This document shows positions 1 to 64,000 of a stretch of DNA of 64,000 nt, piece after piece; position 1 is the first letter of the stretch; every line of letters starts with the position of its first letter. Location: assembly GCF_029953285.1 (NCBI RefSeq), contig NZ_JASAOI010000010.1, positions 1 to 64,000 of the forward strand. The letters are read 5' to 3'. The translations under genes and the position numbers were made by a program. The DNA comes from Yinghuangia seranimata. Its GTDB lineage: Bacteria; Actinomycetota; Actinomycetes; Streptomycetales; Streptomycetaceae. Under the pieces are notes generated by a model that did no database searches, was not told the origin of the DNA, and saw nothing but the letters and a program-made list of their open reading frames with translations.

Positions 1-463
1 AACGGCAATATCTTGCCGTTTCCGTCTCTTGAAAACCGTTCCCGGTAAGGGGGCGGACGGCCGCAGCCCGGCGCCGCACCCGACCGACACCGCCCGCCCG
101 GCCACCGCGCTGGGACCGCAGCCCGGCGACGCGAACGAGACCACGCGCGCCTTCACACCCCGCGCCCCTCCCGATAGCTGCCGGGTTTTCTGCGCGGACG
201 GGCGGCTGTCAAGCCGCCCCCTCGAACACGTCACAGGCCGCCGGGACTTCGATGACCCCACCGCGGCTTGACAGCCGGTCGGCCGCGCGGACCATCAAAA
301 GTCGGGAGGGGCGCCAGGACACCGCCGGCAGACGGGTCAGGGACGGTGCAGGTCTTTGACGTCCACGCCGCGACGGGCGAGCCCCGCAACGCAGACGGCG
401 GCTGGCTCGCACGTCCGCGACGCGACTCCGCGACGGAGTGGGCCGAATGCCCCGAACCCCGCC
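1..463. other. Gene-free stretch holding one copy of a long dispersed repeat
   Basis: No credible gene lies here. The stretch opens with an inverted repeat (CGGCAA at 3-8, TTGCCG at 13-18) and contains palindromic element copy A (162-314). Almost the whole stretch up to about 400 can be aligned by eye with 62,030-62,440, including the sequences on both sides of the palindromic element, so it is one copy of a roughly 400-bp repeat cut by the window edge. The short ORFs here are explained by GC-rich chance. Confidence 0.75.
162..314 (-). repeat. MITE-like palindromic element, copy A
   Basis: The ends are perfect 13-bp inverted repeats: GCGCCCCTCCCGA at 162-174 and its reverse complement at 302-314. 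An inner perfect 15-bp inverted repeat, CGGCTGTCAAGCCGC, lies at 203-217 and 263-277. The same architecture occurs at 37,101-37,251, 61,691-61,847 and 62,205-62,359. A short conserved motif just outside (GTGCAGG near 346-352; reverse complement of the TGCACCG motif beside copies B and C) gives this copy minus orientation. It carries no ORF and lies beyond the 3' end of the fur-type gene. It is probably a non-autonomous mobile or REP-like element; no mobilising enzyme is visible. Confidence 0.8.
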
Positions 464-991
464 CTACTGCCACCACGCCGTCGGGGCGTCCGGTCGGGGT
501 TTGCGGTACCGCAGGGAGTCGAAGCAGCTACGGCACACGCCGGTCAGCGCCGCGCCCGTCGGGATGAGCCGGAAGCCCGAGCGCTCCACGAGGTCGGCCG
601 CGACCGGGTCCAGCAGGTCGCCCGGGGCGCGTTCGACACGGCCGCAGTCGCGGCACACGAGGTGGACGTACGTGCCCGCCTCGCCCAGCTGGTACGTGGC
701 GGCGTCCTGACCCATCCTGGTCTGGACGACGAGACCGAGCCGCTCCAGCGCGTCCAACGCCCGGTAGATGGTGGTGCGGTGGACGCCGGGGGCGGCGCGG
801 TTGACCTCGGCGAAGATCTGGTCCGCGGTCAGGAATCCGGACGTGTCGGCCAGCACCCGCAGGACCGCGGTGCGGGCGACGGTGACGCGTTCACCGTGCG
901 CACGGATGCGCGCAACCGCCTCGGCCACGACCCGGTCGGCCGTCTCGGCGTCGTCGGGGGCGGGGGTGGGGGGTGGCGATCCGTCGTCCAT
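464..991 (-). CDS. Fur-family metal-responsive transcriptional repressor
   Basis: A 175-aa Fur-family regulator that should bind DNA as a metal-loaded dimer. The N-terminal winged helix includes TADQIFAEVNRAAPGVHRTT then IYRALDALERLGLV, the family's recognition-helix region. The dimerisation half has YVHLVCRDCG and a second CRSC motif, giving two CxxC pairs for structural zinc. The ATG at 991 is preferred over upstream in-frame codons because Fur homology begins just after it and a palindromic operator directly abuts it. It is divergent from cobG with 67 bp between them, so it likely controls itself and cobG. The sensed metal (Fe, Zn, Ni or Co) cannot be told from sequence; the B12 context makes cobalt or iron attractive, but that is inference. 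Confidence 0.9.
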   Translation of the reverse strand: MDDGSPPPTPAPDDAETADRVVAEAVARIRAHGERVTVARTAVLRVLADTSGFLTADQIFAEVNRAAPGVHRTTIYRALDALERLGLVVQTRMGQDAATYQLGEAGTYVHLVCRDCGRVERAPGDLLDPVAADLVERSGFRLIPTGAALTGVCRSCFDSLRYRKPRPDAPTAWWQ

Positions 992-1008
992 ATGCAACAG
1001 TGTTGCAT
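992..1008. promoter_or_regulatory. Perfect palindromic operator in the fur-cobG divergent region
   Basis: ATGCAACA-G-TGTTGCAT is an exact 8-1-8 inverted repeat that touches the start codon of the Fur-family gene (991) and ends 50 bp before cobG. Its TGCAA...TTGCA arms resemble operators reported for some Fur-family members such as Nur boxes. Its position suggests repressor binding that blocks the divergent promoters. The assignment to this regulator is inferred from adjacency. Confidence 0.7.
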
Positions 1009-1058
1009 CTAGGCGGACCGCGGGCGAGGCGGGGCGACGCGAGGGGAGGTGCGGCGGC

Positions 1059-2864
1059 ATGACGACGGACGAGCGGGCGGCGGCAGCCGTGGTGACGGCT
1101 CCCCCGGCAGCGGCCTGCGCGGCCGCGGCACCGGCGGTCGACACAACGCCCGACCCGACGACCCGCCCCGCGGCCGTCCCGACGACTGACGAGACGACCG
1201 AGCCGATGACCGAGCCGATGACCGGCCCGGCGACCGGCTCGATCACCGACGCGACGGCGAACGCCGAGGCGGCACCGGGTGCGTCGCAGTCTGACCGTAC
1301 GCATGAGGCCGCCGTCCGCACTCGCCCCGACGCGTGTCCCGGCACCATCGACGCCGCGCCGGCCGACGACGGGCTGATCGCCCGCGTCCGCCTGCCGGGC
1401 GGGCGGCTGAGTGCCGCCGGCCTGCGCGTGTTGGCCGCGTGTGCCGCCGAACTCGGTACCGGGGAGCTCGACCTGACGGTGCGTGGGAACGCCCAGCTGC
1501 GCGGACTCGACGAGACCGGCGTCCGGGCCCTCGCTGGACGGCTCGCCACAGCAGGGCTCTACCCGTCGGCGACCCACGACCGGGCCCGGAACATCGTCGC
1601 GAGCCCGTTCGCGGGAGTGGGGCGCGACCCGCGGGCGTACGTGGACGCCGAGGCGATCGTGACGGCGCTGGATCAGGGCCTGTGCGACGACCCTCAACTC
1701 GGCGTGCTGCCAGGACGGTTCCTGTTCGCGGTGGACGACGGCGGCCTGCCGGTCGCGACCGCCCGCCACGACGTCGCGCTGGTGGCTGTCGGCCCCGACG
1801 AGCTCGCGTTGGCCGTGGGCGGCGTCGACACGGGCATCCGCGTTCCCGAACACGAAGCCGCCCACGCCGCGTTGCAGGCCGCCCGCGCATTCCTCCGCCT
1901 GCGCGGGTCGGCAGGCGAGGCCCACGGAGCCTGGCACGTCCGCGAGTTGCCTGGCGGCGGTGAGTCGCTGGCTGACGCCCTGCGCGGCGGCGACGAGACC
2001 GTTGCCGGGCGCAGCGCCCAGACGCACAGGCACGGGCACAGGCACACGGACACGCACACGACAGCCACCTCCAACGATGCGGAATCAGCCGCACAGGGAC
2101 GGGCGACCGCCGACCGTGCGGCCGCCGGCACGCGCCAGGGCCTCGCGGCCCAGTCCACTCCGCCCAGCCTTACCCCCGGCGCCGCCGAACCGGCCGCGCA
2201 GGCGCAGACGATCGCAAACGCCGCGGCCGCCCAGGCGCACCTCGGTCCCGCGTCCGAGTCCATGCCGGCCGGCCCCACGTCCGCCGCTGCGGAAACGGCT
2301 GCGCGAGGTCACGCGTTCGCCAGCCTCGCTTCCGCCGACTCGTACCCCGGTCCCGCATCCGAGTCCACGCCGCCTGGCCCCGCGTCCAACCCTGCGCCCG
2401 CCGTCCTCTTCCGCCCTCGCGTCGAACCGCCCGTCGGGGTCGTCCGGCAGCGGGACGGCCTGGCCTCTGTCTCGGTGCTCGTGCCGCTCGGGCGGCTCGG
2501 TCAGGCGCAGCTCGTGCTGCTCGCTGACCTGTGCGACCTGCACGGCGCCCGGCTTCGGGTGACCACCTGGCGTGGGGTTGTGCTCGTCGATGTGTCGGCC
2601 GGTGTTGCCGATCAGGTCGCTGCTGCGCTGGAGGCTGCTGGGCTGCCGGCTGATCCCGCCTCGCCGTGGCGGGCGGTCAGTGCGTGCAGCGGGGTCGGTG
2701 AATGTCGTCGGGCTCGGGCGGATGTCCGGGGGATGGCACGGGCGTTCGTCGCGTCCGGGGAGGCGGATCCCGTCCGGGCGGTGCACTTTGCGGCGTGTGA
2801 GCGCGGTTGCGGCAAGCCGCCCGGTGCCGCGCTGCGGGTCGTCGACGAGCCGCCTCCGCCCTGA
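1059..2864 (+). CDS. cobG: Precorrin-3B synthase with long low-complexity, His-rich insert
   Basis: CobG is a nitrite/sulfite-reductase-like Fe-S protein that hydroxylates precorrin-3A at C20 and forms the gamma-lactone in the oxygen-dependent B12 route. The N-terminal half has a ferredoxin-like reductase domain (GELDLTVRGNAQLRGLDETG, about residues 135-155). The C-terminal half carries the cluster cysteines CSGVGEC (about 541-547) and CERGC (about 579-583). Start: ATG 1059 with GGGGAGG 8-9 bp upstream; the frame is open further up but antisense to fur. At about 600 aa it is much longer than usual CobG (roughly 350-450). The excess is an Ala/Pro-rich segment (about 300-455) with a THRHGHRHTDTH tract and imperfect GPASES repeats, plus a disordered 100-aa N-terminus. 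cobH follows in the same direction. Confidence 0.88.
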   Translation: MTTDERAAAAVVTAPPAAACAAAAPAVDTTPDPTTRPAAVPTTDETTEPMTEPMTGPATGSITDATANAEAAPGASQSDRTHEAAVRTRPDACPGTIDAAPADDGLIARVRLPGGRLSAAGLRVLAACAAELGTGELDLTVRGNAQLRGLDETGVRALAGRLATAGLYPSATHDRARNIVASPFAGVGRDPRAYVDAEAIVTALDQGLCDDPQLGVLPGRFLFAVDDGGLPVATARHDVALVAVGPDELALAVGGVDTGIRVPEHEAAHAALQAARAFLRLRGSAGEAHGAWHVRELPGGGESLADALRGGDETVAGRSAQTHRHGHRHTDTHTTATSNDAESAAQGRATADRAAAGTRQGLAAQSTPPSLTPGAAEPAAQAQTIANAAAAQAHLGPASESMPAGPTSAAAETAARGHAFASLASADSYPGPASESTPPGPASNPAPAVLFRPRVEPPVGVVRQRDGLASVSVLVPLGRLGQAQLVLLADLCDLHGARLRVTTWRGVVLVDVSAGVADQVAAALEAAGLPADPASPWRAVSACSGVGECRRARADVRGMARAFVASGEADPVRAVHFAACERGCGKPPGAALRVVDEPPPP

Positions 2865-2954
2865 CGATTGCCCCGACCATGCGCTGAGCGTGGTCGATCC
2901 GACCAACCCCCTGACCCACCCGTCGAGTTCCCCGTACGAGAGGTTTCCCCACCC

Positions 2955-3581
2955 GTGGACGACTGGCTGAAGGACGGCGCCGAGATCTACCGCCGCTCGT
3001 TCGCGACCATCCGTGCCGAGGCCGACTTGAGCCGGTTCCCGGAGGACGTCTCGCGGGTCGTGGTCCGCATGATCCACGCGTGCGGCATGACCGACCTGCC
3101 GTCCGACGTCGGGTTCCACCCCGACGTGGCCCGCGCGGCGAGCGACGCGTTGCGGGCCGGGGCGACGATCCTGTGTGACGCGCAGATGGTCGCGTCGGGC
3201 GTCACGCGGGCGCGGCTGCCGCGCGACAACCAGGTCAAGTGCCTGCTGTCCGACCCGCGTGTGCCGGCGCTCGCCGCCGAGCAGGGCACGACGCGTAGTG
3301 CCGCCGCCGTCGACCTGTGGGGCGACGACCTGGCCGGTGCGGTCGTCGCCGTCGGCAACGCGCCCACGACGCTGTTCCGGCTCCTCGAACTCCTCGACCA
3401 GGGCGCGCCCGCGCCCGCGGCGATCATCGGCGTGCCGGTCGGCTTCATCGGCGCCGCCGAGTCGAAGCAGGCGCTCGCCGAACGCGCGGGCGACATCCCG
3501 TTCCTCGTGGTGCACGGCCGTCGCGGCGGCAGCGCGATGGCCGCCGCCGCGCTGAACGCGATGGCCAGCGAGAAGGAGTAA
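2955..3581 (+). CDS. cobH: Precorrin-8X methylmutase
   Basis: CobH/CbiC moves the C11 methyl group to C12, turning precorrin-8X into hydrogenobyrinic acid. The 208-aa product matches the family length. It starts at the typical [20 protein letters not shown] and has the conserved [13 protein letters not shown] segment, where the His fits the catalytic position, followed by [15 protein letters not shown] and the [27 protein letters not shown] segments. GTG 2955 was chosen because GAGAGG lies about 11 bp upstream and family homology starts immediately; the extra upstream codons look like leader. It sits between cobG and cobIJ, all on the plus strand with 90-100-bp gaps. Confidence 0.93.
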
Positions 3582-3682
3582 CCGCGGGCACCCGTCCCGC
3601 AGCACGCAGCCCGCGCGCGCCGCCCCGCACCGCCGCACCCCTCGTCCGACCCGACCGTACGTCCCGACCCGCCGGAGCCTCC

Positions 3683-5275
3683 GTGACCACCGACCCCGCC
3701 GTCCCGTCCGCCGCCGAGCCCCAGGGCGCGCCCGCCGCCACCGGCCGTCTGTACGGCGTCGGGCTGGGCCCGGGCGACCCCGAGCTGATGACGCTCAAGG
3801 CGCACCGGCTGATCACGTCCGCGCAGGTCGTGGCGTATCCGGTGAAGAAGGGCGCCCCGGGCGTCGCGATCACCATCGCCGGCCGCTACCTGAGCGACGA
3901 CCAGATCCGGCTGCCGATGGAGTACCCGGTCACCACCGGCACGACCGACCACCCGGGCGGATACGACGGCGCGCTCGCGGACTTCTACGACGAGACCGCC
4001 GCCGAGATCGCGGCGCACCTGGACGCCGGGCGCGACGTCGCCGTGCTGTGCGAGGGCGACCCGTTCTTCTACGGCTCCTACATGTACTGGCACGAGCGGC
4101 TCGCCGACCGCTACCCGGCCGAGGTCGTGCCGGGTGTCACGTCGGTCAGCGGGGCTTCGGCGATGCTCGGCCGTCCGCTGGTGCAGCACGACGAGGTGCT
4201 GACGATCCTGCCCGGGACGCTGCCGCCGGACGTGCTGGCCGCGCGGCTGCGTACCGCCGACTCGGCGGCCGTCATCAAGCTCGGGCGGCGGCACTTCGAG
4301 GACGTGCGCGCCGCGTTCGAGGACGCCGGGACCGACGGGCGCACGTGGTACGTCGAGCGGGCGACGACCGCGCGGCAGCGCATCGCGCCGCTGACGGAGG
4401 TGGACGCCGCCGACGTGCCGTACTTCTCGCTGGTGGTCACCCCGTCCGCCGCGCCCGGCACCCCGTTCGCGACCAACCGGACCCCGGCCGTCGTCGAGCC
4501 CGACTACGCGGTACCCGAACCGACCGGCGAGCCGGGCTCAGTCGACGTGGTCGGCCTCGGGCCGGCCGGGCCGACATGGCTGACCCCTGAGGCGCACGCT
4601 GTGCTGGCCGCCGCCGACCACCTCGTCGGGTACGGGCCGTACGTCGCGCGCGTGCAGCCGCGGCCCGGCCAGAAGCGGCACATGACCGACAACCGGGTCG
4701 AGGCCGAACGCGCCCGGCACGCGCTGGCCCTCGCCGAGGCCGGCGCGCGCGTGGCGGTCGTGTCGTCGGGCGACGCGGGGGTGTTCGCCATGGCGTCTGC
4801 GGTGCTGGAGGCCGCGGACGAGACCAAGAGCCCGGTGCCCGTGCGGGTCGTGCCGGGGCTGTCCGCGATGCAGGCCGTCGCGGCGCGGGCGGGCGCGCCG
4901 CTCGGGCACGACTTCTGCGTGATCAGCCTGTCCGACGTGCTCAAGCCGTGGGACGTGATCGCCCGACGCCTGACGGCGGCGGCCCAGGCCGACCTCGCGG
5001 TGGCCATCTACAACCCGGCGTCCAAGACCCGGCGCCACCAGATCGCCGACGCCCGCGACCTGTTCCTCGCCCACCGCGACCCCGCGACCCCGGTCGTGGT
5101 GGCCCGCGACGTCGGCGGCCCGACGGAGGCGGTGCGGGTGGTCGCGCTCGGCGAACTGGACCCGGAAATCGTCGACATGCGCACGCTCCTGATCGTGGGC
5201 TCGTCGACGACCCGCACCTACCCCCGCCCCGACGGCACGGTCGGCGTCTACACGCCGCGCCGCTACCCGGCCTGA
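3683..5275 (+). CDS. cobIJ: Fused precorrin-2 C20-methyltransferase / precorrin-3B C17-methyltransferase
   Basis: A 530-aa fusion of two SAM-dependent corrin methyltransferases. Residues about 22-260 are CobI (precorrin-2 C20 methylation): YGVGLGPGDPELMTLKA, then CEGDPFFYGSYMYW and the VVPGVTSVSG loop. Residues about 287-530 are CobJ (C17 methylation with ring contraction): VVGLGPAGPTWLTPEA, SSGDAGVFAMAS, VPGLSAMQAVAARAGAPLGHD and YNPASKTR. A CobI-CobJ fusion is common in actinobacteria. Start: GTG 3683 with GGAG 6 bp upstream. A short copy of its 3' end recurs downstream at 5415-5504. A hairpin 44 bp after the stop may end transcription. Confidence 0.95.
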   Translation: MTTDPAVPSAAEPQGAPAATGRLYGVGLGPGDPELMTLKAHRLITSAQVVAYPVKKGAPGVAITIAGRYLSDDQIRLPMEYPVTTGTTDHPGGYDGALADFYDETAAEIAAHLDAGRDVAVLCEGDPFFYGSYMYWHERLADRYPAEVVPGVTSVSGASAMLGRPLVQHDEVLTILPGTLPPDVLAARLRTADSAAVIKLGRRHFEDVRAAFEDAGTDGRTWYVERATTARQRIAPLTEVDAADVPYFSLVVTPSAAPGTPFATNRTPAVVEPDYAVPEPTGEPGSVDVVGLGPAGPTWLTPEAHAVLAAADHLVGYGPYVARVQPRPGQKRHMTDNRVEAERARHALALAEAGARVAVVSSGDAGVFAMASAVLEAADETKSPVPVRVVPGLSAMQAVAARAGAPLGHDFCVISLSDVLKPWDVIARRLTAAAQADLAVAIYNPASKTRRHQIADARDLFLAHRDPATPVVVARDVGGPTEAVRVVALGELDPEIVDMRTLLIVGSSTTRTYPRPDGTVGVYTPRRYPA

Positions 5276-5318
5276 CGCAGGGGCCTGGCGGCCGTGCGAG
5301 CCCGACGACGGCAACGGC

Positions 5319-5344
5319 CGGGGCGGCGCGACAAAGCCGCCCCG
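5319..5344 (+). terminator. Hairpin after cobIJ
   Basis: CGGGGCGGC (5319-5327) pairs perfectly with GCCGCCCCG (5336-5344) around an 8-nt loop, 44 bp after the cobIJ stop. There is no U-tract, as is usual for GC-rich actinomycete terminators. Termination is inferred from structure and position only. Confidence 0.5.
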
Positions 5345-5414
5345 CACAGCGGCTGCGCAACGACGGGCGCGACAGTCTGCTGCCCCGCGCCAACACCCCT
5401 CACGAGCGCTCCGC

Positions 5415-5504
5415 GAACTGAACTCGGAGACCGGGCGCATGCACACGCTGCTGTTCGTGGGCTCGTCGACGACCCGCACCTGCCCACGCCGCTACCTGGC
5501 CTGA
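5415..5504 (+). pseudogene. Decayed duplicate of the cobJ 3' end
   Basis: Thirty codons including the stop mirror the end of cobIJ: MHTLLFVGSSTTRTCPRRYL here against MRTLLIVGSSTTRTYPRP followed by the final RRYPA in the gene. About 11 codons present in the intact gene are missing. There is no start or ribosome site and no upstream methyltransferase sequence, so it is a remnant. The divergence indicates an old event. Confidence 0.75.
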
Positions 5505-5644
5505 CGCGCGGCCGCGCGGCCGGGTCCGGTCGACGGCGGGACAGGTGTGGAACAGTGGTCAGCGAAATGCCTGGATTGACGGGGTTGAGTCGAGCGGGGC
5601 GGGACGACGGCCGCCGAGCCGAAGCCCCACGCAGCGGACGCACG

Positions 5645-5790
5645 ACGCCGGGCGCGGCACGCCGCACGGGCTCGCCGCGCCCGTCGGACCGGGACCAGCC
5701 GTTGCTCACCGGGCGCGGGCCGGTCGCGTCAGGCCACGATTCGCTGCGTCCACTCCACCCCGTCGGCCACGGTCGCCGGGCCGACGCTCC
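5645..5790 (-). pseudogene. Decayed duplicate of the cobK 3' end plus downstream flank
   Basis: On the minus strand, codons ending at the TGA at 5729-5731 read VADGVEWTQRIVA against VADAVEWTQRIVA at the end of the intact cobK (6251). Similarity continues about 80 bp past the stop (5645-5728 against about 6165-6250), including a shared GACGCGAC and a CCGACGGG motif. No upstream CobK sequence is recognisable beyond weak similarity near 5796-5841. This is a remnant, not a gene. Confidence 0.7.
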
Positions 5791-6250
5791 ACGCGGCGGT
5801 TGCGCGACGACGGACCCGATGGCCTGTTGTCCCGCGGCAACCCGCCGCACGGTCGGCCAGCAAGCGCTCCAACCACCACGGCCGCGAGGTCGTGGTCAGG
5901 CCATGGGGGCAGTCTCGGCGCTGGGGCGGAGGTTGCTCGCCCGCGCCGGGCGTGGACGGCCGACGCCTGGACCCCCTGGCTGGTGGGGAGCTCACCACGC
6001 AGGGCGGGAGGTCCCCGCGATCAGCGCGGGCGTGTACGCAAGCGCGCTTGCTGCGCCTGCGCGCGGCGGGCGGCCCTCGCACTGTGTCGGCGAAAGCGCG
6101 CTCGCTGAATGCGTGTTCGGCGTGTCGGTCACCTGCGCGGACGGCCTCCGTATCCCGCGCAGCCGTGCCACGTCGAGCCGCCCGCACCCGTCGGGCCTGG
6201 GTCAGCCGTCGCGCGGGCTCGTCGCGTCAGGCCACCGTGGGCCCGTCGCG

Positions 6251-7048
6251 TCAGGCCACGATTCGCTGCGTCCACTCCACCGCGTCGGCCACGGCTGCCA
6301 CCTGCTGGTCGGCCGTCACCTCTGGGCGGTCGATCATTACGACCGGGATCCGCAGGGCGCGGGCAGCCCGCAGCTTTGCGGCGGTCAGGGTTCCTCCGCT
6401 GTCCTTCGTCACGATGACGTCGACCTCGTGCCTGCGCATCAGGGCGATCTCGTCGGCGACGTCGAACGGGCCTCGGGCGAGGAGCAGTTCGCAGTGGCGT
6501 GGCACCGGGCCGGTCGGCGCCTCGACGCTGCGGAGGAGGAACCACAGGTCGTCCAGGTGGGCGTACGGCTCGGTCTCCATGCGGCCGGTGGTCAGGAACA
6601 CCCGGCGGCCGACCTCCGGCAGCAGGGCGGCCGCGGCGGTGGCGGAGCCCACGTGTCGCCAGTCGTCGCCCGGTTCCGGGGTCCAGCCCGGGCGTTGCAG
6701 GCGCAGCAGCGGCACGTCGGCCTCGCCGCACGCGGTGACGGCGTTGGCGGAGATCCGGGCCGCGAACGGGTGGGTCGCGTCGACGACGGCGGTGACCCGC
6801 TCCGCGGCCAGCCACGTCGCGAGCCCGGCCGCGCCGCCGAACCCGCCGATGCGGGTCTCGCCCCTCGGCAGCACGGGGTTGCTGGTGCGGCCTGCCAGCG
6901 ACGACACGATCCGGGCGTCCGGCAACGCGTCGGCCAGCCTCGCGGCGAGCGCCCGCGCGTCGGCGGTCCCGCCGAGGATCAGCACCGTCCGCCGGTCCGC
7001 CACCGCCCGCACCCCGCCTCGCCCGTCGTCTGTCTTCCGATCCCCCAT
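6251..7048 (-). CDS. cobK: Precorrin-6A reductase
   Basis: CobK/CbiJ reduces precorrin-6A (or its cobalt form) with NADPH. The 265-aa product starts with a Rossmann-type LILGGTADARALAARLA, then the family hallmarks VDATHPFAARISANA, a cysteine-containing ACGEADVPLLRLQRPGW, the FLTTGRMETEPY segment and VIVTKDSGGTLTAAKL near the C-terminus. The length is normal. It is divergent from cbiD (29-bp gap) and convergent with cobIJ. A duplicate of its last codons and downstream flank is found in the adjacent intergenic region. Confidence 0.93.
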   Translation of the reverse strand: MGDRKTDDGRGGVRAVADRRTVLILGGTADARALAARLADALPDARIVSSLAGRTSNPVLPRGETRIGGFGGAAGLATWLAAERVTAVVDATHPFAARISANAVTACGEADVPLLRLQRPGWTPEPGDDWRHVGSATAAAALLPEVGRRVFLTTGRMETEPYAHLDDLWFLLRSVEAPTGPVPRHCELLLARGPFDVADEIALMRRHEVDVIVTKDSGGTLTAAKLRAARALRIPVVMIDRPEVTADQQVAAVADAVEWTQRIVA

Positions 7049-7077
7049 CCCACCACTCCCCCTGCCGAGGCTCTGAC

Positions 7078-8169
7078 GTGACCCGCCCTTCCGGTCCCCT
7101 GCGGCGCGGCTGGACGACCGGCGCGTGTGCGACGGCGGCCGCCACGGCCGCCTACCAGGCGCTGCTCACCGGCGAGTTCCCCGACCCGGTGACGATCACC
7201 CTGCCGGGCGGCCAGAGCCCGGCGTTCGCGCTGGCCGTCGAGGAGCTGCGCGAGGGCTCGGCGATGGCGGGCGTCGTCAAGGACGCCGGCGACGACCCGG
7301 ACGTGACGCACGGTGCGCTCGTGCGGGCCACGGTCCGCCGGACCGCGCCGGGGGCCGGTGTCACGTTCCGCGCCGGGCCCGGCGTCGGGACCGTCACGCT
7401 TCCCGGCCTGCCGCTCGACGTCGGCGAACCCGCCGTCAACCCGGTGCCGCGCCGCATGATGCGCGAGCATGTGGCCGCGCTCGCCGAGCGGTTCGGGGAC
7501 CCGGGCGCGGTCGAGATCGAGCTGTCGGTGGACGACGGCGAGGCGATCGCCGAGCGGACGTGGAACCCGCGCCTGGGCATCCTCGGCGGGCTGTCGATCC
7601 TCGGCACGACCGGCATCGTGATCCCGTACTCGTGTTCGGCGTGGATCGACTCGATCCGGCGCGGCATCGACGTGGCGCTGGCCACCGGCGAGCTCCACGT
7701 GCTGGGCGCGACCGGGACGACGTCCGAGCGGGTGGGCGCGGAGGCGTACGGGCTGTCCGGCACGGCGCTGCTCGACATGGGCGACTTCGCGGGCGCGCTG
7801 CTGAAGTACCTGCGCCGCCACCCGATCCCGCGCCTGACGATCGCGGGCGGCTTCGCCAAGCTGTCCAAGCTCGCCGACGGACACCTCGACCTGCACTCGG
7901 GCCGCTCGCAGGTCGACCTGGATTCGCTGGCCCGACGCGTCGAGGGGCTCGGTGCCGGCGCGGAGCTCACCGAGGCCGTCCGCGGCGCGAACACCGCCCT
8001 GCACGCCCTCCAACTGGCCCGCGCCGCGGGCCTCCCGCTGGGGGACGCGGTGGCGGAGGCGGCGCGGGCGAAGGCGGCCGAGGTGCTGGCGGGGTCGGCC
8101 GTACCGATCACCGTGGACGTGATCGCCATCGACCGGGGCGGGACGGTGGTGGGCCGGGCGGGGCCGTGA
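7078..8169 (+). CDS. cbiD: Cobalt-precorrin-5B (C1)-methyltransferase
   Basis: CbiD methylates C1 of the corrin ring with loss of the acetaldehyde fragment. It is the anaerobic-pathway enzyme that replaces CobF. The 363-aa protein opens with the signature LRRGWTTGACATAAATAAYQ, followed by VVKDAGDDPDVTHG, GVGTVTLPGLPL, the NPVPRRMM segment, GGLSILGTTGIV and GATGTTSE. Start: GTG 7078 with GAGG 7 bp upstream. It is divergent from cobK. Its coexistence with CobG makes the pathway formally hybrid, a combination seen in several actinobacterial genomes, although which ring substrate is used is not settled by sequence. Confidence 0.94.
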   Translation: MTRPSGPLRRGWTTGACATAAATAAYQALLTGEFPDPVTITLPGGQSPAFALAVEELREGSAMAGVVKDAGDDPDVTHGALVRATVRRTAPGAGVTFRAGPGVGTVTLPGLPLDVGEPAVNPVPRRMMREHVAALAERFGDPGAVEIELSVDDGEAIAERTWNPRLGILGGLSILGTTGIVIPYSCSAWIDSIRRGIDVALATGELHVLGATGTTSERVGAEAYGLSGTALLDMGDFAGALLKYLRRHPIPRLTIAGGFAKLSKLADGHLDLHSGRSQVDLDSLARRVEGLGAGAELTEAVRGANTALHALQLARAAGLPLGDAVAEAARAKAAEVLAGSAVPITVDVIAIDRGGTVVGRAGP

Positions 8170-8628
8170 CGCGTCGCCCGGGTCCGTCGTCCCCACCTCC
8201 GGTAGGCCACCAACCGTGCTTGGCCGCGCGGGGGGACGATGCAAGACGGGCGTCGGCAGAAAGCGCAGCGGTCGCCCGGGCCCGACGCGCGGGAAGACGT
8301 TGCCGCCGTGCAGGCCGGTGTGCGCCGGCAGGCCGTCTCTCGCCCCGGCGCGGCCGGACGGCCTCCCGCACGACGGACGTCGCCGGTGCGCCCCGCTGTC
8401 GTCCGGCTCCCGAGGCGTGTCTGGGGAATCTCTTTGGATCAGCCCGCGTCGCGTGGTGCGTGCGCCCCGGGTCCAGCGGCCCTCCCATGCGCCTTGCTTG
8501 GGACGGCCGCCAGGCCCGGCTGCTCGTACTCGGTCGTACTCGGTCGTACTCGCGAGGTCCTGGGACGTCGCGAGCGCGCGTGCCACGCGACGCGGGCCCG
8601 GAGAGATCCCCCGGACACGCCCTGGCCC
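8170..8628. other. 459-bp intergenic region with a short tandem repeat
   Basis: No gene is supported. It contains three near-tandem copies of the 10-mer CGTACTCGGT (about 8525-8552) and otherwise unremarkable GC-rich sequence. The flanking genes cbiD (plus) and the flavoprotein (minus) converge here, so terminators are expected, but no strong hairpin was identified. Confidence 0.5.
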
Positions 8629-10095
8629 TCACCCCCGGTAGGCCTCCAGCAGCCTCAGCCACACCTCGCTGATCGTCGGGTACGCCGGGACCGCGTGCCA
8701 CAGCCGGTCGATCGGGACCTCGCCCGCGATCGCGATCGTCGCCGCGTGCAGCAGCTCCGCCGTGCCCGGGCCGACGAACGTCGCGCCGACCAGGCGGCCC
8801 CGGTCGAGGTCGACGACCATGCGGGCCCGGCCCTTGTACTCGTCGGCGTACAGGTACGCGCCGGCGACGGAGCCCATGTCGTAATCGACCGCGCGCACCC
8901 GCATCCCGGCGCGCTCGGCCTGCTCGGTGCTCAGGCCCACGGCGGTCGCCTCGGGGTCGGTGAACACCACCTGCGGCACGGCGTGCACGTCGGCGGTCGC
9001 CGCGTGGGCGCCCCACGGCAGGGTGTCCTGCCATTCGTCCCGCGCCCGCGCGACGATGACCGAACCGGCGATCCGGGCCTGGTACTTGCCCTGGTGGGTG
9101 AGCAGCGCGCGGTGGTTGACGTCGCCGACCGCGTACAGCCAGCCGTCCTCGACGTCCGTCACGCGCAGCGTGTCGTCGGTGTCCAGCCACGCGCCCGGCG
9201 TGAGGCCGACTGTGTCGAGGCCGAGGTCGCCGGTGCGGGGCTTGCGGCCGGTCGCGAACAGGACCTCGTCGGCCTCCAGCGTCGACCCGTCGTCGAGGGT
9301 GAGCGTCACCGGGCCGTCGGCGGCGGGACGCGCGAGCCGGGTCGCGGACACCCCGAACCGCACGTCGACGCCCGCCTCGCGCAGCCCGTCGGCGACCAGT
9401 TCGCCGGCGAACGGCTCCATGTTCGGCAGCAGTCCGCCGCCGCGCACCAGCAGCGTGACCGACGAGCCGAGGGCCTGCCACGCGGTGGCCATCTCCACGC
9501 CGACGACCCCGCCGCCCACGACCGCGAGGCGGGCGGGCGCGGCCTTCGCCGACGTCGCGTCGCGGCTGGTCCACGGGCGGGCCTCGGCCATGCCCGGCAG
9601 AGGCGGCAGCACCGGGTCGCTGCCGGTCGCCATGGCGACGGCGTGGCGGGCGGCGAGCCTGCGCTCCGGGCCGCCGTCCGACGGGCTGACCACCACCCGG
9701 CGCGGCCCGGCCAGCCGGCCGTGCCCGCGCACCAGTTCGGCCCCGATGCCGGTCAGCCACCCGGCCGCGCCGGAGTCGTCCCAGTCCCCGACCACGGCGT
9801 TGCGCCGCGCCACCACCTCCGCCGTGTCCAGCCGCCCGGTCACCGCCTCCCGCGCACCCCGCACCCGCCGCACGTCGGCGACGGCCTGCACGGGGCGGAG
9901 CAGCGCCTTGCTGGGCATGCAGGCCCAGTACGAGCACTCCCCGCCGACGAGCTCCTGCTCGACGACGGCCACGGTGAGCCCGCCGGCCCGCACCCGGTCC
10001 GCGACGTTCTCCCCGACCGGGCCGGCGCCGACGACCACGACGTCGAACCACTCCTCGGCGGGGTCGGCGCCTGTCTGCTGCTGCTCGGTGCTCAC
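8629..10095 (-). CDS. FAD-dependent pyridine nucleotide-disulfide oxidoreductase
   Basis: A 488-aa flavoprotein of the lipoamide dehydrogenase/mercuric reductase superfamily. The FAD-binding VVVVGAGPVGENVADRVRAG (about residue 20) is followed by the redox pair in GGECSYWACMPSK, a CxxxxC with the family spacing. The NAD(P) site is LAVVGGGVVGVEMATAWQAL, the second FAD motif is LYAVGDVNHRALLTHQGKYQ, and the dimer-interface end reads AVPAYPTISEVWLRLLEAY. The usual HxxxxE base of the partner subunit is not in its standard form, so the substrate is uncertain; lipoamide dehydrogenase proper is unlikely. Start: GTG 10095 with AAGGAG upstream. A 137-bp gap separates it from the upstream alcohol dehydrogenase on the same strand. 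Confidence 0.85.
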   Translation of the reverse strand: MSTEQQQTGADPAEEWFDVVVVGAGPVGENVADRVRAGGLTVAVVEQELVGGECSYWACMPSKALLRPVQAVADVRRVRGAREAVTGRLDTAEVVARRNAVVGDWDDSGAAGWLTGIGAELVRGHGRLAGPRRVVVSPSDGGPERRLAARHAVAMATGSDPVLPPLPGMAEARPWTSRDATSAKAAPARLAVVGGGVVGVEMATAWQALGSSVTLLVRGGGLLPNMEPFAGELVADGLREAGVDVRFGVSATRLARPAADGPVTLTLDDGSTLEADEVLFATGRKPRTGDLGLDTVGLTPGAWLDTDDTLRVTDVEDGWLYAVGDVNHRALLTHQGKYQARIAGSVIVARARDEWQDTLPWGAHAATADVHAVPQVVFTDPEATAVGLSTEQAERAGMRVRAVDYDMGSVAGAYLYADEYKGRARMVVDLDRGRLVGATFVGPGTAELLHAATIAIAGEVPIDRLWHAVPAYPTISEVWLRLLEAYRG

Positions 10096-10232
10096 AACGG
10101 GACTCCTTGCGGGCGGGGACGGTCGGCCTGCCCCGAATTCAACCCGGCTTCGCGAGGGAGGTCACCGCGACAGGCCGGACGCGGGCGGCACGTTCCGCAC
10201 CGATCCGACGGCCCCCGCCTGCCCGCCGGCTC

Positions 10233-11333
10233 CTACGCCTGGTCGAACACCACGATCGAGCGCGCCACGTCCCCGCGCCGCAGTGCCGCGTAGCCGTCGT
10301 TGACGTCCTCCAGGCGGATCCGGTGCGACACCAACTCGTCGAGCATCAGCCGACCTTGCAGGTACAGCTCGACGTAGCGCGGCATGTCCGCGGTGAAGTT
10401 GTTCGAGCCCATGTGGACGCCCCGCACCGACTTGCCCTGCCCCCACAGCGCGTACGCGGGGATGTCGACGGTGGCCGTCATGCCGCCGATCCCGACGACG
10501 TACATGCTGCCGCCGGGGCGGGTCATCGCCAGCGCCTGCGCGTTGGTGGCCTTCGCCCCGACGGCGTCGAACACGTGGTCGACGCCGACACCGCCGGTCA
10601 ACGCCGTCACGGCCGCGACGGGGTCGCCCGCCCCGGGATCGACGTCGTCCGTCGCGCCGACGGTACGGGCGAGCTCGCGCTTGGCGGCGAGCAGGTCGAC
10701 GGCGACGACCCGGGCCGCGCCGCGCAGCCGGGCGCCCTGCACGATGTTGAGCCCGATACCGCCGCAACCGACCACCGCGACGGTGTCGCCCGCGCGGATG
10801 TCCGCGGTGTTGCAGGCCGCTCCGACGCCGGTGGTGACCGCGCAGCCGATGATGGCCGCGACGTCCAGGGGCATGTCCTTGCGGATCGCGACCACGGCGT
10901 TCTCGTGCACGAGCAGCCGCTCGGCGAGCCCGCCGATCTTCGCGTGCGCGCCGACCTCGGCCCCGTCCGCACGACTCAACCGCGGCGGTTCACCCGCCGC
11001 CCGCTGCGTGGCCTGCCGGTCGACGCACAGCCAGGTCTCCCCGCGCAGGCACAGCGCGCAGCGCCCGCAGAACACCGACAGACAGGCGATGACGTGATCC
11101 CCCGCCGCCACCCGCGTGACCCCGGCCCCGACCGCCTCGACCACCCCCGACGCCTCGTGCCCGAGCACCGTCGGCGGCGTCCCGGGCACACTCCCGTCGA
11201 GCACATGCAGATCGGAATGACAAAGCCCGGCGGCCACCGTACGAACGAGCACCTCCCCGGGCCCAGGCGCGTCGACCCGCAGGTCGGCGACGACGAGCTC
11301 ACCGGGCTGGGACTCGAGCAGTGCGGCGCGCAT
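10233..11333 (-). CDS. Zinc-dependent alcohol dehydrogenase (MDR superfamily)
   Basis: A 366-aa medium-chain NAD(P)-dependent alcohol dehydrogenase. The catalytic zinc ligands are in GLCHSDLHV and the GHEASGVVEAVG motif. The structural-zinc loop is intact (CGRCALCLRGETWLC, cysteine spacing 2-2-7). The Rossmann motif is VAVVGCGGIGLNIVQGARL. The sequence organisation resembles class III/NDMA-linked actinobacterial enzymes; the alcohol substrate cannot be told. It lies upstream of, and in the same direction as, the disulfide oxidoreductase, possibly as a two-gene redox unit. Confidence 0.9.
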   Translation of the reverse strand: MRAALLESQPGELVVADLRVDAPGPGEVLVRTVAAGLCHSDLHVLDGSVPGTPPTVLGHEASGVVEAVGAGVTRVAAGDHVIACLSVFCGRCALCLRGETWLCVDRQATQRAAGEPPRLSRADGAEVGAHAKIGGLAERLLVHENAVVAIRKDMPLDVAAIIGCAVTTGVGAACNTADIRAGDTVAVVGCGGIGLNIVQGARLRGAARVVAVDLLAAKRELARTVGATDDVDPGAGDPVAAVTALTGGVGVDHVFDAVGAKATNAQALAMTRPGGSMYVVGIGGMTATVDIPAYALWGQGKSVRGVHMGSNNFTADMPRYVELYLQGRLMLDELVSHRIRLEDVNDGYAALRRGDVARSIVVFDQA

Positions 11334-12099
11334 GGGGATGCCTCCTCCGTCGTACAGCAGTTCCGACGCGCATCACAGCAGCTCGGGCAAGAGGAAGGAA
11401 GGGAGGACACGCGCACGCACGGTGCCCCCGACGAACCCACACGTCAACGCTCCGCGCCGGAACGGGTGATGCCACCAGACAAAGAACCCGACCGCGGGGC
11501 GCCGGGGGCGACGCGCCGCGGGGCGAGGCGACGTAAGGCGCGGGGCGACGCGAGGCGGGGCGACGCAAGGCGGCGAGGCAGAGCGGGGCGCGGCGGGGCG
11601 GGGCAGACCGGGGCTGCGAGGCAGAGCGGGGCGGGGCGGCACGGGGCGAGGCGGCACGGGGCGAGGCGAGGCGAGGCAGCGCGGCGCGGCGCGGCGCGGG
11701 GCGGGGCGGGGCGACGTGGGTTCGGGGGGCGGTTGGCGGCTTCGGGCGCTGTCGGTGCCGTTGGCGGTTCTGGGGCGTCGGGTCCGGCTGCGGACGCGCC
11801 GGCAGGCCGCAGCTGCTCGCGCGGGTGCGAGGACGCGGTGCCGGGCTGCAAGGGTGCGGCGCTGCCGAGTTCCCCGTGCCAGCCGCCGCTCAGCAGCCGG
11901 CGGCGCGGTTATGGGCGCGGCATCAGGAACTGTGGCTGCCCTGGTGGGTGGCCTGGCGGCGGATCCGCGCGGACGTGGCATCGATGGGTGTGGTGCGCGA
12001 GTGCCCTGCGGACGCGATGGCAGGCCCAGGCCGACGTTGGGGTGCGTGGGCGCAGGGGCCGGCCGGGGGTCTGTAGGAGGCCTGGCATGATCGTCTGGC
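11334..12099. other. 766-bp region with degenerate G-rich repeats
   Basis: No gene is supported. From about 11,500 to 11,720 the plus strand is an almost pyrimidine-poor run of GGGGCGAGGCG- and GGGGCGGGGC-like units (simple-sequence expansion), which creates long but meaningless ORFs. Promoters for the alcohol dehydrogenase (leftward) and the membrane protein at 12,100 (rightward) should lie at its edges. Confidence 0.6.
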
Positions 12100-13302
12100 A
12101 TGTCGTCACCCATCAGCGTCGATGAGCAGTTGCGGCTCAATCGGCGAGCGCTCCGGTTCGTGGCCGTGCCCTTTGCCGTGCTGTCGGTCGGGCTCCTCCT
12201 TGCGTTCGGTGTCCAGGGCTCGGCCTTGTGGCGGACCATCGGCGGGATGCTCGTCGGGACGTATCTCGGGCTGCTCGTGCTGAATCCGTTGTGGTGGCTC
12301 GGGCCCGCGCGGTGGTTCGGGGTGCGGGCGAGGATGGTCGTGGCGGGGGGCGGGCGGCTGCGTGGGGTGAGGGTGACGCGGTCGGGCATGGTGGTCGTCC
12401 GCCGTGCCGCGGCCTTTCCGTGGGGCGTCGTCGCGATGGCGGACGCCGGGGTCGGGCGGTTGCGGCTGTGGGGTGCGTACGCGGCCTGGCTGCTGCTGCA
12501 ACTCGGCTGCGCGGCGGTCGCGTTGGCGGTGGCCTCCAGCGTCTGGGTGACGCTGCCGGCGCTGGGGCTCATCATGGTCGTCGCGATGCTGGCGCTGCCC
12601 CTCCCCGGGGTCTCGAACGCGCCCGGGTGGATGCTGTTCCGTCTGCCCGCCGCGGACGCGTCGGTGTTGCCGCAGGTGACCTGGGACGACGCCGAGGCCT
12701 CGGCGGTCCGAGCCGCCGCGCTCAGCGACCTCGACGGGTGCCGTACCGCGCTGGACTCGGCCGCGCCGGACCGGCCGTTCGCGGCGGTGCTGCGCTGCGA
12801 GCTGGCCCTGAACGAGGGGCGCTACGCCGACGCGGGCGTGCTCGCCGCGGAGTTCGGGCCGCGGCAGCCGTTGGGCCTGCTGGGCAGTCAGTTCGCCCAG
12901 GTGCTCGTCCGCGCGACGGTGTACCTGCACGAAGAGGCCGAAGCGCAGGGCTCCCCGCTCCCCGCGCCGGGCTACGACATCGAGGCCGCAGCGACGGTCG
13001 TGGCGTGTGTGCCGTTCGGGCCGCGGGCGTCCGACGCGTTCGCGCTCTACTGGCACCTGCGGGGCGAGCCCAAGCGCGCGGCGCAGTCCGTCGCGCAGGC
13101 CCGGGGCGCGGCCGTCACGCCGTACGCCGCAGCGCACATCGAGTGCACCGCGGCGCGCGTGGCGGCGGCTGCCGGGCGTCATGAGCAGGCCGCGGCCGCG
13201 TTGCGGGTGGCTCGCGAGTTGGCGCCGGGCCTGGCGCGGATCGGGGTTGTGGAGCGGTTGGTCAGTCGGTCGCAGGGGCTTCCGGTTCCGCCCACTGGGT
13301 GA
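12100..13302 (+). CDS. Membrane protein with cytoplasmic TPR-like half
   Basis: I do not recognise the family. The first ~180 residues contain about four hydrophobic segments (LRFVAVPFAVLSVGLLLAFG; TIGGMLVGTYLGLLVLNPLW; AAWLLLQLGCAAVALAVASS; then a stretch rich in VTLPALGLIMVVAMLALP). The remaining ~220 residues are soluble, Ala-rich and helical, with regularly spaced pairs such as CELALNEGRYADAGVLAAEF and AARVAAAAGRHEQAAAALRV that resemble tetratricopeptide repeats. It probably displays a helical-repeat domain on the inner face of the membrane. Its 3' end overlaps the convergent MOSC gene by 41 bp. Confidence 0.75.
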   Translation: MSSPISVDEQLRLNRRALRFVAVPFAVLSVGLLLAFGVQGSALWRTIGGMLVGTYLGLLVLNPLWWLGPARWFGVRARMVVAGGGRLRGVRVTRSGMVVVRRAAAFPWGVVAMADAGVGRLRLWGAYAAWLLLQLGCAAVALAVASSVWVTLPALGLIMVVAMLALPLPGVSNAPGWMLFRLPAADASVLPQVTWDDAEASAVRAAALSDLDGCRTALDSAAPDRPFAAVLRCELALNEGRYADAGVLAAEFGPRQPLGLLGSQFAQVLVRATVYLHEEAEAQGSPLPAPGYDIEAAATVVACVPFGPRASDAFALYWHLRGEPKRAAQSVAQARGAAVTPYAAAHIECTAARVAAAAGRHEQAAAALRVARELAPGLARIGVVERLVSRSQGLPVPPTG

Positions 13303-14107
13303 CGGTGACGTCGTCGCCGACGGTGACCGTGCCCGGGGTGGCGACGGAGTACTGCGAGGCGAACAGCACGCCGCCCTCGGGGCCGCGGCGGTACGTCGCG
13401 AGGATGCGGAGCGGCTCGGGCCCGGCCTTCACGCCGCGCTGCTGGTCGACGGTCGTGACGACGCAGCGGCCGGCGACCTTGGCGAAGCCGAGTTCGGCGC
13501 CGCCGACGCGGATGTGCCGGGCGCGGTCCTCGGCGTGCGGCTCGTCCCAGCCGTCCACGATGATGTTGGGCCGGAACCGGCCGATCGGCAGCGCGGGCCG
13601 GTCGGCCTCGGCGAGGCGGCGGTTGAGTTCGCGCAGTGAGGCGAGGGACGCGATCGTCACCGCGCCGCCGTCGGCGAACGCCGCGGTGCCGGGCAGGAGT
13701 CCCTTGGTCACGCGGCCGTGCTCGGCGGCGGGCGGAACGCGCATCAGGCGGCAGGGCGCGCCGAGGACTTCGGTGAACCAGGCGGCGGCGTCGGGCCCTT
13801 GGTCGACGCCGCGGTAGGGCTGCTTGAACATCTCGATGGCGACGCGTTCGCCGTCGGGGTCGACGCCGAGCCGCAACTCCTCGACCCCGTCGGCGGAGAG
13901 CACGAGCTTGGCGCCGTCCGCCTCGACCGCGGCCCGGACGACGGCCAGCTTCGGGTCGGTGCGCTGGCTGCGGAAGACGCCGTTCTCGTCGACGACGATG
14001 AACGTGCGGTCGTGCGCGACGCCCGCGGCCCCGACCGGCGCGGTGCGCAGCGGGACGCCCGCGCAGCCTTTGACGGGATAGGTGAAGAGATCAACAACGG
14101 TCGCCAT
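13262..14107 (-). CDS. MOSC domain protein (molybdenum cofactor sulfurase-like)
   Basis: A 281-aa protein of the MOSC superfamily. The N-terminal beta-barrel domain begins with LFTYPVKGCAGVPLRTAPVG, a typical YcbX/mARC-type start. The C-terminal MOSC domain has IGRFRPNIIVDG and the conserved cysteine in VAGRCVVTTVDQQ, a position that ligates molybdenum in mARC-type proteins. It is likely a molybdenum-dependent reductase component or sulfur carrier; no partner flavoprotein is adjacent. It is divergent from the small secreted protein gene at 14,352. Confidence 0.88.
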   Translation of the reverse strand: MATVVDLFTYPVKGCAGVPLRTAPVGAAGVAHDRTFIVVDENGVFRSQRTDPKLAVVRAAVEADGAKLVLSADGVEELRLGVDPDGERVAIEMFKQPYRGVDQGPDAAAWFTEVLGAPCRLMRVPPAAEHGRVTKGLLPGTAAFADGGAVTIASLASLRELNRRLAEADRPALPIGRFRPNIIVDGWDEPHAEDRARHIRVGGAELGFAKVAGRCVVTTVDQQRGVKAGPEPLRILATYRRGPEGGVLFASQYSVATPGTVTVGDDVTVTQWAEPEAPATD

Positions 14108-14272
14108 GCCGCCAGCCTAGCGACCCAAACCGGACAGCCCCGTACAGGCCAGGACGCGCATCCCACACATCGCGCCACGGACGGGTTCCCGCCGGACACG
14201 CCCACGATCGCCCGAATCGTGCCGGCGGCGCGGCGGGCGCCGGCCGACGTCCGTCGGACACGCCCACGGTCG

Positions 14273-14293
14273 CGGCAATTTGCCGTTTATAAC
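14273..14293 (+). promoter_or_regulatory. Inverted repeat overlapping a candidate promoter of the small secreted protein
   Basis: CGGCAA-T-TTGCCG (14,273-14,285) is a perfect 6-1-6 inverted repeat immediately before a -10-like TATAAC (14,288-14,293), about 58 bp before the ATG at 14,352. The same arms, CGGCAA and TTGCCG, occur at the start of the window with a 4-bp spacer. It could be an operator. No -35 element is convincing. Confidence 0.4.
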
Positions 14294-14351
14294 CTGGATG
14301 TGCAGTAGCTCTAGTGACTGGTAAATCGTCCCCCATGCCCTAGGAGCCAGC

Positions 14352-14525
14352 ATGAAGATCCGCCGCATCATCGCGTCCGCCGCGCTCGCCCTCGCCGCCG
14401 TGGGCGTCGCCGCGCCGGCCGCACAGGCCGACGTCAAGGTCAAGCAGTGGGAGTCCACGCACGTCGTCGTCGGCCACAAGATCGTCGTCGACCGCGAGTC
14501 GCACACGGTCGTGTGGGTGCGCTGA
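14352..14525 (+). CDS. Tiny secreted protein with Sec signal peptide
   Basis: A 57-codon gene: the N-terminus MKIRRIIASAALALAAVGVA is a clear signal peptide (basic n-region, Ala-rich core) ending in AAQA before Asp, so signal peptidase I should release a mature peptide of about 30 residues starting DVKVKQWEST and rich in Val and His. GGAG lies 5 bp before the ATG and there is a candidate promoter upstream. No family was recognised. It could be a small extracellular peptide or wall-associated protein. An extraordinary GC-only hairpin region follows the stop. Confidence 0.75.
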   Translation: MKIRRIIASAALALAAVGVAAPAAQADVKVKQWESTHVVVGHKIVVDRESHTVVWVR

Positions 14526-14555
14526 CCCCGCCCGGGCGGGGGGGCCGCGGCCCCG

Positions 14556-14631
14556 CCGCCCCCCCCCCCCCCGCCGGGGGGGGGGGGGGCGGGCCCCCCC
14601 CCGGGGGGGGCGGCCGGCGAACCGGCCGCCC
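14556..14631 (+). terminator. C14/G14 and nested GC-only hairpins after the small secreted gene
   Basis: A run of 14 C (14,559-14,572) and a run of 14 G (14,576-14,589) are separated by three bases and extended by three more pairs, giving a 17-bp perfect stem. C9 and G8 runs follow (14,594-14,610), then a perfect 10-bp stem GGGCGGCCGG/CCGGCCGCCC with loop CGAA (14,608-14,631). It starts 31 bp after the stop of the secreted protein and probably blocks transcription. Run lengths could be wrong in an assembly or could vary in vivo. Confidence 0.6.
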
Positions 14632-14696
14632 GCCGCCCCCTCGAATAAGCCCGTTCGGCCGACACGGGCAATCGTTCCTGCCGCACACTGGCCTTC

Positions 14697-15320
14697 ATGC
14701 CGGTCAGTCTCGGGACACGGGTCTCCGCGTGGGTCAGGCGCCGCCACATCCGGACCGTCGCCGTCCTCGGACCGCCCGCCGTCGGCAAGACCACCCTGCT
14801 GCGCTACTGGAGCACCCGCCGGGTCGGGAGCGCGGCCTACAGCCCCACCGGCGCTCCCCAGCCGCTGCCCCACGTCGCGATGACGTCCGGCGGCCGGCGC
14901 GTGCTGATGCCGGGCCTGACCGACGTCAGCGGCAGCAAGTACTCGTGGAGCGGGTGGCAGGAGGTCGCCCAGGACACGCGCGTCGTGGTGTACCTGGTCA
15001 ACGCGGAACACCTCGTCGAGTACGAGCTGTCCGACCGCGAGACCGCCGCCTGGGAGCGCATCGGCGACGACGCCGGCATCATCGGACCCCTGGTCGACGC
15101 GGGCGTGGTCGACCGGTGCGTCATCGCCGTCACGCACCGGGACCGCGACGACCGCTACGCCGAACTCGGCGTCCACTACCAGGCGCACGTCGAGGAACAG
15201 CTCGACGGCGTCATCATCAAGCTCGGCGGCTCCGAGAAGGTCCACGTCGTCACCGGCAGCCTCGCCGACGCCGCGGGCGCGGCCGAACTCACCGACGCCA
15301 TCCTGGGCTGGCTGCGATGA
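14697..15320 (+). CDS. P-loop GTPase-like protein
   Basis: A 207-aa P-loop NTPase. Walker A is GPPAVGKTTLL (about residues 25-35). A DxxG-like segment LMPGLTDVSGSKYSW follows near residue 75. VVVYLVNAEHL and VIAVTHRDRDD occupy the beta-4 and base-recognition positions, where THRD stands in place of the canonical NKxD. The organisation resembles small Ras/ARF-type regulatory GTPases in actinobacterial conflict or signalling operons. Its stop overlaps the ATG of the next gene (ATGA), so the two are translationally coupled and likely work together. Confidence 0.8.
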   Translation: MPVSLGTRVSAWVRRRHIRTVAVLGPPAVGKTTLLRYWSTRRVGSAAYSPTGAPQPLPHVAMTSGGRRVLMPGLTDVSGSKYSWSGWQEVAQDTRVVVYLVNAEHLVEYELSDRETAAWERIGDDAGIIGPLVDAGVVDRCVIAVTHRDRDDRYAELGVHYQAHVEEQLDGVIIKLGGSEKVHVVTGSLADAAGAAELTDAILGWLR

Positions 15321-16618
15321 ACGCCGCCGCCCCGCCCCCTCGCCTGACCGACGCGCAGGACGGGCTGCGCGTCGTCCTCGTCGACCAGGGCCCCGGACAC
15401 ACCGAGTTCCTCTGGATGGACGGCACAGTCGCCCCCGAAAGCGCCTTCCACGCACGGCAGTCCGCCCACGAACTGTTCGCCCGCATCGTCTCCGCGGCCG
15501 CGCGCCGCCGCGAGTTCGACCGTACGCGCGCGGTGCGGTGCGGCCGCTGGCTGCTCGTCGAGACGCCGCTCGACGGGCACGACGACGTGGGCCGGCCGCT
15601 CGCGGTGACCCTGGCCGCGCACGTCGGCGGCGGGTTCCTCCGCGACCGCACCGCGGGCTTCGGCGAGCTCGCCGAGGCGGTCCTCCACGGCAACGGGCTC
15701 CCCGCGCCGATGCGTCCGCTGCCCGTCGTGCTCGACCGGGCCGAGTGGGTCACGCGCGGCCGGCTCTCCCGCCTCCTCGGCCGCCTCGCACGTTTGTTCG
15801 CGCGCCCGCCGGCCCCCGAGCCGCTCTCCGGTTCCGCGATGCTGCTCGAAAGGAACACCATGACCCCGCGGCCGCAGCTGAACCAGCGCCTCGTCGTCCT
15901 CACCCGCGACGCGTACAACCAGGCGCGCATCACCAGCCCGCGGCTGCTCGCCGATCCGCTGACCACCGTCGTGCCTTTCCCGCTGCGGCCGCCCTGGACC
16001 GGGCTCGACGGGCTGGCCCCGATCGGCGCCGACCTGCGCCCGGGCGCCATCTTCGTGCGGAACCGCTTCGACGGCGACCGGTACGTCGAGACCGGCGGCG
16101 CGTACGAGGCCATCTCGCTGGCCAAGTTCCGCGAGTTCGCCCGCATCTGCCAACTGCTCGGCGCCCGCAGCCTGGAGGTCGAGGAGCTGCGCGAGTACGC
16201 CGCGACCGGCCAGCGCGTGGCGGTGGCGTACCTGCGCGCCGGCATCGCCGACGTGTCCGGCGCGGGCGGCAGCGCGAACTTCCAGCGCATCGCACAGCGC
16301 TTCCACTCGGTGTGGGAGTACCAGACCGGCGTCCGCGACCAGGAGCAGGCCGAACAGGTCGCCGCCCGCAGCGGACTGCGCGCCGACCCGATGATCGGCG
16401 GGCTGCTGGACGGCCGCCGCTACACCGCGAACCCGCTCACGCGGCACGAAGTGCTGCTCGACATCTCGTCCGAGGCGCAGAAGGAGATCACCTTCGCGCT
16501 CGGCCTCGAGACCCTGCTGATCGGCGTGGACGCGGGCTTCGGCGGCAAGTTCGACCAACTGCGGGGCCAGTCGCAGCAGATGCAGCTGAAGGTGCAGGTG
16601 GACTTCGGCGAGGCGTGA
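15317..16618 (+). CDS. Large partner protein of the GTPase, with internal start
   Basis: A 433-aa protein of unknown family, coupled to the GTPase by an ATGA overlap. Residues 1-180 form one domain (DAQDGLRVVLVDQGPGHTEF near the N-terminus). A basic Pro-rich linker follows, then a second domain from residue 182 (MTPRPQLNQRLVVLTRDAYN) to the end, which closes with an amphipathic segment FDQLRGQSQQMQLKVQVDFG. A strong ribosome site AAAGGA (15,849-15,854) sits 5 bp before an in-frame ATG at 15,860, so a separate 252-aa C-terminal product may also be made. Whether this is a fusion of two ancestral genes or one gene with two products is unclear. Confidence 0.7.
   Translation: MNAAAPPPRLTDAQDGLRVVLVDQGPGHTEFLWMDGTVAPESAFHARQSAHELFARIVSAAARRREFDRTRAVRCGRWLLVETPLDGHDDVGRPLAVTLAAHVGGGFLRDRTAGFGELAEAVLHGNGLPAPMRPLPVVLDRAEWVTRGRLSRLLGRLARLFARPPAPEPLSGSAMLLERNTMTPRPQLNQRLVVLTRDAYNQARITSPRLLADPLTTVVPFPLRPPWTGLDGLAPIGADLRPGAIFVRNRFDGDRYVETGGAYEAISLAKFREFARICQLLGARSLEVEELREYAATGQRVAVAYLRAGIADVSGAGGSANFQRIAQRFHSVWEYQTGVRDQEQAEQVAARSGLRADPMIGGLLDGRRYTANPLTRHEVLLDISSEAQKEITFALGLETLLIGVDAGFGGKFDQLRGQSQQMQLKVQVDFGEA
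15849..15862 (+). promoter_or_regulatory. Internal ribosome-binding site and in-frame ATG
   Basis: AAAGGA (15,849-15,854) with 5-bp spacing precedes ATG 15,860 in the same frame as the surrounding ORF. The codons just before it (a Pro-rich linker) are typical of domain boundaries, so an independent C-terminal product is plausible. Confidence 0.5.
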
Positions 16619-16628
16619 CCTCGGCGCG

Positions 16629-17072
16629 TCATTCCTCGGGCAGGCACGTCGGTTCGGCCGGGGCGTCGTACGCGACGACCAGGCTCGGATCCGCAGCGTC
16701 CGTGCCGCTTTCGGCGAGGAACACGTCGAGGACGTCCGGCGGTGTGGCGGGCGACAGGTGCAGCACGACGCGGTTCAGTGGAACATCCACGGCCCAGTTG
16801 CCGTAGACCGGCGTTCCGGACTCCCGGAGCCGGATCGCGGTGCGGTCCAGGCGGGTCTTGAGCATGTCCAGCGACTCGATCCCGAACTCCGGTCGGCCGG
16901 TGGCGGGTTGGTCCCCGGCCGGGGCGGCGGCGGCCGAGCCGAACGGCAGGAGGGGAGCAACGAGCACGCCGGTGAGGACCAACGCGGCGCCGCAGAAGAG
17001 CGATCGGGCACGGCAGACGCCGGAAGCCCGGCGTACGGTCGGGCGCGCAGGGGACGGGAAGGGCTGGGGCAC
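16629..17072 (-). CDS. Secreted protein resembling a protease prodomain fragment
   Basis: A 147-aa secreted protein. The signal peptide has a basic n-region and core SLFCGAALVLTGVLVAPLLP, with likely cleavage after an Ala-rich stretch. The mature ~100 residues contain ESLDMLKTRLDRTAIRLRES and then YGNWAVDVPLNRVVLHLSPA, which by eye resembles the segment before the catalytic domain of streptogrisin-type S1 proteases. No His-Asp-Ser triad follows, so it is either a stand-alone inhibitor/prodomain-like protein or a truncated protease. The start is GTG 17,072 with only a weak GAGAG ribosome site. Confidence 0.6.
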   Translation of the reverse strand: MPQPFPSPARPTVRRASGVCRARSLFCGAALVLTGVLVAPLLPFGSAAAAPAGDQPATGRPEFGIESLDMLKTRLDRTAIRLRESGTPVYGNWAVDVPLNRVVLHLSPATPPDVLDVFLAESGTDAADPSLVVAYDAPAEPTCLPEE

Positions 17073-17204
17073 CGTCGTTCTCTCGGACGTGGCTGAGGCC
17101 GCCCGCCGCGGATGAGGCGGCGGGCGGCCCGGACGTCCTCGACACTGCCGACACCTGATGAACGACCGATGGACGATCGCTGCACGCGGACGACCGGCGG
17201 CCGT

Positions 17205-17516
17205 TCAGTCCGGCTCCCGCCGCCCCCACAACCGCGGTTCCAGGCCCAGCCCCCGCAGCCAGGCCCGTTCGCCCTGCCGCACGACGGCGGCTCCGTTGGC
17301 GGCGAGCAGCGCGAGGACGTCGTCGCCCGGCGCACCGCCGAGGGCCGCGATGACGACCGGAACATCACCGGCGGCGACCGTGACCACGTACTCGTACTCG
17401 CCGCCGTTCAGGTCCTGCCCCTCGATGGTCAGGGTGCCGTCGGCGGCGAGCCGGGCGTCGACGTGGAGCCGGTTCGCGGCGTACATCGAGACCTTGCGGT
17501 CGCCGGTCTCGGTCAC
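17205..17516 (-). CDS. Conserved-looking 103-aa protein coupled to cobM
   Basis: The GTG at 17,516 overlaps the cobM stop (GTGA), so translation is coupled and the protein belongs to the cobN-cbiT-cobM operon. Features: LHVDARLAADGTLTIEGQDL near the start, then YEYVVTVAAGDVPVVIAALG, DDVLALLAANGAAVV and a C-terminus with WLRGLGLEPRLWGRREPD. It is a small alpha/beta protein without membrane segments or metal motifs. The position suggests, but does not prove, a link to B12 metabolism. The longer reading of this frame upstream is antisense-like noise over cobM. Confidence 0.7.
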   Translation of the reverse strand: MTETGDRKVSMYAANRLHVDARLAADGTLTIEGQDLNGGEYEYVVTVAAGDVPVVIAALGGAPGDDVLALLAANGAAVVRQGERAWLRGLGLEPRLWGRREPD

Positions 17517-18256
17517 CGCACCCGTTCCGGGGAGTACAAATGGCTTTCGCAGAAGCCGGTGGCGTCGCCGAGGGAGCGGCCGACCATGATGACGGCGACG
17601 GCCTTGATCCCGTTGTCGTGCACGAGCGCCTCCAGGTCCGCGAGGCGCCCGCGGGCGATGAGTTCGTCGGGGCGCGAGGCCCGCGCGACGACGGCGACCG
17701 GGCAGTCCGCCCCGTAGAGCGGCGTGAGTTCGGCGACGATGCGCGCGGTCTCGCGGACCGCGAGGTGCAGGACGAGGAGCGCGCCCGAGCGGCCGAGGGT
17801 CGCCAGCTCCTCGCCGGGCGGCATCGCCGTGGAGTTGTTGGAGACGCGGGTGAGGACGACGGTCTGGTTCACGCCCGGGAGGGTGAGTTCGCGCCCGAGC
17901 GCGGCGGCCGCGGCCGCGAAGGCCGGGACGCCCGGGGTGATGTCGTAGCCGATGCCCAACGCGTCCAGCCGCCGGATCTGTTCGCCGACCGCGCTGTAGA
18001 ACGACGTGTCGCCCGAGTGCAGCCGGACGACGTCGAGGCCGTCGTCGTGCGCCGCGACGATCTCGGCGACGATCTCGTCGAGGGTCAGGTCGGCGGTGTC
18101 GACGAGCCGGGCGTCCGCCGGTGCGGCGTCCAGGAGTTCGCGCGGGACGATGGCGCCCGCGTACAGGCACACCGCCGCGTTCTCGATGAGCCGCAGGCCG
18201 CGCACGGTGATCAGGTCGGCCGCGCCCGGGCCCGCGCCGACGAAGTGGACGGTCAT
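17513..18256 (-). CDS. cobM: Precorrin-4 C11-methyltransferase
   Basis: CobM/CbiF methylates C11 using SAM. The 247-aa protein begins [20 protein letters not shown], the classical first glycine-rich loop, followed by [68 protein letters not shown] and LVLHLAVR, all CobM hallmarks. AAGGA lies before ATG 18,256. The ATG overlaps the cbiT stop (ATGA), and its own stop overlaps the next GTG, so it is the third gene of a tightly coupled operon under the riboswitch. Confidence 0.95.
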
Positions 18257-18897
18257 GCGGCGGGTCCTTCCGGCTTGACCGCGACCCACTGCGTCACGGG
18301 CATGAGCGGCCGCCAGCCGGTGAACTTCCCGACCGGAGCCGAACGGCTGATCTGTATGCGCGTCAGGTCGCCGCCCAACGCGTAGCGGTGGCGCACGAGT
18401 TCGGCCTCGGTCTCCGCAGTCACCGCGTTGGCCACCAGCCGCCCGCCGGGGCGCAGCGCGGCCCAGCACTTCTCGACCACGCCGGGCACGGTCAGGCCGC
18501 CGCCGACGAACACCGCGTCGGGCGGGTACGCGACGGTCAGCCCGTCGAGCGCGGCGGGCGCGGTGCCGGTGACCAGGACGAGGCCGCGCGCGCCGAGGGC
18601 GTCCGCGTTGGCGCGCACCCGCTCGGCCCGCGCCGTGTCGGCCTCGACGGCGACGGCGCGGCACGACGGATGGGCGCGCATCCACTCGATGCCGATGCTT
18701 CCGCTGCCCGCGCCGATGTCCCACAGCAGTGCGCCGGCACGCGGCGCGAGCGCGGCGAGGGTGACGGCGCGTATCTCACGCTTGGTCAACTGGCCGTCGT
18801 GGGCGTACGCGTCGTCGGGAAGGCCCGGCACGAGGGTGGCGACCGGCTCGCGCGGGTGCCCGGCCTCCGGGGCGGATCCCCCCGCGGCCTCAGCCAT
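18253..18897 (-). CDS. cbiT: Precorrin-8W decarboxylating methyltransferase (CbiT half of CobL)
   Basis: The 214-aa protein matches only the C-terminal half of Cob[21 protein letters not shown], then the SAM-binding [39 protein letters not shown] and [15 protein letters not shown]. CbiT methylates C15 and decarboxylates the C12 acetate. The usual N-terminal CbiE domain (C5 methylation) of the ~400-aa CobL is absent. The first 30 residues are a short non-homologous leader, and upstream DNA is the end of cobN. ATG 18,897 overlaps the cobN 3' end by 8 bp. CbiE must be supplied elsewhere or the step handled by another enzyme. Confidence 0.9.
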
Positions 18898-21800
18898 TCC
18901 CGCCGCCGTCCCCGTCTATGCCGCCCTCCAGGTCGCCCTCGACCTCCAGGTACGCCTCGCGCAGCCCGTCCAGTGTGGCCGCGTCCGGCTTGGCCCACAG
19001 CCCGCGGTCGGCGGCCTCGATGAGGCGTTCCGCGATGCCTCGCAGCGCCCACGGGTTGGCGCCGCGCATGAACTCGCGGTTGGCCGGGTCGAGGACGTAC
19101 TCGGCGGCGAGCTTCTCGTACATCCAGTCCTGCACGACGCCGGTGGTCGCGTCGTAGCCGAACAGGTAGTCCACGGTTGCGGCGAGCTCGAACGCGCCCT
19201 TGTAGCCGTGCTTGCGCATGGCCTCGATCCAGCGCGGGTTGACCACGCGGGCGCGGAACACGCGCGCGGTCTCCTGCTCGAGCGTGCGCGTGCGGACCGC
19301 GTCCGGCATCGTCGAGTCGCCGATGTACGCGGCGGGCGCCGTGCCGGTGAGCGCGCGCACGGCCGCGACCATGCCGCCGTGGTACTGGAAGTAGTCGTCG
19401 GAGTCGGCGATGTCGTGCTCGCGGGTGTCGGTGTTCTTCGCCGCGACCGCGATGCGCCGGTACGCGCGTTCCATGTCCTCGCGCGCGAACACGCCGTCCA
19501 GGCCTCGCCCGTAGGCGTAGCCGCCCCACGTCGCGTACACCTCGGCCAGGTCCGCGTCGTCGCGCCACGTGCGGGCGTCGATGAGCGGCAGCAGCCCGGC
19601 CCCGTAGGCGCCCGGGCGCGAGCCGAACACGCGGGCGGTGGCCCGGCGTTCGTCACCGTGCTCGGCGAGGTTGGCGCGGACGTGCGCGCGCACGTGGTTG
19701 TCCTCGTCGGACTCCTCCAGCCCGGCGGCCAGCCGCACGGCGTCGTCGAGGAGCAGGACGACGTGCGGGAACGCGTCCCGGAAGAAGCCGGAGATGCGCA
19801 CGGTCACGTCGATGCGCGGCCGCCCGAGCTCCTCCAGCGGGATCGGCTCCAGGCCGGTGACGCGCCGAGAGGCGTCGTCCCACACCGGCCGGACGCCGAG
19901 CAGCGCCAGCACCTCGCCGACGTCGTCGCCGCTGGTGCGCATGGCGCTGGTGCCCCACACCGACAGGCCGACCGACGACGGCCATGTCCCGGTCTCCTCG
20001 CGGTACTTGGCGAGCAGCGAGTCGGCGAGCGCCTGGCCGGTCTCCCACGCGAGGCGGCTGGGCACCGCCTTGGGGTCGACGGTGTAGAAGTTGCGGCCGG
20101 TCGGCAGGACGTTGACCAGGCCGCGCAGCGGCGACCCGGACGGGCCGGCCGGCACGTAGCCGCCGTCGAGCGCGTGCAGGACCGCGTTGATCTCGTCGCC
20201 GGTGCGGTCCAGGCGCGGCACGACCTCGGTGGCGGCGAAGGCGAGCACGTCGGCGACGGCGGTGGCGACCGCCGGGCCCGCGGAGGCGCCGAGCACGGCG
20301 TCGATGACGTCGGGCGCCGCGGCCGGGTCCCAGCCGCGCTCCTCCATTCCGGAGACCAGCGCGTGCGCGGCCGCCTCGGCGTCGTCGGTCTCGCGGCGGC
20401 CGGCGGTGCCGCCCTCGACGAGGCCGAGCGCCTCGCGCAGGCCGGGGAGCGCCGCGCTGCGGCCGCCCCACACCTGGCGGGCGCGCAGCATGGCGGTGAC
20501 CAGGTTGATGCGTCCGGCGCCGGTGGGCGCGGTGCCGAGGATGTGCAGGCCCTCGCGGATCTGCGCGTCCTTGACCTCGCACAGCCAGCCGTCGAGGTGC
20601 AGCAGGAAGTCGTCGAACTCGGCCTCGTGCGGCCGGTCCCCGATGCCGAGGTCGTGGTCGAGGCGGGCGGCCTGCACGAGCGTCCAGATCTGCGCCTGCA
20701 CGGCCGGGGCCTTGGCCGGGTCGAGCGCGGAGACGTTGGCGTACTCGTCGAGGAGCTGTTCGAGCCGGGTCAGGTCGCCGTACGTCTCGGCGCGCGCCAT
20801 CGGCGGCACGAGGTGGTCGACGATGACGGCGTGCGCGCGCCGCTTGGCCTGCGCGCCCTCGCCCGGGTCGTTGACGAGGAACGGGTAGATGAGCGGCAGG
20901 TCGCCGAGCACCGCGTCGGGCCCGCACTCGGCGGACAGGCCGAGGTTCTTGCCGGGCAGCCACTCGAGCGTGCCGTGCTTGCCCAGGTGCACCAGCGCGT
21001 TCGCGCCGAAGCCGCCGTTCTCGCGCGCGGCGTCGAGCCACCAGTAGGCGGCCAGGTAGTGGTGGCTCGGCGGCAGGTCCGGGTCGTGGTAGATGGCGAC
21101 CGGGTTCTCGCCGAAGCCGCGCGGCGGCTGGATGATCAGCACGACGTTGCCGGCCCGCAGCGCCGCGAGCACGATCTCGCCCTCGGGGTCGCGCGAGTGG
21201 TCGACGTACAGCTCGCCCGGTGCGGGGCCCCAGTGCTCCTCGATGTTGGCGCGCAGCCCGACCGGCAGCGTCGCGTACCGGGCGCGGTACTCGGCGGCGC
21301 TGATGCGCACCGGGTTGCCCTCGAGCTGCGCCTCGCTCAGCCACTCGGGGTCCTGGCCGCCCGCGGCGATCAGGGCGTGGATGAGCGCGTCGCCGTCGGC
21401 CGGCTCCAGGCCGGGCAGCGCGTCGGCGCCGTCGACCGGGCCGACGTCGTAGCCGGCCTCGCGCATCGCGCGCAGCAGCGCGACCGCGCTCGCCGGGGTG
21501 TCGAGGCCGACGGCGTTGCCGATGCGGGCGTGCTTGGTCGGGTACGCCGACAGCACGACGCCGATGCGGCGCTCGGCGGCCGGGACGTGCCGCAGCTGTG
21601 CGTGCCGTACCGCGATGCCCGCGACGCGCGCGGCGCGTTCCGGGTCGGCGGCGTAGAAGGTCAGTCCGTCGGCGCCGGTCTCCTTGAAGGAGAACGGCAC
21701 GGTGATCAGGCGGCCGTCGAACTCGGGGACGGCGACCTGGGTGGCGGCGTCCATCGGGGACAAGCCGGCGTCGCCCGCCTCCCAGTCGGCGCGGCTGGTG

Positions 21801-22552
21801 GTCAGGCTGAGCGCCTGCAGGACGGTGATGTCGAGCTCGGCGAGCGCCCCGACGTCCCACGACTCGTCGTCGCCGCCGGCCGACGCCTCGGCCGGGCGCG
21901 CGCCGCCCGCCGCCAGCACGGTCACCAGCAGCGCGTCGCACTCGCCGATCGCCTCGAACAGCGCGGGCTCGGCGCCGCGCAGCGAGGCGCACCACAGCGG
22001 GACGGCGCGGCCGCCCGCGTCCTCGATGGCGTCGCACAGCGCGCCGACGAACGCGGTGTTCCCGGCGAGGTGGTGGGCGCGGTAGTAGAGCACGCCGACG
22101 GCCGGGGCGTCCGGATTGCGGGTCGACCGCTCCAGGCGGCCCCACGCCGGGACCTCGACCGGGGCCTCGAAGCCGAAGCCGGTCAGCAGCACGGTGTCCG
22201 ACAGGAAGCGGAACAGGTTGGTCAGGTTGTCGGCGCCGCCCTGCGCGAGGTACGCGTGGGCCTGCGCGCTCACCCCGGCCGGGACCGTCGCGAGCTCCAT
22301 CAGCGCGGCGTCGGGCGACTGTTCGCCGGACACCACGACGACCGGGCGCGGACCCGCCAGCAGCGCGTCGAGGCCGGCCTCCCAGGCGCGGCGGCCGCCC
22401 AGCAGGCGGACGACGACGAGGTCGGTGCCGTCCACGAGCGCGGGCAGGTCGGCGGGGGCGACGCGGGCGGGGTTGGCGAGGCGCCAGTCGCCCTCGCTCG
22501 CCTTCGCGCTGAGCAGGTCGGTGTCCGAGGTGGACAGGAAGAGGATCGTCAC
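18890..22552 (-). CDS. cobN: Cobaltochelatase large subunit
   Basis: CobN is the large subunit of the ATP-dependent cobaltochelatase that inserts cobalt into hydrogenobyrinic acid a,c-diamide. The 1220-aa length is typical. Recognisable blocks include the start [120 protein letters not shown] and the C-terminal [23 protein letters not shown] 22,552 is chosen because the longer frame runs straight through the riboswitch. The ChlI/D- or CobS/T-type AAA partners are not in the window. Confidence 0.95.
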
Positions 22553-23091
22553 GACGCCACCGCCGTCCCGCGCGAGCCGCCCAGGCGGGTGTGGATGGAC
22601 GTGGTCGTGCGCAGGGATGTGCGCGAGCGAACGCAGGACGGAGTCGTCACCGTGCGCGCCTCTCCGGGGTCCTCGCCCCATCGGACAACAGGGGTGGACG
22701 CGCAGTTCCTGACTCCCGTCCGCCGCCGTCAGGCCGGCCGCGCGAACGGTCACAGTGGCGGGACCGTCCCGGACTCGCACCGGGTTCCTGGCCACGCCCT
22801 CCCCGCACCGGCGGAGGCCGATGCGGGGTCAGCATCGCGCAGCGCCGGACGCTCCTGCAAGTCACCGGCGCCGCCGGACGGTGTCGGTTCCGCCACGCCG
22901 GCGGCGGTGCGCCGGACGCCCGCCCGGACCGCGCGGAGGCTCCCGTCAGCGGCGACGTTCACGGCCGGGGAGCGGCGGCGGCTGTGGCGGAGGGGCGAAA
23001 TTGTAGTCAGCGGAGGGGACTTGATGTCACGATCCGGGAAATCCGGAGAAACCGGTCCCCTCGGCAACCAACCGGGTCTAACTTCGTAGAT
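22553..23091. other. 539-bp divergent region between cobN and a plus-strand gene
   Basis: It contains the cobN leader with the cobalamin riboswitch (22,695-22,822) and the promoters of both divergent genes. No additional gene is supported. Near 23,076-23,091 a TAACTT-like -10 lies close to ATG 23,092 and no Shine-Dalgarno is visible, suggesting leaderless transcription of the plus-strand gene. Confidence 0.6.
22695..22822 (-). ncRNA. Cobalamin (AdoCbl) riboswitch upstream of cobN
   Basis: On the minus strand the RNA reads a GGCCAGGAACCC start, then CCGGTGCGAGTCCGGGACGG, TCCCGCCACTGTGACC and, 30-40 nt later, the B12-box-like GAGTCAGGAACTGCG (22,702-22,716). These are the conserved core segments (GGAA...CCGGTG...TCC...GGTCCCGCCACTGT...AGTCAGGAAC) of cobalamin riboswitches. 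It ends about 145 nt before the cobN GTG, leaving room for an expression platform. High B12 should shut off cobN-cbiT-cobM and the 103-aa gene. The exact edges are approximate. Confidence 0.93.
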
Positions 23092-23985
23092 ATGCCCGGA
23101 AATTGGACTGCGCAACGCTGCGCGGACCGGCGTGCCCGCTTCCTGGCGTACCTCATGGAGCGCGCGCCCCGGCACTGGGCGGCGATGATCCGGCACGGCG
23201 CGCGCAGCATGGCGCCGGCCGAGTGGCGCGACGGCCCGCCCGCCGAACAGGCCGAGCGGATGGCGCGCGTGCAGGTCGAGCGGGTCGCGGACAGCCCCGC
23301 GTACGCGGTCGACGAGCCGGCCGTGCGGGCGCTGCGCAGCGCGTCCGTCGACCTGCGGCTCCCGATGGCGGCGGAGCTGCTTCCGGCCACCCGAGGCCTG
23401 CTGATGTTCCAGGTGCCGATCGGCGTCGACCCGACGGACGGGTGCACGCCGCTGACCGCCGCGACCTGGGGGCCGAGCCTCCCGACGCACTACGCCGGGG
23501 TGTGGCTCACCTGGTGGTTCGACGCCGAGGCGGCCGCCGCCCGGGAGGTCCGCGAGGGGCGGCTCACCGAGGCGGAGGCCCGCACCGGGCTGGCGCACGT
23601 GGGGCCGTGGCTGCCGGCCGGGCACCTGTCGCTGCCGTTCGTGCCGGTGCTGGAGACGCGGCTGTGGCCGCGCCGCGCGGCGGACCGGGTCGACCCCGAG
23701 GCGCTGATGATCCGGACCATAGCGGGGTCGTGGCTCGCGCTGACCCGGGGCCTGCTCGTCGCGACGCCCGCCGCGACGGAGCTGACGTCCCCTCAAGCTG
23801 CGGGCTCGGCAGGCATCGTCGGCCTGCACATGGTGCGCGCCGGCGGCCGGGACCCGATCCTGCTCGCCTCCGGCATCCGGGCCGCCGCGGACGGCGCCGC
23901 GGCGGCGGCCCAGCACCGGTACGGCCCGGTCCGCGACTTCACCGACCGGCCGTACCCGCCGGAGTCCGACGACGGGGTCGCCTAG
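23092..23985 (+). CDS. Uncharacterised soluble protein
   Basis: A 297-aa protein with no recognised family. It is rich in Ala, Arg and Trp, has no signal peptide or transmembrane segment, and contains segments such as RADRRARFLAYLMERAPRHW (approximate N-terminal context), LLMFQVPIGVDPTDGCTPLT, THYAGVWLTWWFDAEAAAAR and LSLPFVPVLETRLWPRRAAD. GC pattern and length support real coding. The start at 23,092 lacks a ribosome site; ATG 23,155 is an alternative. It is divergent from cobN and its stop lies in an 11-bp tandem duplication shared with the convergent DUF4436 gene. Confidence 0.65.
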   Translation: MPGNWTAQRCADRRARFLAYLMERAPRHWAAMIRHGARSMAPAEWRDGPPAEQAERMARVQVERVADSPAYAVDEPAVRALRSASVDLRLPMAAELLPATRGLLMFQVPIGVDPTDGCTPLTAATWGPSLPTHYAGVWLTWWFDAEAAAAREVREGRLTEAEARTGLAHVGPWLPAGHLSLPFVPVLETRLWPRRAADRVDPEALMIRTIAGSWLALTRGLLVATPAATELTSPQAAGSAGIVGLHMVRAGGRDPILLASGIRAAADGAAAAAQHRYGPVRDFTDRPYPPESDDGVA

Positions 23986-23992
23986 GGGGCGC

Positions 23993-24871
23993 CTAGGGGG
24001 CGGCGTCGGGGAGGGCCGTCGTCGTATCGGTGCCGGGCTTCCGGCCTTCGGCGTGGTTGCCCGCGATCACCGTGACGATGACGCACACCGCGATCAGCGC
24101 CTCGACCCACAGGAACGCCAGGTAGTCGATCAGCGAGCCGATCGGCGGCGAACCCGGCGCGGTGTTGCGGAATCCGGCCAGCGCGAACAGCGTCGCCGCC
24201 ATCCAGCCGAGCGCGGGCCAGACCAGGCCGCGCCGCCGGGTGACGAGGAAGCGGCTGCCGAGCGCCACGGCGAAGGCGAGGCCCCACATGGCGGTCATCA
24301 TGAAGGTCGCGAAGAACAGGACGCTGTCCGAACGGGTGAGTCCGACGTCGAAGCCCGCGCCGGCGCCCTCGGCCCCCGGGGTCACGTCGGCGGAGAACAG
24401 CACGTCGTTGTTGGAGAGGGTGACCCACACGGGAACGGTCCGGCCGCCGGACTTGGCGGAGAACGCGATCACGGTGTCGTACCCGTCGAACGGGTAGTCG
24501 GTGATGGCGCCGCCGGTCAGGGCGACCGCCACGTCGGTGCCGGAGATGCGCGTGTGCGCGGGGTAGTCGAGGTCGCCCTTGACCGACGACGAGGTCTGCA
24601 GCACCAGGTCCTCGGCCGGGCTGAAGGCGCCTTCGTCGGCGAGCGCCCCGCGCGGCTCGGGCAGCACGCGCAGCACGAGTTCGCGACCGGCGGCGTCCAC
24701 GCGCTGGATGGAGGCCTTCACGTCGACGCGGTCGGGCGCGCTCGCGTCCCCGGAGTGGTACCGCCGGTCGGCGTGGATCCGCTCGCCGAGCTGCAGCCAT
24801 ACGCCGGCGATCGCGAGGACCACCGCGACGGCGGCCGCGACCAACGGCCATTTGAGCGCGCGGGAGATCAC
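23993..24871 (-). CDS. DUF4436 family membrane protein
   Basis: A 292-aa membrane protein matching the DUF4436 pattern common in actinobacteria: an N-terminal membrane anchor (LVAAAVAVVLAIAGVWL), an extracytoplasmic beta-rich domain (DVKASIQRVDAAGRELVLRV; then DYPFDGYDTVIAFSAKSG), and three C-terminal membrane helices (SVLFFATFMMTAMWGLAFAV; LVWPALGWMAATLFALAGF; LAFLWVEALIAVCVIVTVIA). The segment GFRNTAPGSPPIGSLIDYLA is a family hallmark. The function is unknown. It is convergent with the upstream hypothetical gene, 7 bp away. Confidence 0.85.
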   Translation of the reverse strand: MISRALKWPLVAAAVAVVLAIAGVWLQLGERIHADRRYHSGDASAPDRVDVKASIQRVDAAGRELVLRVLPEPRGALADEGAFSPAEDLVLQTSSSVKGDLDYPAHTRISGTDVAVALTGGAITDYPFDGYDTVIAFSAKSGGRTVPVWVTLSNNDVLFSADVTPGAEGAGAGFDVGLTRSDSVLFFATFMMTAMWGLAFAVALGSRFLVTRRRGLVWPALGWMAATLFALAGFRNTAPGSPPIGSLIDYLAFLWVEALIAVCVIVTVIAGNHAEGRKPGTDTTTALPDAAP

Positions 24872-25008
24872 GAGATCGACGGTACGGGAGGAATGAGGTG
24901 ATTTACCCCAAGCGCTGCGGCACGTGCGCCGGACGGGTCGGCGAACGGGTGAATTGCGGGCGTGACGCGTCGACTTCCGGTCCTACGCGTTGGTCCGGAC
25001 GGGCTCTT

Positions 25009-25665
25009 CTAGGCGACGGTGCGGACGGCCTTGTCGACCGGGACGGTCCCGCCGATGAGTTCAAGCGTGCTGCCGACGGTGTTCGGGGCGTCGAGAAGCG
25101 CGGCGAGGACGGCCGCGACGTCGTCACGGGTCACGGTGCCGCGGCCGGTCCAGGTCGCGAGGTGGATGAGGCCGGTGCCCGCGTCGTCGGTCAGCGTGCC
25201 GGGGCGCAGGATCGTCCAGTCGAGTCCGGCGCGGGAGCTGATGTCGACGTCGGCGGCGGTCTTCGCGCGCAGGTAGGCGGCGAACACCGGGTCGGTGCCG
25301 GGCGGCGGCTCGGCGCCCGCGCCGTACGAGGACACGATGAGGAAGCGGCGCACCCCCGCGCGTTCGGCCGCGTCCGCGAACAGCGCGGCGGCCGCCCGGT
25401 CGACGGTGTCCTTGCGGGCCGCGCCGCTGCCGGGCCCGGCACCCGCGGCGAACACGGCGGCGTCGGCGCCGGCCAGGTGCGCGGCGACCTCGTCCGGCGA
25501 CGCCGCCTCCAGGTCGCACACGATCGGCTCGGCGCCGGCGGCGCGCAGTGCGTCGGACTGCTCGGGCTTGCGGATGATCCCGGCCACGCTGTCGCCGCGT
25601 GCCGCGAGCAGGCGTTCGAGGCGCAGCGCGATCTGGCCGTGTCCACCGGCGATGACGGTTCGCAT
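25009..25665 (-). CDS. NAD(P)-binding SDR-like reductase
   Basis: A 218-aa atypical short-chain dehydrogenase (NmrA/YwnB-like). The N-terminal TVIAGGHGQIALRLERLLAA is the nucleotide-binding GxxGxxA-type motif. VFAAGAGPGSGAARKDTVDR, FLIVSSYGAGAEPPPGTDPV and the WTILRPGTLTDDAGTG substrate-loop segment are typical. A classic YxxxK is replaced by a YLRAK motif. It is probably a small NAD(P)H-dependent reductase or regulator of unknown substrate. Start ATG 25,665. Confidence 0.85.
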   Translation of the reverse strand: MRTVIAGGHGQIALRLERLLAARGDSVAGIIRKPEQSDALRAAGAEPIVCDLEAASPDEVAAHLAGADAAVFAAGAGPGSGAARKDTVDRAAAALFADAAERAGVRRFLIVSSYGAGAEPPPGTDPVFAAYLRAKTAADVDISSRAGLDWTILRPGTLTDDAGTGLIHLATWTGRGTVTRDDVAAVLAALLDAPNTVGSTLELIGGTVPVDKAVRTVA

Positions 25666-25800
25666 GGCGGCGACGCTACCCGGCGCGGGGGGCGGGTATG
25701 CGTGGCGTTGGGGCGGTCGCGCGTTCGCGGCGCCTGAGTGCGCGGTGGACGCCGTCGTCGGCGAGTCCGGTTCCACGCCGGTCGGCCTTCGGACGCCGCC

Positions 25801-26394
25801 TCAGACGCTGCCGGTGCGCGACCAGAACTCCTGCCACGACGGCCACCGCTCGGGCAGCTCCGCACGGGTGATGAGCGGGTTGCCGGGGAAGTGGTAGCGG
25901 TCGGCGACGCTCAGCGGGTGTTCCAGGACGTCGGCGGCGTAGAACACCTTCGGCTTGCGGCTGCGGAAGTACCAGCGGCCGTCGCGGCGTTCGTAGCGGT
26001 CCCAGTACTGCATGGGCATGACCACCCACAGGTCGCCGACCTCGTGCTCGGGGCGGCAGTAGACGACGCCGGTGGCGTGGTCCTCGTCGACCAGGTCGAT
26101 CACGTGGTTGCCGATCAGGTGGAACGTGATGCCGTACGGGCGCAGCACCGGGTCGAACCAGCGGGCCAGCGCGTCGCGGCCGACGCCGCCGTCGCCGGTC
26201 TCGACGTCGTCGACGAACAGTGAGGTGAGGGCGGGGACGTCGCGGCTGTCGAGGGCCAGCGCGTAGCGGGCGGCGAGCTGCCGGATCTCGTCGCGGGCCT
26301 CGAGCCGAGCGACCCGGGCGGCGAGGTCGTCGCCCGCGGGGACGGGGTGTACGGCGCCCGGCGCGCCCGTGTCGTCCGCAGCGGTCTCGTGCAT
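25801..26394 (-). CDS. SnoaL-like / NTF2-fold protein
   Basis: A 197-aa protein with an NTF2-like fold typical of SnoaL-type cyclases and dehydratases. VARLEARDEIRQLAARYALA is the first helix pair, followed by LTSLFVDDVETGDG, an IGNHVIDLVDEDHATGVVYC beta-strand segment and YERRDGRWYFRSRKPKVFYA. Related proteins in actinobacteria are usually annotated as nuclear transport factor 2 family or hydroxysteroid/aromatic degradation accessory proteins. ATG 26,394 has AGAGGA upstream; a longer frame from 26,439 is less likely. The active-site pair cannot be assigned. Confidence 0.8.
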   Translation of the reverse strand: MHETAADDTGAPGAVHPVPAGDDLAARVARLEARDEIRQLAARYALALDSRDVPALTSLFVDDVETGDGGVGRDALARWFDPVLRPYGITFHLIGNHVIDLVDEDHATGVVYCRPEHEVGDLWVVMPMQYWDRYERRDGRWYFRSRKPKVFYAADVLEHPLSVADRYHFPGNPLITRAELPERWPSWQEFWSRTGSV

Positions 26395-26448
26395 GCCGTG
26401 TCCTCTCGCCGGTGCCGCCCCGCGCAGCGATTCTGACACACCGTCAGA

Positions 26449-27141
26449 TCAGTGGGTCCCGTCGAGCAGCCCCAGCTCGTGCGCGAGCACCGCGGCCTGC
26501 GCGCGACTGCGCACGCCGAGCTTCGGCAGGATGCGGCTGACGTGGGTCTTCGTGGTCGCCCCCGCCATGTCCAGGCGTGCCGAGATCTCCGCGTTGGACA
26601 TGCCCTGGCCCAGGCAGACCAGCACCTCGCGCTCGCGCGGCGTCAGCGTGTCGACGAGACCGGCCCGGGGGTCGGGCGCCTGGTCCGGCGCGTGCCCGGA
26701 GGAGGCGAACGCGGCGATGAGCCGACGGGTGACGGCCGGGGCGATCATGCCCTCGCCCCGCGCGACGAGCCGCACCGCGTCGACGAGAGCGGCCGCGTCG
26801 GAGTCCTTGAGCAGGAACCCCGACGCACCGGCCCGCAGCGCGCCGAAGACGTACTCGTCGAGGTCGAAGGTGGTGAGGACGAGAACGTCGGCCAGGCCTT
26901 CGGAGACGACCACGCGTGTGGCGGCGACGCCGTCCATCCGGGGCATCTGGACGTCCATGAGGACGACGTCGGGGCGGAGCACACGGGCGAGCCGAACAGC
27001 CTCCTCCCCGTCAGCGGCCTCCCCGACGACCGAGACCCCCGACGCGGCCCCGAGGATCATGACCAGCCCGGCCCGGACCGCGCCCTGGTCCTCGGCGACG
27101 ACGACGCGGATGGGGGTGGGGGTGGCGGACGTCTCGGTCAC
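26449..27141 (-). CDS. NarL/LuxR-type response regulator
   Basis: A 230-aa response regulator. The receiver domain starts IRVVVAEDQGAVRAGLVMIL, with the phospho-acceptor Asp in VVLMDVQMPRMDG (about residue 60) and the conserved Thr/Lys in VLTTFDLDEYV and FLLKDS. The C-terminal HTH has LTPREREVLVCLGQGMSNAE and a KTHVSRILPKLGVRSRAQAA helix. It is paired with the sensor kinase upstream on the same strand, but an unusual 665-bp repeat-rich gap separates them. The target genes are unknown. Confidence 0.93.
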   Translation of the reverse strand: MTETSATPTPIRVVVAEDQGAVRAGLVMILGAASGVSVVGEAADGEEAVRLARVLRPDVVLMDVQMPRMDGVAATRVVVSEGLADVLVLTTFDLDEYVFGALRAGASGFLLKDSDAAALVDAVRLVARGEGMIAPAVTRRLIAAFASSGHAPDQAPDPRAGLVDTLTPREREVLVCLGQGMSNAEISARLDMAGATTKTHVSRILPKLGVRSRAQAAVLAHELGLLDGTH

Positions 27142-27273
27142 GCGGGCTCCTGAGCGGGGGTGGAGGGGGGACGGGGGGCGACGGCGTCACGGGCGTGACG
27201 GCGTGACGGGCCCGACGGGCGCGACGGGCGCGATGACGTGGCGGTCCTCACGGGCGTGACCGCGTGACCGCGT

Positions 27274-27361
27274 GACGGGGCGACGGGGCGACGGGGCGAC
27301 GGGGCGACGGGGCGACGGGGCGACGGGGCGACGGGGCGACGGGGCGACGGGGCGACGGGGC
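27274..27361. repeat. (GACGGGGC) x11 octanucleotide tandem repeat
   Basis: Eleven uninterrupted copies of an 8-bp unit lie between the response regulator and the kinase remnant. The perfect copies imply recent slippage and possible length variation between strains. The unit length is not a multiple of 3 and the tract is non-coding. Confidence 0.9.
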
Positions 27362-27399
27362 GAGACTCCCACGCGGTGCGGCGACGAGGGGCCGGTCAG

Positions 27400-27690
27400 G
27401 CCCGGGCGGAGGCCTCGGCCTTGGGCGGTTCGGGCGCGGGCTCCGGCGGCGCAGCGACGCACGTAAGGACAAGGCCGATGACGGCAACCGCGAGGGGCCA
27501 TCGGGCGCTGGGGCGTCATGCGCTTCTCCCGAGCACACCTCGGGCGGTCCGCCACGACATCCAGCGGGAGTTCGGCTCGGACGCGCCACAGTCCGTGGGC
27601 TCGGTCAGCGCCGTCGGTGTCATGGGTGCCGTCGGCCCAGGCGCCCTCGAAGCGGGTGCCGAGCAGCGCCGCATGCTGGGGCGTCATGCG
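27400..27690 (-). pseudogene. Tandem duplicate of the sensor kinase 3' end
   Basis: Minus-strand reading includes GADRAHGLWRVRAELPLDVV against the kinase's RADRAHGLWRVRADLPLDVP, preceded by ALLGTRFEGAWADG against ALLGGHFEAAPADG. A second shared segment past the stop reads VTGLVLTRAAPPPKPAPEP (near 27,750) against VIGLVLTCVAAPPEPAPEP (near 27,450). So about 290 bp spanning the gene end and its flank was duplicated in direct orientation and has diverged. There is no start codon with ribosome site. Confidence 0.7.
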
Positions 27691-27806
27691 TCCTCCACGC
27701 ACGCCTCGGCCTCGGCGGGTTCGGGCGCGGGCTTCGGCGGCGGAGCGGCGCGCGTGAGGACGAGGCCGGTGACGGCGGTCGCGAACGGCTGTCAGACGCC
27801 TGGCCG

Positions 27807-29411
27807 TCACGCGTCCCCCCGCGCACGCCTCGGGCGGTCCGCCGGGACGTCCAGTGGGAGGTCGGCGCGGACACGCCAGAGCCCGTGGGCCCGGTCAGCG
27901 CGGTCGGTGCCGTCGGTGCCGTGGGCGCCGTCGGCCCTGTGGGCACCGTCGGCGGGGGCGGCCTCGAAGTGGCCGCCGAGCAGCGCCGCGCGCTCGCGCA
28001 TGCCGACCAGGCCCGCACCCGCGCCCGGGGCGCGGGGGTTCGGTTCTGCCTTGTACGGGCTCTCGACCGTGACCGCCAGACAGCGGGCCGCTCCTTCGGT
28101 CACGGTCAGGGTCACCGTCACCACGCCCGGTGCGGCGTGCTTGAGGGCGTTGGTCACCGACTCCTGAGCGATCCGGTACGCCGCCAGCTCTACCGGGGCC
28201 GGGAGCGGGGTCGGGTCGCCGCCGTTCGTCCGGCGCTCGTCTCGGAGTTCGAAGCACAGGCCGCTCGCCTCGCCACTGCGTGAGGCGCGGGCGACCAGCG
28301 CGTCCAGCGAGTCCAGGCGCGGTACGGCGGCGGAGACCTCGGTGTCGGCGAGGGGGTAGTCGAAGGGGTCGGTGGGGTGGGGCGAGGCCTGGTCGGGGGC
28401 GGTGGGGCGACGGGTGGTGGGTGTCGCGTGGCTGTGGCTGTGGCTGTGGCTGTGGCTGTGGCTGGTGCCGTAGCCGGTCCCGTCGCCGGTGCCGGTTCCG
28501 TCGGCGTTGCCGGTGCCTGCGGTCGGGGCGGCCGGGTCCCCCGGCGCCGTGCGTTGTCCGTTGGAGCCCGCGGGCGCGGCGCGGTTCGGAGTTCGGGTCG
28601 TGCCGCCCGCCCCCGTGTCGCCGTCAGCGGTCTGCGGCCAGGTCCCGTCGAGGGCCTCTCCCCCGCCGCCGGCGCGCAACAGCCCGATCAGCCTTCGCAT
28701 TTCGGCGAGGCCCTGCACGCTGCTCTCGCGGATCACCGCCAGGGAGCGCGCGGTCGCCTCGGGGTCGCCCGCGGCCACCGAGATCGCGGCCGTCGAGTGG
28801 ATCGCGATCGCCGACAGGTGGTTGGCGACCACGTCGTGCAGTTCGCGGGCCATCCGCGCGCGTTCCTGTTCGACGGCGCGGCGCCGGTCCATCTCGGCGA
28901 GCAGCGCGGTCTGTTCGGCCCGCAGGCGTTCGGCGGCGGCCGCGTCGCGGTGGGTGCGGATCAGCCAGCCCGTCCCCGCCGGCGCGACCGCGACCAGCCC
29001 GGCGAACACCCCCAGCAGCAGCGCCTCCGGCCTGCGCAGCGCGCCGACCGCGACGACCGTCACGACCACGGTGAACGTCACGGCGGCCGGCGTGACCTGC
29101 CGGGCCCAACGCTGCGGCGCGTAGAGCGCCGACGCGTACACGAGGTCGGTGAACATGACGATGGTGGCGAGGTTGCCGCCCGTCACCTGGTCCCCGGCCA
29201 GCGCGACGAAGCCCACGACCAGGGCGGCACGCGGCGCGGTGCGCCGGAACAGCTCGGTCGCCGCCATGACGACGAGCGGCACCAGCGGCAGCACCCGCGG
29301 GATCGCGTCGTAGTACGCGTTCTGGAGCCCGAACCACCACAGCACGAACCCGCCGACGAGCCCGCCCACGGCGATCGCGATGTCGTGGGGGTGCGGACGC
29401 TCCAATGCCAT
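27807..29411 (-). CDS. NarL-family sensor histidine kinase with His-rich insert
   Basis: A 534-aa membrane histidine kinase. The first 150 residues hold four or five membrane helices. The HisKA_3 dimerisation helix is RMARELHDVVANHLSAIAIH (phospho-His about residue 190). The ATPase domain has AYRIAQESVTNALKHAAPG (N box, about 415) and AGLVGMRERAALLGG (G box, about 465-480). Between them is an unusually long low-complexity insert (about 245-360) with an (SH)6 run encoded by (TGGCTG)6 on the plus strand. The C-terminus ends in degenerate ADGAHGTDGTDR-type repeats. Its 3' end is duplicated downstream. ATG 29,411 was chosen because membrane helices start there. Confidence 0.9.
   Translation of the reverse strand: MALERPHPHDIAIAVGGLVGGFVLWWFGLQNAYYDAIPRVLPLVPLVVMAATELFRRTAPRAALVVGFVALAGDQVTGGNLATIVMFTDLVYASALYAPQRWARQVTPAAVTFTVVVTVVAVGALRRPEALLLGVFAGLVAVAPAGTGWLIRTHRDAAAAERLRAEQTALLAEMDRRRAVEQERARMARELHDVVANHLSAIAIHSTAAISVAAGDPEATARSLAVIRESSVQGLAEMRRLIGLLRAGGGGEALDGTWPQTADGDTGAGGTTRTPNRAAPAGSNGQRTAPGDPAAPTAGTGNADGTGTGDGTGYGTSHSHSHSHSHSHATPTTRRPTAPDQASPHPTDPFDYPLADTEVSAAVPRLDSLDALVARASRSGEASGLCFELRDERRTNGGDPTPLPAPVELAAYRIAQESVTNALKHAAPGVVTVTLTVTEGAARCLAVTVESPYKAEPNPRAPGAGAGLVGMRERAALLGGHFEAAPADGAHRADGAHGTDGTDRADRAHGLWRVRADLPLDVPADRPRRARGDA
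28429..28464. repeat. (TGGCTG) x6 hexanucleotide repeat inside the kinase gene
   Basis: Six perfect copies encode (Ser-His)6 on the minus strand inside the linker between dimerisation and ATPase domains. The 6-bp unit keeps frame on expansion, so the His-rich tract can vary in length without breaking the kinase. Confidence 0.85.
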
Positions 29412-30138
29412 GGCTCCATCCGACCATGCCCGACTACGCCGCTCCGTCGTCTGCGGGGTGTGTCCCGGGCGGCCAGGCGTACATCGAACGATGCAGCCGC
29501 CGGTCGTCGGCGCCGACGACGCGCGGGCGGGGGCGCGTCGGGAAGCCTGGAGGCACGGTCGCCGAACCGGTGCCACAGCCGGTCGTTCCCCCTCGTCCGA
29601 GGAGTCCCCATGTTGCTCGCGTTGGTCGTCGCCTGTGAGATCGGCTTCTGGCTGATCCTCGGCGCCGGCCTGGTCGCCCGCTACCTGCTGCGGTGGCGGC
29701 GTACCAGCACCGTGCTGCTGGTGTCCGTGCCGCTCGTCGACGTCGTGCTGCTCGCAGCCACGATCGTCGACCTGCGCCGCGGCGCCACCGCCGACTGGAC
29801 CCACGGGCTGGCCGCCGCCTACATCGGCTTCTCGGTCGCGTACGGCCACTACCTGGTGCGCTGGGCGGACTCCTGGTTCCTCCACCGTTTCGCGGACGGC
29901 CCGAGGCCGCCGAAGCCGCCCAAGTACGGCACGGCCCGGGCCGTCCACGAGTGGAAGATCGCCGCCCGGACCGCCCTGTCCTGCGCGATCGCGCTCGTGC
30001 TGCTCCAGGCGGCGATCTGGATGGTCGGCGACGCCACGCGCACCAAGGCACTTCATTGGGCCCAGGTGCGCATGCTCTGGATCGCGGGCATCAACGCCCT
30101 GGTGGCGCTGACCTACACCCTGTGGCCCAAGCGGCCCG

Positions 30139-31776
<1,638 letters not shown>

Positions 31777-31859
31777 GACGAGGAGCCCTTTCGATCGGAT
31801 CGGGGAGGCTGCGGGATGCGGCGCGGGCGGCGCGGTTCGGGCCGGCGGGGCTTGCGGCC

Positions 31860-31931
31860 GGGTCGGCGGCCGGGTCGGCGGTCGGGTCGGCGGTCGGGTC
31901 GGCGGTCGGGTCGGCGGTCGGGTCGGCGGTC
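31860..31931. repeat. 12-bp tandem repeat between putA and pruA
   Basis: Six copies of GGGTCGGCGGYC occupy 31,860-31,931; a degenerate seventh copy covers the putA stop codon at 31,935-31,937. The tract lies entirely in the leader between the two proline genes. The 12-bp unit preserves reading frame but no coding role is evident; it may be neutral slippage. Confidence 0.85.
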
Positions 31932-31934
31932 GGG

Positions 31935-32864
31935 TCAGCGCGACGGCAGGAAGGAGCGCAGGAAGAACGCGACGTTCGCGGGGCGCTCGGCCAGGCGGCG
32001 GGTGAAGTAGCCGTACCAGTCGGTGCCGAACGGCACGTACACGCGCACGCGCTCGCCCTCCTCGACGAGCCGCTGCTGCTCGGCCGCGCGGATGCCGTAC
32101 AGCATCTGGAACTCGTACGAGCCCGGCACGCGGTCGTTGACGAGCGCCAGCTCGCGGGTGATGGCGATCAGGCGCGGGTCGTGCGTCGCGACCATCGGGT
32201 GGCCGTCGCCCGCCATGAGGATCTTGAGGCAGCGCACGTACGCCAGGTCCACCTCCCGCCGGTCCTGGTACGCGACCGAAGCCGGCTCGCGGTACGCGCC
32301 CTTGACCAGGCGCACGCGCGAACCCTCCACGGCGAGTCTGCGGCAGTCGTCCTCGGTGCGGAACAGGTACGACTGGAGGACCGCGCCCGTGCCGGGGTGC
32401 TCGGCGCGGAGCTTGTCCAGGATGTCCAGCGTCGAGTCGACGGTGGTGTGGTCCTCCATGTCCAGCGTGACCGTCGTGCCGACGCGGGAGGCGGCCTCGG
32501 CGACCGGACGGACGTTCTCCAGCGCGAGCGCGTGGCCGTCGGCGCCGAGGCCCTGGCCGAACGCCGACAGCTTGACCGACACCTCGACCCGCGACCCGAG
32601 CCCCAGCTCCTCGGCGGCCGCCAGCAGCGCCAGGTACGCGTCGCGGTTGGCCTCGGCCTGGGCGGGCTCGGTGATGTCCTCGCCGAGGTGGTCGATCGTG
32701 ACGTCGAGGCCGGCCTCGGTCAGGGCGCTGACCGCGGCCATCGCCTCGGACAGTTCCTCGCCCGCCACGAAGCGGTCGACGACGGGACGGGTCACGGGCG
32801 CCGTCGCGACGAAGTCGCGCAGACGGTCGCTCCGCGATGCGGTGAGCAGCATGCGGCCGAGCAC
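31935..32864 (-). CDS. putA: Proline dehydrogenase
   Basis: A FAD-dependent proline dehydrogenase (309 aa, stand-alone PRODH as in Gram-positive bacteria) that makes P5C. Conserved blocks: DVTIDHLGEDITEPAQAEAN, VEVSVKLSAFGQGL, TTVTLDMEDHTTVDSTLDIL, VLQSYLFRTEDDCRRL, the substrate-loop VRLVKGAYREP, PMVATHDPRLIAI and YEFQMLYGIR with the arginine-rich end VYVPFGTDWYGYFTRRLAER. GTG 32,864 has GGAGGA 5-7 bp upstream. It is divergent from the PucR-type regulator with 419 bp between them and is likely controlled by it. The stop sits at the edge of a tandem repeat. Confidence 0.95.
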   Translation of the reverse strand: MLGRMLLTASRSDRLRDFVATAPVTRPVVDRFVAGEELSEAMAAVSALTEAGLDVTIDHLGEDITEPAQAEANRDAYLALLAAAEELGLGSRVEVSVKLSAFGQGLGADGHALALENVRPVAEAASRVGTTVTLDMEDHTTVDSTLDILDKLRAEHPGTGAVLQSYLFRTEDDCRRLAVEGSRVRLVKGAYREPASVAYQDRREVDLAYVRCLKILMAGDGHPMVATHDPRLIAITRELALVNDRVPGSYEFQMLYGIRAAEQQRLVEEGERVRVYVPFGTDWYGYFTRRLAERPANVAFFLRSFLPSR

Positions 32865-33283
32865 GGTGGTCCTCCGGAGGGGCGGGGCACGGGCGATATG
32901 CCGGTGCGAGGCGACGGTAGATCGCGGCGTGGCGGGGGCGACATGGACCGCAGTCGCGTTCCCGGGGTCGCATCTTGTACACATGTATGAACGGGGTCGG
33001 CGGGTCGGGACGGGGTCCGGGCGGAGGTCGGAGCGGAGGCGGGAAGGGCCTGGAGAAGGGCCTGGGGAAGGGCCTGGGGACGAGCCGGGGAGCGGCCTCG
33101 GGAACCGCGATGGAACGACCCTGCCTACAACCTGACGGCGCCGGCCCGACGGCACCGACCTGACAGCACCGACCCGACGACAACGACCCGGACCGGACCG
33201 GACCGCAACGCCCCGGCCGCACCTTCCGAACCGTCTGAACCTTCTGCACCGTCCGAACGACCGCGAGACCCGAACGGAGCCCG
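32865..33283. other. 419-bp divergent control region between putA and the PucR-type gene
   Basis: It contains a TACA-CA-TGTA inverted repeat near 32,978-32,987, three imperfect 12-bp direct repeats of GAAGGGCCTGGG-like sequence (about 33,041-33,077), and a stretch of CCGACCCGAC-like simple sequence (33,130-33,210). Promoters and operator(s) for proline-inducible control should lie here; none can be assigned firmly. Confidence 0.5.
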
Positions 33284-34450
33284 ATGGCAGCGCCGCGCGA
33301 CTACCAGCGCCTCGTCGAGGAGGTCGCCGCGCTGCTCGGCGCCCCGGCCACGCTCGAGGACCGCGACTTCGGCCTGGTCGCGTTCTGCGCGCACGAGGGC
33401 GACGCGGCGGACGCCGACGACGTCCGGGCCAGGTCGATCCTCAGCCGTACCTCGTCGCCGCAGGTCAAGGCCTGGTTCGAGAGCTTCGGGATCAGCCGCG
33501 CCGCCGAGCCCGTGCGGATCCCGGCGGACCCGGCGACCGGGGTCCGGGCCCGGCTGTGCCTGCCGGCCCGGCACCGGGGCGTGACGTACGGGTACATGTG
33601 GCTCCTCGACCCGGGGGTGCCCGACGCCGAGCCGTGGGCCGCCGACGACCTGGCCGCGGCGTTCGCGCTGGCCGGACGCGCGGGCGACCTGCTCGCGGAG
33701 GAGGCGCACGCCGGGGCGGAACTGGGCGAACGCCTGCGCGACCTGCTGGCCGGTGCCGACGAGGCCCGCGCCGTCGCCGCACTGGAGGCTGCGGGGGCAC
33801 GGGTCGGCGTCGGCGGCTACGCGGTCGTGGTGGTGCGGGACGCGGCCCAGCACGTACCGGATCCGCTGGCGGTGCACGCGCTGCCGTACGTGGTGGCGGC
33901 GTACGCCGACGCCGACGCGGCCGCCCACCCCGTCGGCGAGCTGGTGGCGTTGGTCCGCTCGCCCCGCCCGGCGGCCGACACGGCGCGGCGGATCGCGAAG
34001 GGCCGCCGGGCAGCGCGTGGTGGAGTGTCCGCGACGGTGGCCGAACTGCGGGGCGCGTCCCCGTTGTTGGGCCAGGCCCGCGCGGCGGCCCGGGCCGCGG
34101 CGGCGTTCCCCGAACGGGCCCCGGTCTCGACCTGGACCGACCTGGGCCCGTACCGCATGCTGGCCCGCCTCGCCGAAGCCCCGGGCGGCGCGGCCCCCGA
34201 CCCGGCGGTGGCTGTGCTGCTCACCCCCCAACACGCGGAACTGGCCCGCACCGCCGAGATCTACCTCGACCAGGCCGCGCATGCGACGAAGGCCGCGGAG
34301 CTGCTGGCGATCCACCGGCAGACGCTGTACTACCGCCTGTCGAGGGTCGAGGAACTGACCGGCCTGGACCTGTCGAACGGCGAGCACAGGCTGTTGGTGC
34401 ACATGGCCTTGAAGGCCGCCCGCCTGGCGGGGACGGACGGGTCGATCTGA
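33284..34450 (+). CDS. PucR-family transcriptional regulator, probable proline-utilisation activator
   Basis: A 388-aa PucR/CdaR-type regulator. The N-terminal ~140 residues form a GAF-like sensor region (MAAPRDYQRLVEEVAALLGA; ATGVRARLCLPARHRGVTYG). The C-terminal helix-turn-helix reads TAEIYLDQAAHATKAAELLA, then the recognition helix IHRQTLYYRLSRVEELTGLD. Proteins of this organisation next to pruA/putA act as proline-responsive activators (PutR) in actinobacteria; that role here is inferred from divergence with putA. A 9-bp hairpin follows the stop. Confidence 0.88.
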   Translation: MAAPRDYQRLVEEVAALLGAPATLEDRDFGLVAFCAHEGDAADADDVRARSILSRTSSPQVKAWFESFGISRAAEPVRIPADPATGVRARLCLPARHRGVTYGYMWLLDPGVPDAEPWAADDLAAAFALAGRAGDLLAEEAHAGAELGERLRDLLAGADEARAVAALEAAGARVGVGGYAVVVVRDAAQHVPDPLAVHALPYVVAAYADADAAAHPVGELVALVRSPRPAADTARRIAKGRRAARGGVSATVAELRGASPLLGQARAAARAAAAFPERAPVSTWTDLGPYRMLARLAEAPGGAAPDPAVAVLLTPQHAELARTAEIYLDQAAHATKAAELLAIHRQTLYYRLSRVEELTGLDLSNGEHRLLVHMALKAARLAGTDGSI

Positions 34451-34456
34451 CCGACG

Positions 34457-34479
34457 GGCCCGCTCTCGACGAGCGGGCC
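34457..34479 (+). terminator. Terminator-like hairpin after the PucR-type gene
   Basis: GGCCCGCTC (34,457-34,465) pairs perfectly with GAGCGGGCC (34,471-34,479) around TCGAC, starting 6 bp after the stop codon. No U-tract follows. Confidence 0.65.
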
Positions 34480-34924
34480 TCGCGTGCGGAGTCGTTCGAC
34501 CGTCGGGCGGGGACGACGAAGAACGCCGGTCGGATCCGCCCCGGCCCGAAGGCCCGCCGCTGACCGCGCATATGCGCGGCACCGCACCGCGCGTCCGGCC
34601 CCCACACGACCGCGCTCCCCCGCCGACCCCGTCCCTCGCGTGCGTCGGCGGGCTCAGCCCCGTCAGCCCCAGGCGGAGCGGGGCCCACGTCGGCTCCCGC
34701 CTCGACCGACGTGCTCCGGTTCGTTGCCGTCAGACGGTTGGATCCGCCCCGTCCGGAGGCCGACCGACAGCCGCGCTTGCGTTCGGCGCGCCGCAACCGG
34801 CGCCCACCGGGCTGCTGTCCCCTCGGCTCACGTGCTTGCCTGCGTCGGCCGCCCCGATCCTGCGGTTCGTCCGGCCGTCCTCGTCAGAGCGCCCGCCCCG
34901 GCAGGGAGGCCTGTCTTGGGCCGA

Positions 34925-34930
34925 TACGAT
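34925..34930 (+). promoter_or_regulatory. Candidate -10 element for a leaderless ABC-F transcript
   Basis: TACGAT ends 9 bp before ATG 34,940 and no Shine-Dalgarno lies between. This spacing places the transcription start at or next to the A of ATG, the usual signature of actinobacterial leaderless genes. No good -35 box is seen. Confidence 0.5.
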
Positions 34931-34939
34931 TTCCTTCCT

Positions 34940-36577
<1,638 letters not shown>

Positions 36578-36591
36578 AGGACCCGCACCCC

Positions 36592-37023
36592 ATGAAGCGC
36601 CGCAAGGCCAAGAAGCTGTCCAATCGCCTCGTGCTGGCCGTGCAGTACGCCGACCTGCAGGCCGCCAGGCGCCTCCTGCGGGCGGGGGCCGACGCCGACC
36701 GCCCGGACTCGCACGGGACGACGCCGTTGTACGCGGCGTCGGTGCACGGCGATGCGGAGATCACCGACGTACTGCTCGCCGCGGGCGCCGACCCGAACCG
36801 CGAGAGCGGGCACGGCGACGAGGGCCTCCCGTTGTGTGCTGCCGCCTGTTGGGGGCACGACGACGCGGTCCGGGCCCTGCTGGCCGGTGGCGCCGACCCG
36901 AACCGGCGGGAGGACGGCGGGGCGGGTATGGCGCCTATCGACTGGACGACGCAGGAGGGGCTGGACTCGACGACGGAACTGCTGCGGGGGGCGGGGGCGT
37001 TCCGGCCTTTGCAGCTGATCTGA
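36592..37023 (+). CDS. Ankyrin-repeat protein
   Basis: A 143-aa protein consisting of a basic start (MKRRKAKKLSNRLVLAVQYA) and about three to four ankyrin repeats: DLQAARRLLRAGADADRPDS, HGTTPLYAASVHGDAEITDV with LLAAGADPNRESG, and LPLCAAACWGHDDAVRALLA with GGADPNRRED. AAGGA lies before ATG 36,592 and only 14 bp separate it from the ABC-F stop, so it is likely co-transcribed. It is a protein-interaction module; the partner is unknown. Confidence 0.85.
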   Translation: MKRRKAKKLSNRLVLAVQYADLQAARRLLRAGADADRPDSHGTTPLYAASVHGDAEITDVLLAAGADPNRESGHGDEGLPLCAAACWGHDDAVRALLAGGADPNRREDGGAGMAPIDWTTQEGLDSTTELLRGAGAFRPLQLI

Positions 37024-37100
37024 CGGGGTTTTGGCTGCACCGGTCCTGAGCGGCGTTTTGGCTGCACCGTTCCTGACCTGGTTCGTTTTCGGCGGCCTGA

Positions 37101-37251
37101 CGCCCCTCCCGCTTTTTGATTTTCGCTTGGACGGCCCGCGCGTCAAGGCGCGGTGGACCTTTGGTGGACAGTTGGCCTGTCCCGGGGTTCGGGAGGCGCC
37201 TTGACCCGCGGGCCGTCCGCGCTGACTACCTCGCACCTGGCGGGAGGGGCG
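37101..37251 (+). repeat. MITE-like palindromic element, copy B
   Basis: Perfect 12-bp terminal inverted repeats: CGCCCCTCCCGC at 37,101-37,112 and its complement at 37,240-37,251. The inner repeat GTCAAGGCGC (37,142-37,151) pairs with GCGCCTTGAC (37,196-37,205). The outer motif TGCACCGTTCCTGAC lies just left and GCGGGGTGTG just right, as in copy C. It sits downstream of the ankyrin gene between convergent genes. Confidence 0.8.
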
Positions 37252-37284
37252 CGGGGTGTGGTGGCTCTTGGGTTTTATTGGTCT

Positions 37285-37475
37285 GCCGGGCTGCGGTGTT
37301 GCTTCGTTTTGCGGTGCTGCTTCACCGCTCCTGGCGCTGCGCCGCCGGGCTGCGGTGTTGCTTCGTTTTGCGGTGCTGCTTCACCGCTCCTGGCGCTGCG
37401 CTGCCGGGCTGCGGTGTTGCTTAGTTTTGCGGTGCTGCTTCACCGCTCCTGGCGCTGCGCCGCCGGGCTGCGGTT
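37285..37475. repeat. 59-bp tandem repeat (minisatellite), about 3.2 copies
   Basis: Units begin GCCGGGCTGCGGTGTTGCTT at 37,285, 37,344 and 37,403, with a partial unit at 37,462. The three complete units differ at only a few positions. Each contains a small hairpin, GCGGTG-CTGCTT-CACCGC. The length is not a multiple of 3 and all forward frames differ, so it is non-coding. Confidence 0.9.
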
Positions 37476-37657
37476 TCGCTTGGGGTTCCAGGCGGGTTTT
37501 GTTGCTCGGGTTCGTTGCGCTGCCGGGCTTCGTTCCAGCGTGGGGCCGCGCCTGGTTGAGTCGGCCGGGGGCACGGCCTCGCCCCCCCATCACTTTGCCG
37601 TCACGTATGCGAATCACCAGAACTCCCTCATTGGGGGGTGTCCGCGTCACACTTGCG

Positions 37658-38098
37658 TCACCGCACCAGCCCGTCGACGTACACCCACTCCCCGGCCTCG
37701 TCGCGAACGAATCGGCTGGTCTCCTCCAGCACGCCCTCCTGCCCGCGCTCCCGATACCGCGCGCGGAACGCGACGACCCCCCGGTCGTGGAACGGCCCGC
37801 CGTCGGTCGTCGACGTGATCTCCAGCCCGAGCCACCGCGTCTTCGGGTCGAGGTCCAGCTCGTCCGGCCGCGAATCCCGATGCCAGCTCCGGACCAGGTA
37901 CTCCCGGTCTCCCACTGCATAGGCGCTGTACCGCGCCCGCATCAACCGCTCCGCCGTCGGCGCGGCCGCACCCCGGTGGTACCGCGCACAACAGTCGCGA
38001 TACGCCCCACCGTCCAACCCGCACGGACACGGATCCCCGTCGGAGACTCCGGAGGCGGCAGGAGCCTTGGAGCGCGTGTTCACCTTGCGTCGCGACAT
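37658..38098 (-). CDS. YchJ-family protein with SEC-C zinc motif
   Basis: A 146-aa UPF0225/YchJ-type protein. The N-terminal SEC-C zinc-binding motif is DPCPCGLDGGAYRDCCARYH, followed by RLMRARYSAYAVGDREYLVR, SWHRDSRPDELDLDPKTRW and VVAFRARYRERGQEGVLEET, all family signatures (NTF2-like core). The function is unknown, possibly protein-quality or zinc related. ATG 38,098 is preferred; a -10-like CATAAT lies 7 bp upstream (38,106-38,111 on the plus strand), so it may be leaderless. It is 8 bp downstream of the SMI1/KNR4-type gene and likely co-transcribed too. Confidence 0.88.
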   Translation of the reverse strand: MSRRKVNTRSKAPAASGVSDGDPCPCGLDGGAYRDCCARYHRGAAAPTAERLMRARYSAYAVGDREYLVRSWHRDSRPDELDLDPKTRWLGLEITSTTDGGPFHDRGVVAFRARYRERGQEGVLEETSRFVRDEAGEWVYVDGLVR

Positions 38099-38106
38099 GG
38101 CGGCCA

Positions 38107-38793
38107 TTATGGCGCGCTGAGCCACGGCTCCTTCGCGGCGTCACGCCAGCGTGCCCATGCCCAGGCGCCTTCGGTCACCCAGACGACGGTCTCGGCATTC
38201 GCATACCAGCGGGACCCCTCATCGTCCGGGCCGGCCCGCCCGTAGTCCGGCAAGGGCAGGTGGTCGTATCGCTGTTTCAGCGCCTCGTATTCGGCGACGT
38301 CCGCGAGTTCGAGGGTGTCGCACTGGTCGTCCCCGGCCAACACGCTCTCGAACAGCACCATCTCGACGGCGGCGAGCGAGAACCGGTCGAACCACGGCTC
38401 CCACTGTTCGTCGCGCCACCCGCACGGCCGGGTGGCCGTCGGCGGATCGGGGTCGTCCGGGTCCAGAAGCACGCCCCATTCGGAGACGGCCTGGTTCTCC
38501 ATCCGGTACACCAGCACGTCGCCCTCGACCCGTAGCTGGTCGAGCGGCAGCAGTACGTCCTGGTTGGACGTCAGGTCGGCGCGACGCCCCAGCAACCGGT
38601 ACGTCTCGCGCAGCGCGAGCGGGAGCGCGACCCCGAGCCGGGCCTCGGCTGCCAGGAGTTCGTCCTCCGGGCAGCCGTCGCCGGGGCGGATCGCCGTGCA
38701 CCACGCCGCCGCGTAGCGCTCGATGAACCGCAGCGCCGTGGGTGTGTCACGGATCGCTGCGAGCTCGGTGCGCGGGTCGAAGCCCGTTGTCAT
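38107..38793 (-). CDS. SMI1/KNR4 (SUKH)-like protein
   Basis: A 228-aa protein resembling the SMI1/KNR4 superfamily: RPGDGCPEDELLAAEARLGV, then the core LPLALRETYRLLGRRADLTS, LLPLDQLRVEGDVLVYRMEN, WGVLLDPDDPDPPTATRPCG and several conserved Trp (DEQWEPWFDRFSLAAVEMVL). The family includes many immunity proteins of polymorphic toxin systems as well as cellular regulators. No toxin gene is adjacent, so it may be an orphan immunity protein. The start could be 38,793 or 38,802. Confidence 0.75.
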   Translation of the reverse strand: MTTGFDPRTELAAIRDTPTALRFIERYAAAWCTAIRPGDGCPEDELLAAEARLGVALPLALRETYRLLGRRADLTSNQDVLLPLDQLRVEGDVLVYRMENQAVSEWGVLLDPDDPDPPTATRPCGWRDEQWEPWFDRFSLAAVEMVLFESVLAGDDQCDTLELADVAEYEALKQRYDHLPLPDYGRAGPDDEGSRWYANAETVVWVTEGAWAWARWRDAAKEPWLSAP

Positions 38794-38849
38794 GCGGCGC
38801 ATGGTACGCGGAGCCCGATATTCGGATGCAGCCGGCGCCCTCGCGGTGA

Positions 38850-39695
<846 letters not shown>

Positions 39696-39834
39696 CCTTC
39701 GCTTCCGAATATCGGGGCTTCCCGGCGTGCCGTTGCCCTGGGTGGGTCGGTAGGGCCTGCGAGGCTGGCTCCAACGGGGTCGTGCGCGGATTCGGCTGCG
39801 TGCGGTTTGTCACGACGATTCGTCGGAGGGTGGC

Positions 39835-40626
39835 ATGCTCACCTCGACCAATACCCCGGGCGGTCCCACGTGGCTGGACGTGGGGTCCCCTGACATCGAG
39901 ACACACGCCGCGTACTACACCAGGCTGTTCGGCTGGACGTTCACGCCCGGGGACGCGACGAACAACGGCTACGGGCGGTTCAAGCTCGGCGGGCGCACCA
40001 TCGCCGGGATCGGGCCGCTGACCGAGGGTGCGAGTTCCGGGTGGACGGTGTACTTCGGTACGCGTGACGCCGACGGCACCGCGAAGGCCGTGTTGGAGGC
40101 GGGCGGGAGTGTGCGCGTCGAGCCGCTCGACGTCGACGACAAGGGCCGGATGGCCGCGTTCACCGACCCGACCGGCGCCGAGTTCGCCGTGTGGCAGCCG
40201 GGGGAGGTCACGGGCCTGGAGGACGTGAACTCCCCCGGGTCGATGAGCTGGCTCGAGCTGTACACGACGGACGCGGCGTCGGCCAAGGACTTCTACCGTG
40301 CGGTGTTCGGATGGGACATCGTGGACGCTCCGATGGGCGGCGAGGGCCTCGCGTACTCGATCGTGTCCCCCAGCGGCGGTGGCCCGACCACCATGCACGG
40401 CGGCCTGATGCAGTTGCCGCCCGACAACCTGGCGGCCGGGTCGACGTCGGAGTGGCATCCGTACTTCGAGGTGGCGGACTGCGACGAGGCCGCCATGCAG
40501 GCCCGGGAGCTCGGCGGCATGCTGCTGATCCCGCCGATGGACGTGCCGATGGCGGGCCGTATCGCGATGGTGCTCGACCCGTTCGGCGCGGTGTTCGCGT
40601 TGATCACGAGCGCGCCGCAGCAGTAG
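39835..40626 (+). CDS. Tandem VOC (glyoxalase-fold) protein
   Basis: A 263-aa protein with two VOC domains. The first is TWLDVGSPDIETHAAYYTRL to TDPTGAEFAVWQPG; the second is SWLELYTTDAASAKDFYRAV to LDPFGAVFALITSAP. The pattern matches the actinobacterial CFP-30/27 glyoxalase-like family of unknown substrate. CGGAGGG lies before ATG 39,835. It is convergent with the P450 gene, 10 bp apart. Confidence 0.88.
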   Translation: MLTSTNTPGGPTWLDVGSPDIETHAAYYTRLFGWTFTPGDATNNGYGRFKLGGRTIAGIGPLTEGASSGWTVYFGTRDADGTAKAVLEAGGSVRVEPLDVDDKGRMAAFTDPTGAEFAVWQPGEVTGLEDVNSPGSMSWLELYTTDAASAKDFYRAVFGWDIVDAPMGGEGLAYSIVSPSGGGPTTMHGGLMQLPPDNLAAGSTSEWHPYFEVADCDEAAMQARELGGMLLIPPMDVPMAGRIAMVLDPFGAVFALITSAPQQ

Positions 40627-40636
40627 CCGCCGGCGG

Positions 40637-41860
40637 TCACCAACGGACCGGGAGGGCCTGCAGCTTGAGTACGCGCAGGCCCTCCGACCACGCCAGCTCG
40701 GAGGCGGGCACGGCGAGTTCGAGGTCCGGGAGGCGTCGGAGCACGGTTTCGAAGGCGGTCCGCAGTTCGAGGCGCGCCAAATGGACGCCGAGGCAGTGGT
40801 GCGGCCCGTGCCCGAAGGCGATGTGCCCGGCGGGGTCGCGGGTGATGTCGAAGCGGTCCGGGTCGGGGAACCGTGCCGGGTCGCGGTTGGCTACGCCGAA
40901 CGGCGCGACCACGCCCTCGCCGGGGCGCACCGTCACGCCGCCGAGCTCCAGTTCGGTCGTGACGATGCGCGGTGTGCCGCCCGAGCCCGGTGGGACGAAG
41001 CGCAGGATCTCCTCCACCGCGTCGTTCAGCCGCTCGGGTTCGGCGCGCAGCAGCGCCAGTTGCTCCGGGTGGGTGAGGAGCGTGTAGAGGCCGCGGCTGA
41101 AGACGGTGGCGGTCGTCTCGTGCCCGGCGGAGATCAACGCCCTGACGAGGTTGACGAGTTCGGTCTCGCTGAGCCGGTCGTCGTCGTCCCGGGCGGAGAC
41201 GAGGGCGTCGAGCAGGTCGGCGTCGTCCTCGTCCGATACCGGGGGCGCGGCGCGGCGTTCGGCGATGAGCGTGGCGACGTACGCGATGTACTCCCGGTGC
41301 GCGGCGACGAGTTCCTCGCGCGTCCAGCGGGTGAGTGACAGCCCCATCTCGGTCCAGCGGCGGAACGACGCCGCGTCGGCCTCGGGTATGCCGAGCAGTT
41401 CGGAGATGATCCGGATCGGCAGCGGCAGCGCGAAGCCCTCGTAGATGTCGCCGGTGCGGCCCGGCGACGCCGCGAACGCGTCCAGCAGGTCGTCGGCGAC
41501 GGCCTGGACGCGGGGCTGCCAGGTGCGGATCCGGCGCGGGGTGAACGCGCCCTGCACGATGCGGCGGATCCGCGTGTGCTCGGGCGCGTCCATCGCGACG
41601 ATCATGTCCTTGACCATCGTGCCGTCGTAGGCGGCGACCAGCCTGGGCGCGCCCGGGATGTCGGGGCGGCGGCTGAAGCGCGGGTCGCCCAGCACGGTCA
41701 GGATGTCGTCGTAGCGGCTGGCCAGCCACGCCCGGTCCCCCGACGGCAGGACCACGGGCGCGACGGGGCAGAAGCCGCGCAGCGCGTCGAACTCGGTCGG
41801 GTGCGTCCCGCCGGGTCCGGTGTCGAACGGGAAGTGCAGTGTCGCGTCGTCGAGTTCCAT
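40637..41860 (-). CDS. Cytochrome P450
   Basis: A 407-aa bacterial P450 (CYP105/107-like organisation). It has the I-helix oxygen-binding ALISAGHETTATVF, the EEILR (ExxR) motif in VEEILRFVPPG, and the heme-ligand loop HIAFGHGPHHCLGVHLARLE with the Cys thiolate. It should hydroxylate a small hydrophobic substrate using a ferredoxin and reductase that are not nearby. ATG 41,860 has a GGGGGA site. It is divergent from the hydroxyacid oxidase. Confidence 0.93.
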   Translation of the reverse strand: MELDDATLHFPFDTGPGGTHPTEFDALRGFCPVAPVVLPSGDRAWLASRYDDILTVLGDPRFSRRPDIPGAPRLVAAYDGTMVKDMIVAMDAPEHTRIRRIVQGAFTPRRIRTWQPRVQAVADDLLDAFAASPGRTGDIYEGFALPLPIRIISELLGIPEADAASFRRWTEMGLSLTRWTREELVAAHREYIAYVATLIAERRAAPPVSDEDDADLLDALVSARDDDDRLSETELVNLVRALISAGHETTATVFSRGLYTLLTHPEQLALLRAEPERLNDAVEEILRFVPPGSGGTPRIVTTELELGGVTVRPGEGVVAPFGVANRDPARFPDPDRFDITRDPAGHIAFGHGPHHCLGVHLARLELRTAFETVLRRLPDLELAVPASELAWSEGLRVLKLQALPVRW

Positions 41861-41998
41861 CCGTTTTCCCCCGTGCCGGTCTCGGACATGACCGCCGCGC
41901 CGGGTGTCGGCTGTGGCACGCCACCCGATCACGACCTGTCGAGAATGGTCGCGCCGGGAAAGGGACACAAGGCCGCGGCTTCGGTGTAAGAAGGTCGG

Positions 41999-43207
41999 AT
42001 GACCACCGATGACGCCGCCGGGTCGGCTGCCGGGCGCCCCGCGCTCGGGCCGTTGTCCGGGTTCCAGGACGAGATCTACCTGCAGGGGCTGCTGGAGGAC
42101 CGGGTCCCGGCGTATCCGACCGACGGTGCGGCGCTGGAGGACGCGGCGCGCGCGGTGCTGGCGGACGGGCCGTTCTGGTACGTCGCGGGCGCGGCCGGCA
42201 CCGGGGCGACGGCTCGGGCGAACCGGGAGGCGTTCGACCGGTGGGCGATCGTGCCGCGCATGCTGCGGGACGTCTCGACGCGGAGCCTGGCGCGCACGGT
42301 CCTCGGCACCGAGATGACCGCCCCGCTGCTGCTCGCGCCGGTCGGAGTGCTGTCGATCGTGCACGAGGGCGCCGAGTCGGCGGCGGCGCGGGCGGCCGCC
42401 GCGCTGGGGCTCACGTCCGTGCTGAGCACCGCGTCGTCGACGCCGATGGAGGACGTGGCGGCCGCGGCCGGGGACGGCGCGCGCTGGTACCAGCTGTACT
42501 GGCCGCGTGAGGAGGCCGTGGCGGCGAGCCTGCTGGCGCGTGCGAAGGCAGCCGGGTTCACGACGCTGATGGTCACCCTCGACACCGGGCTGCTGGGCTG
42601 GCGGCCGCACGACCTCGACCGGTCCTACCTGCCGTTCCTGCGCTCGGTCGGGATCGCGAACTACCTGACCGACCCGGCGTTCCGGGCCGGGCTGGCGAAG
42701 CCGGCCGACGAGGACCCGTTCGGCGCGGTGGCGCACTGGGCGGGCATGTTCTCCAACCCGGCGGCGACGTGGGAGCACCTGCCGTTCCTGCGCGCGCACT
42801 GGGACGGGCCGATCGTGCTCAAGGGCGTCCTGCACCCCGACGACGCGCGGCAGGCCCGCGACGCCGGCATGGACGGCGTGGTGGTCTCCAACCACGGCGG
42901 CCGCCAGGTCGACGGCGCGATCGCGGCGCTGGACGCCCTGCCGGGCGTGGTCGACGCGGTCGGCGACGACCTGACGGTGCTGTTCGACAGCGGGGTGCGG
43001 ACCGGCGCGGACATCGCCAAGGCCCTCGCGCTCGGCGCCCGCGCGGTGCTGGTGGGGCGGGCGTACGCCTACGGCCTCGCGCTCGGCGGCGAGGACGGCG
43101 TGCGGCACGTGCTGCGCTGCCTCATGGCCGAACTCGACCTGACGACGGCGCTGTCCGGCCACGCCACGGTGGACGGTCTGACCCGCGACGCGCTGGTGCG
43201 CCGCTGA
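41999..43207 (+). CDS. FMN-dependent 2-hydroxyacid oxidase / lactate 2-monooxygenase-like
   Basis: A 402-aa TIM-barrel flavoprotein of the glycolate oxidase family. FMN-binding segments are LLLAPVGVLSIVHEGAESAA, STASSTPMEDV, RWYQLYWPREE and VLKGVLHPDDARQARDAGMD, followed by the active-site His/Arg in VVVSNHGGRQVDGA and LFDSGVRTGADIAKALALGA. The N-terminus (LSGFQDEIYLQGLLE) and length resemble lactate 2-monooxygenases, which oxidise lactate to acetate and CO2; the exact substrate is uncertain. AAGG lies before ATG 41,999. Confidence 0.9.
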   Translation: MTTDDAAGSAAGRPALGPLSGFQDEIYLQGLLEDRVPAYPTDGAALEDAARAVLADGPFWYVAGAAGTGATARANREAFDRWAIVPRMLRDVSTRSLARTVLGTEMTAPLLLAPVGVLSIVHEGAESAAARAAAALGLTSVLSTASSTPMEDVAAAAGDGARWYQLYWPREEAVAASLLARAKAAGFTTLMVTLDTGLLGWRPHDLDRSYLPFLRSVGIANYLTDPAFRAGLAKPADEDPFGAVAHWAGMFSNPAATWEHLPFLRAHWDGPIVLKGVLHPDDARQARDAGMDGVVVSNHGGRQVDGAIAALDALPGVVDAVGDDLTVLFDSGVRTGADIAKALALGARAVLVGRAYAYGLALGGEDGVRHVLRCLMAELDLTTALSGHATVDGLTRDALVRR

Positions 43208-43240
43208 GCACACGCGGTGCGGGACTGACATCATCGGCGG

Positions 43241-43495
43241 ATGCCTGACGCACCGCACAGCCACCACTGGATCATCACGGTCCAGTGGGCCGACACCATC
43301 GCCAGCTACCGCGGCACCCTGACGCCGCCGCCCGGCCGCACGCGCGCCGAGGTGTGCGAGGAGGTGCTGGCCCACGCCATGACCTCGGCGGGGCGGACGG
43401 ACGAGCCGTCGCTGCTGTTCTTCGCACTGGAGCGGAACGCGCTGGACGAGAACGGGAACGGGCTGTCGGGCATGTTCAGGGACCGCAAGCGCTGA
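43241..43495 (+). CDS. Small uncharacterised protein
   Basis: An 84-aa protein, MPDAPHSHHWIITVQWADTI at its start and ending GNGLSGMFRDRKR, with LTPPPGRTRAEVCEEVLAHA in the middle. It has no signal peptide or motifs. It follows the oxidase by 33 bp on the same strand. Codon bias fits coding and similar small proteins occur in streptomycetes, but the family is not recognised. No clear ribosome site. Confidence 0.6.
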   Translation: MPDAPHSHHWIITVQWADTIASYRGTLTPPPGRTRAEVCEEVLAHAMTSAGRTDEPSLLFFALERNALDENGNGLSGMFRDRKR

Positions 43496-43773
43496 CGGTC
43501 GGCCGGCGGACGGGGCGGTTCGCGACGGGCGGCCCACCGCGACAGGAACAACAACGGATCGCGACAGGCGCACCGCGGCGGCACGGACGGTCGGGGTCGG
43601 TTCGCGCGTGCCCGCCCGGGAGCTGTTCCGCACGGTCGCCGGGCCCGAGGACGCCGAGCTCGGCCGCGCACCGCGACGGGCGTCGGCACCCCGGCCGCCG
43701 TCTCGGTGGTCGTGCCGGTCGGGCGACTCCCTCGGGCACAGGCGCTCGTGGTGGCCGTACCCCGGGCGCGCGC

Positions 43774-44970
43774 CTACCCCGCCGCGGCCGCCTCCCCCAC
43801 CGCCACCCGTCGCCGGTGCGCCGGGGCCTCGATCAGGACCGTCCCCGCGATCAGCGCGGCCGTCGCGAACAGCAGGACGGCGACCGGGACATGCGGGGCG
43901 AGCGGGATCAGCGCCGGGAACGCCAGGGCGGTCAGCAGGCGGGTCAGCACGGCCGGTTCGCGCGGGCCCGTGAAGGCCGCCCGTACCGCCGCCGAGGACG
44001 CGTAGAACAGGCCGACGCCGCCGAGCAGGCAGGCCGCCGCCGCGGTCGGGACGTGCGGCTCGTCGCCGGCCACCGCGATGCCGAGCGCGGCGCCCGCCAG
44101 GGCCAGGCCCAGCTGCGCCGGGAGGTGCCCGAACACGTACGCGTCGCGCAGCGACTGCCGTTCGGCCATGGCCTCGTGGCTGCCCCGGCGGGTGCTGCTG
44201 GCGTTGAAGTACGTCCACCACAGCCCGCCGCACACCGCGAACGCCGCCGCGCCGGTCAGCGCGCTGGAGACGGTCGCGCGCGGGGACGCGGCGAGCCCGT
44301 TCGTCAGGCCCAGCACCGCCTCGCCGATCACGATGATGGTGAACAGGCCGAACCGTTCGCGCAGGTGTTCCGTGTCGACCGGGGCGCCGGATATGCGCCG
44401 TCGGGCGAGGAACGGCAGGGCCAGCTCGGCGAGCATCGCGGCCGCCCACACGCCGTACCGCGCGGGGCCGGACGGCAGGAACACGCCGCCGATCCACAGC
44501 GCCGAGGTCGCGGCCGTGCCCGCGCCGAACGAGCGCAGGATGGGCCGGAACAGCGCGTCGTGCCGGGCCGCGACCGCGTACGTGGCGACGATGACCGCGC
44601 GGGCGGCGACGTACATGACCGCGAACGCCGCGTCGGTACCGCGTCCGCCGTGGCCGACGCCGCCGACGAAAACGGTGACGCCCGCGACGGCCGCCATGCC
44701 GACCATGGTCAGCATGCGGTGCACCAGGTCGTCGGGGTCGAAGCGGTTGGCACGCGTCGTGTAGACGACCCACAGCCACCACACCGGGACGAACAGCGCG
44801 GCGGCGCCCGCGACCGAGCCGAGCGTCGGATGTCCGCCGACCCGGTGCGTGACCTGCCCGACGGCGGCCACGAACACCAGGTCGCAGAACAGCTCGAACC
44901 AGGTCGCCCGGCGTTCACCCGCGGCCTCCCCGGCCGGAGGCTCCCCCGCCTCCCCCGTCGCGGCCGTCAC
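43774..44970 (-). CDS. Low-temperature-requirement A (LtrA)-like membrane protein
   Basis: A 398-aa polytopic membrane protein of the LtrA family: RRATWFELFCDLVFVAAVGQ, a hallmark near residue 20; then ALFVPVWWLWVVYTTRANRF, RFGLFTIIVIGEAVLGL and GGLWWTYFNASSTRRG with about ten to eleven helices. The biochemical role is unknown. GTG 44,970 overlaps the Nudix stop (GTGA), so the pair is translationally coupled with Nudix first. Confidence 0.9.
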   Translation of the reverse strand: MTAATGEAGEPPAGEAAGERRATWFELFCDLVFVAAVGQVTHRVGGHPTLGSVAGAAALFVPVWWLWVVYTTRANRFDPDDLVHRMLTMVGMAAVAGVTVFVGGVGHGGRGTDAAFAVMYVAARAVIVATYAVAARHDALFRPILRSFGAGTAATSALWIGGVFLPSGPARYGVWAAAMLAELALPFLARRRISGAPVDTEHLRERFGLFTIIVIGEAVLGLTNGLAASPRATVSSALTGAAAFAVCGGLWWTYFNASSTRRGSHEAMAERQSLRDAYVFGHLPAQLGLALAGAALGIAVAGDEPHVPTAAAACLLGGVGLFYASSAAVRAAFTGPREPAVLTRLLTALAFPALIPLAPHVPVAVLLFATAALIAGTVLIEAPAHRRRVAVGEAAAAG

Positions 44971-45401
44971 AGCCGCCCCTCCGCCGCCGCGGCGGCGAAC
45001 AGCGCGAGGGTCTCCGGCAGCTGCGAGTGCAGCGTCCCCGGCAGCGCGTCGGGCGCGAACCACTCCAGGGCGTCGAACTTGTGCGGCTCCCCGATCGCCA
45101 CCGCGTCGGGCTCGACCCGGACCGCGAAGACGACGGCGACCCAGTGCGACTCGACCGGGTCGCCGCGCAGCACGTTGCGGACGCCGAGCTGGACGATCTC
45201 CTTGGGCGCCGCCACGTACTCCTCGCGCACCTCGCGTTCGACCGCGGTCTCGAACGCCTCACCGAACTCCAGTGCGCCCGCGCCGCAGTCCCACGCGCCG
45301 CGCTCGTCGCGCGCCTCCGGCCCGCGGCGGGCGAGCAGCACCCGCCCGTCGCCGTCGTGGCAGACGAAGACGCAGGACACGGAAGGGGTTCGGGCGGTCA
45401 T
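44967..45401 (-). CDS. Nudix hydrolase
   Basis: A 144-aa Nudix-fold pyrophosphohydrolase. The Nudix box is GALEFGEAFETAVEREVREE with the metal-binding Glu residues in place; the following consensus Gly is replaced by Tyr (REEY). RVLLARRGPEARDERGAWDC and a C-terminal ALEWFAPDALPGTLHSQLPE complete the fold. The substrate is unknown (nucleoside diphosphate derivative). It is coupled to the downstream LtrA-like gene. Confidence 0.88.
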   Translation of the reverse strand: MTARTPSVSCVFVCHDGDGRVLLARRGPEARDERGAWDCGAGALEFGEAFETAVEREVREEYVAAPKEIVQLGVRNVLRGDPVESHWVAVVFAVRVEPDAVAIGEPHKFDALEWFAPDALPGTLHSQLPETLALFAAAAAEGRL

Positions 45402-45480
45402 GCCGGTGCTCCACGGGGTCGTACGAGGGGGACGCGCCTAGTAGACCAGAGCGGCCCGGTGCGCCGTGTGCTCAGAAGTG

Positions 45481-46200
45481 TCAGAAGTGCCGGAGCAGGT
45501 CGCGGAACGCCGTCAGGTGCAGGACGCCCGTGTCGCCCGGGTCGACCTCTTCCTGTTCCAACACCCAGGTGTGCGGGTGCGGGATGAAAACGGCGCGCAG
45601 TCCGGCCTTGCGCGCGGGGATGATGTCCGACTTGGGGGAGTTCCCGATCATCCAGCTGTGCTCGGGGTCGAGGCCGAGGTCCTCGACGAGCGCGGTGTAG
45701 GTGTCGGTGTTCTTCTCGGCGACGATGTGCACGCTGCGGAAGTGCGCGTCGAGGCCGGACGCCTCGATCTTCTCCCGCTGCTCGTCGACCGCGCCCTTGG
45801 TGAGCAGCCGCAGGTCGTGCCGCCCGGCCAGCACCGCCAGCGTGTCGGCGACGCCCGGCATGAGCTCGACGTGCCCGCGCTCGATGAGCGGCGCGGCGAG
45901 CTCCGCGATGTGCTCGAGCTCGGCGCCGGTGGCGGGGCGCTCGCGCAGCCGCGCGAAGCAGTCGGCGAGGCTGCCGAGGAACACCTTGCTGCCGTAGCCG
46001 TGCGTCACGGCGTTGGCCCGCTCGATGTCGTCGAGGACGGAGCGCACCTCGTCGCGCGAGAGCACCGGGTGGACGAGCCAGTCAAGGTAGTCGTCGATGA
46101 CGCGCTCGAACAGGACGTTGTTCTCCCAGAGGGTGTCGTCGGCGTCGAAGATCAGCACCTGGGCGGTGGGCGGGGCGGGGTACGGGGAGGCGTCGGTCAC
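45481..46200 (-). CDS. HAD-superfamily phosphatase
   Basis: A 239-aa HAD hydrolase. Motif I is VLIFDADDTLWENN with the nucleophile and acid Asp pair; motif II is LRLLTKGAVDEQREKI (Thr); Lys and motif III/IV are in HIVAEKNTDTYTALVEDLGL and SWMIGNSPKSDIIPARKAGL. The DADDTLW start and cap region (VTHGYGSKVFLGSLADCFAR) match a small-molecule phosphatase family found across bacteria. The substrate is unknown. GTG 46,200. Confidence 0.9.
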   Translation of the reverse strand: MTDASPYPAPPTAQVLIFDADDTLWENNVLFERVIDDYLDWLVHPVLSRDEVRSVLDDIERANAVTHGYGSKVFLGSLADCFARLRERPATGAELEHIAELAAPLIERGHVELMPGVADTLAVLAGRHDLRLLTKGAVDEQREKIEASGLDAHFRSVHIVAEKNTDTYTALVEDLGLDPEHSWMIGNSPKSDIIPARKAGLRAVFIPHPHTWVLEQEEVDPGDTGVLHLTAFRDLLRHF

Positions 46201-46259
46201 GTGCGCACCCTAGGCACGCGTCCACAAGTGGATCAAGCGGTTTGCCCGCGCGCGGCCAC

Positions 46260-46275
46260 ATTGGTGTAGACCTTT
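46260..46275. promoter_or_regulatory. DasR-like (GntR/HutC) operator candidate
   Basis: ATTGGTGTAGACCTTT keeps the TGGT-TAGACC core of the DasR-responsive element (palindromic TGGTCTAGACCA), with mismatches in the centre and right arm. A -10-like TACGAT follows (46,276-46,281). It lies in the divergent region between the HAD phosphatase and the pseudokinase. Binding is untested and a single site could be chance. Confidence 0.3.
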
Positions 46276-46429
46276 TACGATCAACCGGTGGGTGTCCGCG
46301 AACCGCCGCCCGACGTGCGGATTGGCTGATCATCCGTCACGCCACGGCAGTTCGCCGTTCACTTCGCGGACACCCGGCCATGACTGGATACCAGGGTCGG
46401 GTGAAGCGGGTCTCGGGGGTGGGCAGCAC

Positions 46430-47974
46430 GTGCGTATCGCGGTTTCCGTCGGTGCCGAGCCCCCGTCCGGACCCTCTGGCGCCGGGTCCGCGCTCCACAC
46501 CCTCTCCCCCGCGACCGCCCCGCCCGAGGGCTTCGCGCTGATACGCCCGCTCGGCGTCGGCGCGCACGGCAGCGTCATGCTGTGCCGCGACACCGCCCGG
46601 GGCCGCGACGTCGCGGTCACCGTGCTGCACGTCCGCCCGACCGGCGACGCCGCACTGCTGGCCCTGCACACCGAACTCCTCGCCGCCGCGGCCGCCGGAC
46701 GCCACCCGTGCACCGCGACCGTGCTCGACGTCGGCGCGACCCCCGAGGGCCGCTGCTACCTGGTGGGCGAGTGGTACGCGAACGGCTCCTGCACCGGGCC
46801 GCTGCCGCTCGGCGAGGTGCTGCTGATCGGCATCCGCGCGAGCCTCGCCCTGCGCGCCGCGCACCGCCGCGGCGTCCTGCACCTGGACGTACGGCCGAGC
46901 GCACTGCTGCGCGGCGACGACGGCGAGGCGTACCTGGCCGGCCACGGCGTCGCCCGCGCCGTGGCCCGGGCGGTCCCGGGCGCGGCCCGGCCGTTCGACC
47001 CCGCGTACGCGCCCCGCGAACTGGCCGGCTGGGAACTCCCCGGCCCGGCCGCCGACGTCTACATGCTCGGCGCGACGCTTTACGCCCTCCTGGACGGCAC
47101 ACCGCAGGCCCTCACCACGCAGCGCACCGACGCCCTGGACGTCAAGACCGAAGCCCTGTACCAGCTCGTCGGTGAAGGCCGCCTGCCCGCCCCGCGCGGC
47201 ACCCAGATCCCGCCCGCGCTCGGCCACTTGCTCCAGCGCATGCTCGCCCCGCACGCCGCCGACCGCCCCTCCCTGGGCGAAGTCCACGGCACACTCTGCA
47301 CGTTGGTCCCCGCGACGGTCGCCGACCGCGTCCCGCGCCTCGACCCGGAACCCGACGAGCCGGACCCGCTGCTGCGCCCCGACCCGCCCGAGGAACCCTA
47401 CGAAGACGAAGAGGACGACCCGGAGTTCGAGGCCCGCAGGCGCCGCCGCCGACGCTGGCTGTGGACGCTCTCCATCACCTCGGCCGTCCTCTTCGCGGGC
47501 GGCGCGGTCGCCCTCGTCCAGGTCGGCAAGGACAAGGGCCACAAGGCCAAGCCGGCGGCGAGCGGCTCGCCGTCGGCGCCCGGGAGCGGCGGCGCGCAAC
47601 TGCTCCCGGGTTCGCAGGGCTCGCAGTTCGCGCCACACGACGTCGCGATGGTGTCGTTCGGCGAAAGCGTCCAGGTGGCGTGGCAGCCGCCGACCGACAC
47701 CAAGCAGGTCGCCGGCTTCCTGGTCCTCGCCCTGGACCCCCAGGGCAACGTCATCGACCGCCGCCAGACCCCGGTGGGCGTCTCCAACGCGGTCTTCGGC
47801 CTCCCGCGGGGAACGGCGCCGGTGAACGTGTGCTTCACCGTGACCACCCTGGTCCGCATGCAGGACGGCAGCCTCGGCCTGGCCCCGGCACCGCAGGTCT
47901 GCCCGCCGAAGCCCTCCGGCTCGCCGTCCCCGCCCGCGCCCGAGACCACGAAGAAGCAGACGCCCGCCCGCTGA
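46430..47974 (+). CDS. Membrane pseudokinase with extracellular Fn3-like domain
   Basis: A 514-aa protein with a serine/threonine-kinase fold lacking key residues: the glycine loop PLGVGAHGSVMLCRD is kept, but the VAVK lysine is Thr (VAVTVLH), the catalytic loop reads HLDVRPSALL without the Asn, and DFG is replaced by GHG (YLAGHGVARAV). An acidic linker (PEEPYEDEEDDPEF), an Arg cluster and one membrane helix (WLWTLSITSAVLFAGGAVAL, about 343-365) lead to an extracytoplasmic Fn3-like domain (about 405-485; VSFGESVQVAWQPPTDTKQV). It is placed beside type VII secretion genes, so it is probably a scaffold or regulator of that system. GTG 46,430. Confidence 0.85.
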   Translation: MRIAVSVGAEPPSGPSGAGSALHTLSPATAPPEGFALIRPLGVGAHGSVMLCRDTARGRDVAVTVLHVRPTGDAALLALHTELLAAAAAGRHPCTATVLDVGATPEGRCYLVGEWYANGSCTGPLPLGEVLLIGIRASLALRAAHRRGVLHLDVRPSALLRGDDGEAYLAGHGVARAVARAVPGAARPFDPAYAPRELAGWELPGPAADVYMLGATLYALLDGTPQALTTQRTDALDVKTEALYQLVGEGRLPAPRGTQIPPALGHLLQRMLAPHAADRPSLGEVHGTLCTLVPATVADRVPRLDPEPDEPDPLLRPDPPEEPYEDEEDDPEFEARRRRRRRWLWTLSITSAVLFAGGAVALVQVGKDKGHKAKPAASGSPSAPGSGGAQLLPGSQGSQFAPHDVAMVSFGESVQVAWQPPTDTKQVAGFLVLALDPQGNVIDRRQTPVGVSNAVFGLPRGTAPVNVCFTVTTLVRMQDGSLGLAPAPQVCPPKPSGSPSPPAPETTKKQTPAR

Positions 47975-48018
47975 CGGGCTCCGTTCCTCGGCCGGCTCGT
48001 CCGGTCCCGGGAACACGA

Positions 48019-48056
48019 GGGGTGGTGCGCACCCGGACTCCGGTGCGCACCACCCC
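48019..48056. terminator. Bidirectional terminator hairpin
   Basis: GGGGTGGTGCGCACC (48,019-48,033) and GGTGCGCACCACCCC (48,042-48,056) form a perfect 15-bp stem with an 8-nt loop. It is centred between the convergent pseudokinase (ends 47,974) and the large coiled-coil gene (ends 48,079) and should stop transcription from both sides. Confidence 0.8.
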
Positions 48057-48078
48057 GTTCACGTACGCGAAGACGCCG

Positions 48079-51009
48079 TCAGGGGCCGAACACCTTGTCC
48101 TCGGCCTCCGTGTACCAGTCGGGCAGGTCCTTGGCGACCCGCTTGACGCCGATCTCGGCGGTGCGCTCCCACTGCCAGCCGGGCTTGGACCAGTCGCGCA
48201 CGCCGAACGCGTGAGTGTCGCCGCTGCGAAACGGGCTCAAGCCGCCGGCGTTCACGTGCCACTTGCTGACGATCTGCTGCCCGGCGCCTCCGGTGAATCC
48301 GGTGAAGGCGCTCTTGCTCAGGTCGCCCGCCCAGTCGACGCGCTCGCCGTTGTGCGACTTCCAGGCGTCCTCCACCGCCTTGCCCACGATGCTGGACGTC
48401 ATGCTGTTCATGCCGCCGGAGTACCAGTGCCGACGGGTGTTGAGGCTGTCGGCCGTGGAGTCCAGGAGGCGGTGGTAGGGCTTGGTGTAGCGGGCGTCGC
48501 CGTCCGGGTCCTTGTTCTGCGCCAGGTTGTCGTGCCGCTTGGCCTGGTTCGTCGCCTCGGTCGCGCGCGCCTCGTGACGGGAGGCCTCCCTGTCGGCCGC
48601 CTTGAAGTCCTTGTCGGCCTCCTTCGCGGCCTTGTTGTTCGCCGCGGCGTCCTCCTTGGCCTGCTTGGCTTCGCCCGAGGCCTTGTCGTGGGCGTGCTGC
48701 GCCTGCTCGACCGCCTTCTGATGTTCGTCGGCCCGCGTCTGGGCGTTGTCACGTTCCGTCCGCTCCTTGGCGGCGGCTTCGTCGTGCTTGCCGGCCGAGT
48801 CGCGCGCGTCCTTCGCCTGCTGCCGCTCGTGGTCCCGGGCGGAGTTGGCGTCCTCGGAGTGCTGCCGGGAATCCGCCGCGTCCTTGTGCGATTCGCGAGC
48901 GGCGCTCTTCGCATCGGCCGACTCCCGGCGGGCCCGGTCGGCGTCCTCCTTGGCCTTGGTCTCGGCCTCGCGGTGCTTGTTCGCCTCGGCGTTCTCGCGC
49001 TCGGCCGCCTTGTGCTGCTCTTCGGCCTGGGCCTTCTCGTGGGCGGCGTTCTTGGCGTGCTCGGGGTTGTCCGGCTCCTGCTTGGCCTTGGCCTCGTGCT
49101 CGGCGGCCTTGGTCTCGTGCTCGCGGGCCTGCGTGCCGTGTTCGTCGGCCTTGCTCTGGTGCTCGCCCGCCTTCTCGTGCGACGTGCGTGCGCTCTCGTC
49201 GTGTGCGCGCGCCTCCGTGGCCTTCTCCTGCGCGGTCTGCCGGTGTTCGGCCGCCTGGGAGCTGTGCTCGCGCGAGTCCTTGGCGTGTGCCTTGGCGTCC
49301 TGGTCGGCTTTGGCCGCCTGATCGTCGTGCCTGCCCGCCTGTGCCCTGTCGTCGGCGGCGGCCTTGTCGTGCGTGGCGGCCTCGTTTTCGTGCCGGTTGG
49401 CGGACGTCTGTTCGGCGTCGCGCTTGCCGGTGGCCTGCTGCTCTTCCTTGGCGTGCTGTTTGGCGTCGCCTTCTTTTTGGGAGGCGGTCTGGCGCTGATC
49501 GTCACGCAGGTCACGCCGGTCGGCCGCGCGCTGCTTGGCGTCCTCGGCGTTCTCGCGGTGCGGCGCCGCCTCCTCCTTGGCCCGGTCGGCGCGTGCGCGC
49601 TCGTCCGCGGCCTTTTCGTTGTGCGTGGTCTCGCGGGCGTCGTTGGTCTCGCGCTGCTTTCCGACTCGCCCGTCGTCCGCGGCCCGCTTCCCGGGCAGCC
49701 ACTTGCCGTCCTTGACCCGGTGTTTGAACAGCGTGCCGAGGTCCTTGCCTCCGATGCTGACGACCGCGCCCGCGGCGGCGTTGAGCGCGGCGCCCGGGTT
49801 CCACAGCTCGACGTCGTTGCCGTTCAGATGCTCGGCGGCCAGCGTCGTGGCGTACTTCGTGGCGAAGTTCGAGGTGAACTGCATGCCGTACTTCGTGGAG
49901 AAGTTCGCCGAGCCGACCGCGAACCGCTTGCCGAAGCCGGCCCCTTCGGCGGCCTTGAAGGCCTTTCCGTCCCATGCCGCCTTGAGCTTGCCGCCGGGGC
50001 TGAAGAACTTGGCGGTCTTCATGGCCACGCCGTCGGCTTTGGTGAACGCGTTCAGTATGCCCGGGAACTTTCCGGACTTGGTCAGCGCGGCGATGAACTT
50101 GCCCTTGGTGAGTAGGCTCAGGCTCTTGAGGCCGGGGATCACGTCGAGGGCGGCCAACAGGACGTCCCCGACCCCGGCCCGATGTCGGCCGAACGCCTCG
50201 TACGCGGTCGCCGCGAACACCGCCAGGGCGAGGCCGAACACGATCCAGCCCAGCGGCCCGCTGACGAACAGCGCGATGATCCCGAGCACCGCGACCGCGA
50301 TCTTCAGGTACGGCACGATGTTGTCGTAGAACCAGTCGATGGCGGTCTCCCACCAGTGCAGGTTCCTGATGCCCTGCTTCGACGCGTGGTGCAGGGCGTC
50401 GGCGAGGGTCTTGGCGGCCTTGTCCCGGATGTCGACGGCGTTCTTGCACGTGGTCTTGGCGGTGTTGAGCCGGCCCGTCGCGTCGTTGACCGCGTTGTTG
50501 TGGGTGGTCTGGCTCTTCACCGCCCTGTTGTGCCGGTCGACCGCGGCCTGGAGGGTGGCCGGGTCGGGGGGCGTCGTCCCGTTGTTCTGAAGGGTCTGGA
50601 GGTCCTTCGCGGACGCGTCCGCCTCACGGTCCGCGGTGCCCTTCGCCGTCCGTGCGTTGCGCAGGTCGCCGTCCGCCTGCGTCGCGTCGCGCAGCGCGCT
50701 GTCGCGCATGGCCTGTGCCGTGACCAGGTTTCCGAAGTAGGCCATCAGCGCGTCGCCGGCGGTCTTGTACGAGTCGTGCAGCTTGGTCAGGTCGTCCGGA
50801 ACGCCCTTGAAGTGCTCCGCATACGCCTTCGCGGCCTCACCGGTCCAGTTCGTCCGCAGGTCGTTGTCGTCCTGCGCGTCACTGGTCTGCTTCTGCGCGA
50901 TGCCCGCGCGGTCGGACGTCGTCCGGAAGCTCTCCGCGAGCAGCTTGATCTGGTTCGTGTCGCCCGGAACGGGGTCCGACGAGTACCCGAGCACATCCCA
51001 CTGGCCCAT
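48079..51009 (-). CDS. Large T7SS-associated coiled-coil protein, paralogue 1
   Basis: A 976-aa protein. The N-terminal ~110 residues are a WXG/T7SS-signal-like helical domain (SSDPVPGDTNQIKLLAESFR; NWTGEAAKAYAEHFKG with W-T-G). A helical segment follows, then two hydrophobic helices (about 230-275; YLKIAVAVLGIIALFVSGPL, GWIVFGLALAVFAATAYEAF) and a conserved middle domain. Next comes about 350 residues of Lys/Glu/Ala/Asp/His-rich helix (AEHRQTAQEKATEARAHDES style). A conserved ~140-residue C-terminal domain starts at NKDPDGDARYTKPYHRLLDS. It is a tandem paralogue of the next gene, 5 bp away. It is probably a type VII substrate, toxin carrier or surface scaffold; no catalytic motif was recognised. 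Confidence 0.8.
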   Translation of the reverse strand: MGQWDVLGYSSDPVPGDTNQIKLLAESFRTTSDRAGIAQKQTSDAQDDNDLRTNWTGEAAKAYAEHFKGVPDDLTKLHDSYKTAGDALMAYFGNLVTAQAMRDSALRDATQADGDLRNARTAKGTADREADASAKDLQTLQNNGTTPPDPATLQAAVDRHNRAVKSQTTHNNAVNDATGRLNTAKTTCKNAVDIRDKAAKTLADALHHASKQGIRNLHWWETAIDWFYDNIVPYLKIAVAVLGIIALFVSGPLGWIVFGLALAVFAATAYEAFGRHRAGVGDVLLAALDVIPGLKSLSLLTKGKFIAALTKSGKFPGILNAFTKADGVAMKTAKFFSPGGKLKAAWDGKAFKAAEGAGFGKRFAVGSANFSTKYGMQFTSNFATKYATTLAAEHLNGNDVELWNPGAALNAAAGAVVSIGGKDLGTLFKHRVKDGKWLPGKRAADDGRVGKQRETNDARETTHNEKAADERARADRAKEEAAPHRENAEDAKQRAADRRDLRDDQRQTASQKEGDAKQHAKEEQQATGKRDAEQTSANRHENEAATHDKAAADDRAQAGRHDDQAAKADQDAKAHAKDSREHSSQAAEHRQTAQEKATEARAHDESARTSHEKAGEHQSKADEHGTQAREHETKAAEHEAKAKQEPDNPEHAKNAAHEKAQAEEQHKAAERENAEANKHREAETKAKEDADRARRESADAKSAARESHKDAADSRQHSEDANSARDHERQQAKDARDSAGKHDEAAAKERTERDNAQTRADEHQKAVEQAQHAHDKASGEAKQAKEDAAANNKAAKEADKDFKAADREASRHEARATEATNQAKRHDNLAQNKDPDGDARYTKPYHRLLDSTADSLNTRRHWYSGGMNSMTSSIVGKAVEDAWKSHNGERVDWAGDLSKSAFTGFTGGAGQQIVSKWHVNAGGLSPFRSGDTHAFGVRDWSKPGWQWERTAEIGVKRVAKDLPDWYTEAEDKVFGP

Positions 51010-51014
51010 GGCGG

Positions 51015-53933
51015 TCACAGCCCCACGAATTCGGGCAAGGCCTTCGCGACGCGCTTCACGCCGATCTCGGCGGTGCGCTCCCACTGCCAGCCGGGCTTCT
51101 CCCACTCGCGCACACCGAACGTGTGGTGGTCGGAGCCGCTGAACGACTTGTTGAACGGTCCCGGGTTCACCTGCCACTTGCTGACGACCTGTTGGCCGGC
51201 GCCGCCGGCGAAGCCGGTCAAGCCGCTCTTGGTCAGGTCGTACGCCCAGTTGACCTGCTCGCCGTGGGACTGCTTCCAGTAGTCCTCGGCGGCCTTGCCG
51301 ATCACGCTCGACGTCATGCTGTTCATGCCGCCCGAGTACCAGTGGCGCCGCGTGTTGAGGCTGTCCGAGGTGGAGTCCAGGAGCCGGTGGTACGGCTTGG
51401 TGTAGCGCGCGTCGCCGTCCGGGTCCTTGTTGTCCTTGAGGTTGTCGTGCCGCTCGGCCCGGCGGTCGGCCTCGGCGGCGCGCTCCTTGTTCGCGGCCGA
51501 CTCCTTGTCCGCCGCCTCGTGCTGCTTGTCGGCCGCCTTGGCGTTCGCCTTGTGCTGGTCGGCGCGCTCGTCGGCGTCCTTCGCGGCCTTGTTCGCCTCG
51601 TCGTGCTTGTCCTGCGCGTGCTCGACGTTCTTGCGGTGGTCGTCGGCGCGCTCCTTGGCGGCGTCGTGCTCGGTACGTTCCTTGGCCGCCGCGTCCTGAT
51701 GGTCCTTGGCCGACGTGCGGGCGTCGGCGGCCTTGGTCTCGTGCTGCTGCCGCGCGGTGTCGGCGTCGTCGGCGCGCTGCTTGGCGTTCGTGCTCGCCTC
51801 GTCGGCCTTGTGCGCGGCCTTCGTGGCGTCGTCGGCTTCCTTGCGCGACGTGGTGGCCTCGTCCTTGGCCTTGGTCTCCGCGTCGCGCTCGGTCTTCGCA
51901 TGCGCGTCTTCCTCGCGGGCCTTGGTGTGCGCCTGCTCGGCGGCGTCCTTGTGCTCGGCCGCCTTCCTGGCGTGGTCGGGGTTGTTCGGCTCCTTGTCGG
52001 CCTTGGCCTGGTGCTCGCTCTGCTGGCGCTCGTGCTCGCGGGCCTGGGTGCGGAGGTCGTCGGCCTTGTTCTCGTGGCCCTCCGCCTTGGTGCGCGCCGT
52101 GTTCGCGTCCGTGTCGCTCTTGTGGGCGGCCGCGGCCTTGTCCTGGGCGGTCTGCTCGTGGCCGCGGGCCTCGGCGTGCTTGTCGTTCGCGGTCTTCGTC
52201 TGCGCCTCGTGCTCCTTGGCCGCGGCGGCGGCCTTCGTGTCGTGCTTGGCCGCGGTGTCGTTGTCCTTGGCCGCGGCCTTTTCGTGCGACTGGGCCTGGT
52301 TCTCGTGGCCCTTGGCGGACTTGTCCTCGGCCTTCGCCTGCTTGGCCTCGGACTTCTCCTCCTTGGCCTGCTTGCCGGCTTCCTCGCGCTGGTCCTTGGC
52401 GTTCTGCTTCTCGGTCTCGCGGGAGGTGCGCTCGTCCTTGGCCGTCTGCTCGTGCGCCTTGGCCTCGTTCTCTTTGGTCTGCGCGTTGTTCCGGTAGTCG
52501 TCGGCCTTCGCACGCTCGGTCGTGGCGGCCTTTTCGTGGGTGTTCTGGCGGGCCTGGTCCGTGGGCCGCTGCTGGCCGACCCGGTGGTCGTCCGCGGCGC
52601 GCTTGCCGGGGAGCCACTTGCCGTCCCTGACGCGGTGCTTGAAGAGCGTGCCGAGGTCCTTGCCGCCGACGCTGACCACCGCGCCCGCGGCGGCGTTGAT
52701 CGCCGCGCCCGGGTTCCACAGCTCGACGTCGTTGCCGTTCAGATGCTCGGCGGCCAGCGTCGTGGCGTACTTGGTGGCGAAGTTCGAGGGCAGCTGCATG
52801 CCGTAGCGGATGGTGGTGTTGCCCGTGCGGACGGCGCCGCGCGCGGCCGCGTTCTTGATGCCGCTGGTCTTCGTCGGCATCTTGAAGAGCTTGCCGTCCC
52901 AGGCCTTCTTGAGCCCGCCCTTGGGGCTGAAGAACTTGGCGGTCTTCATGGCCAGGCCGTCGGTCTTGGTGAACGCGTTCAGGATCCTCGGGAACTTGCC
53001 CGACTTGGCCAGCGCGCCCAGGAACTTGGCCTTGCCGATCAGGGTCAGGCCCTTCATGCCGGGAATCACGTCAAGGGCCGCCAACACGACGTCCCCGACG
53101 CCGGCTCTGTGTCGGGCGAACGCCTCGTACGCGGTCGTCGCGAACACCGCGAGGGCGAGGCCGAACACGATCCAGCCGAGCGGGCCGCTGACGAAGAGCG
53201 CGATGACGCCGAGGACCGCGACCGCGATCTTCAGGAAGGGCACGACGTGGTCGTAGAACCAGTCGATGGCGGTCTCCCACCAGTGCAGGTTCTTGATGCC
53301 CTGCTTGGACGCCTGGTGCAGCGCGTCCGTGAGGGTCTTGGCGGCCTTGTCGCGGATGTCGACGGCGTTCTTGACGATTCCCTTGGCGTGGTTGAGCCGA
53401 CCGGTCGCGTCGGTGACGTCGTTGCCGTGCGTGGTCTGGCCGTTCAGTGCCTTGTTGTGCCGGTCGATCGCCGCCTGAAGGGTGGCCGCGTCGGGCGGGG
53501 TCGCCTGGTTCTGGATGGTCTGGAGGTTCTTCGCCGCCGCGTCCACCTCGCCGTCCGCGGCCTTCTTGGCCGTCTGCGCGGCCTTCAGGTCGCCGTCGGC
53601 CTTGGTGGCCTCCGTGAGCGCCGAGTCGCGCATCGCCTGCGCGGTGACCAGGCTTCCGTAGTAGGCCGTCAGCGCGTCGGCGGCGGTCTTGTAGGAGTCG
53701 TGCAACTTCGTCAGGTCGTCCGGGACGCCCTTGAAGTGCTCGGCGTACGCCTTCGCGGCCTCGCCGGTCCAGTTCGTCCGCAGGTCGTTGTCGTCGCGCG
53801 CGTCACTGGTCTGCTTCTGCGCGATGCCCGCGCGGTCGGACGTCGTCCGGAAGCTGTCCGCGAGCTGCTTGATCTGGTTCGTGTCGCCCGGGACGGGGTC
53901 CGACGAGTACCCGAGCACATCCCACTGGCCCAT
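51015..53933 (-). CDS. Large T7SS-associated coiled-coil protein, paralogue 2
   Basis: A 972-aa paralogue of the downstream gene with the same architecture: T7SS-signal-like N-terminus (MGQWDVLGYSSDPVPGDTNQ; NWTGEAAKAYAEHFKG, WTG at 55-57), two hydrophobic helices at about 233-272, the middle domain (EHLNGNDVELWNPGAAINAA), a long charged helical stretch of roughly 480-830 with many HE/KA pairs, and the C-terminal domain from NKDPDGDARYTKPYHRLLDS to WEKPGWQWERTAEIGVKRVA. N- and C-terminal domains are very similar between the two copies, while the charged repeat region differs. It lies 25 bp downstream of a WXG100-type gene, in one operon. Confidence 0.8.
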   Translation of the reverse strand: MGQWDVLGYSSDPVPGDTNQIKQLADSFRTTSDRAGIAQKQTSDARDDNDLRTNWTGEAAKAYAEHFKGVPDDLTKLHDSYKTAADALTAYYGSLVTAQAMRDSALTEATKADGDLKAAQTAKKAADGEVDAAAKNLQTIQNQATPPDAATLQAAIDRHNKALNGQTTHGNDVTDATGRLNHAKGIVKNAVDIRDKAAKTLTDALHQASKQGIKNLHWWETAIDWFYDHVVPFLKIAVAVLGVIALFVSGPLGWIVFGLALAVFATTAYEAFARHRAGVGDVVLAALDVIPGMKGLTLIGKAKFLGALAKSGKFPRILNAFTKTDGLAMKTAKFFSPKGGLKKAWDGKLFKMPTKTSGIKNAAARGAVRTGNTTIRYGMQLPSNFATKYATTLAAEHLNGNDVELWNPGAAINAAAGAVVSVGGKDLGTLFKHRVRDGKWLPGKRAADDHRVGQQRPTDQARQNTHEKAATTERAKADDYRNNAQTKENEAKAHEQTAKDERTSRETEKQNAKDQREEAGKQAKEEKSEAKQAKAEDKSAKGHENQAQSHEKAAAKDNDTAAKHDTKAAAAAKEHEAQTKTANDKHAEARGHEQTAQDKAAAAHKSDTDANTARTKAEGHENKADDLRTQAREHERQQSEHQAKADKEPNNPDHARKAAEHKDAAEQAHTKAREEDAHAKTERDAETKAKDEATTSRKEADDATKAAHKADEASTNAKQRADDADTARQQHETKAADARTSAKDHQDAAAKERTEHDAAKERADDHRKNVEHAQDKHDEANKAAKDADERADQHKANAKAADKQHEAADKESAANKERAAEADRRAERHDNLKDNKDPDGDARYTKPYHRLLDSTSDSLNTRRHWYSGGMNSMTSSVIGKAAEDYWKQSHGEQVNWAYDLTKSGLTGFAGGAGQQVVSKWQVNPGPFNKSFSGSDHHTFGVREWEKPGWQWERTAEIGVKRVAKALPEFVGL

Positions 53934-53958
53934 GTGTCATCCTCGAAATGCGCGTAGG

Positions 53959-54255
53959 TCAGCCGCGGAGGCCGTCGGCGAGGTCCTTGTCGAGCTTGCG
54001 GAAGTTCTCCACGGCGTCCTTCAGGAACCTGCCGAGGTCGTCGAGCGCGGCGATCGTCTGGTTCGCGCCCTTGTCGAACTCGGTGTAGTACGTCAGGAAC
54101 TTCTTGCTCGACTCGTCCGTGACATAGCCGCCCTCGACGAGCGTGTGCACGAACGCCTGCAGGATCTTCAGCTGGTCGGCGATCTGCGAACGGCCGTCCG
54201 AGAGGTCGTCGGCCATGCGGGTCATGTCGGCGTAGGTAAGGCTGATCACTACCAC
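53959..54255 (-). CDS. WXG100-type small secreted protein (second copy)
   Basis: A 98-aa helical-hairpin protein of the ESAT-6/WXG100 class: SLTYADMTRMADDLSDGRSQ, then the turn VEGGYVTDESSKKFLTYYTE and GANQTIAALDDLGRFLKDAV. The WxG turn is degenerate (EGGY), as in many actinomycete EsxA-like proteins. AGGAGGA precedes GTG 54,255. It is a paralogue of the 99-aa gene at 55,384 (shared YVTD-SSK-F pattern). It should be a type VII secreted dimer subunit encoded just upstream of the large coiled-coil genes. Confidence 0.88.
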   Translation of the reverse strand: MVVISLTYADMTRMADDLSDGRSQIADQLKILQAFVHTLVEGGYVTDESSKKFLTYYTEFDKGANQTIAALDDLGRFLKDAVENFRKLDKDLADGLRG

Positions 54256-54285
54256 GGCGGGTCCTCCTCGGGCCGGGTCGGCTGC

Positions 54286-54921
54286 TCAGGCGGGGTACTC
54301 GAAGCGGAACGTGCCGCTGACGGTGTCGAACAACTCCAGGAACATCTCCTGGAGTTCGTGCCGGGGACTGGTGGCGGTGACGACGCACACGTAGTCGTTG
54401 ACGCCCGGCATGCGGACGAACGTCTGCATCGTCACGCTGCGTAGCTTGCGCGGTGTCCCGGGCACGGGCAGGTCCTCGACGCCCTCGGTGCGCGCGGCCG
54501 GGCCCACGTCCTCGATGTCGACCGTGCTGACCCGCTGCCAGGTGTCGCCGCCGTGCCGCGCGGCCTTCGACTTGAGGGCGGCGGACATCGCGCGCGGGTC
54601 CAGGTCGACCAGCTCGCCGGTCGGCGAACGGGTGGACACGACGGAGACCGTGAGGTTCGCGGTCAGCGGCACCGAGTCGAACTCGTCCGCCATGCAGCCG
54701 CAGTACAGCGCACCGGTCTCCCACGCCTCGCGCGCGACGCCGCGCAGTGCCTTGAGCAACGCCTGCCGGTGCTCGGCGAGTTCGGGAGCCTCGCGAATGC
54801 GCGCGTTGACGGCGCGGCGGATGTTGTCGTCGCGGCTGGCCGGGTGGATGTCGAACTCGTACCAGTCGTCGGGCACGGTGATGGAGAAGCCGACCGGAAG
54901 GTGGGTCTGGACGCTGGTCAT
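54286..54921 (-). CDS. Conserved T7SS-locus protein (PsbP/Mog1-like fold possible)
   Basis: A 211-aa soluble protein without signal peptide: LPVGFSITVPDDWYEFDIHP at its start, RDDNIRRAVNARIREAPELA, EAWETGALYCGCMADEFDSV with a CxC, and a C-terminal MQTFVRMPGVNDYVCVVTAT followed by LELFDTVSGTFRF. The PDDW and final beta-strands resemble PsbP/Mog1-type domains found beside actinobacterial ESX genes. It could be a chaperone or adaptor. Gap of only 2 bp from the upstream WXG-type gene. Confidence 0.7.
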   Translation of the reverse strand: MTSVQTHLPVGFSITVPDDWYEFDIHPASRDDNIRRAVNARIREAPELAEHRQALLKALRGVAREAWETGALYCGCMADEFDSVPLTANLTVSVVSTRSPTGELVDLDPRAMSAALKSKAARHGGDTWQRVSTVDIEDVGPAARTEGVEDLPVPGTPRKLRSVTMQTFVRMPGVNDYVCVVTATSPRHELQEMFLELFDTVSGTFRFEYPA

Positions 54922-54923
54922 CG

Positions 54924-55241
54924 TCACACCGGGCGCGAGGGCTGGCCGGCCGTGATCGCGGCGGCGAGGCTCGTGTCCTGCTTCTCCATCTCGCCGAGGA
55001 CCGAATGCGCCATTTCCGCGAGCGACTTCATCGCCTCGGAGATGCGCTCCCGCCCGTCGTGCCAGTTCGACTCGAAGGAGTGCAGCGCTTCCTCGGCCGA
55101 GTGTTCGCCGAGTGCCGCCTGCTTGCCCTTGACGAGGTTCCCCGCGTCGTCGATGTCCTTCTTGATGGCCTCCAGACGACGCGCGAACTCGTCGACGATC
55201 GGGCCGTTGACCTTGAGGTCCTGGCCTTGCAGCAGCCCCAT
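54924..55241 (-). CDS. WXG100-type protein (EsxB-like)
   Basis: A 105-aa helical protein: MGLLQGQDLKVNGPIVDEFA, then the turn SNWHDGRERISEAMKSL with W-H-D-G in place of WxG, and a C-terminal helix VLGEMEKQDTSLAAAITAGQ. The size and fold pattern suit the partner of the 98/99-aa EsxA-like proteins. It sits 2 bp upstream of the 211-aa gene, in the operon running from 55,683 to 48,079. Confidence 0.78.
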   Translation of the reverse strand: MGLLQGQDLKVNGPIVDEFARRLEAIKKDIDDAGNLVKGKQAALGEHSAEEALHSFESNWHDGRERISEAMKSLAEMAHSVLGEMEKQDTSLAAAITAGQPSRPV

Positions 55242-55323
55242 GGCGCCGCCCCTCCCCGTTCGGACCCGGTGTGTGCCGGGCCGTTTCCCCGTAAGGCGCG
55301 CCGGTCGGCGCGCCACACGCCAC

Positions 55324-55358
55324 GCACCACCGGCCCGGGGTCACCGGGCCGGTGGTGC
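55324..55358 (-). terminator. Attenuator-like hairpin behind the first WXG100 gene
   Basis: GCACCACCGGCCCGG (55,324-55,338) pairs perfectly with CCGGGCCGGTGGTGC (55,344-55,358) around GGTCA, 26 bp beyond the end of the 99-aa gene and before the rest of the operon. A partial terminator here would make the first WXG100 protein far more abundant than the downstream products. No U-tract. Confidence 0.65.
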
Positions 55359-55383
55359 GAAGTACCGCTCTGTGCGCGCTCCG

Positions 55384-55683
55384 TCAGCCGTTGAGGCCCT
55401 GCGCGAGGCCGTGGTCGGCCTGCTCGAAGGTCTCGGCGGCCTTCTTGAGGTAGGCGCTCATGCCCTGCAGACCCTCGATGGTCTTGTTGGCGCCGGTGTT
55501 GAACTCCTCGTACGAGTGCTCGAACTGCTTGCTCGAACGGTCGGTGACGTAACCGCCGTTGACCAGCGTCTTGATGAACGCCTGCAGCACCTGCAGCTTG
55601 TCGATGATGTCGGCGTGGCCGTCCGAAAGGTCGTTGGCGGCCTTGCGCATCTCTTCGTACGTGACATTGACGTTGGAGGCCAT
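55384..55683 (-). CDS. WXG100-type small secreted protein (EsxA-like, first copy)
   Basis: A 99-aa helical hairpin: NVTYEEMRKAANDLSDGHAD, turn VNGGYVTDRSSKQFEHSYEE, then GANKTIEGLQGMSAYLKKAA and a C-terminal helix. This is the standard streptomycete EsxA-like pattern. AGAGAGGA precedes ATG 55,683. It heads the minus-strand operon, divergent from eccC by 248 bp, and is followed by a strong hairpin. It is the presumed major substrate of the EccC ATPase. Confidence 0.9.
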   Translation of the reverse strand: MASNVNVTYEEMRKAANDLSDGHADIIDKLQVLQAFIKTLVNGGYVTDRSSKQFEHSYEEFNTGANKTIEGLQGMSAYLKKAAETFEQADHGLAQGLNG

Positions 55684-55931
55684 GTCGGCGTCCTCTCTGG
55701 GCGGCCGGCCCGGCGCGTTCGGCGTCCGGGTCGAGCGGTGTGGTCAAGCCGGAAGATCGCGACCCATCAAGATCTAGCCCGGCGCAAGGAATCGTTCGGC
55801 TGACCGCAGGTGAACGAGAAGGAAGAGGGTGATGAACTCTCGTGCGCGGCACGCGAACTCCCTTCTCCGACAAGCCCGATCAAAAATGTGCGGGATAGCC
55901 TTCCGCTTGGTCACTTGCGAAGGGGAGAGCG

Positions 55932-58900
55932 ATGGAGATCAGGCTGAGCCTGGCCACGGCGGACTCCGAGGCGGACGTGCTGGTCGAGGTCGCCCCCGAG
56001 GTCACCGTGGGCGTGCTGGCCGCCGAACTCGGCCGCGAATACGGGGTCTCCGGCTCTTCGGGCGCGCCGCCCGCGCTGTACACCGCCGGACAGCCGATGG
56101 ACCCCGAGCTCACGGTGGGCGAGTCCCCGGTGCGCGACGGCGTGGTGCTCGGCGTCGGCACACCCGTCCACGACGCGCCCGCCCAGGGAGTGGCCGAAAT
56201 CCACGTCGTCAGCGGCCCCGACGCGGGCGGCGTGCACCGGCTCGGCCCCAGCACCGCCGTCCTCGGTTCCGGACCCGACGCCTGGATCCGGGTCGCCGAC
56301 CCCGCGCTGCCCGCCGAGGCCGTCGAGATCGACGTGGCGGTCGACGGCACCGTGACGGTGCGCGCGCTGCCCGGTGCCGAGGCCACCCTGGACGGCGAAG
56401 TCCTGGACGGGACCGTGGAATGGCCCGTCCGGACCGTGCTGGTCTGCGGCCACACCGTGTGCGAGCGGGCCGTTCCCACCTTCCCCGACACCGCGCTGCG
56501 TCCGGCCGAGGGCGGCGGCGGCCTCGACTTCAACCGTCCGCCGCGCGTCCAACCGCTGCCCCGCCAGCGCAAGTTCCAGATCCCCCAGCGCCCCGAGCAG
56601 GGCGACCCGCACCCGCTGCCGTGGCTGATGGCGCTGACCCCGCTGCTCGGCGCGCTGGTCATGGCTTACGTCATGCACACCACGCGCATGCTCTTCCTCG
56701 CGCTGCTGAGCCCGCTGTCGATGATCGGCATGTACGTGACCAACAAGCGGCACGGCCGCAAGTCGTACCGCCGACGGCTCGCCCAGTACCAGCAGCGCAA
56801 GACCTCGATCGAGCAACAGGTCGCGCACGCGACCGCCGTGGAGACGCTGCAGCGCCGTGCGGCCTTCCCCGACCCCGCCAAGGCGGCGCTGATCGCCACC
56901 GGCCCGCGGCAACGCCTGTGGGAGCGGCGGCGCGACGACCCCGACCACCTGTTCCTGCGGGTCGGCACCGGCGCGATGCCGTCCGAGGTGGAGCTCACCG
57001 ACCCGCGGCGCGAGGAGCACCGGCGCCAGGACCCGCGCACGCTGGCCGACGTACCCGTGGTGGTGCCGCTGGTGTCCGCGGGCGTGCTCGGCGTGGCCGG
57101 CGGCGGGACGCTGCCGCGCGGCGTGGGCCGCTGGCTGGTCGCCCAGGCGGCCGCCCTGCACAGCCCCATGGACCTGCGCATCTGCGTGCTGACCGACCAT
57201 GCCGGCGGCGCCGACTGGGAATGGGTGCGGTGGTTGCCGCACAGCCGGCCCGAACAGGACGGCCAGGCCGTCGCGTTCGTCGGCACCGACGCCGAATCCG
57301 TCGGGCGGCGTATCGCCGAGCTGCTGGCGCTGCTGACGACGCGCCAGGACGCCCTGGCCGAACGCAACGGCGCCGAGGGCCGGCTCCCCGACCCGGACGT
57401 CCTCGTCGTCATGGACGGGTCGCGGCGCCTGCGCACCGTGCCGGGCGTCACCCAGATCCTGCGCGACGGCCCCAGGGTCGGCATCTACGCGGTGTGCCTG
57501 GACGCCGACCGGCGCCTGCTGCCGCAGGAGTGCGGCGCGGTCGTCGAGGAGGAGTGGTACGGCACGCTGCGGGTCACCCGCAGCGGCGCCGCCCCTGCCG
57601 ACGGTGTCCGCCCCGACGCGGTCTCCGCCGCGTGGTGCGACGACCTCGCGCGCGGCCTCGCGCCGATCCGCGACGCGAAGAACGAGGAGGCCGCCGGACT
57701 CCCGGACTCCTCACGGCTGTTGGACGTCCTCGAACTCGAACCGCCCACGGGCGACGCCATCGCGGCCCGCTGGGCGCTCGGTGGTCGCTCCACCGTGGCG
57801 GTCGTCGGCGAGTCCTTCGACGGCGCGTTCGGCGTCGACCTGGTGCGCGACGGCCCGCACGGCCTGGTCGCGGGCACCACCGGCTCCGGCAAGTCCGAGC
57901 TGCTCCAGACCATCGTCGCGTCGCTCGCGGTCGCCAACCGGCCCGACGAGATGACGTTCGCGCTCGTCGACTTCAAGGGCGGCGCCGCGTTCAAGGACTG
58001 CGCACGGCTCCCGCACACCGTCGGCATGGTCACCGATCTCGAAGCCCGGCTGGTGGAACGCGCCTTGGAGTCGCTCGCCGCCGAACTGCGGCGCCGCGAG
58101 CACATCCTGGCCGCCGCCGACACCAAGGACCTCGAGGACTACCAGATCGCGATGCGGACCAACCCGTCGCTGAGGTCGTTGCCGCGGCTCCTCATCGTCA
58201 TCGACGAGTTCGCCGAGATGGTCACGCAGATGGGCGAGTACGTCACGGCGCTCGTCAACATCGCCCGCCGAGGCCGCTCGCTCGGCATCCACCTCATCCT
58301 CGCGACCCAGCGCCCCAGTGGCGCCGTCTCCCCCGAGATCCGCGCCAACACCAACCTGCGGGTGGCGCTCCGCGTCACCGACGGCGCGGAGAGCTCGGAC
58401 GTGATCGACGCGCCTGACGCCGGACGCATCTCCAAGTCGACGCCGGGACGCGCGTACGCCCGGCTCGGCGCGACCTCGCTGCTCCCGTTCCAGTCCGCCC
58501 GCGTCGGCGGCCGGCGCCCGGGGCTGCGCGACGACGAGACGCTGCCGCCGCCCCGGGTCGTCGAACTCCCGTGGTCCGCCCTCGGATCCCCGCTCCCGGC
58601 GGCACCGCGCGGCACCACTGCCGAGAACAACGACCTGTTGACCGACCTCGCGGTCCTCGTCGACGCCGTACGGGACGCCAACACCCGGCTCGGCATCCCC
58701 CCGCAGCACAGCCCGTGGGCGCCTCCGCTGCCCGAACTGCTGACGCCGGACGACCTCGCGGAGATCGCCGCCGAGGCCGGCGCGCGGGAGCGGGGCGAGG
58801 CCCTCGTGGCCGGCGCCGTCCCCGGCGCCGAGGCTCCGGCGGGCGCGGGCGCACGCATGGCCTCCGTGGGCCGGGCGCTCGCCGCCGTGGCGCCCGGGAC

Positions 58901-60443
58901 GCTCGCGCCCGCGCCGTACGCGGTCGAGGACATCCCCACCGAACAGGCCCGCAGGGTGCGGTCGGTCGACCTGAGCACGTTCGGCCACCTGCTCGTGGCG
59001 GGCGCACCGCGCACCGGGCGCTCGCAGCTGCTGCGCACCATCGCGGGCGGGCTGGCCGTCGCCAACTCCTGTGCCGACGTGCACATCTACGGGCTCGACT
59101 GCGGAAACGGCGCGCTGCTGGCGCTGGAGGCGCTGCCGCACTGCGGAGCCGTGGCCCGCTCGGGCGACACCGAGCGCGCGACCCGGCTGCTCGGCAAGAT
59201 CAGCGAGGAAGTACAGCGCCGCATGGCGCTGTTCGGCGAACTGGGCTTCACCGACATCGGCGAGCAGCGCGCGCACTCGGCGCCCGCCGACAAGCTGCCG
59301 CACCTGGTCCTGCTGCTCGACCGCTGGGAGGGGTTCCAGTCGTCGCTGGGCGCCCTCAACCACGGCGACTACAACGACGTGGTCCTGCAGTTGATGCGCG
59401 AGGGCGCGAGCGTCGGCGTGCACGTGATCGTCACCGGCGACCGCACGCTGCTCACCGGGCGGATCTCGACGCTGACCGAGAACCGCATGGCGTTCTCGAT
59501 GAGCGACAAGGGCGACTTCGGACTGGTCGGCCTGCCGTCGCGCAAGGCCCCCGACACGCTGCCGCCGGGCCGTGCGTACCGCGTCGGCGCGGTCGAGCTG
59601 CAGGTCGCGCTGCTCGGCGAGGACCCGAGCGGCCAGGCCCAGGCCGCCGAACTGCGTTCCATCGCCGAGGCAGCCGACGAGCGCGACGCCGACGTCCTGC
59701 CCTCGCAGCGGCCCTTCGGCGTCGACGTGCTGCCGAACCGCATCGAGTTCCCCGCCGCGTGGGCCATGCGCGGCCGCGGCACCGCGCCCGCGCCCGGCGG
59801 GCCGCTGTGGAGCATGGTCGCCGTCGGCGGCGACACGCTTGCCGCGCTCGGGCCCGATCTCGCGCAGGGCACACCGGCGTTCGTCATCGCCGGACCCGCG
59901 CAGTCGGGGCGCAGCACGGCGTTGCTGTCGGCGGCTCGCACATACCTCACGGAGGGCACCGAGCTGATCGTCTTCGCGCCGCGTGAGTCGCCGATCCGCG
60001 AACTGCGGGAGGCGCCGGGCGTCGTGGCGATGTTCACCGGAACCGAGGTCTCCGCCGAGGAGTTCGCGATCGCGGTCGACAAGCTGTCCGGACCCGGCGT
60101 GGTGCTGGTCGACGACGGCGAACTGCTGCGCGACGTCGACGCGGGCTCCGAGCTGGTGCGGATCCCGCGCCGGTCGTCGCGACCCGACCTCGGGCTCATC
60201 CTGGCGGGAGACGCCGACGACATCTGCACCGGGTTCACCGGCTGGCAGCTGGAGGTCAAGAAGGCCCGCCGCGGGCTGCTGCTGTCGCCGCAGAACACGA
60301 TGGACGGCGACCTGATCGGGCTGCGTCTGGCGCGGTCGTTGGTGGGGCAGCCGGTTCAGGCCGGGCGAGGCGTCATGCACCTGGGGGACGGTGAACCGAT
60401 CATCGTCCAGGTGCCGATGACCCGGGCGCCGTCGGCGGCCTGA
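55932..60443 (+). CDS. eccC: Type VII secretion FtsK/SpoIIIE ATPase with FHA domain
   Basis: A 1503-aa EccC. The N-terminal ubiquitin-like/FHA region (HRLGPSTAVLGSGPDAWIRV, about 95-115) is followed by two membrane helices (about 233-275; LMALTPLLGALVMAYVMHTT). There are three ATPase modules. D1 has an intact Walker A, GLVAGTTGSGKSELLQTI (about 645-662), and Walker B LLIVIDEFAEM (about 753-763). D2 has the degenerate GAPRTGRSQ (about 1021-1029) and D3 GPAQSGRST (about 1319-1327), both with Arg in place of Lys. It recognises WXG substrates and powers export. AAGGGGAGAG precedes ATG 55,932. Divergent from the esx operon. Confidence 0.95.
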   Translation: MEIRLSLATADSEADVLVEVAPEVTVGVLAAELGREYGVSGSSGAPPALYTAGQPMDPELTVGESPVRDGVVLGVGTPVHDAPAQGVAEIHVVSGPDAGGVHRLGPSTAVLGSGPDAWIRVADPALPAEAVEIDVAVDGTVTVRALPGAEATLDGEVLDGTVEWPVRTVLVCGHTVCERAVPTFPDTALRPAEGGGGLDFNRPPRVQPLPRQRKFQIPQRPEQGDPHPLPWLMALTPLLGALVMAYVMHTTRMLFLALLSPLSMIGMYVTNKRHGRKSYRRRLAQYQQRKTSIEQQVAHATAVETLQRRAAFPDPAKAALIATGPRQRLWERRRDDPDHLFLRVGTGAMPSEVELTDPRREEHRRQDPRTLADVPVVVPLVSAGVLGVAGGGTLPRGVGRWLVAQAAALHSPMDLRICVLTDHAGGADWEWVRWLPHSRPEQDGQAVAFVGTDAESVGRRIAELLALLTTRQDALAERNGAEGRLPDPDVLVVMDGSRRLRTVPGVTQILRDGPRVGIYAVCLDADRRLLPQECGAVVEEEWYGTLRVTRSGAAPADGVRPDAVSAAWCDDLARGLAPIRDAKNEEAAGLPDSSRLLDVLELEPPTGDAIAARWALGGRSTVAVVGESFDGAFGVDLVRDGPHGLVAGTTGSGKSELLQTIVASLAVANRPDEMTFALVDFKGGAAFKDCARLPHTVGMVTDLEARLVERALESLAAELRRREHILAAADTKDLEDYQIAMRTNPSLRSLPRLLIVIDEFAEMVTQMGEYVTALVNIARRGRSLGIHLILATQRPSGAVSPEIRANTNLRVALRVTDGAESSDVIDAPDAGRISKSTPGRAYARLGATSLLPFQSARVGGRRPGLRDDETLPPPRVVELPWSALGSPLPAAPRGTTAENNDLLTDLAVLVDAVRDANTRLGIPPQHSPWAPPLPELLTPDDLAEIAAEAGARERGEALVAGAVPGAEAPAGAGARMASVGRALAAVAPGTLAPAPYAVEDIPTEQARRVRSVDLSTFGHLLVAGAPRTGRSQLLRTIAGGLAVANSCADVHIYGLDCGNGALLALEALPHCGAVARSGDTERATRLLGKISEEVQRRMALFGELGFTDIGEQRAHSAPADKLPHLVLLLDRWEGFQSSLGALNHGDYNDVVLQLMREGASVGVHVIVTGDRTLLTGRISTLTENRMAFSMSDKGDFGLVGLPSRKAPDTLPPGRAYRVGAVELQVALLGEDPSGQAQAAELRSIAEAADERDADVLPSQRPFGVDVLPNRIEFPAAWAMRGRGTAPAPGGPLWSMVAVGGDTLAALGPDLAQGTPAFVIAGPAQSGRSTALLSAARTYLTEGTELIVFAPRESPIRELREAPGVVAMFTGTEVSAEEFAIAVDKLSGPGVVLVDDGELLRDVDAGSELVRIPRRSSRPDLGLILAGDADDICTGFTGWQLEVKKARRGLLLSPQNTMDGDLIGLRLARSLVGQPVQAGRGVMHLGDGEPIIVQVPMTRAPSAA

Positions 60444-60447
60444 CCGG

Positions 60448-61614
60448 TCACCTGACGGCGCGCAGGACCACGAACTTCGGGTTGGACGCGGCGACTTCGC
60501 AGTTGCCGAACAGGCGCTTCAGCTTGACGTGGTAGCCCAGGTGGCGGTTGCCGATGACCCACAGCTCCCCGCCGGGCCGCAGCGCGGCGCGGGAGTCGCG
60601 GAACATCCGCCAGGCCACCGTGTCGGTGGTGGCCCGGTGGGTGTGGAACGGCGGGTTGTTGAGGACCAGGTCGACGCTCGCGGGCGCGGCGCCCGACAGG
60701 CCGTCGGCGACGACGAACTCCGCTTTCGCGTCCGGGGTGTTGGCACGGAACGTGGCCTCGGCGGAGGCGACGGCCGGGTAGGACTCGTCGACGAACGTCA
60801 CCCGGACGCCGGGGGTCGTGAGCGCGGCGGCGGTGCCGACGACGCCGTTGCCGCAGCCGAGGTCCACGACGTGCCCGTTCGCCGGCGGGGTCGGCAGGTG
60901 CTCGAGGAGGAACCGGGTGCCGATGTCGAGCCGGTCGGGGCAGAACACCCCGGCGTGGTTCACCACGGGGCGCCCCGCCATCACGCCGATGTCCGACGGG
61001 AGCGCGTACGTCAGCGGCCACGGGTTCGCGGGGCGGGCGAGGGCGGCGTCGGGCGTGGCGAGGATGAGCCGCGCCTTGCGCTCGGCCAACGTGGTGCGGG
61101 TCGGGCCGACGAGGCGGGTGAAGAGGTCGAGCGTCGAGGTGTGGATCTCCGTCGTCATGCCGGTACCGACGACGAGGCTGCCCTCGTGCAGGCTGGGCGC
61201 GAGGCGGTGCAGCTGGTCCTCGAGCAGCGCGAGGCTCTTCGGGACGCGGACGAGCAGGACGTCGACGCGCTCGGGCGGGGCGTCCTGCGTGGTGGTGATC
61301 CGCACCTGGTCGGGGTCGGCACCGTTGGCGGCGAGGTTGCGGCGGGTGGCTTCGGCGGTCAGGTACGAGTCGGTGACCAGCGTCGGACGGAAGGCCGCGA
61401 GTGCGGTGGTGAGGGCACCCCAACGGTCGCCGAGAACGACCACCCGGCCACCGAGGTCGGCCGCCGCGACCGGCTCCCCCTCCGGCCCGGGCAGCCCGGC
61501 GAGCCGGCGAAGCAGGTAGGCGTCGGCCGCGTCCCAGGCCCGCAGGGGATCCCGGGAGTCGTGCGGGAACCGGTCGAGCGCGAGGTCACCGGGGGACGTG
61601 CTGAAGCCGTTCAT
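60448..61614 (-). CDS. RsmC/RlmG-like methyltransferase
   Basis: A 388-aa SAM-dependent methyltransferase with the tandem-domain form of RsmC/RlmG (rRNA guanine-N2). The N-terminal half is an inactive duplicated domain (DLGGRVVVLGDRWGALTTAL). The C-terminal half has GHVVDLGCGNGVVGTAAALT, VTFVDESYPAVASAEATFRA and the catalytic NPPFH in LVLNNPPFHTHRATTDTVAW. The length fits RlmG. Convergent with eccC, 4 bp between stops. ATG 61,614 chosen; the upstream extension lacks homology. Confidence 0.88.
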   Translation of the reverse strand: MNGFSTSPGDLALDRFPHDSRDPLRAWDAADAYLLRRLAGLPGPEGEPVAAADLGGRVVVLGDRWGALTTALAAFRPTLVTDSYLTAEATRRNLAANGADPDQVRITTTQDAPPERVDVLLVRVPKSLALLEDQLHRLAPSLHEGSLVVGTGMTTEIHTSTLDLFTRLVGPTRTTLAERKARLILATPDAALARPANPWPLTYALPSDIGVMAGRPVVNHAGVFCPDRLDIGTRFLLEHLPTPPANGHVVDLGCGNGVVGTAAALTTPGVRVTFVDESYPAVASAEATFRANTPDAKAEFVVADGLSGAAPASVDLVLNNPPFHTHRATTDTVAWRMFRDSRAALRPGGELWVIGNRHLGYHVKLKRLFGNCEVAASNPKFVVLRAVR

Positions 61615-61690
61615 GATCAGGCCAGGGTATCTCGGGCGGGGGCAGACCTCTGGCCGCACCGTTCCTGGACTGCAGCGCTGTTGACGGCCT

Positions 61691-61847
61691 CCCGCCCCTC
61701 CCGCTTTTGGATTTTCCGCGCGGCCGGCCCGCGCCTCAAGCCGCACCGAACCCTCACTGTCAAAGGCGGCCCGTCCCGTGCTTCAGGGGGCGGCTTGACC
61801 CGCGGCCCGTCCGCGCTGACAACCTCGCACCTAGCGGGAGGGGCGGG
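61691..61847 (+). repeat. MITE-like palindromic element, copy C
   Basis: Perfect 15-bp terminal inverted repeats: CCCGCCCCTCCCGCT at 61,691-61,705 and its complement at 61,833-61,847. Inner CTCAAGCCGC / GCGGCTTGAC-type arms are present. The outer motif GGCCGCACCGTTCCTGG (61,652-61,668) matches copy B's flank. It lies just upstream of the methyltransferase gene start. Confidence 0.8.
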
Positions 61848-62020
61848 GAGTGTGGCGCCGCTCCCCGAGCTTTGCGCTGCTCGCCTGCGGCCCCAGCGTG
61901 GTCGCCGTGGTCGGGGGCGCCGGTTTTGACGACGCGTGACCCGCCCTCACACCCCGGACTGGATCACATATCGGCCAAATCAGTGCAATAGGGTGTCGTG
62001 ATCCCTGTTGACTTCGCGTC

Positions 62021-62060
62021 ATGTGACGGATTGGGCAAGATCTTGCCCGATCCGTCACAT
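62021..62060. repeat. 40-bp near-perfect palindrome
   Basis: Arms ATGTGACGGATTGGGCAAGA (62,021-62,040) and TCTTGCCCGATCCGTCACAT (62,041-62,060) are reverse complements with one mismatch and no loop. The central 16 bp GGGCAAGATCTTGCCC are exact. The related, shorter structure at 1-21 stands at the same distance from element copy A. It could be an operator for a dimeric regulator, a recombination site or part of the mobile repeat. Confidence 0.8.
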
Positions 62061-62204
62061 GAAAACGGTTTCCAGCACGCGGCGGGCGGACGAGGACCGG
62101 TGGCGCCGGTGCGCGGAACGCGGCCGGGCACCAGGCAGGCCGCGCGGCCACCACACCGGAACCGCAACCCGGCAACGCAACGCACCCGATGCGCCTCCAC
62201 ACCG

Positions 62205-62359
62205 CCTCCCCCTCCCGATAGTTGCCGCGTTCTTAAGCGCGGCCGGGCGGCTGTCAAGGCGCCCCCTCGAACCCGCGACAGGCCACCGGCCGAAGACCGG
62301 TCCACCGCGCCTTGACAGCCGACCGGCCGCGCGGACAATCCGAAATCGGGAGGGGGAGG
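62205..62359 (-). repeat. MITE-like palindromic element, copy D
   Basis: Perfect 15-bp terminal inverted repeats: CCTCCCCCTCCCGAT at 62,205-62,219 and its complement at 62,345-62,359. An inner perfect 15-bp inverted repeat, CGGCTGTCAAGGCGC, lies at 62,248-62,262 with its partner at 62,307-62,321. It is closest to copy A, with flank similarity on both sides. Confidence 0.82.
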
Positions 62360-62520
62360 AGGCCACCGCCGACAAACAGGCCCGGGACGGTGCATGGTCT
62401 TCGACTCCCACGCCGCCGCGGAACAGCCCAACCCCCGGCCCCCGGCCCCCGGCCCCCGGCCCCTGCGCCGTCACACCTGCGATCACACCTGCGAATCACA
62501 CTCGCGGCACACGGTGTCGG

Positions 62521-64000
62521 CTACGTCGTCGCGACCGGTTCCCCCGCTGCGGCCCTCCCCCCGCGTCGGTTGGCCTTCGCCGTCGCCTGGCAGGCCTTGC
62601 GTACGGTCGCTGCCTCGCGCCAGGCGGCCGCCGCTTCCGCCGGGGTGGCCTGGCGGCCGGCGTAGGCGATCTCGTTGACGAGGGCGGCCAGCGACGGGAG
62701 GGACGCGGCGGGGTCGGGGGCCTTGCGGGGCAGTGGGAGCAGGTGGGCCACGGCCCAGGTGGCGACCTCTTCGGCGGTCAGGGTCGCCGGGTCGGGCATG
62801 CCGAGGCGGTGGAGGGACGCGCCGATGCGGCGCCAGGCGGCGAGGGTCTGGGCGGCGGGGGTGCCGCGGCGTTCCTTCGCGCGGCGGCGCCAGGGGCCCA
62901 GGGCGCGCCACACGGCGACCGCGAGGGCCACGCCGGCGACGGCCCCGCCGCCGATGACGGACCAGCGCCGCCAGTCCGTTCCGCCGCCGTCGTGGCCGGC
63001 CGCGACGGTGTCGGGCCTCGGCGGGTTGGTGTGGGGCGAGCCGATGATCTTCTGGTCGTCGGCCTGCCGCTGGGCGCCTGCCGGAGCGGGCGGGGCGCTC
63101 GGCGGTGCCGCGCCCTGGGGGACGGCCGGGGCGGCGGGCGGGGCGGGGACGTTGGCCATTCGCTCGCCGGGCGTCGGCTGGAACGGGACCCATCCCACGC
63201 CGGCGAACTCGACCTCGGGCCACACGACCGCGTCCTGCCCCGTGACCTGCCAGCCGCCCGGCGTCTGTTCGCCGTGGTGGAAGCCCACGACCACGCGGGT
63301 CGGCAGCCCGAGGCTGCGGGCCATCACGGCGAACGCGGTGGTGAACTGCTCCGAGGTGCCGCGCTTGGTCTCCTTCAGGAAGAACTCGAGGCTGCGGTAG
63401 GTGTGCCCCGGCACGGCGTTGACGTCGAAGACGTGGTTGTCGCGCAGCCACGCCGCCAGCCGGAGCGCCTGCTGGTAGGGGAACCGGCTTCCGGCGGTGG
63501 CCTCCTGGGCCTTGGCGCGCATCAGTTCGAGGGTCGGCGAGTCCGGGAGCCGGGTCATGGCCGGGTCGTCGGCGGTCGGGGCGTACTGGACGCGCGTCGC
63601 GTCGAACAGCGGGACGTGCGCGGTGACGGTGTACGTGTCGCCGTCCCGCAGCGGGGTGGTGGTCGCCACCGCGCCGCTGTCGGTGTCGATGGCCAGCCGC
63701 CCCGCGGGGGCGCCGGTGACGGTGCCCGGCCGGTCGGACGACGGCAGCCACACCCCGCCGAGCTGCTGCACCGTGACGTGCTGGTCGAGCGTGACGGTCC
63801 GCACGCCGTCGCGCGCGGCGGGCGCGTCGGGGATGCGGCCGCCGGTGGGCGCCAGGCGGCTGCTCGGCGACCACGTGATGCCGTCGAACCCGCCGAACAC
63901 CGCGAGCCGCCAGTCGTGGTCGGCGAGCCGCGCGCTGTCGTCCGGTGTGGCGGCGGTCGCCTTCACGAGGAACAGCGGCCGCAGCGGGTCGAGCAGCCAC
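62521..64000 (-). CDS. Transglutaminase-like membrane protein (5' end outside window)
   Basis: The frame is open to the window edge, where it reads WLLDPLRPLFLVKATAATP, so at least 493 residues are seen and the start lies outside. The extracytoplasmic transglutaminase-like domain has YRSLEFFLKETKRGTSEQFT, then AFAVMARSLGLPTRVVVGF and WPEVEFAGVGWVPFQPTPG. The position of the catalytic Cys is occupied by Ser (GTSEQF) and the HxW His by Val (AVVWPEV), so enzymatic activity is doubtful. A membrane helix (VIGGGAVAGVALAVAVW) and a cytoplasmic tail with a helical DUF4129-like region follow. It resembles TgpA-type proteins, usually in an operon with a MoxR ATPase and DUF58 protein. Confidence 0.85.
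   Translation of the reverse strand, partial: WLLDPLRPLFLVKATAATPDDSARLADHDWRLAVFGGFDGITWSPSSRLAPTGGRIPDAPAARDGVRTVTLDQHVTVQQLGGVWLPSSDRPGTVTGAPAGRLAIDTDSGAVATTTPLRDGDTYTVTAHVPLFDATRVQYAPTADDPAMTRLPDSPTLELMRAKAQEATAGSRFPYQQALRLAAWLRDNHVFDVNAVPGHTYRSLEFFLKETKRGTSEQFTTAFAVMARSLGLPTRVVVGFHHGEQTPGGWQVTGQDAVVWPEVEFAGVGWVPFQPTPGERMANVPAPPAAPAVPQGAAPPSAPPAPAGAQRQADDQKIIGSPHTNPPRPDTVAAGHDGGGTDWRRWSVIGGGAVAGVALAVAVWRALGPWRRRAKERRGTPAAQTLAAWRRIGASLHRLGMPDPATLTAEEVATWAVAHLLPLPRKAPDPAASLPSLAALVNEIAYAGRQATPAEAAAAWREAATVRKACQATAKANRRGGRAAAGEPVATT

What the first reader, a model, noticed from the sequence alone, without database searches (positions are those of the whole stretch)
162..62359. A four-copy MITE-like palindromic repeat family
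Copies at 162-314, 37,101-37,251, 61,691-61,847 and 62,205-62,359 are each 151-157 bp, end in perfect 12-15-bp inverted repeats of the form CCCCTCCCG...CGGGAGGGG, and carry an inner CAAG(S)CGC/GCG(S)CTTG inverted repeat. The terminal arms differ between copies yet remain perfectly complementary within each copy, so paired changes have been kept. This points to selection on the folded DNA/RNA or recent mobilisation by a hairpin-recognising enzyme. A short outer motif (TGCACCG...) orients the copies: A and D minus, B and C plus. All lie between genes and none encodes protein.
Basis: seen in the sequence. Interest (0 to 1): 0.75.

Follow-up and report, generated by a model that had tools for sequence, protein, structure and literature searches.

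The report
Hairpin-ended mobile repeats crowd one genome
The four repeats are the ends of a family of small jumping-DNA-like elements, with about a hundred hairpin ends in this bacterium's genome and none at the two matching sites checked in its two closest relatives; the ends are unusually long hairpins and the enzyme that moves them is unknown.

Summary
A covariance model finds 98 full-length copies ("arms") and 7 partial or diverged ones in this 9.8-Mb draft genome. The terminal-hairpin pattern occurs 93 times here, 0 times read backwards, and 0-1 times in 198 of 199 other family genomes.

The arm is not the element. Of 88 fetched arms, 51 lie in inverted pairs; window C and D are one pair, A is part of a pair cut by the contig end. 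In 21 of 24 full pairs one arm is of a distinct "T" type, the other "S". Other S arms are followed by a different right end, E2 (window B). Two congeners lack the insert at both sites tested. Stems covary: 11 compensatory changes on a tree, 0-1 in shifted controls. Two elements carry an AbiEi-like gene. No Y1/RAYT transposase was found.

Best reading: a lineage-specific MITE/REPIN-like mobile repeat with hairpin ends and an unknown mobiliser. Some Streptomyces carry other nested-hairpin repeats on the same CCCCTCCCG base; kinship is unproven.

The parts
1..385 (-). Element A: part of a paired element cut by the contig end; bases 1-22 are most of a centre palindrome also seen in L074
   Evidence: Window starts at base 1 of contig C73; first bases printed; palindrome in L074. 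Outer end near 385 is approximate, read from the outer-flank list.
162..314 (-). Hairpin arm A (S type, cluster 3)
   Evidence: (C73:163-313)
37024..37661 (+). Element B (type II): S-type left end, arm, 59-bp tandem repeats, E2 right end; left end approximate
   Evidence: G002 has 139 bp where the window has 755 bp between aligned flanks; sequences
37020..37077 (+). Left end of B, a 27-bp unit in tandem holding TGCACCG (its first bases overlap the stop codon of the gene at 36592-37023)
37101..37251 (+). Hairpin arm B (S type, cluster 2)
37285..37481 (+). 59-bp tandem repeat (3.3 copies) inside element B
37575..37661 (+). E2 module, right end of element B; 39 matches in the genome
61650..62432 (+). 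Paired element C-D (type I): S arm, centre palindrome, T arm; ends approximate
   Evidence: Inverted pair; G002 has 241 bp and G001 322 bp where the window has 1132 and 1079 bp between aligned flanks; sequences
61691..61847 (+). Hairpin arm C (S type, cluster 2)
62019..62062 (.). Centre palindrome of element C-D, 44 bp, one mismatched position
62205..62359 (-). Hairpin arm D (T type, cluster 4)
62470..62501 (.). Possible E2 remnant beyond the T end (GTCACACCTGCG direct repeats); the E2 profile did not score it
   Evidence: sequence, tandem repeat; negative

Best explanation
The four repeats are the hairpin-shaped ends of a lineage-specific family of short, mostly non-coding mobile elements. 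An element starts with an S end (TGCACCG-like motif, then a ~150-bp imperfect palindrome on a CCCCTCCCG/CGGGAGGGG stem). It finishes either with an inverted, diverged T-end hairpin (type I, window C-D and probably A) or with a different right end, E2 (type II, window B). Shown: high copy number, inverted pairing, distinct kinds of end, dispersed sites, absence at two homologous sites in two congeners, covarying stems. Inferred: the elements moved as units by an enzyme that recognises the hairpin ends, perhaps as extruded or single-stranded DNA, are tolerated best in 3' flanks of genes, and are non-autonomous. A rarer 1.9-kb form with 290-bp terminal inverted repeats (97% identical) and an AbiEi-like gene may be a fuller form; whether its protein takes part in movement is unknown.
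For: 98 full-length arms plus 7 partial or diverged; 93 exact pattern matches against 0 for the reversed control. 27 inverted pairs in the fetched loci and window, all with outer ends outward (the second arm is cut by a contig end in one and diverged in two), against about 0.8 neighbour pairs within 800 bp expected by chance. 21 of 24 full pairs join a cluster-4 (T) arm to a cluster 1-3 (S) arm, none T-T (P about 2e-4); in these 21 the partner is 64-82% identical while the + arm's best match elsewhere is 84-99%. Of 32 E2 modules, 25 lie 3' of a single S arm, 5 just outside a T arm, 2 after a diverged second arm. The insert is missing at both tested sites in G002 and G001. L053: 290-bp terminal inverted repeats, 96.9% identical, flanks unrelated outside; its protein and that of L067 are 73% identical, dN 0.19, dS 0.85.
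Against: No target-site duplication found: in L053 no direct match of 6 bp or more; type II ends listed show none by eye. No transposase identified, and only one family (PF01797) was searched for. The ORF-bearing form is 2 of the 27 pairs. Only two sites were tested for emptiness, and loss in both congeners is not formally excluded; G001 also lacks the ankyrin gene beside site B. No movement was observed. The 40 copies scored are 79-97% identical to B (B itself aside), so the spread is not very recent. Three of 24 pairs are S-S, not S-T.
Confidence: 0.7

Rival explanations
1. The hairpins are host structures kept for function, such as bidirectional transcription terminators or 3'-end stabilisers between genes, spread by recombination rather than by a transposase.
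For: Of 26 pairs with both flanking genes called, 11 lie in convergent, 14 in tandem and 1 in divergent gaps; with the 30 one-arm places (12, 13, 5) it is 23 convergent against 6 divergent (my tally; P 0.002), while the window's own gaps over 50 bp are 5 convergent and 10 divergent. Stems covary. Term-seq work in S. clavuligerus reports structured 3' ends without U tracts (PMC8269248, passages seen).
Against: The two tested sites are empty in congeners that keep neighbouring genes. Whole 0.6-0.9 kb units with fixed end pairing recur, more than a terminator needs. 5 of 30 one-arm places are in divergent gaps. Mobile elements are also tolerated best at 3' ends (inference).
Confidence: 0.15
2. 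REPIN-like elements mobilised by a RAYT (Y1 HUH) enzyme.
For: Inverted pairs of imperfect palindromes, extragenic, high copy number, compensatory changes: features given for REPINs in PMC3116915 (abstract and part 1 of 2 of section 10 seen).
Against: No PF01797 match in this draft genome. Arms are ~150 bp; the listing of PMC3733652 gives REPs as 20-40 bp, its title names GTAG and CGTC tags, and the arm foot here is CGCCCC or TCCCCC. Ends are of two kinds in 21 of 24 pairs.
Confidence: 0.08
3. Passive amplification: long hairpins copied by replication template switching and ectopic gene conversion, with no dedicated enzyme. Hairpin correction makes the stems complementary without selection.
For: Palindromes are prone to such events (recalled). 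L077, L085 and L089 carry left-end duplicates in which the arm is reduced to a short stub. In 23 of 24 pairs the two arms are not each other's closest relatives.
Against: Defined ends, S-T or S-E2 pairing and unrelated flanks are not expected from random conversion.
Confidence: 0.07

Closest known systems
REPINs (REP doublets; PMC3116915, abstract and part of section 10 seen)
   Same: Two imperfect palindromes in inverted orientation form the unit; extragenic; high copy; compensatory changes; singles also occur
   Different: Arms ~150 bp with bulges and a variable loop region; spacer 326-471 bp in 23 of 24 full pairs and 1419 bp in L053, often with its own palindrome; two kinds of end; alternative right end E2; no Y1 enzyme found
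Bacterial MITEs (review PMC10969869, passages seen; definition partly recalled)
   Same: Short, non-coding, inverted-repeat ends, many dispersed intergenic copies, empty sites in relatives; a longer ORF-bearing form with long terminal inverted repeats (L053)
   Different: The inverted repeats are themselves long hairpins; type II elements have unlike ends; no target-site duplication seen; no transposase with matching ends known
Nested-hairpin repeats in some genomes of genus g9 (G177, G377, G489, G572, G620), with matches in Streptomyces sp. BHT-5-2 p1
   Same: 130-152 bp palindrome on the same CCCCTCCCG/CGGGAGGGG base; small flanking hairpins, 39 of 43 loop matches in perfect stems of 11 bp or more around a near-constant 15-nt loop
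   Different: Interiors are not more like ours than shuffled sequence; the shared base was the search pattern itself; whole element about 290 bp, read by eye. Kinship unproven

Membership tests
MITE | Terminal inverted repeats | tested here: met
   27 pairs of inverted arms; L053 290-bp repeats, 96.9%. Not so for the 25 type II loci, whose ends are unlike
MITE | Short, non-coding, many dispersed copies | tested here: met
   98 full-length arms; 25 of 27 pairs have no known ORF inside: my caller found one in L053 and missed the one in L067
MITE | Target-site duplication | tested here: not met
   L053: no direct match of 6 bp or more at the ends; type II ends looked at by eye only; other pairs not tested
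MITE | Autonomous partner with a transposase and matching ends | tested here: inconclusive
   L053 and L067 carry an AbiEi-like ORF between matching arms; no transposase domain
MITE | Insertion polymorphism | tested here: met
   Two sites, insert absent in G001 and G002; between species, not strains
REPIN / RAYT system | Inverted palindrome doublet in extragenic space | tested here: met
REPIN / RAYT system | RAYT (Y1, PF01797) gene in the genome | tested here: not met
   0 matches at E<=0.001; control rings in 5 of 14 genomes
REPIN / RAYT system | REP of 20-40 bp with a GTAG or CGTC tag at one end | tested here: not met
   Arms ~150 bp, feet CGCCCC or TCCCCC; rule taken from the listing of PMC3733652
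Known RNA family (Rfam 15) | Match above gathering score | tested here: not met
   Only a cobalamin riboswitch in the window; nothing above gathering in L001, L053, L092
Transcription terminator | RNA 3' ends at the hairpin | not testable with these tools
   No expression data held

The most novel reading that the evidence does not exclude
A distinct class of bacterial mobile element in this family whose ends are ~150-bp DNA hairpins on a shared CCCCTCCCG stem, recognised by shape rather than by inner sequence. Inner stems and centre palindromes are replaced while staying nearly or fully complementary, and the fuller form encodes an AbiEi-like DNA-binding protein as its only gene. The nested-hairpin repeats of some Streptomyces, unlike in inner sequence, would be a second branch.
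Probability: 0.22. Interest if true: 0.78.

Novelty: new variant of a known kind. Interest (0 to 1): 0.5.

Why it matters
A high-copy mobile repeat without a recognised transposase lets one ask whether hairpin ends alone can be mobilised, and by what. The S/T/E2 end grammar, the AbiEi-like ORF form and the Streptomyces look-alikes give concrete candidates to test. The repeats also seem to break short-read assemblies (21 of 105 places lie within 450 bp of a contig end, with contig lengths).

Tried and rejected
Known RNA: no Rfam family (the mir-133 and mir-BART13 hits on a palindrome are far below gathering and are taken as chance). Plasmid or phage origin: no match to arm B in plasmids or phages, none to C-D in plasmids (C-D was not run against phages). 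No exact arm or E2 pattern in viral contigs or genome contigs (our own genome may be left out there, and only two exact IUPAC patterns were tried). Model R1 over 61 genomes: 2 match, our own included; the G002 match L031 is one diverged hairpin, and a laxer run gave only weak matches besides.

Rejected on test: I thought the Streptomyces repeats shared an inner GGTCC...GCGCCTTG core with ours. Local alignment of 27 interiors against 30 of our 88 gave mean best score 21.7, against 20.9-22.3 for eight shuffled sets: no support.

Homologues of the AbiEi-like ORF: 47 of 297 family genomes (own included) at 1e-30, those outside our genome 34-42% identical; whether they lie between hairpins was not tested, except that the third copy in our genome (L094) has no arms. 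PDB: no match. NCBIfam: two weak hits far below cut-off. Pfam AbiEi_4 passes its cut-off in one of the two element ORFs; nuclease-like MTES_1575 stays below cut-off.

Literature: 9 searches; as far as their listings show, none describes these repeats. Open PMC papers only.
Full report
Observation. The four repeats are present as described. Copies B and A fold with z-scores of -7.4 and -4.7 against dinucleotide shuffles, 0 of 200 shuffles as good in each case; C and D were not folded alone. The window is bases 1-64000 of contig C73 of a 113-contig, 9.8-Mb draft genome, so copy A lies next to a contig end.

Copy number. A blastn search with copy B gave 68 matches, second-strand matches of the palindrome included. 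A covariance model from 26 copies (A2, R1) found 98 full-length places and 7 partial or diverged ones at E<=0.01, counted from its 144 rows with second-strand matches left out. That search scored 150 of 21,582 candidates, so the numbers are lower bounds. The pattern CCCCTCCCG-N104..134-CGGGAGGGG occurs 93 times here, and 0 times read backwards. I fetched 60 stretches of this genome around the copies; with the window they hold 88 of the 98 full-length arms. The other ten all lie within about 400 bp of a contig end; two of them (L024, L030) were held and are in A2.

The unit is bigger than the repeat. In the fetched loci and window, 27 places hold two arms in inverted orientation, always + then -, with outer ends outward. 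In one (L067) the second arm is cut by a contig end and in two (L069, L070) it is diverged. So 51 of the 88 arms are in pairs. About 0.8 neighbour pairs within 800 bp would be expected by chance. C and D are one such pair. A is part of another: the first 22 bases of the window are most of a centre palindrome also seen in L074.

Two kinds of end. Clustering of the 88 arms shows that in 21 of 24 full pairs one arm is of cluster 4 (T, foot TCCCCC in most) and the other of cluster 1, 2 or 3 (S, foot CGCCCC). No pair is T-T (P about 2e-4) and three are S-S. In the 21 S-T pairs the partner is 64-82% identical, while the best match of the + arm elsewhere is 84-99%. So the two arms of such an element are not recent copies of each other. 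In the S-S pair L053 they are: 97%, each other's best match. A second module, E2, has 39 matches in the genome. Of 32 E2 modules in the fetched loci and window, 25 lie 3' of a single S arm (clusters 2, 5, 6, 7), 5 lie just outside a T arm, and 2 follow a diverged second arm; none lies outside an S arm. Window B is S arm plus E2.

Centre palindromes. Between the arms of 17 of 24 full pairs lies a palindrome of 16-31 bp per arm (loop up to 8 nt, at most one mismatch); the other 7 show none at the 12-bp limit. Several unlike sequences fill this place (TCAAAAGAACCAAATGG..., TCATGTGACGGATTGGGC..., GATCATGAGAGGTTCGCGG...).

Insertion. For C-D, aligned flanks are 1132 bp apart in the window and 241 bp in G002; for G001 the figures are 1079 and 322 bp. 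For B they are 755 bp and 139 bp in G002; in G001 the gap is 33 bp, but the ankyrin gene beside B is missing there too. Reading the sequences agrees. Only these two sites were tested. No target-site duplication is seen.

Spread. Model R1 over 61 genomes finds the family in ours only, plus one diverged hairpin in G002. Exact patterns of the arm and of E2 have no match in genome contigs or viral contigs (our own genome may be left out there). Plasmids and phages gave no match to arm B.

Stem covariation. On the 88-arm alignment 97.5% of cells pair and 167 cells change on both sides, against 65 in column shuffles and at most 35 with slid partners. But the number of pairs with such a change (8) is within the shuffles (92 of 500 as high), and so is the count of further pair types (18; 479 of 500 as high). 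That alignment leans to the model. On a tree built from non-stem columns, parsimony gives 11 compensatory double changes, 28 one-sided kept changes and 44 changes to a broken pair; shifted controls give 0-1 double and 50-80 broken. The structure is thus real and fairly well kept. Hairpin-templated correction could do this without selection.

Gene context. With both flanking genes predicted, 26 pairs lie in 11 convergent, 14 tandem and 1 divergent gaps; 30 one-arm places in 12 convergent, 13 tandem and 5 divergent (my tally). Convergent against divergent is 23 to 6, P 0.002; the window's own gaps over 50 bp run the other way, 5 to 10. This fits tolerance at 3' ends as well as a terminator role. 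Genes were called by my own script, not by a standard caller; it missed the ORF inside L067.

ORF-bearing form. L053 has 290-bp terminal inverted repeats, 96.9% identical, with unrelated flanks, a centre palindrome of 31 bp per arm and one 326-aa ORF. L067 is similar but cut by a contig end. The two proteins are 73% identical, dN 0.19 and dS 0.85. They match PADLOC AbiEi models (E 5.9e-14 and 1.7e-17); Pfam AbiEi_4 passes its cut-off in one of them, and a nuclease-like C-terminal match is below cut-off. AbiEi proteins are known as DNA-binding antitoxins (recalled), so binding to the arms is plausible but untested. The toxin AbiEii was not searched for.

Mobiliser. PF01797 (Y1, RAYT/IS200) has no match in this draft genome.

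Streptomyces look-alikes. The hairpin pattern is found 7-11 times in five genomes of the large genus g9 (G177, G377, G489, G572, G620); 30 of 392 g9 genomes have any, and the reversed control gives at most 2 in one genome. I read 7 of 7 places in G177 and 20 of the 39 counted in five other g9 genomes (G399 included), 27 loci in all; at least one (L159) looks like a chance match. Many show a nested plan: hairpin, big CCCCTCCCG palindrome, hairpin. The small hairpins have a near-constant 15-nt loop, and 39 of 43 loop matches sit in perfect stems of 11 bp or more that differ between copies. A blastn hit places this repeat in Streptomyces sp. BHT-5-2. Interiors are not more like ours than shuffles are, so common descent is not shown. 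That g9 is Streptomyces, and our host another genus of the same family, is inferred from this hit and the tool's kinship labels.

Verdict. A lineage-specific, MITE/REPIN-like family with unusual hairpin ends: real, abundant and most likely mobile. Mobility is inferred from empty sites, end structure and copy number, not seen; the mobiliser is unknown.

Noticed in passing
window 22703-22790 (-): Cobalamin riboswitch (Rfam RF00174) upstream of a CobN/Mg-chelatase gene at 18890-22552 (-).
   Followed up: partly
window 37655-37661: The E2 end of element B (GCGTCAC) overlaps the predicted stop codon of the YchJ-like gene at 37658-37942 (-), so the insertion seems to supply the TGA.
   Followed up: no
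L077, L085, L089 upstream of the arm: Duplicated left ends in which the hairpin is reduced to a short stub, as if the arm had been lost by slippage.
   Followed up: no
G000 contig ends, e.g. C47:5, C75:8, C10:63, C21:2, C29:1: 21 of 105 places lie within 450 bp of a contig end; the hairpins seem to break the assembly, so the true copy number is probably higher (lengths).
   Followed up: partly
L157-L184: Streptomyces-type nested-hairpin repeats with a near-constant loop CTGCTTCGCTTTACG, varied perfect stems and outer GCGGTGACGG...CCGTCACCGC ends; the loop string is in no paper.
   Followed up: partly
window 27274-27363 and 11494-11713: GC-rich short tandem arrays (8-bp unit x 11.2, 100% matches; 15-bp unit x 14.5, 69% matches).
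   Followed up: no
L031 (G002:C26:13092-13225): A single diverged hairpin of the same plan (CCGGCCCTCCCG...CGGGAGGGCCGG) in a congener.
   Followed up: partly
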